The notes under the pieces: model-generated
What the model was told of the DNA's origin: nothing
The model's input: only the letters and a program-made list of their open reading frames with translations
The model's database searches: none
Source: Paramacrobiotus richtersi
Taxonomy: Eukaryota > Tardigrada > Eutardigrada > Parachela > Macrobiotidae
Assembly: GCA_034698045.1 (NCBI GenBank)
Contig: JAQGAU010000001.1
Span: forward strand, 1-64,000
DNA: 64,000 bases
Reading direction: 5' to 3'
Part shown: positions 1-64,000 of the stretch, piece by piece
Position numbering within the stretch: position 1 is the stretch's first letter
How the letters are laid out: each line of letters opens with the position of its first letter
Position numbers and translations under genes: made by a program

Positions 1-1462
1 TATTATGCGCTGGCATTATGCATTATGCGATATCGCTTATGCCTGCCATTATGCGTTATGCTATACATACCTAGCCCATCTAAGTAGAGGAAATCACTTA
101 CGCTTACTACTGCATCCCCGCGGCTATGCTACAACGTAAACACCTGGAATAAGCCTGTGTCGTTTCCTTAGCATATTTGAACGATTAAAACACAAATTAA
201 GCTGTGTAGTTATGTTTCCCTAAATAAAATCAGCAAAAAATGAGAACAAATACTTCCTTTGTCGGTCCAAGATCTGCAGAATGCACAGGTGAAGCAGGCT
301 GTTTTTAACCGCGATTTGAACTGGCAGTCTCATACAGATGCGTTGTTGATGAAGTGTAATAAAAGAATCATTTATATCGGCTCTCTTTTTCAAAAGAACG
401 GTTATTCTTGTTTCATTCGCTCTTAATGTCGTTAGTTGATTACTGTTCTGTTATTGTCGAACCAAGAGCAAGTGGATTACGCGAAAGAGTCGAAAAGTGT
501 CAGTGTTTATTTTTAAAAAGGCATGCCTCTGGGCAGCGATAAAACGGATTCCCGTGGATGGCTGTCCGTGATTCACTGGGATATTGTGGTAGATCAGGAG
601 AGTCAAGCAATCACTTGTGCTTATATATAAGCTGCACTTCGGGATTATTCCTCTTGGAGTAATGTTTGTGTTGCGCTGTTTAGCTCTTGCTTGCCGCACG
701 TTCATACGGCCGACCGGCTTGTACAGCATCCATTTCCATTGGTGGCAGGCTGGCAGCATCCACAACATGTATTGTCTGTTCCCACTGCACGATTGACTGC
801 CTCATGGAACGAAGTGTAACTTTCAGTGCATACCGATCGCTAAACAATTTCCGGTAATGCATTAGACGGCATTCCTCGGATGGACCTAAACTGTACGGAA
901 AAGCATATATTTTTGTTTGAAAATTATATAGAGTGCTCAAAAATTTTTGAAGGAAAGAACCACGAAAATCGTGCATGATGAAAAAGTTCTGGCATTTGCT
1001 CTCTAGTATCTACTGCTGGTTGGAACGTTTACGGCTAGAAGGTTTGATGTTTTGTTATATGATTTTGCAAAGGGCAGAATTTACTACAGCGTGGTTGTCA
1101 GGAAATTTCACAATTTGGACATCTGTGGCTGGGCTTCCACTAAATGAATGTTCCTCATCTTAACGTCTTGTTAATGTTACTTCTTGTTCACCACACTAAC
1201 TTCACCTTGTGCCAACGTAAATGTATATTAAAGTAGCAAAAGAGGCAGGAAACCAAGCTATGGTATCAGAGGTAAAATTTTTTATTTTTTTTCTCAGCAC
1301 TGCAGTACATTGCAAATTCCACAGTCACACTACATAACAATGTAAGAAAAATGCCGTATGCAGCTAAATAATTCCCATTGACTTGTAACTGATTTCCACA
1401 TATATTTTTTATCGATTGCGCGCGATCTGCTTAAGACAATTATTTTTCCAGACAGTGAAAGA
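1..1462. other. Intergenic flank downstream of RGC1
   Basis: No gene is supported here. The first 60 bases hold a degenerate simple repeat built on ATTATGC/TTATGC units. Two short minus-strand open frames (about 451-768 and 680-976) overlap each other in different frames and match no family I recognise; I do not call them genes. A TTTATT (AATAAA on the minus strand) at 1281-1286 lies about 180 bases beyond the RGC1 stop and could serve as its polyadenylation signal. Confidence 0.5.
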
Positions 1463-4400
1463 TCATCCGTCAAGCCAAAACGTCATAATCGACCCGACGC
1501 CCTAAAAAAACATTTAACCTTTTACTACACTTACGCAGTGACTATTTTAGTCCAAGTGCCGTGGTTTTTATATTTACCTTGAGATAAGTCATTCCGCGCG
1601 GAAGAATCTGATACCCTGCGTCAGAAAGCAGCAGAGCCTCTGTTGCATAGCTTATGTGAATTCTTCCTGGTTTGCTGGAACAAGCCAGACTGGACGTAAG
1701 GTTTACGGAATCACCAAACCTGGAAACCAAATAATACATTGAGTCACTGCTTGAGAGCAACGTTTTCCATTTGATTTAACACTGTGCATCACGGTACTTA
1801 CACAGAATAGCGTGGACGCGCGGTACCCACGACACCTGCTGCGCAAGCTCCTACAATGCAATGCGCGAGTTAATATTGTATTCCGTAATCCGTAATACAA
1901 AATGAACACTGGCAGTTTATTAGCGTACCGCTGTGAAGGCCCGCTTTCACCCGCAGTCCCTCTGTCATAAAAGCTTTCTCAAAGTCATCCCGCACTTCCA
2001 AAGCCAGAGCGGCCATAGTGTGAACATGCTCACCGGCATTTTCTACTGGAAGTCCGCTAACAACCTATTACAGAGTCGAGGTCGAGATTCTGTCGATAAG
2101 AGTAGAATGCACTGCATTTCTGCGTACCAAGCAGCTGTCTGTTACGGTTTCCGCTTTATAGCAATCATACGTAGCAAGGATACGGTCGAGCATGGAGAAC
2201 ATGGTATTGAGAAACAAGACAATTTCCAATGGTTTGGATTGGTTTTTTGTGATAAACTCATCAAATCCGGCCACGTGGATCCTGAGCAACGTAACCGAAT
2301 GGAATATTTGAGGCTCGACCAGGTGACCAATTCGCAGCTGCACGAGAACGTACCTAAGTTTACAACATGCGCTATTCTATTATAACTCGAGTATGACCTT
2401 TATCGTGACCCTTGTTTTATCTTCTAAACATTCGATTAACCAGCTAAAATCATAACTTCATAGGTTTTTTTCGTCCTGCTACATAGCCTAATTCTTACGT
2501 TTTCGTGTATCTTACACTATCGTAGTATGTAATATAACATAATCACTGCAGTTTCCTTCGAAATTAGTTGCCAAGTTTACCGCGGTAGCATCTGTCCTAG
2601 CAGCGAATCACACTTCTCCATTTCTTGCTTCAGTATATGTGTTCGTACGATAACAGCATTTTCCAGTTGAACAGCGTAGTCTTCTAAGCGTCTAACCAAT
2701 CCGTCCATGATTCTTCCGGGGACTCCGACTATTCGACCAATTTCCACTTTTACCTGCCAGATGTTCAATCTGTCGGCTGGGTGGGCGTTACGGCACGCAT
2801 GCAAAAGCGTCGATAAAACTGGTACGGCGCTGGGAGGAATGCCATGCTTTGCAGACTGTGCAAAGTCTATCAGTTTCTCGTCTACAAGAGAAAGCATCGT
2901 TTAGTCAACTGAAGATTATAACGTAAGGAAAAGGTCAGTTCCAACAGCTGAAAAAATCGTATTCCAAGGTTAACCAAAGGTCGTTTTTGAGGACAGGTTT
3001 CGCCGGCAGAACAACCATCAAGAAAGGTGTTCAAACCTAGTCTGTTACATAATCTAGCAACATTCGTTATTTCTTCTGGATAAAAACTTTTCAACAACAA
3101 CAAAAACAAATTTTCTGATGTTGGAAGTTAGCTTTCAGTGCCTTTCCCAATCCCGTGCATTAATATGCTAAAATTACACAACAACAATGACGAAAAAACT
3201 GTCAGAGAACAACACTCAAAATGCTTGAACTACTGTACCTCTTATATCTTCTTTGTGATCCTGGAGGATATAACTTATCAATCCTGCCACGGCATACACA
3301 TCGGCCGATGGTTCAGCACGCGGCGCAATGGAAGCAAACGTCGCACTTTCGATGAGGTCAATTCGCAGTTCCGGTGCGACCCATGAGTTGTCCAGAGATT
3401 GTCCAATAGCTTCGAAATTCTTGGGATTGATCAGCTCCACTTGCAGCTCGCTTAAGGCATCGTACAACCCAACCTCATTAATCTTCAGAACCAGGCGGCT
3501 GTCTATTAAGCACTTGGACGGTCGGAGATGGCCATGGCGACGAATAATGGTCCGATGGATCGCCGAAACACCCTATGCAAACTGCTAAGTAATTTCAATT
3601 TTATCTGAATGTATCTAGTTTTTTTTATAAAAAGTATATAACAATGTATTCTGCCTGATTTAGATATGATTAGCAGCGACATACAGTATAAGTGTTATGC
3701 AACATTTTTGCAGAAAGATTTGTATGTATGTATATGATTTTGAATCTACAGTATGTAGTTTTATTCTGCGTCCGCCATAAAAAAGCCGATATCGCACAGC
3801 TCATTACAAATTAACAAGGCATGTCATACACACCTCCACGATATCAGCAATCAACGAACACTTCAGTCCCCAATCCAGCGATATTTCTTCTATCAAATCA
3901 CCCAGATTTCCTCGTTGGCATAAAGCTGTTAGGTACGTTAAACGAATAGGTCCAAGTCCGATGCCGATCAGTGGATTTATATTCGGACACCGAAACGCTA
4001 AGGACCGAATCTAAAACATCGCTTCTAAAATAAACAGCTGAATAGTTCTGTCAGTCTTCTGCACCCATCTACCTCCGATAATAAAACGCGGAACTCAGGT
4101 CTGACGTTAATTGCACCATGAGGAGAATGTAACACCACGGTCCGTCGACTAATTTGCACCACTTTGGCCCAGACCGGCCTTCCGCGATAGTTCATTGGGG
4201 CGTTTATCAGTACGTTGGATTTGTATGAGAACGGATGACTTCGCCCAGAAATCTATGCATCAGAAATACAATAGCGAAGCAACTTTAATTGCTGATTTTC
4301 GGTACATCGTAAATTCAAGTATGTATACTTCGCTGCTGCCAGATTCCACCGCTCGACTTAGATAATGCAAATCAACCATCCACCAGTTCTCGTCAACAGT

Positions 4401-6889
4401 CTGCTTCCGCATTCGTCTGGTACAAAATAATATAGGAACGTATTCCACTTTGCTACTTTATGATTAGTGCGTTATCATTCATTCTTTTTAAGTACGTACA
4501 AAAACGCCGGGAAGGTGCAAGAAAGAACGAGAGCAGCGAGAATTATCCCACAAACGATCCCACCCAACGTGGAACTGCCTGTTACAAATGAGACATTGTG
4601 AAACTGTTTTATATGATACAGATACCACTGAATATCTTACTCATTTTTAAGCATGCCGGTTTGTCCTTTTTGTACCCGCACGACGGTTCATTCGGTGGAG
4701 GCAGATTTTCCGGCGTTCCCCAGTTAATAGTAAAATTCAAGTTCTGCTGAAGCGTCTGTGTTGAACTATCGAAGTATTGCACTTTCTGTAATATTACGTT
4801 GTTAATTACTTTCTTTTGCAGCACATACCAATATTATGTCTCCTTTAGTTCGGGCATAAAATCCAGTTTGCATCTGACAGTGTTTGAGAAAGTCTCTATC
4901 TTACCTCATATCTTTGTAATTCCGGTTGGAAATTGTATAGACAGATGTTATTTTGTCGTTCTCCGTCTTTATCGATGTACACGCTCCCCACAGCAGGGAA
5001 ACTGAACGTGCGATTCTGCATGGACTGCGCCATTCTCGTTCCGTCATGAGGATCGTATCCCGCACTGACTGCTTCGCTTAGCGTCTATCGAGCACGTCTA
5101 GTCATGTTAAACAATGCCACTAGAATCACATGAAGAAACTGTTTCTTCTTACCTGAGCGTATAGTAATAAAGACGTATATGCAGTAATCCCAAATTCACT
5201 AATCTGGGACAAAATTTAACGCCTATTATCTATTGTTTTTTATAATGATATTGAGCACCATACTATTTTTTACCTCTTCATCATTGCGAAACGTAGCGTT
5301 ATACACCTTCATACTCCGCTCTTTCGTCATTCGCTTTAGCTTAATTACTTCCATGTCGTCGTGTTCGTAGCAAATCGAGATGATGAACAATGGTTGCCAG
5401 TTCGTGACAACAACCTTCACAAGGTGACACATAGATTAAACTGACGACTACTGTCATTTAAGTTTAGCTCTTTAACAAGAAAGGGTCAGTTACCTCAATG
5501 CTGCTGTGGGGAAATCTCTGAGACAACAGACTTGCGTCACTTTCTGGATAGTCAAGATAGATCTGAACCTACAAAAATGGTCGCCAAAACAGGAAAACAT
5601 CCAAATATTACAAAAAATTAATAATCAGGTTCGAGTTGTTGTCGCATACGTAATCTTCACTGGCCTCGCCGGCTTCCGTAAATGCCACCTTTTGAATTTA
5701 ATGACAATGTTAGTGGAGTACTATCGTTTTTCTAAACAAGCGCGTCACAAGTTTACCCGAAACATTTCCGCAGTATTAGCTGGAATCGCAAAGATGACCA
5801 CTGCAACAAACCAGATCAATCACCGGTACGTTGCAAGCTTCTCACAGCGTGGGATTCACCTTACCCCGAGCGACGATAGAAAGGTCACTTATAATTGGCC
5901 TGAAATCAATGTTTTCCCTGGTATCCACAGGGAACGCATGCACTTCTACGTGTCCAGAAGTTTCCCGCATATATCGGCGTATCTCTCCCGCAACCAAGAG
6001 ATGGAACAATGTGACGCGGGAACCATCGTAGATAATGGCAATGCTGGTCCAGTTATAGGCTGCGGTCAACTGGCCAATCATTACACCATAAATTTCATAT
6101 TGGGACGGTCCGAGAGCGATGGCTGTTGGGTAGGTTGTTCGATTTCGCAGATTGGAAAAGGTTGTTCCTCTGAATCCAAATCACTTATCGAAATATTAAA
6201 CATATCCTCCTGTTATTGTATGGATAACTTACGTATTGACTGTCAACACATTCCACTCTGCATAAAGAAAAACAACCCTGACACGGATGCGCATATGCAC
6301 AATCTCGGAGTTTAACAAACCTCGTCCAAAATCTGTTAATGTTGTGGATGCATCACACCCTAAAAAGCAAAATGTTTTGCGGTTGGTTGGCAATATGTAT
6401 ACATACATTACAGCTCTTATAGAAATCTGACCAATTTGTAAAAAGTATTTAGGAAAAAATTCCGGTTTACACGTTTTGAAACAGCACACATAACTTTCAC
6501 TACAAGCGTTTCTTTCAGTAAAATCTGTTGCTCAAGAAACTCAAGTATGTACAGTACAAACCTGGATAAAACACAGCTACAACGTCTGACCCCTCCTCCA
6601 CAATATCGTAATACCTTTCCACAACTTCGTGAACATTTGCCGGCATATCAGGACATTGCATAACAGACATGGAAGAAACAAACTCCAGTTCAAAGTTCAG
6701 TACTCCCACAAAATCCGTATTAACGATTTCTGCAGCTAGCTCGAAGCCAGGCGCCGTATACGCTAAACACGGCAAATCTGGCGGCTTCCACATTCCGTAT
6801 ACCATAATGGTTACGTTCAAGACACCCTTTACATCAATTAAAGAACTGCATAGAATTAGCAACGTAAGACACTGCGGTGTTAACATCAT
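1463..6889 (-). CDS. RGC1: class-1 receptor guanylyl cyclase, catalytic residues lost
   Basis: A membrane receptor of the natriuretic-peptide-receptor type, with a guanylyl cyclase domain that looks inactive. Exons read in order: signal peptide and ectodomain (first exon 6889-6562, containing VTIMVYGMWKPP), ANF-receptor-like block (TTFSNLRNRTTYPTAIALG, YNWTSIAIIYD), one membrane segment (about 4575-4490), kinase homology domain (WWMVDL near 4365; RRHGHLRPSKCLID near 3530), dimerisation helix ending EMEKCDSLLGQMLPR (to about 2580) and cyclase domain (2390-1463). The last exon (1501-1463) ends GVGSIMTFWLDG. In the cyclase domain the first metal Asp is His (LLRIHVAGF), the guanine-selecting Cys is Ser (RYS) and the transition-state Arg is Ser (NLTSSLA); the second metal Asp is kept (ETVTD). 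I chose the start at MMLTPQ because RGC2 has the same motif before its signal peptide; an upstream in-frame Met lies at 6955. No broken exon was seen, so this looks like a gene, not a pseudogene. Confidence 0.85.
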
Positions 6890-7383
6890 GCTCGATACGC
6901 AGCCGATCGCGGTAAGAGTGAACAGCTGACAGTGTTTTTGCATCGTCTCTGACAATTCTTTCAGGGTGGATGTCTTATTTAAGGCTCAGCAGATTAATTA
7001 TTTGCTTCAAGAAGCTCGCATCTATTGATTAGATCACGGACAGTTTACTGGTGGGTATATTGTATCTCGTCGAAGCGAGACGTTTCTTGCATACTGCAGA
7101 TGCGACAGCTGGATAATCGTGAGCTTTTCCGTTAATGCTTGCTTCTGGTCAGTTATATAGGCGAAAAAAGCATATTTCTTTATTTTTCACGTTTTTAAGA
7201 CTGTTGCGGAAGCATAACGCAACTGTAGTGCATAATGGAAAGAAATCAAAGAACTGCCATAACCGATAATAAGAACATGTGCATTCGCCTTAAAAACATT
7301 ACTAGATGCTAAAAACGTTTAATATCTTTTGAAGCAATGGAAAACACCAAGTTTACGATATCCCGTCCGTAGAAGCATAATGG
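6890..7383. other. Intergenic between RGC2 3' end and RGC1 start
   Basis: About 500 bases holding the RGC1 promoter and the RGC2 3' region. A motif at about 7022-7042 (core TTAGATCACGGA) recurs at the same distance upstream of RGC2. A TTTATT near 7179 is a possible minus-strand AATAAA for RGC2. Nothing else was recognised. Confidence 0.5.
7022..7042 (-). promoter_or_regulatory. Putative promoter motif shared by RGC1 and RGC2
   Basis: TATTGATTAGATCACGGACA lies about 135 bases upstream of the RGC1 start. TATTGCTTAGGTCACGAACG lies about 130 bases upstream of the RGC2 start (13483-13505). The match and the equal spacing suggest a shared promoter or 5' UTR element kept after duplication. No transcription factor is assigned. 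Because the genes are paralogous, simple shared descent without function is possible. Confidence 0.35.
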
Positions 7384-10300
7384 TTACCCTTCAAGCCAAA
7401 AGGTCATTATCGATCCAACACCCTGATCCACATTCATGGTTCAATATTAAATTTTATTGAACAACTAAGAAATGTTTTACCTTGAGGTAGATCCTGCCGC
7501 ATTGATGGATTTTGTAATCTGAATCAATACTTAACAACGCCTTCGTTGCATAACTAATCTGAATTTTCCCTGGTTTGCTTGAACAGGCTAACCTGGAGGT
7601 GACATTCACCGAGTCACCGAATCTACGAAAGAATGTTCAAAAAAACAGGATCTGTAAAGGAATGGACAATCGGACACCAGCAGTTTATAGTTTCACTTAC
7701 ATACAGTAACGTGGTCGAGCGGTGCCTACAACGCCGGCTGCGCAAGGTCCTGCAATGCGGAAATCCAGAGTAACCGCAGTCTGTCAGACCAAGCAACAAA
7801 CCGTCAGTACGTACCACTATGAAGACCCGCTTGAATACGCAGACCCTCTCCAGCGAAACCCTTTTCAAAATCGTTTCGCATGTCCAGAGCCAAACTGCCA
7901 ATCATGTAAACATGTTCTCCATCGTTTTCAATAGGAAGTCCACTGACAACCTATATTTGAAGTTTTAACGACACAATGATCAATCATCAATGTGGAAGTT
8001 CACTGCGTCGCGTACCAAACAGCTGTCTGTTATAGTTTCAACTTTGTAGCAGTCATATCTACCCAGGATCCTGTCGAACATTGTGAACATGCCGTTAAGA
8101 AACATAACAATCTCCAGTGGACGGGACTGGCACTTTATCACAAATTCGTCAAACCCGGCCACGTGTGTCATGAGGATTGTAACCAAATGGAACATTTGAG
8201 CCTGTACTTGGTGACCGATTCGCAACTGCACGAGAACGTACCTAAATTTCAAAATGTACTGGTTTATTAGCATTCTACTAATTTTTTCGGCATATAAAAA
8301 AAAATTCACTATAGTTCGTTTTATTATGGAACTTTCATTTCATTTTTGTTTTTGAGCTTAATTAGCAGGTTCTGTATGCTACAAGTCTGGATCCATGTCT
8401 ACAATTATGATAATGGGATGCTGTAGTTTCTGTCTGATGCGCAAACGTACCGTGGTAGCATCTCTCCTAACAGCAAATCACATCTTTCCATTTCCTGCTT
8501 TAGTGTCAGGGTTCGTATCGCAACCGCATTTTCTAGTTGAACCGCGTACTCTTCTAAGCGTCTAACCAGTCCGTCCAGCAGTTTTCCAGGGCTTCCGATT
8601 ATGCGACTGATTTCTCCTTTTACTTGGCAGATGCTTGGCCGCTCCCATGGATTCACGTAACGGCATTCATATAGGAGTTTTGATAGTACGGGTACGCCAT
8701 TGGGTGGAAAGCCGTGCTTGCTTGATAGCGCAATGTCAACCAATCTATCGTCTGGAACAAAAAGCACTAGTTCCAGTGATCATGCTGCAACGAAAGGTAA
8801 TTTCATTGAACTTCTTTTCCGCTACAAAAGAGAAGCCGAACGAACTGTTCAAAAACAACAAAGTAAACATCGTGTTACACAGGGAACGAGAGAAGGCATC
8901 GTTATTGTAGATCTGCGTTTAATGACGGAACCTGAGTTTCCCGGTAAGTGGGTCATAAGGTCACGCTGGCTTTTGGTGTCTCTGTGTCTGGAGAGTTTTT
9001 GCACACAAAAAGTGTGAAGCTGTTGCCTTCGAACGGAATTCCTGCGCCCCAAAAGAGGTCTTTATCCGAAAGTAAATGCTTAAATGGGCATTACGGGCTT
9101 TGCATCTTTCGATTATGGCTTTTTCCACCGCACAGTAAAAGTGTAAAAAAAGTAGAGAAGCCATTTATCAAATTTTTTGATCTGTTCATCACCGAAATGC
9201 GGTCGAAGATTGGTATGACCTCTTAACGGATTCTTTCTATTTTCCTTTGACTGTGAGGTAAATTTTATCATTCTGCGCAGCGGTGACGAACTGCATCTGC
9301 GCTGCAGTTGGCCTCCCGGTAATCAGTCGCTAATCTGAAATGACCCTACTGGGATGTGCAAAATATTAAAAAGTCTTATTGGGACAACCACTTATTGAAG
9401 ATTACATCCATTGATACAACTACCGATCACTATGCAGAAGCTTCTCCCCGGTAAACGGAATGGTCTCAATAGAACGTTTTGGTGCTTCACGGTCCCATGT
9501 AAGTTCGCAATTGTGCGGTACGCAAAACTTCTGTCGGCTGAACAAGCGCACCAGTATTTTCAGCCTGTAGCACCGAGTTTCGAAGGCAATATCTCTATTC
9601 AGGCCAGAACGAACAGTATTTAAAGGTTAAAATTCGGCATTTGTTGTGCTGGACATTGATTAGGCGAAGCAGAAGACTCACAGCGAAACAAGCACCAAAA
9701 ACTCATGTATACCTTTTTCGTGCTTGTGATCTTGCAGGAGATAATTAATCAGTCCTCCCACCGCATACACATCGGCTGGCGGTCCGGCTCGCAGTGTAAT
9801 GGAGCCAAATGTCGTATTTTCAGTTAAACCACTTCGCAGTTCTGGTGCTACCCATGCATTACGCAAATATTGTCCAATAGTTTCACAATTCTTGGGGTTA
9901 ACGAGCTCGACGTGCAGTTCGCGTAGGATATCGTACGCTCCAACTTCAGTGATCTTAAGAACCATTCGGCTGTCTATCAAGCATTTGGACGGGCAAAGAT
10001 GGCCGTGGCGACGAATCCTGGTGCGATGGATCGCCAAAACACCCTGTTCCAATTAGTTAGCAATTAGCTTGCAAAGACGAAGGCCAAAGTACGAACCTCC
10101 ACAATGTCAGCAATCAGAGAACACTTCAGTCCCCAGTCCAACGATATTTCCTCAATCAAGTCGTCCAAGCTTCCTCGTCGACAGAAGGTTGTCAGGTACG
10201 TTAAACGACCAGGTCCAAGTCCGATACCAACAAGCGGATTAATGTTCGGGCACCGAAATGCCAAGGACCGAATCTAAAATTTCCTTTATGAACGCGGTGT

Positions 10301-13300
10301 TATCATAGTCAGTGCATTGTAACCATTTACTTCGGCTAATAAAACACGCAGTTCGGCTCTGACGGTAGCGCCTCCATGGGGTAAGTTCAATACTGCGGTG
10401 CGTCGACTAATTTGAACGACCTTTGCCCAAACCGGCGTTCCGCGGTAGTTCACTGGAGCGTTGATCAATACATTGGATCTGTATGAGTAAGGATGATTTT
10501 CTCCAGAAATCTGGGAAGCAATCGGAATGAACACAGTGCTCCTTTTTCTTAGCTTCGCTGCTGTACCTCGCTACCGCCGGGTTCGAAAGGTCGACTCAAG
10601 TAATGCAGGTCCACCATCCACCAGTTGTCATCGACTGTATTCTTTTGCACACGTCTGAAGCAAATTTACGTCTGTATTTTTGCAATCGAATTATGTTGGT
10701 AAATTTCGAATACTTGTACGCACTTGAAAGCGAGTGCGGTGCAGAAAAGAAGTAGAACAACGAGAATTACTCCTGAAACAATGCCGCCTAGTGTGGAATT
10801 GCCTAAACACGTGACAGATATTTACCTGAAAGGCTGAAACTGAACTGCACGTAATATAGAAAAGACACAGTTATACACTCACCGATTCTAGAACATGGTG
10901 GTTTATTCTTCCTAAAGCCGCATTTCGGCTCGCTTAGAGGAGGTAGATTCACTGGTGTTCCCCAGTTGATAAAAGTGTTTGGAACGTCGTACAGTGTTCG
11001 TACCGCACTATCGAAATACTGCACTCTCTACAAAACCAACCGCAGTTCACAATCGAAGCCACCATACCGAAAAATAGTTCTTTTGTTTCGGAACGCATTT
11101 GTTCCATATTCCGTATTCGTGCCGTATGATGGCCCGTATCTAGTGCAGCTGCAACATCATTAAGTTTAATTTACCTCGAATCGTTGCAGCTCTGGCTTGA
11201 AATTGTACAGGCAGATGGTATTTTGTCTCTCTCCGTCTTTGTCAATGTACAGGCTGCCAACAGTAGGGATGGAAAATGTACGGTTCAGCATGAGTCCGGC
11301 TACCAGCGTCCCGTCATGTGGATCATGCTTCCCGTAGACTGTTTCATTTAGCGCCTACTAAACACGTGCAAGCACTTCTGTACAGACGATACAGGAGAGA
11401 ATGTCTCACCTCGGCATAAAGCAGCAGCGACGTGTACGCCGTGACTGCAAATTCACTTGACTGAAAAGAAATACTGCTCCACCAAAATACGGTGCTCGCG
11501 AATATCAAGTAAAGTTTGATATCTATCCATATATCGAGAACGGCTTATTCCATGACCTTTTCTACATCTAGTTACGATACCATGTGTACGCACCGGGAAC
11601 GCGCACCACTTATGAAACAAGCCAACCTTATTGCCTCTTTAACGTTACTGATTACATTGGACTCCAGTAGGCCATAGTTGCACATCCTTCACTTGTAATA
11701 GCGGTTAAAACGACCCGCTCAGTTGACAAGTTACGTACCTGTCCGCCGTTGCGAAAGGTAGCATTATACACGGTCATAGTCCGTTCTTTCATCGTCCGTT
11801 TCAGTTTATTTATTTCCACATCGTCGTGCTGGAAGCAAATCGATATGATGAGCACCGATTGCCAGAGCGTTGTTAGCACCTGCTAATGGACGTTAGTAAG
11901 CTTTAGAAAGTCTGGATGCAGGAAAGGTCACTTTACACTGGTGGTGTTCATAGAGTAGCTTTGCGACAACGGACTTCCAATCAGTTCAGAAAAATCGATA
12001 TAAATCTGAACCTGAACCATAATTATAATGTTAGAGTTAGACAAAATCAGTTAATCCTACATTGTTTCGCTCGTCCTACATATTCTTCTCTGGGTTCTCC
12101 GGAGGCCAAGAACGCCACCTTCAAAATACCAAGACCTAGTTTGTCGTTTGACAACATGAAAATAATGATCTACCAGGAAACTTTGCGTAGAATTGACGGG
12201 CATGGACAACAGTATCACTGTAGCAAATAATCAGAAGTACGTAGGTTGTGACCGAACCATCAGAACGTATGACAAGGAAATTGCCTTACCCCGAGTAAAC
12301 ATGGAGATTTCCGTTATAGTTAGTTGAAAATCAACATTTTCCCTTATATCTACCGGAAACGCGTGCACATCGACGAATTCGTGGTATCGTCGCATATACC
12401 GCCGGATTTCTTGTGCAACAAGTAGGTTGAAGGGTATGGCACCCGAGACATCGTAAACAATGGCTATGCTCGTCCAGTTATAGGCTGCGGTCAACTGCCG
12501 AATCATTACTCCGTAGATTTCGTACTGATGTGGTCCGATCGCGATAGTTGTGGGGTATGTTGTTCGGTTGCGTAAAGTCGAAAAGGTCGTTCCGCTAACC
12601 AGCAGTTTTAGTCGAAGCATCTTAACTTTCGGACTGTTCAGTTTTTGTACAGCTACTTACGTGTTAACGGTGAGAATGTTCCATTCTGGAGGAAAGGCTT
12701 ATCAAAATGGCAAGCCACAAAAATCTTTTAAAATTCGACAAACCTCGTCCAAAATCCGCAATTGTTGTGGAAGAATCGCAGCCTGTAAAGTTTAGATGCT
12801 TGAAAGTGTTATCCGTCAAATCAACCATTGTGTGGCTGTAGAAGTATTACAGAAAACTGTTTTTAGCGTTGTTATAGAAGATGGATTTCAGAATCTCCAC
12901 TTTCAACGTTCTCCATTTCCCATGTGCTGAACTTTTTTTGAACCTTCTAAACAATGCTTTTCTGCATCTTGTTATGTTGTACCGACGGCTTCGAACTTAA
13001 TGCGAACTAGATTAACATACCTGGGTAGAAGACAGCCAGAGTATGTGTATCCTCAGCCGTTCTCTTTAGATCGTAGTACTTCTCCGCAATTTGATAGTAA
13101 TTGGCCGATAAATCGGCACAGTTGATAACCGACCTGGAAGACACGAACTGAAGTTGAAAGTGTAGTACATCTGCATACTTTTCGTTGACTAATGCCGTGG
13201 CCAGCTCAAAACCGGGCGCCGTGTAAGCCAGACACTGCAAAAATGGTGGCTTCCACATTCCATATATCATAAGGGTGACATTGGACACTCCATCAACAAC

Positions 13301-13354
13301 AATGGGAATCACATGCAGAATAAATACCCATAGAAATTGTGGCGTTAGCATCAT
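7384..13354 (-). CDS. RGC2: class-1 receptor guanylyl cyclase lacking first metal Asp
   Basis: Close paralogue of RGC1 with the same exon plan. The first exon (13354-13021) gives a signal peptide (MMLTPQFLWVFIL) and VTLMIYGMWKPP; the next block reads SNLRNRTTYPTTIAIG and YNWTSIAIVYD. The single membrane segment is encoded at about 10803-10728 (GIVSGVILVVLLLFCTALAF). The kinase homology domain (SRMVLKITEVGAYD near 9960) and signalling helix (EMERCDLLLGEMLPR, about 8455) follow. The cyclase domain has His for the first metal Asp (ILMTHVAGF) but keeps the second Asp (VETITD), the guanine-binding Glu and Cys (RYCIFGD), Asn and Arg (NVTSRLA). The final exon, 7422-7384, reads GVGSIMTFWLEG. The intron at about 8775-9700 is unusually long for this family and contains nothing recognisable. 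cGMP synthesis by a homodimer is doubtful. The start was chosen at MM by homology with RGC1; another Met lies at 13393. Confidence 0.85.
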
Positions 13355-14052
13355 GTTCGTTGCATAAGTGAAGAAGGGATAGCACTGCTGCACTTCACTT
13401 AGGAATTATGTTTACCAATGTGGTGTTATGAAAGGTTAAGGAGATTCGTTAATTTTTGAGGAGCTGGAATGCTGTTGGATGGTATTGCTTAGGTCACGAA
13501 CGGCGCGCCGTTTTGTCTCGCCAGATCTTAGAATGAGATCATCGTATACTTTAGGGGCGCTTTCACATTAGTGTTTGGTATAGTAATGATTAAGTCTTAG
13601 CAACCTTTCGAGAATCTCCCAGTGTCACATGTTGATCTGTTAGTATCAGTTATCGATCGTAATTAGGACAACAATTTGTTTAATAAATTAAGATTCGCGT
13701 GAACACGGACAACAATCATGTTCATTATTACGCACCTACGCACATTTTACGCAAACAAATGCCTAATTTGGTTACTGAGAACAACAGCCAGTATACGATG
13801 CTTCTCTGGTTCTTATTTCCTGTTCTCATTATTTTTCATGATAAATTGCCTCGGGCTGGCTCTCATCATGAGCTAAGACACTGGGAAGCTAAAGAGCAAA
13901 TTTCTCAACACATTAATCATATCAAAAGGATTCGATATGATGACATCAAATTTCTCGTTACCAGAATCATTACAATTACTCTCTGAACACTTCGCTGATG
14001 GTGTGAAAACTTTTGGTGAGAAAAAGTTGTTCTACACCTTAACATCGTAAGA
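13355..14052. promoter_or_regulatory. Head-to-head intergenic region of RGC2 and RGC3
   Basis: About 700 bases separate the divergent starts of RGC2 (minus) and RGC3 (plus), so both promoters must lie here. It contains the RGC1/RGC2 shared motif at 13483-13505, directly followed by a perfect 14-base palindrome, AACGGCGCGCCGTT (13499-13512). No other gene is seen. Confidence 0.5.
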
Positions 14053-17000
14053 ATGACGGTGTTAACACTGCGTTGTGTCGCACCACTGATTTTCGTCTGC
14101 CATCTGAAAGTCGCGATCGCTGTTGTAAACGTAACAATACTAGTACACGGGATGTGGAAGCCACCGTATCTGCAAGCGTTGCCTTTTACTGCCCCTGGAT
14201 TCGAGATGGCGGCGTCGGTTGTTAACGAGAAATATAAAGACAAACTGAACTTCCAGTTGATCTTCGTGTCGTCGCAGTCTGTCTTGCAGTGTCCTGATAT
14301 TTCAGCGAGCTATTACGAGGTCGCTAAGCGGTATTACAACATGATAAACGACGAGTTCCGAGTTTTGTCTGTGTTTTACCCAGGTACACTACAGAATATC
14401 AATGAATGTCTTTTCCCGATTTTTTGAAGCGTTATACCAGGCAAGAATCTCTGCTGTATATGATGAAAATAAAGTGCAGTTTAGGCTGCGATCCTTCCAC
14501 AACACTGGCAGACTTTGGACGAGGTATGTGAAACTTCCATCATCTGTTGCAAACAGTTCTTCAACTTCGCGGTCATGTTCCCTAACAGAATGGAACCTGT
14601 TAACGGTCAACACGTAAGTATCGAAAAGTCAACGCTCTAAATTACTTAAACCTGTATTCGTCTATTCGACTGTTTAGCTGCGTGTATTAGCGCAAGTTAA
14701 GTACATACTTCAATAGATTGAATGAATCTCGATGATGCACAATGTAGAATTTTTTGAAACTTTGCCAACGAAGAAGCAACACACCCACTGGCACTAATAA
14801 AGAATTCCAAGATGCAGATCCTTCTGATTGTCTGTAGCGATTCTCTTCGACAGGGGTCCCACATTTTCCAACTTGCGAAACCGGGACACCTACCCAACGG
14901 CTATCGCACTTGGAGCATCGCAGTACGAAATTTACGGTGTAATGGTTGGTCAGCTGACCACATCCTACAACTGGACGAGTATTGCTATTTTATATGACAT
15001 TTCCGGAACGACTGTCTTTCACCGTTTGGTTGGCCAAGAGGTGTTGAATTATATGCGCAAAAACTACGAATTTATCGCTGTCCATACGTTTCCTGTTGAC
15101 ACCAGGGACAACGTTGATTTCCAGCCAATTATCGGAGAAATCTCGATGCTCACGCGGGGTAGGTTAATTCTAGATGATTATGATCACGCAACCTTAATGA
15201 TTTGTTTGTTTCAGTCGTCTTCGTGGCAATGCCGTCTAATGTTACGCAATTATTTCTGGTACGGTATCAGCATGTCATCAGCAGAGCCATACGTCATTTA
15301 CCGCATCAGTTTCACATTCTAGTGTTTTTTTTTGTACAGCTCACGTTTAACGAATCCCGTGAAAACAAAGAAGAATATGTATGTCCGACACCGTCTATAG
15401 AAAGAACTTAAAAATTTCTTAATATGGTTCGCTATGCTCATTTCAGGTTCACATTCAGATTGATTTCTCTGGAAGTCCTGGAAATATGCTTGATTATAAC
15501 TTTACAGCCAGAAAGGCCGACGTAAGTGCTACATATGCAGGATTCTTGTGTTTACACGAAGCCTGTGTTTTAGGTTGCTTCGGCTCTTTGGCAATCCATT
15601 TTCATTGTGGCTGTCTGTTTTGAACACGATGAAACTGAAATAGTGGGACTTATGCGAAAACTAAAGGAACGCGCTGTTTCTTCGTACAACGCCACATTCC
15701 GTCCCAACAACGGGGTAAAAAACCGTATTGCTATAGTACGTTTACGGAATGAACATTTTTGTGACAATTTGTCTGTTAAATATTAGCCTAGTGAACATGT
15801 GATCACGGCATACACGTCGATACTGCTGTACGCCCAAGTAAGAAAAATCGAAACTTTCTTAAGTAACATCAGAAAAAGGCTCTTGATAGATCCTGAACGA
15901 AACCATAACGGCAGGACATGATCCGGGCAATGGGAAGCTCGCCGCTGAATCCATGCTGAACCGGACATTCAGCTTTCCTGTTGTGGGCAGCGTCTACGTT
16001 GACCAACAGGGTGAACGACAAAACACCATCTGTCTGTACAATTTCCGACCCGAACTGCAAAGATTTGAGGTATCCATTGGGTCCCGGTTTGGACTAAAAG
16101 ACTTTTTATACTATGTTTTGCTTTAGAGGGTTCGGTACTTCGATAGCGCCGCACAGATATTTCGATCCGTTACCAATGTAACGATTCAATGGAAGACTAA
16201 AGACAATCTACCGCCGGCCGATGAGCCAGTGTGTGGTTTCAGAAAGGACAAACCGCCTTGCGTGACAATAGGTACACACTTCTTGCGTAGAAACGAAGCT
16301 TCACCAGCCGTGATAAATTCATCGTACGTTGGTTTCAGGTTCTGCCGCATTGGCTGGAATTGTTTCCGGAATACTTGTCGTGTTTCTCGGTCTATTTTTT
16401 GCCGTGTGCACATTCTTGTACGTCCCTGCAAATTACCCAGTACTAATACACCGACAATGATTAGTTTGGCTTGTTTAGGCGCCTACAGAAGCTACCAATC
16501 GATAAAGACTGGTGGATAGTGGATCTACATCATTTGAAGCGAGCAACAGAATTCAACAGCACCAGAGTACATGCAGGGAATAAGTATAACATGCATCAGC
16601 CAATCACTGTTTTTCTGTATTGCGATAGATATCCAAGTGTAGCCATCGTTATTCCTATCAATCAAAGCTCCTAACCCACGCTCCAGTGACTTACCGAGGC
16701 GTGCCCGCGTGGGTCAAGGTTGTACAAATTAGTCAACTGGCGTTATCACCAGGAAATCAAGGGGCGGTCCATGTCACTAAAGAATTTCGTTCTCTGCTCA
16801 CCGAGGTAACTCAACCTTTTTGGCTGAAGTTTTGTAGGTAAAGATCGCAATTTTTTCAGATCCGGACATTACAGCAAAGATGCGTGAATATCAATCAGTT
16901 GGTCGGAATCGCGCTCGAACCAGTCCGGCTTACATACCTAAGTGCTTTTTGCCAACGAGGAAATTTGCACGAACTGATCGAAGAAGTGTCGCTAGACTGG

Positions 17001-18892
17001 GGACTGAAGTGCTCCTTAATTTCTGATATTATCGAAGTTCGTTTAGGCCTTAAACCGGCAAGTTTTCTATTCTTCAACAAAAAATCCATATAGGGTGTTT
17101 CGGAGATTCATCGCACGAGCATTCGTCGGCATGGCCATCTTCGCCCATCCAAATGTCTGATAGATCGACGGCTAGTGCTAAAAATTAGCGAAGTCGGATT
17201 CTATGATATCCTTAAGGAGCTACAAGTGGAAGCGACAAATTCCAAGAATGTTACGTTTACTGACTACTCCCTGCACAGTGCATGGATGGCGCCGGAACTG
17301 CGAATGGGACTAAATGAAAGTGCGACGTATTCCCATGTGGCCCTGCAAGCACGGCCGTCGGCTGATGTGTATGCCTTGGGTGGACTGATAAATTACGTGT
17401 TACAGGATCATAAACCTGAGGAAGGTGCGCCGTTGGTAGCAGAATCAATATTGCAAGACAATATACATAGTAGAGGCGTCGGAATAAAGAGATCTTTTAA
17501 TTCAATAAGTCAATTCGATTTAATTTGTTCGTCTATCAGTGTTTATTCTTTGGCACTAAAGACTTACCAGAGTTTGCGTGATCAGGTGGACATATTATTA
17601 CATTGTTACAGATGATGAACTGCAAGATTTTGCATATGCCAATAAATCTGGCATTCCGCCTAGAGCGATACCTGTGCTCACTTCCCTTTTCAATGGGTGT
17701 CGAAGCGCACACCCGGAAGACAGGCCAAGTATCTGGCAAGTGAAAATGGAAATCAACAGAGTTATTGAAAACTCAGGAAACCTGTTGGAAAAGCTCCTGA
17801 AGCGTCTGGAAGAGTACGCCATCCAACTAGAGAGCGCCGTTAGCCTCCGGACACAGACGCTTAAACAAGAAATCGACAGATGTGATTCTCTTTTAGAAGA
17901 AATGCTTCCACGGTATGTTGGTCGTTAAAGAGAACGCATGCAAGAAGTTTGTTAAAGGAATAAAGTCAGACATATTTTTCGAAAATTTAGGTATGTCTTA
18001 GTACAGCTACGAATTGGTCATCTCGTGTACCCTCAACTTTTCCCGTCCGTTACGCTCCTCATAACCAACGTGGCCGGGTTTGACGAGTTCGTGATCAAGT
18101 CCCAGTCAAGCCCATTGGAGATTGTCGTATTTCTTAATGGAATGTTCACGCTCTTCGATCGGTCCGTCGTAAAATACGACTGCTATAAAGTGGAGACCAT
18201 AACGGACTGTTGCTTGGTATGTTCCACACTGTATGCGGCAAAAACGACCTTGACCTTTGCTGGTCCGAAGAACTATCTGAAACCCACGAGAATGTTTCAG
18301 GTTGCCAGTGGCCTTCCCGTGGAAAACTCTGGTGAACACGTCAACATAATCGCCATGTTATCTCTTGAACTGCTGGAAGCATTTGAAAGGGCTTTTCGGC
18401 TTGACGGGCTCCGTTTGAAAGCTGGAATCCATACTGGTTTGTGTTGATTGTGTTTTTGGATGCTCACAGAATTAGCTGAATACACACTGACATATCGTAT
18501 CAATTTTTAGGGCCATGTGCTGCCGGTGTTGTCGGCACAGCGCGACCACGTTATTGCGTGTATGTCAAAAGCATATCTGTCTGAAACGCTTTTGCGGTCA
18601 ATGTGGCCGGATTGGTTAACCTGCATTAATTTTTTTCCTTGATTTTGGGTGCAGATTTGGCGATTCCGTGAATGTTACATCGAGGTTAGCGTACTCAAGC
18701 CAGCCAGGGAAAATCCATATAAGCCATGAAACGGAAACCCTGCTGGGGATTGACTCCGGGTTTAAAGTTGGTCCGCGCGGTATGACTTATCTGAAGGTAA
18801 ACCAGTACATACCATATTAGTGATACCAATGCATAACTGCGTTTTGTTTTCAGGGAATTGGAGCGATCCGGACCTTCTGGCTCCATGCATAA
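14053..18892 (+). CDS. RGC3: class-1 receptor guanylyl cyclase lacking first metal Asp
   Basis: Twenty-two exons could be joined in frame to a 1040-residue protein, the normal size for a receptor guanylyl cyclase. Exons: 14053-14383, 14485-14523, 14589-14613, 14854-15158, 15215-15258, 15340-15378, 15447-15521, 15574-15714, 15787-15837, 15890-16069, 16127-16271, 16339-16417, 16479-16583, 16643-16805, 16860-17036, 17094-17424, 17612-17912, 17991-18216, 18301-18436, 18511-18559, 18655-18796, 18854-18892. Residues 1-458 form the signal peptide and ANF-receptor-like ectodomain; about 459-485 the membrane segment; 486-770 the kinase homology domain (WWIVDL; RRHGHLRPSKCLID); then the signalling helix (QEIDRCDSLLEEMLPR) and the cyclase domain to the end (TFWLHA). 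The first metal Asp is Asn (LLITNVAGF). The second Asp (VETITD), Glu, Cys (RYCVFGD), Asn and Arg (NVTSRLA) remain. All introns are GT-AG. Confidence 0.92.
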
Positions 18893-20975
18893 CTGTCCTT
18901 TGTCTATGTGCTGTCTGTTCTAGTGTATATGACGATCTCTATGACGGTGTTCTAACAAATCTTACAAACAAAAATGTACTGTCCTTACCCAGTTTAAAGA
19001 AAGCACAGAACGTGGCGAATGCACTGGAAAAAAATTATCAGGTGCACTACAAACCAAGCTAATGTTACTGTCGTTCAGGTTGCCTAAGGTTCATCGTTAC
19101 ATAAGCAGCAACACGAAGAAAACCTTATGGTACATACAAAGTCACGAATCCCAGTTACACGGGTATGTTACAAGTCACAGCGACGCTTTACGCACCTCCT
19201 TAGTAGAACAGACGCAGAGCTAAAGCTACCGAGAAGATATCTACATACAAACCAAGAGTTTACACCAGACAAAGAACACTGCACTCAAAAATACAGAATT
19301 TTAGAAACAGGAGCGCTTAAGCCAAGCCCGGCGATGCGAGGGGTCGTTGCGGTTTGTAGATCTGACAATATGTTAGGTCAGCTGGGCTCTGACGGCACCC
19401 CCACGGGACACATTATTCATTCCGGTCTTATTCTTTCCTGTAAGCCATTGAAAGCGATTTTAGCATTCATTCCGTTATCAAGGAAACAGCGATCGAGAAA
19501 ATATTCCTTTCATCAACAACGCCCCAGCCGAACAAAATAATCATCTCCTAAGGTATGCCCCCCAGAAACCGACATATATTCCCGGTGTAATCCCTAATCA
19601 GAACCGTTTTGGTTAGGATTGTTGGAATAAGCATACGACAGCCGGCGAGAAGCCGATTTTTGTCGAACATTCTATTGATATGCTTTTTCCGGATAATCTG
19701 TTAGACACTGCTCGTGCTACGATGCGGCAACATGTCCTATGATCAGAAGACAATACCTATGGCGGTTATCACATAATCCTCTCATAAATGCGTACCAGAG
19801 GTAAACGCGCTTTTTATTCCTGTCTGGCGCGAAGGGATTAACTTGATACTATAGACTTGCACAAATGCGCGCATTATCAATAAATTTGATTCAAAGAAGG
19901 TGACCTTACATGATATTCTAAGAAAAGGACTAGCGCTAACCGTTAAGTTTGAAATCTTTCAATAGTGCAGCTAAAATTAGATGAATTATCAGCATCACAT
20001 CGAACACAATCTAGCCGAACCTTGCAGACTGTAATAGTAATGTACACCGTACTGTAATTACACTGTAGTCGGTAAATTACTGTACTCTGTTATCGTCCTG
20101 TCAAAGGTGACTGATATACGGCAGTTCTGCATAGGCTTGGACTATAGCCACAGTGCATGTACTCTGTAAATTCTTACATCTTATAAGACGTAAGGATTTA
20201 CATGCACTGTACAGCCTACAGCTTCGGACTTGGACAGACAGCTATCCACGACAGTAGTCGATTGGAGGATTTTCTCAAATCCGGAAGAAGAGCTTTGCAT
20301 AAAAGGCGTTTCCTATACACATATTTCCCCGGCGGTTTCTCCCACTACACCGCGTGTTTTGTCTGCTTAAAATAATCGTCATAACAGACTAATAAAAGGA
20401 CACTGGAGAACTTAACGATATTCCTGTCTTACCGATCTTCTCTCGCATTTATAATTAGTCGGGCGCAGAGGTAACGCTGTAACGTATCATAGTTTTAACA
20501 GAGTTAATGATTTGTTCTTCCGCCAAGTCGTAGCGGTTGATTACAGGGTTAGGTCTGCAGTGGTTGTTACTAATTAAAATAACAGATACAGCAACAGAGT
20601 CACCATGGAGCATATCAATCAGGCCGCGAAATGGATCTTGTCAATATTGGCTTTATTAATAACATACCCGACTGATCTGACGTCACGGGATGGTTTTTGC
20701 ATCATCCGACCCATATACAGCTACTAGTAGATTAATGGAACTTACCGTCTTAAAAGATTAGGCGCCTAGAGCGTAGGAAAGCAATTAGTACACTAGTTGA
20801 TTCATTCTTCTACTCCATCCGGTTGTCATCTTTGCTGCCCGTGTCGGATTACAATATACTCGAATATCGTGATTGTCACTGGAACTTATAAGGAGACACT
20901 TTGAAATTCCGTGCACCAGAAGGTCTTTTGATGGTTTTTCACTGCAGCCGTTATAAACGTGTCAAGAGGATAAAA
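18893..20975. other. Intergenic region between RGC3 and RGC4
   Basis: About 2.1 kb between two plus-strand genes. An open frame of 137 codons (19127-19540, plus) has no recognisable domain, paralogue or splice context and I do not call it a gene. A short imperfect hairpin lies at 20150-20210. The RGC4 promoter must lie near the right end. Confidence 0.5.
20150..20210. repeat. Imperfect inverted repeat (hairpin)
   Basis: The left arm ACAGTGCATGTA, then GTAAATTCTTACATCTTA, pairs with the right arm TAAGACGTAAGGATTTAC, then ATGCACTGT, with a small CTCT bulge. It could be a tiny foldback element or a structured site. No target-site duplication is clear. Confidence 0.55.
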
Positions 20976-23900
20976 ATGACAGCACATTTTGTGACAAGTG
21001 CAGTGATTTCCTTGTGTTTGTTTTGCACACATTATGGTTATACAAATGCCGTTGACATCACCGTTGTGGTTTATGGAATGTGGATGCCTCCGTTGCTGCA
21101 GTCGCTGATATATACTGCCGCCGGGTTTGATTTAGGAGTTCGGGATGCTGTGAATATGCTCGGCGATAACATAACCATGACGGTGGATTACACTGCATCT
21201 AAAGATGTACTACAGTGTCCAGATATTTCGGCTAATTATTACCGGGTTGCGGAGCGCTATTACCGATTGCAGCAGGAACAAAACCAAGTTGTGGGCATTT
21301 TCTACGCAGGTTAGTACAAATCTGTACCGGAGATTCAGTAGTATCTGTAGAAGACCGGAATTCGTTCCTTTTCTATAATTTCTTTTTGAACTCTGAATTT
21401 GTGCTGTGCATGCAACAATCCACTTATGTCATGATATTTTGTAAAGCGGTCGCTGGACAATCTCTGCTGTACAAAGACGTCCTGCATGTGTTGCACTTTT
21501 GCAGGATGTGATTCTGCAGCAGCTTTGGCCGATTTTGGAAGAGGTTTGTTCGTCACTGCTGTAGAACGAAAAGCTTAGTTCTTGTATTTAATAAGAAGCG
21601 TGGTCGAATTATCTGTTTCCTTGCTGCAGAATGGAACATCTTCGCACTGTCAAGGTAGGTCGTGATCTTGTCTTAACCCTCGCCCCCTGATGGCGGTGTG
21701 CGAGACCGCTTTGGCTATTCAAAAAGCCAGTACAAATTCAGTTCAACTCCTTTCATCATGTCCTTACATGAATGCCTATAACTTTTTACGCTCTTCCATA
21801 TGGCAACTACTGTTTTTCTGAAAAACAATGGCAGAGAGAGTTACGGAGGCGGTGTCCCACACCGCCCGAACCGGAAGCTGAATTCTGCGTATGCAAGATT
21901 TCCTAAGTGAATTTTTTACGGGAATTCGTGAAATGTACAAACATTCAGGGATAGTTTCTCTACCATGGGCAGCTCAAAGAGCCACTCGGGAAAATTTCTT
22001 GATTCGATTGTACTCACTTGACTGAAATGACAGAATTCAGCTGTTTTCTGTGGAAACACCGTCCACCATTGGCATGCCTGCCTCATGACAATGATTTAAT
22101 TGAATCGAGCGGTGCATTTGTGGCGGATCCGTGAATTCTCATTGGCTTGGTTCCATACACCGCTCAAAATCTCGAAGTATAATTTTCTTGGAAGGGGGCG
22201 AGGGTTAAAACATTAGTTCCTTACAGCTGTCGTAGCTAGAGGACACAAGCAAGCATTATAATACTTACTTACTTTAGTAGTTGTGTGGAAACTGAAATAA
22301 TACCGTAAATTATTGAACTATAATTATAGTTTCACTAGCAAAGTAATAATATATTATTTAAGTTCCCGCCCACCTTGTTTTGAAGAACAAAATATAATCG
22401 ATTTTGGTAGGAATCAATCAGCTGATGGATAGGTGTGATCTTTGTCTAATTACGCTACTGTAGTCACACTACAATCCTGGAGTAATGATTTTCTGTTCTT
22501 GAATTTCAGCGAATGTTTATTCTGCGTTTGCTGAACGATCATACCATATTGTTTTAGCGGGACAACATTCTCCAATCTACGAGACCGCACGGTTTATCCC
22601 ACAACGATCGCCTTCGGGCCGATGCAGTATGAGCTCTACGGCTTGGTAATTGGCCGATTTCTCCAGGCATACCACTGGTCCAGTGCGGCGCTCATCTACG
22701 ACATCTCCGGCTTCACGGTGTATAACCTCCGGGTAGCGGAAGAGATCCTACGGTACTTCCGTAAATATTACGATCACATGGAGATGCACGCGTTTCCCGT
22801 GAATGCCAGTGATGTAATGGATTTCCCGAAAATTATCCGGGAGTTATCATCATTTAGCCGAGGTATCACTTACCAGTCCTAAATCCTAATTAGACGGCCA
22901 ATTGCAACTGAACACACAATTCGATGAAAACCGTTTATTATTTTAGTTATTTTTCTTTCCTTACCGCCTGATCCCGCAAAGTTATTTTTGGTACGTGCGT
23001 GTTCGGTCATGTGTTCTACATATTGAAATTGGGAAGTTTCCGTAGAAAAATTTCGCTGCTTCCGGAGAACCGGCTGAGGAATACGTAAGCATATGCTATA
23101 TCCTGTTACTAATTTCGTATGAAAGACACGGCATGAAATTTATAATTTTATATGGTTTCTATTACAGGTTCGGATTTACATCGATATTCCTGGAGCCGCC
23201 ACTAGTCCCCTTGCAATGACGTATACAGATAATAAAAATGAGGTAATTCTAATTTAGACTATGTGGTTCAAAAATACCTAGTATATAATCCTGCAAATGT
23301 ATTGATGATCACATGCTACAGGAAGCAAGACAGTTGTTTTCGCCCCTTCTTTTTCTGACTATCTGCTACGATCATGAAGAGCGAGACGTGGCTGATTTGA
23401 AGACACAAATGAAAGATCTGGCGATGCGCCGTTATAACGCGACGTTTCGTCCTGGTGGCGGGGTACGTCAATAGGTCACGTAGGTGCTCTTAAGATATGC
23501 TTATTGTTAGTAGAACGATTAATAGAAGCTTCTGTTGTTTAGCCGAGTGAACTCGTCATGACAGCATATACGTCGATGCTGCTGTACGGTCAAGTGAGTA
23601 TACTGTATTAAAAGGGCCCAAAAAAAAGAAGCGTTATCAGTTTTTATTGTTGTATAGGTTGTACAAGAAACCATTCAAAACGGTGACAACCCACGAGATG
23701 GAACTCTCATTGCCCAAACCATACAAAACCGCACCTTTTCCTTCCCGAAAGTGGGCAGTGTCTACATTGATCAACACGGCGAGCGGCAAAACATCCTGTG
23801 CTTCTTTGCATTCCAAACAAACATCCAGACATTCGAGGTGGAAATTTTGAATCTCTTGCTGTTACTAGACAGTCGAAATCTGATTTAAGTGGAGGCTTTT

Positions 23901-26900
23901 CTTAGAAAGTGCTGTATTTTGACGGTGCGACGGCGATGCTGAGGAAGGTACCCAATGTCAGCATAAACTGGACCACGCCGAATAACATGCCACCCCCAAA
24001 TAAGCCGATTTGTGGTTATCAACGGGATCTGCCACCCTGCAGAAAAGAAGGTGCGGTTGTGGGAATGAATTATGAGATACAGTCGATAATCTGCTTTGGT
24101 TCGTTCTTATGCAGGTTTATCACGCAATAGTATAATCGGGATGGTCATCGGTATCTTGGTTTCAACGGCCGTGGTGGTGGTTTATCTCGTTAGGTACACC
24201 CAAGAACTTACCATATCTAAAAGGACTAGTAAGGGATTGCGCAATCACGCGTGACGTCAGCGGTCTGCGCTACAGCTAAATATGCGGCCGTAGACTTTTA
24301 TGTTGTGGCAATTTCTGTAACTTGGTTCCATTTTGTTAGAAGTGACACACTATAGCTCGAAAGATAGAGAAGAAAATTTGGTCAGTAGTTCAAACTACTA
24401 GTTTGAATTATTGGTTCGAAAGAATTAAGAGTTGTCATCGTTTCCAGTTAGCAGTCTACGAGAGGTCTCTGCAACGGTCTTGTAGGCTTCTATGTTACCT
24501 AAAGACGGCCATAACTTCTTCCTTTCGAACCAATGGATCAACTTTGTAGTTGGGACTGCTAGCCAAAGTTTTTTCTCTATCTTTCAAGCTATACGAGCTC
24601 GTAGTGTGTCACTTCTGAATGAAATGGAACCAAGTTACAAAAATCGCCCACAACATAGAGGTCTACGGGCGCATATTTAGCTGTAGCGTCGACCGGTGAC
24701 GCCACACAGTCACATACCAGTCCTTTTAGATATAGTAAGTTCTTGGTACACCTTAATACGCAATCGTGTTATATCTTTCTAGCTCCATATCCTTGCATTT
24801 AGTTCCTTACTCCAGTAAAAACTAAACGTAGACAATTGTGTAGAACGGTACCGTTAATGCAATCGTTGTATACAAACACTTCGCCTTTTTTCAGACGAAT
24901 GCGACAAATGCCTGTTGCCGATGGATGGTGGAAGATTGACACCGACTGTCTGACCAATGCAAGTCACTTTTTAAGCACAAAAAATCGATCATCAGAACCC
25001 CGGGCCGTGACGGTTTACAAAGGTACTCCGGTATGGAGCCAGAGTATACCAGTTGAGCAAAGGACAACCTTACTGTATGGTTCCACTGGCGAAATACCTG
25101 TTACGCCGGCTTTCAATCGAACCATGGTGGAGGTAGTGAAAGGTTCCAACCGCAATAAATTCTCGTAGCAAACTGCGAACTGTTTGTTTCAGCTTCGAAC
25201 TCTGATCGACCGCTGCACGCACATCAACCCTCTCATCGGAATAGACTATCGTTTCTATCGCATCACATATTTCTATGAGTTCTGTTCCCGCGGAAGTTTG
25301 GTTGACCTGTTTCAAGATATCAGTTTGGACTGGAATTTGAGAAGTTCACTGATCGCGGATCTTGTCGAAGTTTGTTGATTGCTGTACTATTCATTACGTA
25401 GTGTGGTGTATAAAATGTCTGACCTTAAACAGGGCGTGGCCGCTATTCACCGATCCCATCTTCGAAGCCACGGTTACCTTCGCCCATCAAATTGCTTAGT
25501 CGACAAACACCTGGTTCTGAAAATTGGGGATGTTGGGTTGTGTAATACGTTAGCGGATTTACACTTGGATACCTTCAGCGAAGAAACGAAAAGCATGAAA
25601 GACTGGACTGCGCCTGAGCTGAGAGGCGGACTTCGTGAGAAAGTGGCGCAAGCTGATCCTGCAGCTGACATCTACATCGTTGGGGAACTGATCGGCTACA
25701 TAACTCTTGATTACGTTAAAGGTCATCTTTTCTCAGCTCTCTCCAAAGCCTAGAACACATTCTATAAGAACATCGTTGCAGACCATCAGTCCATTTTGAC
25801 GCATGATCCAGCAGATGTTGTGGATATTCCCTTCAATGCTCGGATAATACTGAGCAGTGTAATCGAACAATGTGAACACAATGACCCCACGCAGCGTCCA
25901 ACCATTTACCAGATAAAGAAAACCATTGGCAAGGTTGTTGATCAGAGCGGACGGCTCATCGACAAGCTATTCCGGAGGCTGGAAGACTATGCTTATCAGT
26001 TGGAAAGCGCCGTAACCGTACGAACTCAAACTCTAAAGATGGAGATCGAGAAATGTGATACGCTGTTAGGAGAAGTATTGCCGAGGTAAGAATGTCGTGA
26101 AGCATTGCGAAACAAGCGAAACAAGACATCAGCCGCGTTTACCTGCACATGTTTTAAAAATGTTTCTGCCTTTTTAGTCAACAAAAGATGAAAGCAAATA
26201 CATGGCTAAAAACAAGAGTAATATTTTTTAGGTACATCATAGTCCAGCTACGCGTCGGACGCATCGTGCAAGCGCAGGAATTCGCTTCGGCGACGCTTTT
26301 GTTCACCGGTGTGTCGGGATTCGATGAACTTGTCCGTACTTGCCAAGATACCCCGTTAGATATCGTGAATTTTTTGGGACTTATGTTCAGCGTCTTCGAT
26401 CGGGTTATAAGCAAATATGACTGCTACAAAGTGGAAACGATCACTGATACTTGCCTGGTTCGTGAATTCTTGGATTAATGCCCTTAAAAATCGCTAACCC
26501 GTTATGAATTAGGTGGCAAGCGGTGTACCAATTCCGAATAACGGTGACCACGTATTTATCGTTGGAAAGCTTTCGCTCAACCTTCGCAGTGCCTTCATTA
26601 ACCATTTCCCGACAAAACAGCTAAATATTCAATCCGGTATACATACCGGTATGTAATAATATGAAGAATTCTAGTTACTGTGTTCATATTGTACATCAAG
26701 AAACTTCAAGTGCGTTTGCAAATAGGGCCCTGCGCAGCCGGTGTTGTTGGTACATCTCGGCCGCGATATTGCCTGTAAGTAATCGTCCAATTTTGGCCGA
26801 TGTCTTAGTATTATTTGATTTATCGCGGTCTCATGTCATTAGCTTTGGAGATTCGGTGAATGTTACTTCCCGATTGGTTTCAACAAGCCAGCCCGGAAGG

Positions 26901-27125
26901 ATCCATGTCAGCGATGCAATGGCGAAGGCTTTGGAGACAGACGAGACGTTTCGGATTTATGAACGTGGCAAGACATGGCTTAAGGTATACTTTTCGTAAT
27001 GTGCGTAATATTTGTAGTAACGTTGTAACGTAATGATTCGCAACTACACTTTGGGTGCAAAGATGCAAAAACGTCTTTGGTTTTAGGGTTTAGGGGAGGT
27101 TTCGACGTTTTGGCTTGAAGGTTAA
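20976..27125 (+). CDS. RGC4: class-1 receptor guanylyl cyclase lacking first metal Asp
   Basis: Twenty-one exons join in frame to 1018 residues: 20976-21309, 21505-21543, 21630-21654, 22558-22862, 22947-22990, 23046-23084, 23168-23242, 23322-23462, 23543-23593, 23658-23837, 23906-24050, 24115-24193, 24895-25132, 25193-25369, 25433-25721, 25782-26085, 26232-26457, 26513-26648, 26726-26774, 26843-26984, 27087-27125. Most exon lengths equal those of RGC3 to the base; exons 13 and 14 of RGC3 are one exon here (24895-25132). Domains follow the family order: signal peptide (MTAHFVTSAVISLCLF), ectodomain, membrane segment (GMVIGILVSTAVVVVYLV), kinase homology domain, signalling helix (EIEKCDTLLGEVLPR), cyclase. 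The first metal Asp is Gly (LLFTGVSGF); VETITD, RYC and NVTSRLV are kept. Introns 3 and 12 carry a piggyBac-like MITE and a foldback element. AATAAA at 27181 follows the stop. Two upstream in-frame Met codons exist (20901, 20931); 20976 gives the best signal peptide. Confidence 0.9.
21677..22204. mobile_element. piggyBac-like MITE in RGC4 intron 3
   Basis: A 528-base segment begins CCCTCGCCCCC and ends with the exact inverse GGGGGCGAGGG. It is flanked on both sides by TTAA (21673-21676 and 22205-22208). A TTAA target and CCCT/AGGG ends are the hallmark of the piggyBac superfamily. There is no transposase frame, so it is non-autonomous. Inside are several CGGTGTG/CACACCG palindromic motifs, for example at about 21849. 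It lies wholly within an intron and should be spliced out. Confidence 0.85.
24201..24745. mobile_element. Foldback (long inverted repeat) element in RGC4 intron 12
   Basis: A 545-base near-palindrome starts CAAGAACTTACCATATC and ends with the matching GATATAGTAAGTTCTTG; similarity between the arms continues to near the centre. It is flanked by the 7-base direct repeat GTACACC (24194-24200 and 24746-24752). The left copy is the splice donor of exon 24115-24193, so the insertion duplicated the donor sequence. There is no coding capacity. The superfamily is uncertain (7-8 base duplication). Confidence 0.85.
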
Positions 27126-27580
27126 TGTTACCCAAAAGGCACTATGGAACGTGGAGTTGTTCATTGTTCTAAAAGCTGAAAATAAACATTTTTGATTCAA
27201 CGAACAGTTGACCATGGTACAGTTGTCGGCACACACTGCACATACAAGAGATAACGGAAATCTGTTTTTTACGCTTCGGTACGAACAGTTCACCATAAAC
27301 ATATCGGCAAAGATCACAAGTTAGCTAACTACCACCAGCACTACAGCCAAGCCCTTTTTCCCTGTTGGACTGCAGAACAATGAGACTGTAAAAACTTGGT
27401 CCAGTAATTGTTTATAAATCTTTTTTATTGAATCTCTAAACGGTGTTTATATTACTGTTACTAGCAGAGCATAAAGGAAAGACGTATGCCATATCTGAAA
27501 GCCGATGTACGTAGTTTGCTAACCAGAACCCTGATTGGTTCTTTACGTTACCACGTTAAACAGCAAACATTTCGGTCAAA
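27126..27580. other. Convergent 3' region of RGC4 and RGC-A
   Basis: The two stop codons face each other 456 bases apart. A plus-strand AATAAA at 27181-27186 lies 56 bases past the RGC4 stop. A minus-strand AATAAA (TTTATT, 27423-27428) lies about 150 bases past the RGC-A stop. No other gene is seen. Confidence 0.55.
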
Positions 27581-30500
27581 CTATAAAATGTCTCCTGGGA
27601 TATCCATTTTACTACCCGCTTCCGATGCATTTGTTGAAGATTCCAGCCAAAACGTTCTCATTTCGCCTTTACCCTATTAGCAAGGTCCTCACAATTAACA
27701 GACGTGACAAGAGAGTGATAAAAGTTTCAGATTAGCAGACAGTTGAACATTACTCACTTTTATGACAACAAGGCCGCGAGGAACAAATAGAAGACCTTTT
27801 CCATCTTCAGCCAGAGTCTGGGCGGACTCGTTTACGTGGATCTTTCCGACTGTCATTCAAACATTCCGACGTTAAAACAAGTCTCAAAGTTACGACAAGT
27901 TTCAAGGTAACATTCTTTTGTTAAAACTAACAAGCAGCAAATGTGCGACGTTCGCTTCCTACCGCAGTCGGTTACTAACTTAGCATACACACATTTATAA
28001 TGAATTTTACTGTGTCAAACCTTCGCCACCAGTTTCCATGCGGCTGGCGGTGTTCACAGTATCGCCAAACCTGAAGCCGATTACAGAAATTTTATTCCTG
28101 TTGTGCCAATAATTGCAAAGCACCACAAACATCATCATAAAAGGCGAAAAAATCATTCGTTATTAACCAAACCTACAAGCAATATCGAGGCATTTTCCTG
28201 CCAATGACTCCCGCAACTACCGGCCCTGCAAGAAATATCACTTTACCAACAACCCAGACGTCCCGTCGAAGTAACTGTTGTCACCAGAGTTGATGCCAAT
28301 CCGGGCAGTTAGCTCGTACGATGCGAGAACAATCTCCGCGGAAGACAGCAAATGAAGCGCCAATTGACATAGTTCCGTTGCATGTTGCGTACCATTCCGC
28401 GTAGGTACTCCACTGGCCAGCTTTAATCACGAAACTCAGTTGAGAGAAATTTCCCATTATTCAGTCTCTTCTGTTACACTTACCATGTACGAATCATTGA
28501 TGGTTTCCACTTTATATGCATCGTACAATCCAAATATGCTGTCAAATTCCGAGTAGGCATTATTCAAGAGGGATACGATATCCCAAGGTGAGCAAGAGGA
28601 TAACAAGTTAAAAAACCCGGGAATGTCACTAAAGAGCACCGAAACACTGTCGAAAGTTTCCGGACTAATATCCTCTTTGATGCGTAGTTTGTGAACGATA
28701 GATCTATGGAAAACGTACACACTCGATATCACAACTACCAGACCAAGTATTTTCGTTATTATCGAGTTTACGTATTTCCCTAACCGACGGCAGCTGTACG
28801 TACTCAGTCGCCCTGTTCAAGGCATTTTGTGCCACCTAAAGTTTTTTAATTGCAGTCATTTGAATTTCTTATGGATTCGGTTTCAAATATGTTACGTACC
28901 GAATCACGAAACCACTAGCATTAGTGGGACGAATAATTAAGTTTTGTCAAAGTTTACCGAGGAAGAATTTCAGCCAACAGCTGATCCACATTATGACGTT
29001 CTTCCACCAGGCTGTTGGTCTTCTCCAAAACGGTAGCCTCCATTTGTTGATTTTGCTCGTCCATCATGCGGATAACATAATCAGCAATATTTTTCGGTAG
29101 TTTAAGCTGACCGAATTGTTTTTTGACTTGGGCCAAACTTGGACGAGCTGCTGAGTCTTCTAACTGACATAGGCTTGTCAATCGTGCCCACTTTTCGTAT
29201 GTCGAAGATTTGTGCGCGGGTTCCGTAAGCATAACATCGGTTTCTAAAATGCTCAAGATAAATACGTATCCGTATTGATTAGCAATGCATTGGACATACT
29301 TTTATGCGCCAGGAACGCTTGACTGATAATTCCAAAACTCCGCACATCATCGGATCGATAGTAGGCGGTCTTTTCCCGCAGTGTTGGAAACGGTTTTTGC
29401 TGCTTATTTCCCAGACATTCCAGCAGATGGAAACAACCTATCTTGGCGATTTTCAGACTGTACCGATGATTGATAAAACAAACACCGGTAGTGAGCATTC
29501 CATGGAACTGGAGGACAGAGTGTTGAATGTATAATAAACCCTACAAAATTTACAACAAATGTGTAAAAACTGCTTTTTACGAGGCAGTAAAGATTAAGTA
29601 TCCACCTGCAGCAGATCCCACAATAACGACAGCAGAATGGCATCATCACGCAGTACGGGACGTGAAAGAAGAATGTCATTCACGTTGCCGCGCTCGTCAA
29701 ATTCCCACACCAAAGAAAGCGATTCCTTCGTAACGCTTATCCCGTAAAAGTGTCCGATGTTTGGGTGCGACAACCTCAGCATCTATCAATTCAAGCTTTC
29801 AGGACACAAAGTTTGCTATGATTAGATCCGTGCTGTACATCTAGAATGACGGCGCGCAGTTTCGTGTTATACATGACAGAGAACTTGGACATTGAACTTC
29901 CAAGAGGCACCACCAAGGATCCACTTAGCATCATGCTGCTTTCTGCACTTTCCAAAAGAAGAGCAGAAAATATTTTGTCTTCGGCTCTTCTCCTGTTAAA
30001 AGAACACGTTCTGCACTAAACCGCTGACGATTACACTTGTCACTGCTGCTTATCGTACCTGATTACGTAAGCAATCAGAAAGGTCACGGAAAGCAGAAGA
30101 GCGACAGCTGCCACAGGGACGATAATTTCTGGAAAGACACCAAGAATTTCACAAGCCGAAAACGTGTTATATGGCGTATAAGTATTGCTAATAAAATTCT
30201 ACCTATGGCCATGGCTTTACAACTGTTTCCATCAAAGCCACAAAGCGGCACATCCGACGGAAACTGCCCGTCACCAAGCCATGTCCACAATAAAGGGTGC
30301 AGAACGGAGATCATGCTATTATCATATTTGCACGTGGCGGCAATCTGCATTATTTGCAAAAGATTAAATTTCATCATTATGTGAAGACTGTACGCTGTTT
30401 AAAGAACGATTTGCGTAGTAGACAGAGATTTCCTGCATCACCTCAAATTTTCCAGTGGTAGTATTCAAACGAAGTATCGGTGTGGATAATATGTTCTTTC

Positions 30501-32975
30501 CGTTCGGAAAGAATGCGATTTCTCGAGATGGTAGATTGTAGGTACGATTGAGCAAGTCTCTGATGAATTCCGCTGGAGTTATGGTATCCAGGTCGGGAAG
30601 CAGGCGTTCTAAGCCCTTTGAAAAAAATCGGAAATTATTCGTTCGCGTTAGCATCTTGTCATAATAATGGCTCCGTCAGAGCGCATACTTGTGCAAAAAT
30701 CAGCAGAACTTCCAGAAACAGAACAGAGGTGATGTCTCTCTAAAATCAAACAAAGGCTTTCAACTACGACGGTGCAAAGTGACATTTTTACTCACTTGTC
30801 CGTGTGGTGGAAGGGTTCGGTTCAGCATGATCTCCGAAAGTTCTGCAGACTGTCTTGTAAAATTTTCCAGATTCTCCCAGTTGATGCCCAGATCGGAAAT
30901 GATCAGAGCGCATTTAAAGGCCTGGAATGCTTTCTGTAGAAGACATCATTAGCGTGATGATGCTTTTCGTCTAGAGTACGTTAGGTTACTTACGTGATCA
31001 TCCATGTAACTCTCATAGCTGTCGTTTGTTACAGCTTTCCAGTGGAGAGGGTCTGGTGTATTGTAAGTCGGCTGGCGATCAGCTGCTATGAAAACCTAAC
31101 CAACACATTCACTTTATTTTGACACAGTTCGCAGCTGATGTAGATTGTATAACGGCATATCATGGTCACACTGTAGGTCTATATAATAATTTTAAACGAC
31201 TGCAGACTCATTTCGGCGGCACAGCCTTTCCAGTGACACAGGATTGTGACGGTTCAACAGGCAATTAACAATACGTATCGTGAAGTTTCTTTCAGAAAAC
31301 AAGGGGTAATTTTATTCTCGTTCATTCGACTTACAAAATCTCCATTTGTCATATTGGCATTGTATGCTGCAATCTGCGAATTTAAAATACCAATAAGACT
31401 AGTTTGAATACTATGTGCTCCAACGCGGATAAGGAAATAAGCTGCTTTGACGCTTACAAGAATTCTTCGCAGCAGTTTAGGCAAAGCCATGATGTAGATA
31501 ACTGGAACAGAAACATATGTTCTCTTAACTGCAGCAGTTATAAGAACTATTTGAATTAAAAACTGCGTTGTACTTCGAACATGTTGTTTCAGATCTAGCA
31601 GTATTTCCGTCGTATTTATTTCGAGGTTGCTGCTATTCAGTTTCGGCCGATACGCGTCACTGGCTTCGAACTGATTATCCCAGAAGTACGTGCGGAATCC
31701 GTTAAGACAGTCCCAGTAATACATCAAATCATCGTCTCCACAGAGCACACCAAAGATTTTCCACTTGTTCAACGTCATAATGGCCTTTAGCGTGCCAAAC
31801 ATATTGGAACTGGGTGTGTTATACAGATTGATCACGTTTGGAAGAACTGTAGTATTGGACAGTTCCGAAATTACGTTCGATGATAGAAAGACGAAGTCCG
31901 CCGCTACAGAACACCAGTACGAAAAGATATATTATTTCCACACGACTTATGGAAAACATTGTAAATTTTTCGTTAATACTGCGTGACAGCGGTAGTAAAG
32001 TACAGAGTACTAACTGGAATTGTTGCCGTTACTATTGAAAAGTTATATCCAAATAACGTAACTGTTGGACTTTCCACAAAGTGGTTCATGTGCTAGGACA
32101 CGTAATAATACTGATATCTCGGCAGTGTTAATCAGAAGTCATGAAACCAGCAGTCAGGAAATCGGGAACTGAAGAGTCGGTCAGTAAGAAGCGCGAATCC
32201 AGATGGGACAAATTGACAATAATACTGGCATCATGTGCTTAGGGTCAGGATTGGTTGTTGGGAATTGGGAGGCAATACATGCTAGTATGATCTGATCTCA
32301 GTTTTATCTGTGAAACGAATTCTAAACTAATGCTGCTTTTCAACTACGTACTGCGCTATTCACGAACTGCTGAAGATGCGAAACCATAAAGGTAGGTTCA
32401 TTACAGAACGTGTAGTTGCAAATGCAAAGGCTTACTTACCGGTGCTAAAATAGGCGAGATCTGGATTTGGATCCACGCAAAAATCTATCAAACAAACAGT
32501 CTTTGGAAAACACATTTCAAAAATAACATAAATTAAATGAAATTCTTGATGCGGAAATTCTAACAGCTGTCAAAGATCCCAGAATATTTGAACCCATATT
32601 GGAACAGCTGAACGTTTTTTTACCTCCACCCGCAACAACGGTTATCTGTTCCCTGCTAATCGGCTTAAACAATTCTGCCTGCCGGCCATATAATTCAGAA
32701 AACAGCGGGAGCGACCGTATGGCAATATCACAGGGATCAGGACCAATATTACTTCCATCGTTGGTAATCAAAGGAATCACACGCATTTCCGAGAATAACT
32801 CGGGATGCGACTGCCGGACTGTCTCAAACGTCACATTAAGCACAGCTGGATTTATATAACCAGTTATGTGGTGGTTGTAAGCTACCGTATCGTCCATTCC
32901 CAGAAAGACAAAATTTACTTTCAAAGCGGTAGCAAATACCTTTAATAAAGTAATTAACATAATCCTTCTGGACAT
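27581..32975 (-). CDS. RGC-A: class-2 receptor guanylyl cyclase, predicted active
   Basis: Receptor cyclase of a second type. The ectodomain starts with a signal peptide then KVNFVFLGMDDTVAYN and SREQITVVAGGG (first exon to 32624), a small Cys-containing exon (DFCVDPNPDLAYFST, 32484-32440) and a periplasmic-binding-like block (VFLSSN, WKIFGVLCGDDDLMYYW, about 31900-31555). The membrane segment is at 30128-30059 (EIIVPVAAVALLLSVTFLIAY). The kinase homology domain (LRLSHPNIGHFYG, LVWEFDERGNVNDILL; about 29990-29300) and signalling helix (RHNVDQLLAEILPR, to about 28958) follow. The cyclase domain (28703-27581) keeps both metal Asp residues (VLFSDIPGF; VETINDSYM), Cys (MPRYCL), and ends GKGEMRTFWLESS. 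Exon boundaries differ from class 1. The start at MSRRIM follows the RGC-B start; another Met is 6 bases upstream. Confidence 0.85.
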
Positions 32976-34119
32976 TAACATGACGGAGCAGTAATCGGGA
33001 AAGATATCAGATGTTGCGCCGAATGCAGGACTGCGCGACTGGAAATGTCATTAGAGCCGAACGGGTGAGGTTAAAGAGGTTATATTTGTAATTGCGTCAC
33101 CGTATGGAAAACGTTATTTGATTGACATGTGGATATGATTACATGCTAAATATTACCATTCGGATTACACTTGCACTGATCATTCTAACTTCCAGTACCT
33201 CGCCACAATTATGGATGATAAAGACTTTCCGCCGCTGCTTTGAACAGGCTTCCTCTCCGTTAAATAGCTAACTTGGAAACTATTCTTTCCAAACACCTGT
33301 TCGAATTCCGATAACGGACCAGCAGTATGATGACTTCTTGTCTCAATTACAGTGCGCAAGATGTTCGACGACATTTCAGTTAATGTTCTACAACAAATTA
33401 AATTCCAGTGGCCATGCTACTTATGCCAATGGGAACAGATGGTCATCGATTTTTTAACACTCCTCATACAACATTAATTTTGTATTTTAGTAGGATACAG
33501 CTACTACAGATGCATATCCCGGTAAACAGATCGATAAGGGTGTGTTTACAGCAGAATCTGATTAGGTAGCCTTGCGAACGTATTACCGGGACAAAATCAT
33601 AAGCGTGCTCTCATAATTATGCTGCAGGAAGCCAACATGAAGCATACGTTCAAGGAGACAAAATTCGTTTCGCCTGTTCGTAAATGACTGACACAACGAC
33701 AATTCATAACAGACTTCTCAAACTACACTTGTATATTAACAGTTCAAGTAGATATATGGTAGTGCTGCGTACTGAAAACTGAGGAATGTTTAGCTTTTAT
33801 TATGGCTCTCCCCCGTTACAAACGATTTCCAGCTTACTGCAATACGTTATTAAGCACGAGAGAGAATTTTATAGCAGCAGTCATCTTGCTGAAGAGGGCC
33901 TAAATGTGCGTTATATCGTTTGACAATTCCAGCGCGGACACATGTAAGGCCAAAAAACTTGCATTTAGTCAGGAATGGACTAAATCTTCAATGAACCAAA
34001 CTAAACATTCACAAAAAATGATCGCAATCCATTGAAAGAATTTGTTTTGGGACGGTAATCGATGGTGAGCAAGGTTCCCCACCGAGGACCAGAGTAAAGA
34101 AGAAGCACATGAAGACGGT
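32976..34119. other. Intergenic between RGC-A and K1
   Basis: About 1.1 kb that holds the RGC-A promoter and the K1 3' flank. No coding region, RNA gene or repeat was recognised. Confidence 0.4.
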
Positions 34120-36118
34120 TTATTTCTTTACGTAGTTAAACACCGTCCAGGTATTCAGTGTCGTGTCGTACGCTTCTGACCAGCGTGCATCTTCGAAAAT
34201 CTTCTTTCCTTTACCATCCTCCATTGTCTTCGTCTTGCCACAGCATATAACGATTCGGCCATAGTGAAGTCTGACACAGTGTTCAATTCGCGGTCCGTGC
34301 AAGTCGGCGATGGGTTCCCATTCCGGCTGACGGTCATCCAGCGTACCGCTGCTCAGACGACGCAAATCCAGACGATAGCCACGGTAGGCGTGGCCCCTAC
34401 CATCCCGACACGGCATGATTTCTATCCCCCCAATGACGTACAGACAGGTGCCACACTGAATCATTGCCGTGTCCCGTCGAGGCAGTGGCAACTTTGGCAG
34501 GTGACTCCATTGACCGGCTACGGTGTCGTACAGTGCGATGGTGTTTTTCGCTTCCCAGGTAGCACTTTTGTCACGCCAAACATCCATCCCGTAGGTCTTC
34601 AAGTATCCAATGTTGTAACTGTCGGCGATCCGTACGCGGCACAAGCAGTATCTAAACAGACGGCAAAAAGATCCCTAAGCGGACAAAGACTTGCTATTCC
34701 GTTGGCATTCGCATGTCAGTTTTACGAAAGTACGCCTATGTACGTTTAGGATAGATTAATCAAATCCTGCCCCTCTTTTAAGCCTACAGTATATATGTCT
34801 TCAGAACGGAAAAGACTCGGCTTACTGAGCTCTGTAGCCGCCTCTGTTTAGGCCGCCTCGCGGTAATGCATCACGCTCGTCGGTTGCCGAGTCCAGCTCC
34901 TCATGTTGTCGATTTTTCCAATTAATCCGACAGAATTTCCGGTTAAAGACGTTTGGCCCTTCCATAGTGTAAACATAGTCCCCAACAACGATGCCATTCG
35001 CGACCTTTTCCAGTATCATGTGATCTGCCAAAACTGCCACGTACGCATCATACAGTATTGCAGAGCTGGTTCGGTCCTTACCGTTTTTCTCGCCATGTGC
35101 GATGCGGATTGCTTTTTTGAGTCTTTTTGGCACAGTATTGGGTCTTTCGCACTGGCCGAGTAGAGGCTGGAGCAGCGGTGTGGTGTAGTCATCCCACACG
35201 ACTTCAGTGGCAATCAGACGCAAGATTTCCGGTTGCTTACGGGTGATTGGATCATGCTCACACCATGCGCTGATCGCCTAAAGAGTTCGGGTTTATCAAC
35301 TACTGTTACTGCGGCAGATACACCCAAACGAATTCGCCCGAAAGCCAACTAAAGCTATGAACCACAAACGTACGCGGTCGTTACACAAAAAGTATGATTG
35401 TGTCGATGATCTTGACTCGCACAGTTAGGTAAACTTTACCAAGCAAACGTCCTTTTCCGTTAAGGGTAAGAAACTATCATCGGACATCAACGTCACCAAT
35501 TCTTCAACAGTCAAATCCAAAAAAGAGCGGCACTTGCTGGCACTCTCCATTTTAAGCGAAATCCCCACTAACATCATAGCAGCAACCTGGCCAAAGGCAA
35601 ACGTATTCCATTTGCGCCATAAATGACACATTTCCTCCATTCCTAGCGTGGACAATATTGTCGGGAGCGCAGTCAGACAGTCCACTTCGAGTTGCTCCAG
35701 CTGGAAATATTTGGACAGAATGATAATATCCCACACATTTGCTGGACCGATTTTCAGATTTGTATTGGTAGTGCACAGACTGGACAGGACATCCAGGAGA
35801 GTGTCCATTTGCACGTTTTCGGGAGGGACCATCGACACAGTATCCAGAGTGCCGCCAGAGTGAAATCGAAACAGCGCGGCAAAATACGGGGAGCTCTCGA
35901 TGAGTCGTTGTTTCTCTGCCACAAGCACGGTGCTTCCGATGGATAGCTTGACTTTGCCAGCACTGATGTCTGGTTTTGGATCATGTTTCGGTTTCTGCAA
36001 GTATTCAGAACAGGGTGATGAGTGCGATTTCATGGTCGCAAACCTGCGAATAAAGTGCACAGAACTTCGATGCCGTAAACATGGTTTTGCTACTTGCCTC
36101 AAGTCTTTCCATGTTCAT
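34120..36118 (-). CDS. K1: BTB/BACK-Kelch-like protein
   Basis: Four exons give 519 residues in frame: 36118-36098, 35994-35440, 35277-34826, 34651-34120. The second exon encodes a BTB/POZ domain (VKLSIGSTVLVAEKQRLIES, SPYFAALFRF) followed by a BACK-like helical region (FQLEQLEVDCLTAL; LTVEELVTLMSDDSFLPL). The third exon continues BACK (AWCEHDP, LLQPLLGQCERP) into the first beta repeat (GIVVGDYVYTMEG). The last exon has Kelch-type blades (NTIALYDTVAGQWSHLPKLP, PRRDTAMIQCGTCLYVIGG, WSEAYDTTLNTW). BTB-Kelch proteins typically act as substrate adaptors of Cul3 ubiquitin ligases or as actin-linked scaffolds; which applies here is unknown. The first intron needs a GC donor (GAG|GCAAGT) to stay in frame, as in K2. 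There are two in-frame Met codons (36118, 36112); K2 has only the equivalent of the second. A hAT-type MITE sits directly upstream. Confidence 0.8.
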
Positions 36119-36737
36119 CGGAAGCAGTGACGAATTTAGACCGGTTTTGAGGGAGGGTCCGGGCTCCTCCAACAGAACGGTCCCCCCTTCTGTTGAATTT
36201 CGGCGAACCCACCCTATAGCATACCGGGAATGGGGGGGGGCCATGGCCGCCCGGCCCCCCCCCTAAATTCGTCCATGATCGGAAGATTTTTACGCCAGCG
36301 TTCTCCGCAGTAAAATTGTCAAAAACAATAATGACTCCAATTCTCCAAATATCAGAATGCGTGACTGACAAGAAGCAGGCGCACTGCCATTATTGCGTCT
36401 GTGTACGTATGGAATAGCATACACCCAAGGGGCGGACGCCAATGCATCCTCCTAACAACTGTCGAGTACATGTCGAGATGTTCGTTTACCCATACTTCAA
36501 GCTCCCTATCTTTTGTTTATGGTAACGGAATAAATATCAGTCTGTAACGAAACTAGCGACTGTTATACTGGAACATGTACTAAATTAATCGACGCAGATT
36601 GTGACTATTCGGGAATCATCAGTCTTATGGTTGTGTTACCGCGTATGTCCGGCGTTGTCCGCATCTGTTGCCCGAAACCTGCGTAGCAGTTAGCGTTCGA
36701 CGACAGGAGGCGACCGCCCATGCGATGCTAAGAATTA
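36119..36737. other. 5' flank of K1, homologous to the 5' flank of K2
   Basis: Outside the MITE, this stretch aligns with the region upstream of K2: ACACCCAAGGGGCGGA and GTAACGAAACTA occur in both, and AATTAATCGAC with CGGGAATCAT matches the far side of the bZIP gene. So K1 and K2 arose as a segmental duplication that included the promoter. The bZIP-containing segment found near K2 is absent here. Confidence 0.6.
36125..36277. mobile_element. hAT-type MITE at the 5' end of K1
   Basis: A 153-base element with ends CAGTGACGAATTTAG and (inverse) CATGGACGAATTTAG, flanked by the perfect 8-base direct repeat ATCGGAAG (36117-36124 and 36278-36285). An 8-base duplication and a CAGTG end fit the hAT superfamily. 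The element is GC-rich inside, with runs of G and C. The left duplication overlaps the first in-frame ATG of K1. The equivalent place in K2 has no insertion. Confidence 0.88.
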
Positions 36738-39510
36738 TGAAGGGCCGTTTGGCTCCAAAACGTACCAACAACAATAACAACACGTGCAGACAGAGCATTC
36801 TGACAGTTTTGCAAACCCGACAGGTTCGACAACAACAACAGACAGGTTCGACAACAACAACCAACCGTACCGACAGTCGCGACAAACGGTATGACAACTT
36901 TGGCAGTCAGGACAATCGGTGCAGACAACTTTTACAGCCACGACAATCAGTCACGACAGTTGGTGCCGACAACTTTGGCGAAAATGACAAAACAGTCACG
37001 ACACACTGTACCGACAACTTTTGCAGTCAGTACAAACCGCGCAGACAATCTTCGGAGCCACGACAAACAGGTGCAACGCTCATTGCCGATAACGTTGACA
37101 GTCATGATAAACAGTCACGACAACTGTGCCGACAACAATGGTAGCGTAGCCTTGGCAGACATAAAAACGCATTAGAATCCTAGCAAAACCAGTTACAAAG
37201 CACAGTACATATGCGGTGCTTGGGGCACAAATAACTAAGAAAGTAACTGCTAAAGGATCAGGTAGAATTGACAATTCAGTGCAATTGACATTCAGCGCTT
37301 CAAAAGAATAAAACTTGAACTATAAAGCAACTGAAAAAATATGCCTATCAATAGTAGGTATGGATAATGTATTGCCGAACCAGTAGCACAAGAAGTTCTA
37401 TGTCTGCGGTAAAAGCCTTCCACGCGTTAAAGGACGTCTAGCTGTTAACGTCGGCAGACGCACAGGTTCAGCAGAAGTTTTGCGGTCCAGGATAGTACGA
37501 AACCATTAAAAGTCTGACTGCGCTGTGATTATCGTTTCACTTGTTGCATTTCCCAAATTTTATCTCGCTTAATTTTAAACAAAAATACAGTCACACTGGC
37601 TTCTCGATATAATTTTACAGCAGAGCTACGAAGAATGTGAATCCAAAAGGCTGTAAAATGGTGACACTGCTAGTATAGATGTAGCTTCTGCACGGGTTTA
37701 CTGGAATTGTACAGCACAAGGCTTTATTATTGACACAGTATTTAAGTTCTGACCATACTTTAGCGATACAAAGAGGAGGGTGCAACAATCTGTGGAAGGC
37801 ACGATACACTAATAATGCATAAAAACGTCCGAAATTTTGTTCTTCAGCAGCGCCTAAACGGATTAAACATAACCGACGCTACGACTAAGCAATCACCAGA
37901 GACCACCACAAGCGAAGCGGTTGCTGTGATTGTTTCTCCAAGGAGTTACATGTTGTGAGCAGGTCATGGATTTAGGCACAACTAAAACAGGCCTGCACCT
38001 GTGCTTAGTTCACAATTTTATGACCGTGTTTATTTGTGTCGTTTAACTGGCGCACTGCAACACACGTCCCAGGTGATAGATAAGCCACGTGATGTAATGT
38101 AAAAATATAGAATATATTGACCCTCTAGTAATTCCATAAAACAAAATTGTACAGTTTGATTATGCTGCTCAGAGTGGTAGCCGGTTTTTAGAACCAAACG
38201 CCGGGATGCTCGTGGTGCACTAGTTGGACCGGATGGCTAATGCTAAGCAGTGCACACAGCAGCTCTTATTTAAACGCAGCTGCCGTTTATTTCAAAACTG
38301 AAACACTTGGAATTTGTTTCATCCTCAATCAATCTTGCCTAGTGGTAGAGCAAACGTAAGCGTGAAATGTTACGAAAATTATGAACCCATGCAGGTGCGC
38401 TTTAATGGCACCTGAAGGATATTCGACGCATTTGCAGTTACCGTGCGTTACTACGGACGCAACATTCGACCGTTTTATCTCCTGCCGTAATGATCCATGC
38501 TAAACAGAACCGCAACGTGTTTCCTTCCTGCGCATTAGAAATGCACTTGCTTGGGCTCATAATTCTCATAACATTTTGCGCTTTTTTTTGCTCCATCGCC
38601 AGGCAAGATTAGTTCAGGATGAAACAAATGCAGAGTGTTTTTGTTTTTGTTTTGACGTTTTGTTTTGTTTCGAGGAAAAAAAGCGTAGCGGTGCGAGGAC
38701 TGGTTTGCGCTGCTAGTGATTCTCCCCCTCCTAAGCTGTACAGTATGGAAGGTTAGCGGTTCTGAATTTGCTGTGCCTCCCTGGTACGAGCAGTCTGCCT
38801 GGGTGGGAAAGGCTACCCTTGATTTCGATGGACTACCTGAAAGCACGCGGTTAGCTATCAACATCCCTGTTCGTTGATGTGAGTTATTGGCTGAACTTCA
38901 AATTTTTAAAATCAACTACGAAAAAAGCGACTGCAAATTTTGCTGCAAAAATTGCGCTCTTTAATGCTGTCTGTGCTCCCACTTCAATTGTTCAAATTTT
39001 CGAACGTGTTGAAACAGTTTGTCGTGATTTCCAGCGCTTTCAATGCCGTTCGCTTCTACTATTGGTATTTGTTTCGGTACTCGAAGTACGCGATTTTTTC
39101 CACCATGACATCGTGATTGTTGAAGTACACAGTGACTTTGTCTTGTCTGCCAACGTTGTCGGTATTGATGGTTGCGCCTGTTTTTCGTGGCTGCGAAAAT
39201 TGTCTGCGCGGTTTGTCCTGACTGCAAAAGTTGTCGGTACAGTGTTTCGTGACTGTTTGTCATGTCTGCCATAGTTGTCGGCCCCAAGTGTCGTGACTGA
39301 TTGTCGTGGCTGTAAAAGTTGTCTGCACCGATTGTCCTGACTGCCAAAGTTGTCGATACCGTTTGTCGCGACTGTCGGTCCAGTTGGTTGTTGTTGTCGA
39401 ACCTGTCTGTTGTTGTTCTCGAACCTGTCTCATTTGCAAAACTGTCAGTATGCTCTGTCTGTACGTGTTGTTATTGTTGTTTGTACGTTTTGGAGCCAAA
39501 CGGCCCTTCA
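36738..39510. mobile_element. 2.77-kb long-TIR DNA transposon between K1 and K2, non-autonomous
   Basis: The element starts TGAAGGGCCGTTTGGCTCC and ends with the exact inverse, flanked by TA on both sides (36736-36737 and 39511-39512). The inverted arms are long, about 400 bases each (to about 37130 and from about 39100), and are largely made of diverged 31-base units around GACAACTTTTGCAG and CACGACAAAC. The core (about 37150-38990) has no transposase-like frame. TA flanks suggest a Tc1/mariner-like origin, but superfamily assignment from the target dinucleotide alone is weak. Confidence 0.75.
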
Positions 39511-39827
39511 TACAGAATATGCGTCATTTTGTTAATAATTTTTCACGTTAAACACTAGCAGATTTGGTAATTGTTCATGCCATCCAAATACGCTACGGAA
39601 ACATGTAAGGCTACTATGGCCCAAAAAACGTCTGCTCACATGTTAGTCATGAATGACTAAACCGAACGTTGACACAAAATGATTACAGTCCATTAATTAA
39701 GGAACCATACGCAGACCGCTAAAAAAGTACCATAGTGGCTTTGAACAAGCGAACCAGTAACAACAGACGCATATTACTAGTACTTCAGTGTAGCAGCATT
39801 ATCTCGGAAAAGGACCATTAGAACAGC
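39511..39827. other. Spacer between the transposon and K2 3' end
   Basis: About 300 bases with no recognised feature. The sequence near 39628-39690 resembles the 3' flank of K1 (about 33951-34015), in line with the K1/K2 duplication including 3' sequence. Confidence 0.4.
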
Positions 39828-42230
39828 TCATCTCCTTACATAGTTAAACACCGTCCAGGTATTCAGTATCGTATCATACGCCTCCGACCAGCGTGCATCC
39901 TCAAAACTCTTGTTTCCTTTGCTATCTACCACTCTCTCCGTTTTGCCACCGGATACAACGACCCGGCCATAGTGCAGTTTGACACAGTGATCAATTCGCG
40001 GTGCGTGCAAGTCGGCGATCGGCTTCCATTCCGGCTGATGGGTATCCAGAGGAGTTTTGATCAAACCACGCAGATCCAGACGATAGCCATGGTGCGCGTT
40101 GTCGCTCTTCGACCGATACGGCTTGATCACGACTCCACCGAGGATGTACAGAAAGTCCCCACACTGAATCATTGCCGTGTCCCGTCGCGGTAGCGGCAGC
40201 TTGGGCAGATAATTCCATGTACCGGCTACGGTGTCGTACAGTGCGATGGTGTTTTTCAGTTCCCAGGGAGCGGATGAGTCGCGCGACACAGGCGTCCAGT
40301 AGGAGATTAAGCATCCAATGTGGTCACCCTCGGTGAACCGTACGCGGCACAGGGAGCACCTAACAAAACGCCAAAAAGCTTCTCAAGCGGACAAAGAATT
40401 CGCGAGCAAGCTGTGCTGCAGAGAATCCTGCAAATGTGATATTCGCGCTAATCTTTGAGTCATGAAATACGTGCCTTGTCGAAACACAAAACAAAATATC
40501 AAGATAATATGAAATAATAGAAAGGTGAAAGTGTCACAGAATGCAGTCGGATGCAAATTAGATCTAGTTAGATAAACGGTTGTTTTGAAATTACGCTTTA
40601 AGAAATTTATGCGCTTAGTATTCAAATATTCAAGTCTCGTATTCAAATCCTGCCGTTCTTTTTATTATTATTACGATGCTACAGTAGCCAAGGCCTAATT
40701 AAAGGCACTTACAACAGGACAACAAAGCCTTGCTGACTTATTATTGAAAATTTTAGAATTTTTGTAATGTTTTTGATTAAATTTTGAAATAGAAATTTAG
40801 ATAAAAGTTTTAGATAAAATTCTGAACATATGTATGTCTTCAGAGGGAAAGAGTCTTACTTCTTTTGGGGGGCATGTAAACTGCCCGCGTAGGATACAGA
40901 GTCCAGCTGCATGCGTTCTCCGTTTTTCCAATTGATCCGGTAGAATTCCCGACCAAAAACCCTTATCCTTCCCGTTGTGTAAACATAGTCCCCAATAACG
41001 ATGCCATTCGTGCAGTGGACCTTTTCCAGTATCCCCTGATCTGTCAAAATACTGCGTATACATTGTAGAGTACTGAAGAGCTTGTTCCTTACTTCTACCG
41101 TCATTCTCGCCATCTTCCATCTGGATTGCTCTTTTTGGCACTTTTTCGGGTCTCTCACGCTGACCGAATAGAGACTGCAGCAGCGGTGTGGTAAAATCAT
41201 CCCACACGACTTCCGCCAAGACGAGACTCAAGATTTCCGGTGTCTTTCGTGATTTTGGGCGATGCTCACACCATGCGCTGACGGCCTAAAAGGAGAGAAT
41301 TATCTCAAAATAAAAACTTAAAACCAACAAAATTATACATTTTCTAAAACAAAATAATAAAAATATGTAAACTACAACCAAAAACGTTTTTTTGGCATAC
41401 TAACACTGATTCACTACAGAAAATTCAGTTGAAAGCCAGCTGGCAGCTGTGAACCATAAAATTGGTATCACATCAGCATGTGTCGATGATCTACCTGTAG
41501 ACACGTACTCACGCCTTCAAAACTCACCATGCAGACGTCCTTTTCCGATAAGGGTAAGAAACTATCATCCGACATCAACGCCACCAGTTCTGCAACAGTT
41601 AATTCCAAAAATGCGCGGCACTTGCTGGCATTTTTCATTTGAAGTGAAACCCCCGCTATCACCATGGTGGTAGCCTGGTCCAAGGCATACGTACTCCCTC
41701 TGCACCATAAGCGGCACAGGTGGTCCATGCTAAGCCTGGGCAACGTTTTCCGCAGCGCCGACAGACCGTCCTCTTCGAGCTGGTCCAGCTGGAAATATTT
41801 GGCCAGAATGATAATGTCCCATAAATTTGCAGTACTGATCTCCAGTTTTGTGTTGGTAGTGCACAGACTGGACACGACATCCAGGAAGGTTCCCATTTCC
41901 ACGTTTTCCGGAGGCACCATGGACACAGTATCCACAGGGCTGTCAGAATGAAATCGAAGCAGCGCGGCAAAATACGGGGAGCTCTCGATGAGTCGTTGTT
42001 TCTCTGCCACAAGCACACTGCCTTCGACGCACAGCTTGACTTTGTCAGCATTGATGGCTGGTTTTGAACACGAAGGGTCTTCTTCTCCTGGCTCATGTTT
42101 CGGTTTCTGTAATAATTTAGAAAACAGGACGATGAGTGCGATTTTATGGTGGCAAATTAGCGAATAAATTGTGCAGTAAGCGTGATTTTGCTGGTTTAGC
42201 CCGCTGAATACTTGCCTCGAGTCCTTCCAT
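39828..42230 (-). CDS. K2: BTB/BACK-Kelch-like paralogue, possible frameshift in exon 3
   Basis: Tandem paralogue of K1 with the same four-exon plan: 42230-42216, 42106-41528, 41285-40860, 40359-39828. BTB (LVAEKQRLIESSPYFAALLR), BACK-like (FQLDQLEEDGLSALRK; LTVAELVALMSDDSFLPL) and Kelch-type blades (NTIALYDTVAGTWNYLPKLP; PRRDTAMIQCGDFLYILGG; WSEAYDTILNTWTVFNYV) are clear. Exon 1 ends in the same unusual GC donor (CTCGAG|GCAAGT) as K1. Exon 3 is 426 bases, not the 452 of K1, and its upstream part (ERPEKVPKRAIQMEDGEND) and downstream part (ILEKVHCTNGIVIGDYVYT) lie in different frames, with the change near 41060-41110. The flanking exons are clean, so this is either a recent break, an assembly error or a real difference in splicing. 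Transcribed divergently from the bZIP gene, 371 bases away. Confidence 0.65.
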
Positions 42231-42601
42231 GTCTATCGGAACAGAAGATTTCTATACCAGTGTTCTCCGCAATAAAATGAACAAAAACAAAGACTCCAAA
42301 ATTCCAAATATCACTCCTTCGTTATCAGAATGCCTGACAAGAACAGGCGCAAACCAACACTTAGTGAACACTAGTGACTACTGCCATTTAAATTGATTTA
42401 ATAAAGTCAGCGCATACAGTAGCAAACACCCAAGGGGCGGATGTCACTGCATTCCTCCTGTTTTCCCATTAGATTTTCGTTTTCCTTGGCCTGTTCGTTC
42501 ATGTTTATTGTTATTTAAATATCAGTGACAGTGCGTAACGAAACTACCGATTGTCATATATTTGATGAATTAATGGTGACTGTGTGCCCGTTCCCTTTAT
42601 T
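42231..42601. promoter_or_regulatory. Divergent promoter region of K2 and the bZIP gene
   Basis: Short region between the K2 start (minus) and the bZIP start (plus). It aligns with the K1 5' flank up to about 42565 (shared ACACCCAAGGGGCGGA and GTAACGAAACTA), where the inserted bZIP segment begins. No TATA box was identified with confidence. Confidence 0.45.
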
Positions 42602-43192
42602 ATGGACAAAAGCATGACTGCGGCACGCAGTGACGAGGAGTTCGAAGACAGTCGTTCCGCGGTATCGGAACCCTCGAGCTCGTCGATGGATCAAAAGGCG
42701 CTGCTCTTTGGGGGACGCCGGGGCGGACACGCAATGGGCGCCAATCTGACCCCCCAGCAGCAGGCCATGGCCGAGGAGGTCGGCCGGAAGCGGGAAGCCA
42801 GGCTGCTGAAGAATAAGGAAGCGGCCAAAGAATGTCGCCGTAAGAAGAAAGAGTACATTGAATGCTTGGAGAACCGTGTAGTCGTGCTGGAGACCCATAA
42901 TAAAGCCCTGATCGATGAACTCAAGTCCCTCAAGGAGCTCCACTGCCAATCCACACCCCAGGGCTAAATGTTCATTTTCCCGTTTACTTTTCGGTCCGGA
43001 ATCATTCATTGTATGGATTTGACATGGTATAGGTAGTTTTACCGTCTGTTGTCTGGTTTTCTGTTGTTTATAGATTACGTCATTCTGGGATGTTGTTGCT
43101 TTTATGTGTTAGTTGGTGGAGCTGCTAGGCGTTTTATCCTATTATTCGTTATGATGTTAGCCCGAAAAAAATACAGATGACGCTGAATTAAT
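42566..43192. repeat. Insertion flanked by 9-base direct repeats, carrying the bZIP gene
   Basis: TGAATTAAT occurs at 42566-42574 and again at 43184-43192. The K1 locus has only one related site (AAATTAAT, near 36584), and sequence on either side of the two repeats aligns with continuous K1 flank. So about 620 bases appear to have been inserted next to K2 after, or around, the duplication. A short A-rich stretch (CCCGAAAAAAATACAG, 43161-43176) lies just before the right repeat, as expected for a decayed poly(A) tail of a retrocopy. Confidence 0.6.
42602..42967 (+). CDS. Intronless CREB/ICER-like bZIP-only protein
   Basis: A single exon of 121 residues starting MDKSMTAARS. Residues about 60-120 form a CREB/CREM/ATF1-type bZIP: basic region RLLKNKEAAKECRRKKKEY, closely matching vertebrate CREB (RLMKNREAARECRRKKKEY), then a leucine zipper (CLENRVVVLETHNKALIDEL). 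The N-terminal part is short, acidic and Ser-rich (SEPSSSSMDQ), with no kinase-inducible domain of the RRPSY type and no Gln-rich activation domain. In build it resembles mammalian ICER, a small CREM product that binds cAMP-response elements and represses. A role as a nuclear CRE-binding repressor or dimer partner is inferred. Other genes in the window have introns and this one has none; with the flanking repeats this suggests a retrocopy. The frame is intact. Confidence 0.85.
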   Translation: MDKSMTAARSDEEFEDSRSAVSEPSSSSMDQKALLFGGRRGGHAMGANLTPQQQAMAEEVGRKREARLLKNKEAAKECRRKKKEYIECLENRVVVLETHNKALIDELKSLKELHCQSTPQG

Positions 43193-44112
43193 CGACACAA
43201 GCTGTGACTTTCGGGAATCATTGGTTCTATGAACTCTTGCAAGGTTTCTAAGCTGTGCTTCACCAGAGTGTGCGAGAAGCGTAGTTCCACATCTGAGAGT
43301 TGCACAACAGAGTAAACAACATGAAAAACTTGCTATTATTACGAGGCTTGAGGAAAAAAACATCAAAACTGTTTTGATCATCACCTCATATCTCCTCGGT
43401 CGTTACTCGATTTAAGGAGTCGTTTTGATAATCTGAAAGCACATGTAGATCACGGAGTCTTCAACACTAGGGTATGAAAGAAACGAATTTTTTATCAGAA
43501 CGCCCATATTTCGTCTTTCCCACTCTTGCCTTCTGGGAAGCCAACAGAAGAGTGCCCGGATAAATAAGTCTTTACGGGACATAATTCGGCGCAAAAGCCG
43601 TTTAAAGGATTAAAGAGTAGAATCGCTTTTGGTTTCCTGAAGGGAAACTAAATTTTGGATTTTAAACAGCCGGATAGTTGTGATGCGCACCTATGACTCA
43701 GGGTGCTACTTTTGAACCCTCTTTCTCAAAGGTGTTCCTATTGCTTTTTTTGATTCTAGCCATGTCTTGATAGAGCTCTAAGCAGTCCAGTTCAGTAACT
43801 CGAACGCATGCAAAAATTCCATGGTATCAGAGAATAACGAAGAAAATCTGGAGAAAAAGGTTTGTTGAACCAAGTTTGTAAACCAACTCCTATGAACTCG
43901 GGCGCCGTTTTTCAGCAAACTGGTGTTTTTTTTAACTGTTTTTGCAGACGATCGACAAATGAATTTGCTTCACAATTCACATGAATAATATATGGCAACC
44001 TGAAACAAATTCAAGGACAGGGTGGGTTTTCACTTTTCACGCTAAACATTAAAAAATTTGGTAAATCGGGAAGCATTGTTCAGGTCATCCACATATGTAA
44101 GGAAGGGTCCGT
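42968..44112. other. 3' flank of the bZIP gene and of RGC-B
   Basis: About 1.1 kb. To 43192 it is the tail of the inserted bZIP segment. After this, CGACACAAGCTGTGACTTTC and CGGGAATCATTGG align with the K1 flank near 36590-36630. The rest holds no recognised gene. Confidence 0.45.
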
Positions 44113-47100
44113 TTAGGTTCTCTCTGCCGATGAGTGCAGCCAAAATGTTTTCATTTCGCCTTTGCCCTGCAAATTAAAGAAGATGATGCTGGCGAGTCAA
44201 GGACAACAGCAATAAACGAGTGATACAGATTCCAATATTATAATATTGGACAGCAAAAAAGCTTACTTTTATGGTAATAAAGCCGCGCGGAACAAAACGA
44301 AGACCTTTTCCGTTGTCGGCCAATTGCTGAGCGGACTCGTTAACGTGGATCTTTCCGGCTGTCATTACAGTAGATTTTTTGCACATTATATGTATCAAAG
44401 AGCCGCAAAGCAAATGTCGTAGCAATTACGACACATATTTATTGCGATTAAACCATAAAAAAGCAGCAAATGCCCATTTTTTACACATTAAATCGGTTAG
44501 TCCAGGTTACAAGTTGCGGCAAGCAAAATTAGTTTTCAAACCTTCGCTACTGGTCTCCATGCGGCTGGCCGTGTTGACAGTGTCGCCAAACCTGAAAGCT
44601 AACCACAGTCACGTACATACACGGTTTTGGTCATGATATTTACAAAATCATAATATTTGTTTTGGTCATAACATTCTGTTAGAAGATTATGTACACTAAT
44701 ACAAGTACACTGTACACATCTTTGTTAGCTACGTACCACAAAAATACACCCTTCAATGAAGGAAACTTACAAACAATATCGCGGCATTTTTCTTCCAATC
44801 ACTCCAGCTACAACTGGGCCTGAAAAGAATGCTTTCTATAACTGAACGAAACTTCATATAAAAAGGGGTCATTCATTCGACTCACCGGTGTTAATCCCAA
44901 TCCGTGCAGTGAGTTCATACGATGCGAGACACGTTTCTGCTGAGGTCAGCAAATGGAGCGCCAATTGACACAGTTCCGTTGCATGTTGCGTACCATTCCG
45001 TGTAGGTACACCACTGGCCAGCTTTAATAGGGAAATCAATTGAAGAAACTTCCCATTATGCAGTCTCTTCTGTTACGCTCACCATGTACGAATCATTGAT
45101 GGTTTCCACTTTATATGCGTCGTACAATCCGAATATGCTGTCAAATTCCGAATAGGCATTATTCAAGAGGGTTACAATATCCCACGGTGAGCAAGAGGAT
45201 AATAGATTAGAAAATCCGGGAATGTCGCTAAATAGCACTGATACACTGTCGAATGTTTCCGGACTGGTTTCCTCTTTGACCCGCAGCTTGTGAACGATAG
45301 ATCTATGAAAAGTACCAGTTACTGAACTAACTATCGTTACGTTTATTGTCTGAGCTGAATCTCAAACCAGCAGCTACAGTAATACTTCCACTATGTTTGT
45401 ATCATTTGTATGTACCAAATGCCGTTTTTTACCGTGGAAGAATTTCAGCCAACAGCTGATCCACGTTATGACGTTCTTCCACCAGGCTCTTGGTCTTCTC
45501 CAAAACGATGACCTCTAGTTGCTTATTTTGCTCCTCCATCATACGGAGTACATAGTCAACAATATTCTTCGGTCTTCTGAGTTGACCAAATTGTTTCTTG
45601 ACTTGGGTCAGACTTGGACGAGCTGCTGAATCTTCTAGTACACACGGCCTCGTCAACTGTGTCCACTTCTCATATGTCAAAGATTTGTGGGCAGGTTCCG
45701 CAGACACAGCATCGGTTTCTGTAATGCTATGGTTGATTACTTTGCTCAGTATCGATTAACAATGATTCCAATGTACTCTTATGCGCCAGAAAATCCTGGC
45801 TGATCATCCCAAAATTCCGCACATCATCGGATCGATAATAAGTGATTTTCTCTCGCACTGTGCGGAACTGCTTCGATTTCTGGTTTTCCAGGCAATCCAG
45901 CAGATGGAAACAACCCGTCTTGGCAATTTTAAGGCTATATCGATGGTTAATAAAACAGGCGTCGATATTTAAGGCCCCATGGAACTGTAGTACGGAGGCC
46001 TGGATATAGTATAAACCCTACAAAGAGTTACACCAAATTCATAATTCTGTTTCACGCTGAGCATGATCAAACGTCACCTGTAGCAGATCCGACAATAAGG
46101 ACAGAAGGATGGCATCATCGCGCAGTACGGGACGCGAAAGAAGAATGTCATTTACGTTGCCCCGCTCGTCAAATTCCCACACCAAAGCAATCGATTCCTT
46201 TGTAACGTTTATCCCGTAAAAATGTCCGATATTTGTATGAGACAATCTCAGCATCTGCACAGCAAAAGACCCATTTACTTTCGCACTAGAATCTTCCTGT
46301 GATAATATAGTTACATCAAGTATCGTGTGACGAAACTGTGCGTTATGCATAATGGAAAATTTGGATATGGAACTGCCAAGAGACACCACAAGGGATCCAC
46401 GTAGCGCTAGATTTTGGGCATTTTGCAGGAAAATCGTTGAGAATATTCTATCTTCATCCTTCTTCCTGTCAAATAACATTGCTCAAATACGATTTCCGGT
46501 GATACAGAGTGTTGGCGAACCTGACGCGAAGCGACTTCGTCTTACCTTATACTGTAAGCAACTAAGAGAGTCGTGCAAAACAGGCCTGCAACAACTGCCA
46601 TCGGTGCAATTATTTCTGGAAGTGCAAGTGTTATGTATATCAGCTTAGTTATATCCAAAAGTGGCCGTAGTACCTAGTGGCAACGTTTTGCAGCTACTCC
46701 CATCGAATCCACACAGCGGCACATCAGGCGGGAAACGCCCAGTACCCAGCCATGCCCATAACGTTGGACGTAGAATGGAAATCACATTATTCTCAAAGTA
46801 GCAGGTGGCGGCGGTCTGCCGGTATTAACAGATTCAAAAGGTCCAAATTTCAACGTTATCATGTATAAACGTGATGTACCTCGAATTTCCCACTTGAAAT
46901 ATTGATACGAAGTATCGGCGTACGTAAAACGTTCCTTCCATCGCGCAAGAAGGAAACCTGTCGAGACGGCAGGTCGTACGTATGGTTTAGTACATCCTTA
47001 ACAAATCTGGATGGGGTCATGTTGTCCAAGTTGGGAAGCAGTCGAGTTAAACCCTTCAAATGCAGTCTTGAGATTTCTTCCCCAAAAAGGTTCGATATCG

Positions 47101-49695
47101 TACATACTTGTGCGAATATCAACAGAACCTCTAGGAAAACAACCGCAGCAATGTCTCTCTAGAAAGACATTATTTTTCCAATAGTAACGATCGGTTAGCT
47201 GTTTTCGAGTGTGGTATTAGCTCACTTGACCCTGCGGGGGAATAGTTCGGTTGAGCATGACTTCCGACATCTGCGCCAGCTCTTTCGTAAAGTTTTCCAG
47301 ATTGTCCCAGTTAATACCGAGATCGGAAATGATCAGCGTTCTCTGGAAACCTTCCAGGGCTTTCTACATAATTTAATTGTTCATTGAAAAAAAATGAATT
47401 GACGTGAGTACAAAATACTATACCTAACCAAAACACCGTTCGTTACCTACACGATCATCCTCACTACGTTCGTCGCTGTCGTCTGGCAGAGCTTTCCAGT
47501 GCAGGAGATCAGGCGTTGCGTAGGTGGGTGTTCGATCAGCAGCTATGAAAACCTGCATGTTACACAGCCGTGATTACATTCATGCGATATCAACATAAAC
47601 ATCGGTGCACGTAAAATAAAGATACTAAAATGATGACACTGACAAACACTTTTCGGTAAGGAAATAATTTACCTCTGAACGCGTTTTTACACATAATTTT
47701 CTACATTTCTATTCACAGCTGTTAGCTAAAATACACACAATTTAAGTAATGTGAACAAGAAGTGACAGCTATTCTGGTAAATTTTTTTCGCACGCCCCTC
47801 TGAATATCGCTTTTCTTAATAACTACAGCTGCATACAAACTACTTCTTGTCAGCGAAATAAATGCAACAAAATTTCTTTAAAAAATTAAATTATATGATA
47901 TTAAAACAAATAAAATAAAAACGAATGAAAAACTACCAAACTGAGTGTTAGAATGGTGTAAAGTTTGCTCCAAGCGATCTGTACTTCAAGTCTCAAAAAT
48001 ATGCCGAGTAGTACACGGTATTCCGAGAATTATTGGAAACTCAGTACTCACAAATTCGCCGTTTGTCATGTTGAGGTTGTTTGCAGCAATCTAGAAGAAA
48101 CACTACCTCATACATACAGATCGCAGATTAAAGGTTACGTCGATATTTAGTAATTGCGATAACACAACTGGAAACAAAATATCTATTAGCCTTCTTAGAT
48201 AAAGATCGACACTGTTTATAGCCCTTACCAAAATTCGTCGTAGCAGTTTCGGTAAAGCCATAACGTAGATTACTAGAAAAGAGAACTCTTCGTTGCATAA
48301 TAATCTACACAGTACGTTCTTTGTGTAATTCATACTTCGAACGCGAAGTTTCATATCTTTCAGTATTTCCATTGTCCTTGTCTCAATGTCATGAGTGTGT
48401 AGCTTTGGTTGATAAGCGCTACTGGCATCAAACTGATTATCCCAAAAGTTGTAATACTGAAATCCCGCGGTACAATCCCAGTAGTACATCATATCGTCTT
48501 CGCCACAGATGATTCCGAACGTTTTCCAGTTGTTTAAGGTCAAAAGGGCTTTCAGTGTGCCGAGCATGATATTACTTGGCGTGGGATATAGATTTATAGT
48601 AGTGGGAAAAATTGTGATGTTGGACAGTTCAACGGCGACAGTCGATGACAAAAATAGAATATCCGCCGCTAGAAAATGTTAGATCAATAGTCAGTTTGTC
48701 ATTTACGCTTCCTGCGGAAGTTAGGCAATTTCAAGGAACCACAGCAGCTATAAGAATTAATGAATTCAACCTTATATAGCCGGTCATCTGATTAATGTTA
48801 GAAAGTTTTCATGCTGGTGCACTGAATCGTTGTCAAATACATAAGGATCTAAGCAAATCCGACTGCCGATTAGATGCTCGAAATATAAACACTTAATTCG
48901 AAAAGCATGACGTAAAGAAACGCTCTTGAGATCTCGAGAACCAGTTTGTCGTGGTATGTATCTTCTATATCGTACAATTACCGCAAGTGCATGCAAGCTT
49001 TGGAAGCGCTTAGTACGCCAGGAAACTGTAATCTGGATTTTCAAGTTGTTTGAGTTTGACGCAGCCACACTTTCAGAGTTCGCAGTTCTGATTCTGATCA
49101 CAGGATTTCTTACCATTACACGATAAACTGAAATCCTGTCAGTATTTTATTTGTGATGAATGGCTTACCGCCACTAAAAATGCCAACATCTGCATTTGGA
49201 TCCACGCAAAATTCTGCGAAACAAAGAAGCTAAACCAGTTACTGAAAGGAACATTCTGATGAAACTCACTGGAAGTTAACGTAAACTTTTGTAAAAGACC
49301 TAAAATGGAACGATGTTCCTATACATCAGTTACTTACCTCCAGCCACAGCAACCGTTATTTCCTCGCGACTCATACGCTTAAACAAACCGGGTTCACGTC
49401 CATAAAATTCCGCAAATAACGGAAAAGATCGTATGGCAATATCACAAGGATCTGTTCCCGTATTCTCTGTATCGTTGCTAACCAATGAGATTAACTGCAT
49501 ATCTGCTAATAAATCGGGATATGTCCTCCTAACTGTCTCGAATGTAACATTTAAAATAGCTGGGCTGATATAACCAACAATGTGGCTGTTGTAAGCCGCC
49601 GTGTCGTCGATTCCAACAAATACAAAATTAACCTTTATCGCGGTAACGAATACTTGTAACATAGCAATCAAGAAAATATCCTTGTAGCTGCTCAT
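44113..49695 (-). CDS. RGC-B: class-2 receptor guanylyl cyclase, predicted active
   Basis: Close paralogue of RGC-A. The signal peptide and ectodomain (KVNFVFVGIDDTAAYN; REEITVAVAGG; then FCVDPNADVGIFS near 49200-49175; WKTFGIICGEDDMMYYW near 48500) lead to a membrane segment at about 46620-46548 (APMAVVAGLFCTTLLVAY). The kinase homology domain (LRLSHTNIGHFYG, LVWEFDERGNVNDILL) and signalling helix (RHNVDQLLAEILPR, to about 45433) precede a cyclase domain with both metal Asp residues (VLFSDIPGF; VETINDSYM), RYC and FGDTVNTASRMET. The last exon ends GKGEMKTFWLHSSAERT at 44113. There is no sign of decay. The start at MSSYKD gives a good signal peptide and aligns with RGC-A. Confidence 0.87.
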
Positions 49696-50283
49696 GATGC
49701 GAACAGATCATTCCTGCAGTTTTAGAAAAGCTGTCCGATGTTAATGCCGGAAAGACTGTTCGGCTGGAAGTTGGAAATGTTAGGATGATGAGGTCATTGA
49801 GGTTACTGCCGCTATTTGTATGGCAAAGTTAGCTTACTACTGCGCAGGTATTGATTGCATTAACTACCGGCATATCTAGCAATCCAGCATCGATATTTTG
49901 CAACTAACATCTGTTGTTGGATACAAGGGTTTCCACTAGCCTCTAGTAAGTACTGTATAGGTTTTAAATCTTTGTTTTGCCGTATGCTTTAGAGCTGAAA
50001 CATCGTACCTTCGATTAGCTGTTCGATCCGATATCGCTTAATGTTTAATTTACATCGTCCGCGACACGCAGTTCTTGTAAGTTGTAAGTAACCAACAGAT
50101 CAATGAGCTTCTTTTAAAATCGTAAACTGAAATATTCTTTAAAGCAAAAATGTAGGTACACACCAACATCGGTCATTACACATACACAAAATTATAAGCA
50201 TCTCTACAATTCCACAGCGTCCCTACTGTTCCACTGGCATAGGAGCAGAACAGTATTCCTATATTATTCCGACAACGTTTAAG
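49696..50283. other. Intergenic between RGC-B start and RGC-C stop
   Basis: About 590 bases with the RGC-B promoter. Short stretches resemble the RGC-A upstream region (for example GAGGTTA with downstream TTTGTA and TATGG). Nothing else was recognised. Confidence 0.4.
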
Positions 50284-53200
50284 TCAACGATCTGGTCCTT
50301 TCGAATGGCGAAGCCAGAAGGTCTGCATCGATCCTTTGCCCTGCAACGGAAACACGGCATTTCAGGAAGTCAAAGAGCAGCAGTTATCACGCCGATTTCT
50401 TTTCTGTGCCTAATTGTGAGCCCCTACTAATTATGTCGGAGATCGATGTTTGCCTGTTCTTTGACCGAACAATCAACAGCTCAATCGCTGAGTACAGTTG
50501 CCTGGTTCGGCCGCGGTACCTAAAGCTACACTGCTCGGCTTACTTTTAGAGTCACTTGTCCTCGAGGCTCAAACTGCAAGCGATTATCTCGGCTGGCCAA
50601 AATTTCCGTAGATTTACCCACATGAATCTTCCCCGCTGTGATACACGAATGACTTGAAAAATGGTAAAATAAATAATTATGATGCCAGATTCACAAACCT
50701 TCGCCGTTCGTCTCCAAACGACTTGCCGTGTTAACGGTATCGCCGAATCTAGGCACAAGAAGAAGGTTTTTATGATAATTTAATTGTTGAGCCGCGTTGT
50801 ATCTTCTTCGTACAAACAATATCGAGGCATCCTACTTCCAATAACTCCAGCCACTACTGGCCCCGAATGAATGCCAACCCGGTTTCGGATAACTAAATGC
50901 GAATCTTCCGATATTGGGACTTCCATACCTTTGGAAATCCTGAGCAAATGTAATGCAAGAAGGCATATTTGTACGGCGTGATCAGCACCGTTACGAGTCG
51001 GTACACCACTCGAAACCTTAAAAATCACATCAATGATAATTCCTCCATTCAATGCTAATCAAGCTGTGTATAAAGAGTTCCTTGCTTACCATGTAGGAAT
51101 CATTGATAGTTTCCACTTTATAGGCGTCATACAATCCAAACGCATTATCGTACGCCGAATAAACTGTATTCAGTATCGTAACCAGCTGCGGTGGCGTACA
51201 CTGTACTGCTAATTTGGAAAAAATGGGAATATCGCTGAACAAAACTGAAACCGAGTCGAACGCTTCAGGAGTGATGAGTTTCTTTTCACGCAGTAGGTAA
51301 ACAACAGATCTGTACAAAAAAGTGCAGTTTCCTGATTACTGTGAAGCGAGCACTTAAGATCAACGGCATACTGAGGAAGCATTTCCAGTAGCAACTGATC
51401 CACTTTGACCTTTTCGAGAAGAAGATCCTTGGTTTTATCCTGAACTTTGACCTCGAGTTCGCGCATTTGATTATCCATTGCTTGGATCACATACTGCACG
51501 ATATTCTTTGATGGTTTAATTTTGTTAAATTTATTTCTAATTTCGATTAAACTTGGACGCCACGATTCTGTTGCTGTCATGCATAGGTCGGTCAGCTGTT
51601 GCCAGTGAACTAACCGGGTATCAGACTTCGTGTCGGCTTGATCTACGATGCCCAGAACAAACTCAACGTAAACTAAATGCTAAAATGAAAAGCAACACCA
51701 CCTGTTACGTCCCCGCGGTCCAAAGAAATAAATTCGCTTATTTTGCCGAAACTCCACACATCTTTCGCTCGCATCTGTGCTACAGATTTCTTCTCTTCGA
51801 TGCTGCCTTTACGTGTCTGGACACTTTCCAATAGCTGAAAGCATCCAACTTTTGCCACTTTCAGTGTATAGCGACTGTCCACAAAGCAAACATCCGTGTT
51901 TAGATCTCCATGGAATTCCAGGGGAGAATTATGGATGTATGAAAGACCCTTCAAACAAGCAAATTTGTCTGTTGATCACGGATAAGAATATGACCATGTT
52001 TGTATTCACCTGCAGCAAATCCCATAGCAAAGCCAATCGAATGGTCACATCGTGTAGAACCGGCTTTGTAAGCAGGACAGTCTCAATGCTTCCCCGCTCG
52101 CTAAATTCCCAGATCAACGAGTATGATTTCTCGAATTTGCCGATACCATGAAACATGCCAATATTAGGATGAGCGATTTTGAGTATCTGAAATGAAAAGT
52201 TCCAGATACTGACCGATCAAGTTAGTCTACTCCATTTCGGGTCTGATAGGCATCACCTTTAAAACGTTTGTTCGGAACTGTCCGTTACTTGCTAATTGTC
52301 GTTTCGAGAGCGCGTGCTCCAGTGGAACAACGAAAACTGCTGTTATTGCAGATTTCTGGGAACTTAATAGCGTTGTTCCGGTTTTAGAGGTCGCATACTG
52401 GAATATATTTTCTTCGGTAACGAATACTCCGGAGAATGCGCGTTTGTCGGCGCGAAGTCTAAAACACAAATCGAGCAGCTTGGATTTGCAGATGTTGAGA
52501 ACGTAGTTACTTTAGGTATCGATATACGGCAGCGGTGGCCAGAAGCAGTACCACGATTAGAACGCCAGGGATTAGAATCTCTGCAATGAACGGGAATTTG
52601 ACAAGGTTACTTTCTCATGTTAAAACTATTTTTTAAATCCATGTATGAAGCAAAGGAACGCAATCACGTAGGCGATCCTATGCGCTCCCACTGGTAAAGT
52701 ATTACAAAAGCTGTTTCTAAGAAAACTTGATAGTTTAGTTCATTCGCAAAGTGCGACATCCTAAACAAACGCCTACCGAGTGGTATGCCTCTGCAGTGCT
52801 CCCCATTGAAACCACACGGTGGCATATCCGGTGGAAAGGGCATACCGTCGGTCCAGTTCCAAAGATCTTTGCGAATAAGGTAAAACTTCAAGGAATTCAG
52901 GTTAAACTCCGCTGCAGCCTAACATTTAAGTGCGCTTAGCATAAACACAATAAATTCGTATGACTGAGTCACATTTTGAGGTTCCTGTCAGTGCTTCACT
53001 GCGAACAAAAGCATTTTGTGAATCTTACAACTGCCGTCGCACTGCTGCAGTGAGAGCGCTATAAGTCTAAGCGCACGCTTGCGCTCATGCGCCGTGACCA
53101 CCGACACTCTGGTTTGTGTTTGTACAGGCTACTCGTACACACGAATGACAGTATGTCGGTTTCGTGGAATTCTAGTTACCTCGAACTCCTTGTTTGCCGG

Positions 53201-55469
53201 ATTGAGCCGCAAATACGGTGTCGCGCGCTCCTCTCGTCCGTCTGCTTTTAAATGCACCTGCCTAGATGGCAGATGATAAGTGCGGTCTAAGAGACCCTTT
53301 ACAAAGGTAGCCGGAGTCAAGTAGGTGATATTCAACAGCATCGTTTGCAATCCCTAAAAAAGGGCAAACATCCCGTTGCTACAAGCGAAACGTGGGTGAT
53401 CGGAAATACGTCGGCGTTAATTGTCATATAACAGTTTTTAATCCACACAGTAGAATGCAGACCTCAGCAAAAATGGTCAAAACATCCGTGAACAGAACCG
53501 ACGCGATATCTCTCTGAAAGACAAGTAAGTGGCCGTCAGTATAATAATATTGCATCATGTAACTCAATACCCGTTGATACGATGGAATAGTCCGGTTGTA
53601 GTGTTCCTGGGAATATTCGGCAACCCGGTTCGTAAAGTTTTCCAAGTGCTTCCAGTCAATATAAATATCCGATATGATGATCGTGCGCAAAAATCCAGCA
53701 AAAGCTTTCTACAAAATGCGAAACGAGAGTCAAAACGCAACATCTCTCTGACATAACGAATCTGTCGCATACATAGTCATCGTCTGCGTGTTCGTCGGGA
53801 TTGTCTTCTGAAGCTTGCCAGTGGACAATTTGTGGGAGGCCGTACTCGGGTTGTCGGGCTGGGGCAATAAAGACCTGGAGGAAACATTGTTCTACACACT
53901 ACCAATCCCAGTGAAAACACGTAAATTAAACGGTTCGCCGTAGACCGTATTGTTTAAATTTGTACATAACGGGTCGGTACTTTCTTCAAATCACAGAAAC
54001 AAGATAAACTGTTCATCTTTTTGCACTAAAAGAATATACAAAGTAATCGAACACAGTTGCTGCTTTGGTGTTACCGTGTTAATCATTCTAACACGTGATT
54101 AAACCGAAGTGCAGTGGCCCTAACAACTTGCGGAGGTCACAATTACGGAGTGTTTTGCAGTCGTTATGATGAGCATTTGGGGCCAAGGCATACAGTAAGC
54201 AAAGCAAAATACCCCTCTTCCGACTACGCCACATGCTCTTGCCAGCGGCAGTTTACTTTGCTTCTGTAGGTTTTATGATTTACGCAAAACTGACGCTTCT
54301 TACGTATCTGCCATCTGTCATGCCAACGTCGTACGCCGCGATCTAAAAAATGCAAACAGCGAATGTTATGCTAAGTATAAGAACATTTTCTCGGAAATAA
54401 CGTGAAAGATGACCCAAGAATAGTATTTTTACAAATTAAAGGCTGAGCGCGGGATAACTAGAACAACTACACTCGACAGAGTTAAACATCCAGAATTTCT
54501 CATTTAAGGCATGCTTACCATGAATTTTCGTAGATTTCGCGGACTGACTAGCATCCAGATAACTAAAAAATGACTGTTCAATTAGCTGCTGCTAGTAATA
54601 ACTGGTTAGATCAGTACCATACTTCGAGACCGACTCTTCAGATCCTGCAGTATATCTCTCGTGTTTCTATTGAACGAATCCACAGTATGGCGGACTCGAA
54701 CAGTATTATTTGGCACAAAGTCATTGTCATAATACAGTTCTTTTACTGCATTTTCGCATTCGTCGCCAAAGGCAAAGTCATCGCGAAGACAGAAAAATGC
54801 TGTAACCATCCAGTGTTGTTGCCGAAGAAGCCCTTTCAATGCAGCAAGCAGGGTCGCAGTCGACGTTGGAACAATGTTGAGCGTTGTTGGGTACGCAATT
54901 ACATTCGACAAATTGTTCTCGGTAGTTGATGACAAGAAGATAATGTTTGCAGATGTCGCGAAGTGCGCAACTTCACCGTTCAGATCATCGCAAAACTCTG
55001 CATATAAATCAGGTTGCTGAACTTTCTCATCGTGAATGTTGCAGGTAAAGAGGTATTGATGCAAGGAACATCAACAAAACAGTAACATTCATAAAGGCTT
55101 CTTACCTCCAGATGTAATAACAGTGATGCTCTGATTTGAAAAATTGGACTCGAACAAATCTGGACGTGTTCCGTATAGGCGCGTTAGCACACTGAATGAA
55201 GCCTTGACATTTTCGCAAAAGTCCGTCTCGCCAGGAAGTGTCTCGTTAATCAGTAGCGGGAAGATGGTCATATTGTTGAACACACTTCCATAACTTTCTT
55301 CTAATGTCCGGAACGTTACGTTAAAAACTGATTCCCTGATATATTGACTGTTTTGAAACTTTCGGGCCGTTTCTTCTTCAATTCCCAACGGGATAAAGGT
55401 CACGTGTATTGCTAATATCCCGGCGATATGCAAAAGTAAACCACGTATTATGTTTTCGATAAGATGCAT
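50284..55469 (-). CDS. RGC-C: class-2 receptor guanylyl cyclase, predicted active
   Basis: Belongs with RGC-D and RGC-E in a sub-branch of class 2. The ectodomain begins MHLIENIIRGLLLHIAGI, then IHVTFIPLGIEEETAR and NQSITVITSGG (55469-55110). A binding-fold block (VTAFFCLRDDFAFGDEC) and later exons follow. The membrane segment is near 52585-52515 (PGVLIVVLLLATAAVY). The kinase homology domain (IGMFHGIGKFEKSYSLIWEF near 52150) and signalling helix (EKVKVDQLLLEMLPQY, about 51365) precede the cyclase domain, which keeps VLFSDIPIF, VETINDSYM, MPRYCLY and FGDTVNTASRLETNGE. It ends GKGSMQTFWLRHSKG at 50284. The Gly after the first metal Asp motif is Ile (IPIF, usually VGF). The start at MHL matches RGC-D; another in-frame Met lies at 55490. 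Confidence 0.85.
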
Positions 55470-56392
55470 TGCTGATGCGCATGGAGGCACTCGCAGACTC
55501 GCAGTAAAGCTTCACAGTCGAAATGGCTCTCGGCATCGTTTCTCATTTGCTGTACTACTGAATCATGAATAAATACGGAAAACCCTTCTGCTGACTCAAC
55601 AGACTGGGAGAATCTTCTAACCAGATGGTTTGCGTTTATTCGGAAAACCGTGCTAACGACAGAGGGGTATAGAGAGCTTTGTTGGCGGTCAAATGAGTAA
55701 TGGTGGGATGCGCACGCGTTTGGCAAATAATCGGCATCAGCTAGGATGTCTCTTCATAAAACGTCAAGTGGCATTTCGATCGAGCTGGATGACAAACTGA
55801 AGTTTGCGTGTTGAGCGAACTGTTTACATTTGTAAAGTCATTCTTCACACGATCTGAATAATATTGCCTGATAGATTCACGCAGTACCGAGACATGCGCC
55901 GCAGTTCAAGGAAGTGTTACTGCAATGTGCAGACAATACACTCTCGCGGCAGCAATTTGAGATTTTTTCATCTTCTGCTCATGGCAGTTTAACAGATTCA
56001 AGAGCCAGTTCAGCGCTCTCATACTGGCTGCTCTTTTGGTTCAAGCGGTATCTGATTACGTGCCAATCTTTTATTTCTTTTCGTTCACTTAAGAACACAA
56101 TATAGAACACATTATTGCACTTCCCTATACAGCTCTTTAAGAAAACAAGAAAACCTATCCAGGCATTTACTAAAGTCAAAAATTAACTGCAGTAGTTATT
56201 TTAGCGCTCGCTCCGTTGTACAGCATTCCCAATAAACTTGCTATTAGTTAAAAACTCCAATGTTTACCTTTGGATTGAGGCAAACGTTTTCGAAAAAACA
56301 AGAACAAAAAAAAGTGGAACAAGAACTATATACCATGCGCCACTTAATAAAGGACGATGCTTCTCCTTATAAACCCACCAGATCAAAATGGT
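55470..56392. other. Intergenic between RGC-C start and RGC-D stop
   Basis: About 900 bases. A minus-strand open frame near 55448-55726 overlaps the RGC-C start in another frame, has no recognisable domain and is not called. No repeat or RNA gene was recognised. Confidence 0.4.
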
Positions 56393-59300
56393 CTATTTAC
56401 AGTATGTTACGACAATGTCTGGATCAGTTCCTTTCGACTGGTGAAGCCAAAATGTTTCCATCGACCCTTTGCCCTGGAAAAAGACAGATGGTATATGCAC
56501 CTACATTTTCTGCGTTCACCTATTCATAGCCTGGGATGTTAGACCAACCTTTAGAGTCACCTGTCCTCGCGAATCAAACTGGAGACGACCATCACGACTG
56601 GCCAAGATCTCCGTAGATTTTCCCACATGAATCCTTCCAGCTGTAATATACGAATGGCACGCAAAATTGCAACAACTGCCATGACTAATCCCGCATACCT
56701 TCACCGTTAGTCTCCATACGACTTGCTGTATTTACGGTATCACCGAACCTGCAAGCAGAACAAGAAAAGTCTCGACAATAAAGTTTTGAGCTGCAGTATA
56801 TTTTCTTCATACAGACAGTATCGAGGCATCCTGCTTCCAATAACTGCCGTCACTACCGGTCCGGAATGGATGCCCACCCGGTTCCGGATAACTAAATGCG
56901 AATCCTCTGATATTGGGATCTCGAGGCTTTTGGAAATCTTGAGCAAATGTAATGCAAGAAGGCAGATTTGTACGGCATGATCAGCGCCGTTGCGAATCGG
57001 GACACCACTTGAAGCCTTGGAACATTGTGAATCGATTAACTAAACAACTGCAGAGAATTTGCTAGACTTACCATATAGGAATCGCTAATGGTTTCCACTT
57101 TATACGTGTCATACAATCCGAACGCATTGTCATACGCAGAATAAACGGTATTCAGTATTGTAACCAACTGCCACGGCGTACACTGCGTCGCCAGTTTTGG
57201 AAACATGGGAATGTCGCTAAACAAAACTGAAACCGAATCGAATGACTCGGGGTTGATGGGTATCTTTTCCCGCAGTTGGCTGACAATAGATCTGAATAAA
57301 GAAAACATACATTTTTAACTTTAGAACGAGCATTTCGCGATTGTCCTACACAGTTTCTAATTTCATACAGAGGAAGCATTTCCAGTAACAGCTGATCCAC
57401 TTTGACCTTTTCGTGAACAAAGTCCTTGGTTTTCTCCTGTACTTTGACCTCGAGTTCGTGCATCTGGTTGTCCATCGCTTGGATAACGTACTGCACGACA
57501 TTTTTAGCTGGTTTGATTTGGTAGAATTTTTTTTTGACATCGCTCAAGCTTGGGCCTTGTGTTTCAGTGGCGGTTATGCATAGATCAGTCAGCTGTTTCC
57601 AGTGGTTCAGTTTGGTGTTCATCTGATAGGATGGGCTACCTAGCATGCCCAAAAGCAGATGGTCTTAATGTAGTTAAGACGTTTGTTATAAAATTTCCCC
57701 ACCTAATTCGTTGTCAGTGTCCAGGGAAAGAAACTGACTTATTCTACCGAAACTCCTCACATCTTTCGTCCGCATCTGGGCCACAGTTTTCGTTTCTTTC
57801 ACACTGCTTTTACGAGCCTTGACACTTTCCAGCAACTGATAACATCCAACCTTTGCTACTTTCAAAGTATAGCGGTTGTCCACAAAGCACACATCCGTTT
57901 CTAAAGTTCCATGGAATCCCAACGGGGATTTGTGAATGTACAAAAGACCCTTCAAAATGCAAACTGAAGTATCTTCGACAAATAACTCGGTTGTAATAAC
58001 GATCACCTGCAACAAATCCCATAGCAAAGATAGTCGAATGGTAAAATCGTGCAGAACCGGCTTTGTAAGCAAAACTTCCTCAATGTTGCCTCGCTCGCTG
58101 AATTCCCAGATTAACGAATAAGATTTGTCCGGTTTGCCGATACCATGAAAGGTTCCAATACTCGAGTGAGAAATTTTGAGTATCTGCAACAAACGTTTTT
58201 TCTTAATAAAATATCAAACGCTCAGGTCTGTGCAGTTACCTTCAAGACAATTGAGCGAAATTTTGCGTCCCTTGCTAACTGTTTTCTTGTGACCGTGCTT
58301 TCAAATGGAACGCTAATTACTGCTTGAAGTGCAACGGATTTCTTGTTCGTTAATGGAATCAAGCCGGTCGTCTCCCTCGAATACACGGACATGTTGTCCT
58401 CAGAGATGAATACACGGGAAAACACGCGTTTGTCGGCCCTTGCTCTGGAACATATTTCCTATCTCTCAAACTCAGAACGCCGATCGAGCAAGTCACTTAC
58501 TTTTGATAGCGATATGCACCGACGGTTGCAGCAAGGAGTGCCACGATTAAGACGCAGGGTATAATAATTTCTGCAAGAGGAAACGTTACATACAGTTACA
58601 GACAGTCTGTACAAACAGTTCTCTTAGGATTAGAAGACAGTATAGGTAGCAAGAAAAGAGAAAGCGATTGTGATGCTCTTCCTTGTTTTCGAATCGGGAT
58701 AGTAAAATGCCGGTCAGGAGGTAACGATCAAGAGTTGTATATACAAATGACAATCCTGAATGTGAAGTGTGGTAGAGTTACTCTTGTGCTTCCTGTTCAG
58801 ATACTACAGGTTGCACCTTCGCCATTCATCACTCAAAAGCAGCTAAAGTCAGTGTAAAACTGTAGAAATTACAGACTTTGCTGCAGAACTTGCCGAGATG
58901 CACGCCTCTGCAACCGTCTCCATTAAAACCACAAGGTGGTACATCTGGAGGAAAGAGCCTTCCATCGGTCCAATTCCAGAGATCTTTCCGAATAAAGTAG
59001 AATTCGAGTGTATCGAGATTTACTTCGGCAGCAACCTAACAGTAAAAAGTTACGGTACCATAATACAAAACTGTGTAGCTGTGTAGTTTTCTCCGCTCTA
59101 CACCGTACCTCGAATTCCTTGTTGTTTGGATTAAGCCGCAAATACGGTGTCGCACGTTCCTCTCGACCGTCTGCTTTTAGACGCACCTGTCTGGATGGCA
59201 GATTATAAGTGTGGTTTAATAGACCCTTGACAAATGTTGCCGGAGTCAAGGAGGTGATGTTTGGTAACTGCCTTTGTAAGCCCTGGAAAAGAGCAAACAT

Positions 59301-60963
59301 CCCGGTGGGGAAACGTAAGGTGCGCCGACACAAATCCATAAGCATGATAGGTGACAGTTTTTAATTCGCACAATTAAAGACACTGACCGTAGCAAAAATG
59401 GACAAAACATCCATAAACAGCACCGACACGATGTCTCTCTGAAAGACAAACAAGCTTTGCAAGTGGACGTCAGTGATGATGCGTCACATAATTAAATACC
59501 CGTTGATTCGGTGGAATGGTCCGGTTATAATGTTCTTGAGAATATTCGGCAACCCGGTTCGTGAAATTTTCCAAACGCTTCCAGTAGATATAGATATCCG
59601 ATATGATGATGGTGCGCAAAAATCCAGCAAAGGCTTTCTATGAGATACGATAAAGGACGTTAAAATAATAGTTCCCTGCCACAACGAATCCACAAACACA
59701 CATAATCATCACTGGAATGTTCCTCTGCGTTATCTGCCGAAGCTTGCCAGTGGACAACTTGTGGGGCAACAAACACCGGTTGTCGGTACGGGGCAATAAA
59801 GACCTTAGAAACGACACACTTTAGACAGTGCATGAAATAGATAATCCTGTATCATCAAAATAATCAGTTCTTACATATTCCCCATTGGTCATGCCAACTT
59901 CGTAAGCGGCAATCTAGAAATTAGTCAGTATTATTCGCAATGGTCGTCATGACTCTAACTAAATAAAATAGACACTTGTAAATGGTATTTTTATACCATG
60001 AATTTTCTAAGGTTATCCGGATTGAGCAGCATCCAGATAACTAAACAACGAGAGTTTTTTATCATTGGAAGCAACCAGTTTCGTATAGACAGCATACTTC
60101 GACCACGTGTCATGAGATCCTGCAGTATCTCTCTCGTGTTCCTCTGGAACTCGTCCACAGTGTGACGAACTCTAGCAGTTTTATTTGGCAGAAAGTCGTT
60201 ATCCCAAAGATATATTTTCGCTCCATTAACGCAATCCTCGCCATAGGCGTCCTCATCTGAGAGACAAAGAAGTGCTGTAGTCATCCAATGTTGTTGTCGA
60301 AGAAGCGCTTTTAGTGCAGCAAACAGAGTCTCGGTGGACGTTGGAACCAAGTTGAGCGTTGTAGGAAACGCTGCGACATTGGATAATTTGTTGTCGGAAG
60401 TAGACGACAAGAATATCACATTTGCAGATGTCGCAAAGAGCGCAGCTTCATCATTCAGCGTTGGACAAAACTCTGCGCAAAAACCGATTTTTTACGCCTT
60501 GTTAACATGGAACTTTGCTGACACGGGAAATACGTTCAAATACACAAAAAAAACAATAGGCGTTACATGTACATCTAATCGATAGGCGGTGCTTCTTACC
60601 TCCGGATGTAATAACAGTGATACTTTGATTAGAAAAACTTGACTCAAAGATCTCTGGTTGCGTTCCGTATAGATGCGTGAGCAAAAAAAATGCAGTTTGC
60701 ACGGTTTCGCAGAAATCAGCATCGTCCGGAAGTGTTTCATCGGTTAGCAGCGGGATTACGGTAATATTATCTATCACATCTTCGTAACTTTCTTGCAACG
60801 TCCGGAAAGCAGTATTAAAGACGGACCCGGTAATATAGACATTTCCCTGAAGCTCGCGTGCTGTTTTTTCATCAATTCCCAACGGGATAAAGGTCACATG
60901 AATTGACAATATGCCGGTAATAAGCGGAGACAACCAGAATATCATATTTTTATTTAAGTGCAT
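56393..60963 (-). CDS. RGC-D: class-2 receptor guanylyl cyclase, predicted active
   Basis: Close paralogue of RGC-C and RGC-E. Signal peptide (MHLNKNMIFWLSPLITGI), IHVTFIPLGIDEKTAREL and NQSITVITSGG open the ectodomain (60963 to about 60600), followed by a binding-fold exon (VIFLSSTSDNKLSNVAAFP; WMTTALLCLSDEDAYGEDC, about 60430-60110) and later exons. The membrane segment is near 58570-58512 (PCVLIVALLAATVGAYRY). The kinase homology domain (ISHSSIGTFHGIGKPDKSYS; LIWEFSERGNIEEVLLT) and helix (EKVKVDQLLLEMLPLY) follow. The cyclase domain (about 57295-56393) has VLFSDIPMF, VETISDSYM, MPRYCLY and ends GKGSMETFWLHQSKG. Both metal Asp residues, Glu and Cys are present. There is no visible damage. 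Confidence 0.87.
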
Positions 60964-62627
60964 TGTTGCCGTACGTTGACACGATCGCTACGAAACTGCA
61001 TGTCAAACGGTATAGTTTCTAACTACTCCGTTAAATTAACAAACCATGAATGGCAAAAAAAAGATCCTTTGAAGAACCGGTAGTTGTACGATGTTCACAA
61101 CGTAACAGAGGCAACTTGCGTCTGTCCATTAAACTGTGCCAATGAAGGAGGTCATTCCTGGACTATAAAGCGATTTGCTGGGAACCGCATGAGAATGCTA
61201 GGTAGGCGCATATGAACAGCAGATAGTCAGCATCTGGTATAAGCTTCCAAACCTGTTCATAGAATGTCAAGTATCCATGGCCGTATGTGGAGATATTCAT
61301 CTGGACGATATGTGGACCCAGGGGTACTCCGATCAAACTGAACGACAATCGAAAAGCGCTTGTTCAGCAAGTTTAGTAATGCACAATGGCAGACTCATGT
61401 TCTTCCCACGATTCAGCTGGATCGTGTGTTTTGCAAAGGATATCTCGTGATGCGGTTACGCCATATGTGTACTTATGAAAGTCATACATGTACATTCAGT
61501 AACTGCAGACTATAACAACATTATTGCGTCATTTGTTGCATAGAAATGGCACCGCAACATGGGCAAGATTCACTTTGATCCAGCCAGAATGTTTCCAATT
61601 TTCCTTTTTTCGTGTGAAAACTGCAATAATTAACATTAATTTGCGGGTAGCTCGTCATGGAAGTCAGGAAAAAGCTGCAAATTGTACTGCAGAAAGCAGA
61701 GCAAAAAACATTCGGTTGTGCATAACTCTATGACGGTGTTTGATTTTGGTTCATTGGTTTTAATCTGAATAGCCGGTATGCACGTCCACGGTGCTTACTG
61801 TACACCCTGTACTCGTAAACTGCATTATCATGCCAGGATGCAGAAAGAAAAACGTTGTTTAACAAAATGAATATAACCGTTACATTATAACGTCAGGATT
61901 GCGCTTGAAAAAACCATCAATTAATGGCGACGGAGCAACACATCTAGTCCAACGTGGCGGTACGTAGATTCATTTTTCATACAGAGTGAGAGCTAACGTT
62001 AAGTTGCGAGCGTTCAGTACTCTGCACATTCTCGAAGGTATTTCAGTTCCTGCTACATACTAAATACTACATAATAATTATAGTAGGTGCCTCATATGAA
62101 CATGATACGGATCCGTACGATAATCGGTGGTTGACCCAAATAACCAATTTTTGGATCCTTGTGCGTATCTGTCTGTGCTAATTAACCTTGATAGTAAAAC
62201 TGTCAAAAGAATTCAACGAACGGAACTTTCCCAACAGCTGCAAAATTGCCCTTTTGATAATAAACACATGTTTTCCATCATTTCCCACCGGAATACCACT
62301 TCCTCTGTAACCCACGTGTTCCAAGATCGAGTTTTTCACACGATGGTGCAGACCACACCATTTTAAGTCAAGACCGGCGCAACAGTCAGTTCTACGGACA
62401 CCGTGACTTTAGCTGCAGTTTTGTTCGAGGCGGTCGCCTGATCACGAGCCAGACAATTTTTATTTGTTTTCGTCACTTTACAAAGCTATTCAGCTATCGC
62501 GCATCATTCCCTGCCTATAGGCAACATCTTGCCAAGATGTGTCGCTAAGCAAAAAAAACGATCAGCTTCCGAAAAACCAGCCAGATCAGAACGAGCTGTC
62601 TATGTTACATTTGCAAGAAGGTCTCGA
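60964..62627. other. Intergenic between RGC-D start and RGC-E stop
   Basis: About 1.66 kb, the longest gap in the class-2 array. It contains one suggestive minus-strand frame (61163-61348, listed separately). No repeats or RNA genes were recognised. Confidence 0.4.
61163..61348 (-). other. Orphan open frame, possible receptor ectodomain exon remnant
   Basis: The minus strand reads IGVPLGPHIVQMNISTYGHG, then YLTFYEQVW, then a stop. The layout (a V-x-x-G-P-H/M-W start, then an aromatic-Gly stretch) loosely recalls the opening of the class-1 ectodomain (IMVYGMWKPP..YTAPGFELA). No membrane, kinase or cyclase exons follow on this strand before RGC-D. It could be a leftover first exon of another receptor cyclase type, or chance. 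I do not claim a gene. Confidence 0.2.
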
Positions 62628-64000
62628 TTATCCATCAGCTCCTTTTGACTGGTGAAGCCAAAATGTTTCCATTGATCCTTTTCCCTGGAAAAGGATAGAT
62701 GTACCGTACCACCACATTTTCTACAGTCGCCGATGCGTACAGTTTTAGTGTTTAGCTGACCTTTAGAGTCACCTGCCCTCGAGATTCGAACTCGAAACGA
62801 TTATCGCGACTGGCCAGGATCTCCGTAGGCTTTCCCACATGAATCCTTCCAGCTGTAATACACGAACAGCATGCAAAAATGTAAAATCTGCCATAACTGA
62901 TTCGCATATCATACCTTCACCGTTAGTCTCCATGCGACTTGCCGTATTGACGGTATCACCGAATCTGTAAGTACGGCACAAGAAAAAAGTCTGGACGATA
63001 AATTTCTGAACTGCAACACATTGGCTTCATACAAGCAGTATCGAGGCATCCTACTTCCAATAACTGCCGTCACTACCGGTCCGGAATGGATCCCAACCCG
63101 GTTTCGGATAACTAAATGCGAATCCTCTGATACTGGGATCTGGAGGTTTTTGGAAATCTTGAGCAACTGTAGTGCAAGAAGGCATATTTGTACGGCATGA
63201 TCAGCGCCGTTACGAATCGGTACACCACTCGAAGCCTTCGAACATTGTGAACCGATTAATTTATGCACATCCTCTGCAAGGAAGTTCCTGGACTTACCAT
63301 ATAGGAATCGTTAATTGTCTCCACTTTGTATGCATCATACAATCCAAACGCATTATCATACGCAGAATAAACCGTATTCAGTATCGTAACCAATTGCCAC
63401 GGTGTACATTGTACTGCAAGCTCGGAAAATATCGGAATATCGCTGAACATAACCGAGACCGAGTCGAACGATTCTGGGTCGATCGATTTCTTTTCGCGCA
63501 GTTGGTTAACAACAGATCTATACCAAAAAACGCCGGTTACAGCTTTCGAACAAGTACTTCAGCTATAAATGTTAAGGTCATACTGAGGAAGCATTTCCAG
63601 TAACAGCTGATCCACTTTGACCTTTTCGTGGACAAGGTCCTTGGTTTTCTCCTGCACTTTGACCTCGAGTTCGTGCATCTGGTTGTCCATTGCTTGGATA
63701 ACATACTGCACAATATTTTTGGATGGTTTGATTTGGAGGAATTTCTTTTTGACATCGTTCAAGCTTGGGCAATGCGATTCAGTGGCGGTTCTGCATTCGT
63801 CAGTTAGTTGTTTCCAGTGTTTCACTTTACTGTTCTTTTGATCGGTGGGGTTACCTAGTACGCCAAGAAAATCAGCATAATGCCACAGAATCTATTTTGC
63901 AAAAAAGCCTACCTTGTAGTTCATTTTCATTGTTCAGAGACAGAAACTGACTTATTTTGCCCAGACTCTGCACATCTTTCACTCGCATCTGGGCCACAGA
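62628..64000 (-). CDS. RGC-E: class-2 receptor guanylyl cyclase, C-terminal part (cut by window end)
   Basis: The C-terminal portion of another RGC-C/D-type receptor; its ectodomain lies beyond the window. Visible in order: end of the kinase homology domain (MRVKDVQSLGKISQFLSL, 64000 to about 63915), the kinase-tail and signalling helix (WKQLTDECRTATESHCPSL; EKVKVDQLLLEMLPQYD, about 63825-63580) and the cyclase domain (about 63520-62628) with VMFSDIPIF, VETINDSYM, MPRYCLY and FGDTVNTASRMETNGE. The last exon ends GKGSMETFWLHQSKGADG at 62628. Metal and guanine-binding residues are intact. Confidence 0.85.

Follow-up and report, generated by a model that had tools for sequence, protein, structure and literature searches.

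Catalytic residues in receptor guanylyl cyclases

Mammalian receptor guanylyl cyclases are known to form homodimers. Work on soluble guanylyl cyclase (sGC) and on Chlamydomonas CYG12 lists eight catalytic positions, which are divided between the two subunits of a site (PMC3591389, PMC2576301). The metal half consists of positions 1 (Asp), 3 (Asp) and 4 (Arg), and the GTP half of positions 2 (Glu), 5 (Cys), 6 (Asn), 7 (Arg) and 8 (Lys) (PMC3591389, PMC2576301). One-sided homodimers are inactive (PMC3591389, PMC2576301), those of sGC being reported so in PMC3591389. In C. elegans, the receptor cyclases ODR-1 and DAF-11 have been reported as obligate heterodimers, and reviews describe a number of receptor cyclases of this nematode as devoid of GTP-binding or Mg-coordinating residues and possibly dependent on a complementary partner (PMC5225109, PMC8045692); formal proof of the heterodimer idea in native nematode cells is still missing (PMC8045692).

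Here we describe nine receptor guanylyl cyclase genes clustered in a stretch of 64,000 nucleotides from the tardigrade Paramacrobiotus richtersi (contig JAQGAU010000001.1; the window below), which fall into four class-1 genes (RGC1 to RGC4) and five class-2 genes (RGC5 to RGC9). As far as published descriptions allow comparison, the class-1 proteins are similar to ODR-1/DAF-11, receptor cyclases that miss catalytic residues and have been proposed to share one site. In contrast to the nematode pair, the missing catalytic residues can here be listed individually and are shared by a tandem clade of four genes, which lies beside five complete cyclases. Heterodimer-only receptor cyclases are already known; new here are the explicit residue pattern and the tandem arrangement with complete relatives.

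Gene structure of the cluster

The gene models were derived by exon-level comparison of the paralogues and then by spliced protein-to-DNA alignment, on the basis of homology alone, without transcripts. The nine genes are located in the window as follows.

RGC1 (class 1), 1463..6886, minus strand: receptor guanylyl cyclase of 1031 amino acids, 21 exons, one terminal stop
RGC2 (class 1), 7384..13351, minus strand: receptor guanylyl cyclase of 1033 amino acids, 21 exons
RGC3 (class 1), 14053..18892, plus strand: receptor guanylyl cyclase, 20 exons
RGC4 (class 1), 20976..27125, plus strand: receptor guanylyl cyclase, 19 exons, the most divergent class-1 member
RGC5 (class 2), 27635..32930, minus strand: all eight catalytic residues, candidate metal donor and partner
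RGC6 (class 2), 44128..49647, minus strand: eight of eight catalytic residues
RGC7 (class 2), 50302..55418, minus strand: eight of eight catalytic residues
RGC8 (class 2), 56435..60912, minus strand: eight of eight catalytic residues
RGC9 (class 2), 62646..64000, minus strand: gene cut by the window end, cyclase domain complete, eight of eight catalytic residues

A preliminary description of this DNA had placed the four class-1 genes between 1463 and 27125, which are the exact stops of RGC1 and RGC4. With lengths of about 1000-1040 amino acids, the class-1 proteins are encoded by 19-21 exons, and in all four genes the frame is open to a single terminal stop. Their introns are nearly all of the GT-AG type, with a few GC-AG, and introns of the cluster are compact (median about 70 nt). 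The last five exons, encoding the cyclase domain, measure 226, 136, 49, 142, and 39 nt and are identical in length in RGC1 to RGC4, and the uncertain exon joints of the class-1 models fall in the variable linkers of the kinase-homology domain (KHD). The 142-nt class-1 exon (e.g. 18655-18796) corresponds in class 2 to exons of 50 and 92 nt (e.g. 44591-44267) separated by an extra intron, and the 136- and 49-nt exons are seemingly fused in RGC7 to RGC9. RGC2 and RGC3 are arranged head to head, and the ~700 bp between their first coding exons (13351-14053) may represent a shared promoter region.

Two tandem genes of the BTB-plus-Kelch type (34123-36114 and 39831-42232, minus strand) are situated between RGC5 and RGC6, with matches to BTB (E 5.1e-5) and to the Kelch motif (E 8.4e-6). 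Between these two copies there is a long imperfect inverted repeat (36736-39512) resembling a foldback-type transposable element; its pieces of about 100-160 nt are 88-94% complementary and about 2-2.5 kb apart, and it contains 22-, 31-, and 44-nt tandem repeats. Scanning the window for RNA families and tRNAs gave no hits, and relatives sought in collections of bacterial and archaeal genomes and of viruses were not found there, except for one spurious phage stretch.

Loss of metal-half residues in class 1

Residues at the eight catalytic positions were compared with those of GC-A, GC-C, sGC alpha, sGC beta, and both halves of the adenylyl cyclase AC5, using sequences taken from PDB matches. 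GC-A and the class-2 proteins keep all eight. Positions 1 to 8 read H E D K S N S K in RGC1, H E D Q C N R K in RGC2, N E D K C N R K in RGC3, and G E D Q C N R K in RGC4, so that none of the four class-1 proteins carries the full set that a homodimer would be expected to need. The replaced positions correspond to the following codons.

RGC1 position 1 (metal), 2275..2277, minus strand: CAC, His
RGC1 position 4 (phosphate Arg in relatives), 1945..1947, minus strand: AAA, Lys
RGC1 position 5 (guanine Cys in relatives), 1804..1806, minus strand: TCT, Ser
RGC1 position 7 (transition-state Arg in relatives), 1689..1691, minus strand: AGT, Ser
RGC2 position 1 (metal), 8163..8165, minus strand: CAC, His
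RGC2 position 4, 7831..7833, minus strand: CAA, Gln
RGC3 position 1 (metal), 18067..18069, plus strand: AAC, Asn
RGC3 position 4, 18418..18420, plus strand: AAA, Lys
RGC4 position 1 (metal), 26308..26310, plus strand: GGT, Gly
RGC4 position 4, 26630..26632, plus strand: CAA, Gln

The absence of the first metal Asp from all four receptors, noticed in the preliminary description, is borne out by the codons CAC, CAC, AAC, and GGT (His, His, Asn, and Gly). The same description had the second metal Asp and the guanine-recognizing Glu retained throughout, which is correct for all four genes, whereas the motif VETITD that it ascribed to each of them reads AETVTD in RGC1. Among the reference proteins, the Asp of position 1 is present in GC-A, GC-C, sGC alpha, and the AC5 half C1; its place is taken by a Gly in sGC beta and by a Ser in the AC5 half C2.

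The phosphate-binding Arg at position 4 is also replaced in every class-1 gene (by Lys, Gln, Lys, and Gln), and as far as residues can tell this is a second sign of a metal half that is apparently no longer used. In RGC2, RGC3, and RGC4 the losses are confined to positions 1 and 4, with Glu, Cys, Asn, Arg, and Lys of the GTP half all present; this is the pattern of sGC beta and would qualify the three as half-site subunits of the beta/C2 type. RGC1 has lost positions 1, 4, 5, and 7 and is thus damaged in both halves; its candidacy as a half-site subunit was rejected because positions 5 and 7 belong to the GTP half.

RGC2 to RGC4 share with sGC beta-1 a residue other than Asp at position 1 (Gly in sGC beta), the retained second Asp, the loss of the phosphate Arg, and the intact E/C/N/R/K set. 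However, sGC beta-1 is soluble and haem-bearing, and the alpha subunit with which it pairs shows the reciprocal degeneration, in contrast to the complete class-2 proteins that are the candidate partners here. A similar division exists in adenylyl cyclases, where C2 gives the nucleotide half and C1 the metals (position 1 of AC5 C2 is Ser and position 4 is Lys); the difference is that both adenylyl cyclase halves reside in one polypeptide, that C2 has lost both metal Asp residues, and that the specificity is for adenine.

In the KGKG loop, class 1 retains the first Lys, and the second is replaced by a hydrophobic residue (V, V, I, and L). The motif VNTAS of GC-A, GC-C, and class 2 is changed in class 1 to VN[VL]TS, which is nearer to VNLTS of sGC beta and VNVAS of adenylyl cyclase C2 and might lend slight support to a half-site role. 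The class-1 proteins also have a two-residue insertion directly past the position-1 metal loop (GFDEFVIKCQSRP versus GFTALSAESTP in GC-A). Longer insertions near the metal loop occur in sGC beta and AC5 C2, and convergence with class 1 is possible.

Domain architecture

The class-1 proteins consist of an ANF-type ectodomain, a membrane helix, a KHD, and a C-terminal class III cyclase domain; the single membrane helix of the models is one hydrophobic stretch read by eye. The cyclase domain of RGC2 matches Pfam Guanylate_cyc (E 4.3e-40), the ectodomain of RGC3 matches ANF_receptor (E 5.6e-8), and the RGC3 KHD matches Pkinase (E 3.7e-9) and PK_Tyr_Ser-Thr (E 5.5e-9). Judged by cyclase, KHD, and ectodomain, RGC1 to RGC4 can be classified as receptor guanylyl cyclases. 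An identical domain order is found in GC-A, which is also the closest solved sequence to the RGC2 cyclase domain (E 4e-36); GC-A is homodimeric and, unlike class 1, complete at eight of eight positions. The H-NOX haem domain had no Pfam match in RGC2 or RGC3, and on this ground, together with the ANF-type ectodomain and the KHD, we rejected the identification of class 1 as the beta subunit of soluble guanylyl cyclase.

When the two classes are aligned, the dimerisation helix preceding the cyclase domain shows no gaps, in keeping with the proposed mixed pairs. The region comprising the KHD and linker is 291-304 amino acids long in the class-2 models versus 333-380 in class 1, and the class-2 models (RGC5-RGC9, 27635-64000, minus strand) do not include the activation-segment/APE region present in class 1 (WVAPELR...), where an exon may have been missed.

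Phylogeny and selection

On the phylogenetic tree class 1 forms a single clade (support 100/100) with a long stem branch of 1.45 changes per site, in agreement with the earlier proposal that these genes constitute one sub-family. For the pairs formed by RGC1, RGC2, and RGC3, the cyclase domain has an omega of 0.10-0.14, compared with 0.05-0.21 for the ectodomain and 0.16-0.24 for the KHD, all rough values with dS near saturation; the cyclase value is below both others in two of the three pairs. Omega = 1 is strongly rejected for these pairs, and under neutral, substitution-only drift open cyclase frames would be expected in just 0.07-1.1% of cases. These values indicate purifying selection on the cyclase domain of class 1, and the conclusion that the genes are maintained, drawn previously from open frames and exon lengths, now has the low cyclase omega beside the identical cyclase exons.

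The ratio of cyclase to ectodomain divergence is 0.73-0.92 in class 1 versus 0.29-0.65 in class 2, which suggests some mild relaxation of the constraint on the cyclase domain. We also considered 69 positions that do not vary among class 2, GC-A, and the available sequence of GC-C; 17 of them are changed in all four class-1 genes. Several of the 17 have acquired one shared new residue, and Asp 1 has given way to three different replacements. At that rate, random loss would generate the one-sided pattern with a chance of about 0.15 x 0.11; the residue pattern by itself is not very improbable by chance and is suggestive rather than compelling.

The lack of the position 4 Arg in all four genes favours a loss in the class-1 ancestor. 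For Asp 1, the preliminary description had allowed for a single loss as well as for repeated ones, and since the His, Asn, and Gly codons are each one nucleotide from Asp, its codons fit either history.

Possible modes of action

In a class III dimer, one subunit contributes two metal Asp residues and the phosphate Arg to each active site, and its counterpart contributes Glu, Cys, Asn, Arg, and Lys. In a class-1 homodimer Asp 1 and the phosphate Arg would be absent on both sides, leaving no complete site, and such a dimer is predicted to be inactive, as was anticipated from Asp 1. RGC2 to RGC4 have lost metal-half residues only, so they should remain capable of catalysis alongside a partner. 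Together with a metal-competent receptor they would form one working site and one dead pseudo-site, like sGC beta with sGC alpha, and the donor of the metal half would most plausibly be an adjacent class-2 receptor. RGC2 to RGC4 probably depend for their function on a complete partner, for instance one of the neighbouring class-2 receptors, as is known of soluble guanylyl cyclase and has been suggested for certain nematode receptors. Because RGC1 has in addition lost the guanine Cys and the transition-state Arg, any RGC1 dimer should be inactive; in a pair of RGC1 with class 2 neither side would be complete, and inhibition would be expected. RGC1 is possibly a dominant-negative subunit or a non-catalytic co-receptor. 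The earlier designation of the whole group as catalytically impaired is apt for RGC1, damaged in both halves, but not for RGC2 to RGC4, which keep the GTP half.

We propose, with a probability of roughly 0.55, that RGC1 to RGC4 represent a clade turned one-sided, of the beta/C2 type, in which RGC2 to RGC4 are active with a metal-bearing partner and RGC1 is dead. The observations behind this proposal are the residue pattern, intact genes under purifying selection, the receptor architecture, and the intact class-2 neighbours; from them we infer that class-1 subunits heterodimerise, which partner they take, and what activities they have. The main rival explanation is that all four are pseudocyclases, whose cyclase domain is kept for dimerisation or docking in a decoy, dominant-negative, or scaffold, the GTP half being a remnant. 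It would explain why RGC1, with both halves damaged, evolves no faster in the cyclase domain than RGC2 (17 versus 17 changes), and it accords with the 17 of 69 otherwise invariant positions altered throughout class 1, with the mild relaxation relative to class 2, and with the long stem. It is harder to reconcile with the intact Glu, Cys, Asn, Arg, and Lys of RGC2 to RGC4 next to an Asp 1 site that has taken three states, and we hold it to be a possible, tentative account.

His and Asn are able to coordinate metals, and with the second Asp retained in all four genes these residues might stand in for Asp 1, so that class-1 homodimers would still be active. Such activity seems very unlikely, given Gly at position 1 of RGC4, the accompanying loss of the phosphate Arg, and the reported inactivity of one-sided sGC homodimers (PMC3591389). 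Assembly error, wrong gene models, or pseudogenes are scarcely credible and were rejected: although the models derive from homology, contain a few GC-AG introns, and have uncertain joints in the KHD linkers, four separate loci agree, their cyclase exons are identical in length, the position-1 codons lie within one uninterrupted 226-nt exon, and the frames are open with omega far below 1.

A point against the proposed half-site role of RGC2 to RGC4 is that class 2 keeps its own GTP half; it therefore does not resemble an obligate alpha-type subunit and may simply homodimerise. It is a speculative and rather unlikely picture that the cluster as a whole combines complete, homodimer-competent class-2 receptors, RGC2 to RGC4 acting in mixed pairs only, and RGC1 as a poison subunit. 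If true, it would amount to a set of combinatorial receptors whose cGMP output is set by which subunits meet.

Implications

If RGC2 to RGC4 are indeed half-site subunits, they would offer a clear example of a homodimeric receptor becoming asymmetric, on the same path as soluble guanylyl cyclase and adenylyl cyclase. The residue pattern leads to sharp single-residue predictions, namely that RGC2 to RGC4 would complement a metal-competent partner and that RGC1 would poison it, and these predictions bear on the incompletely proven heterodimer idea for the receptor cyclases of invertebrates.
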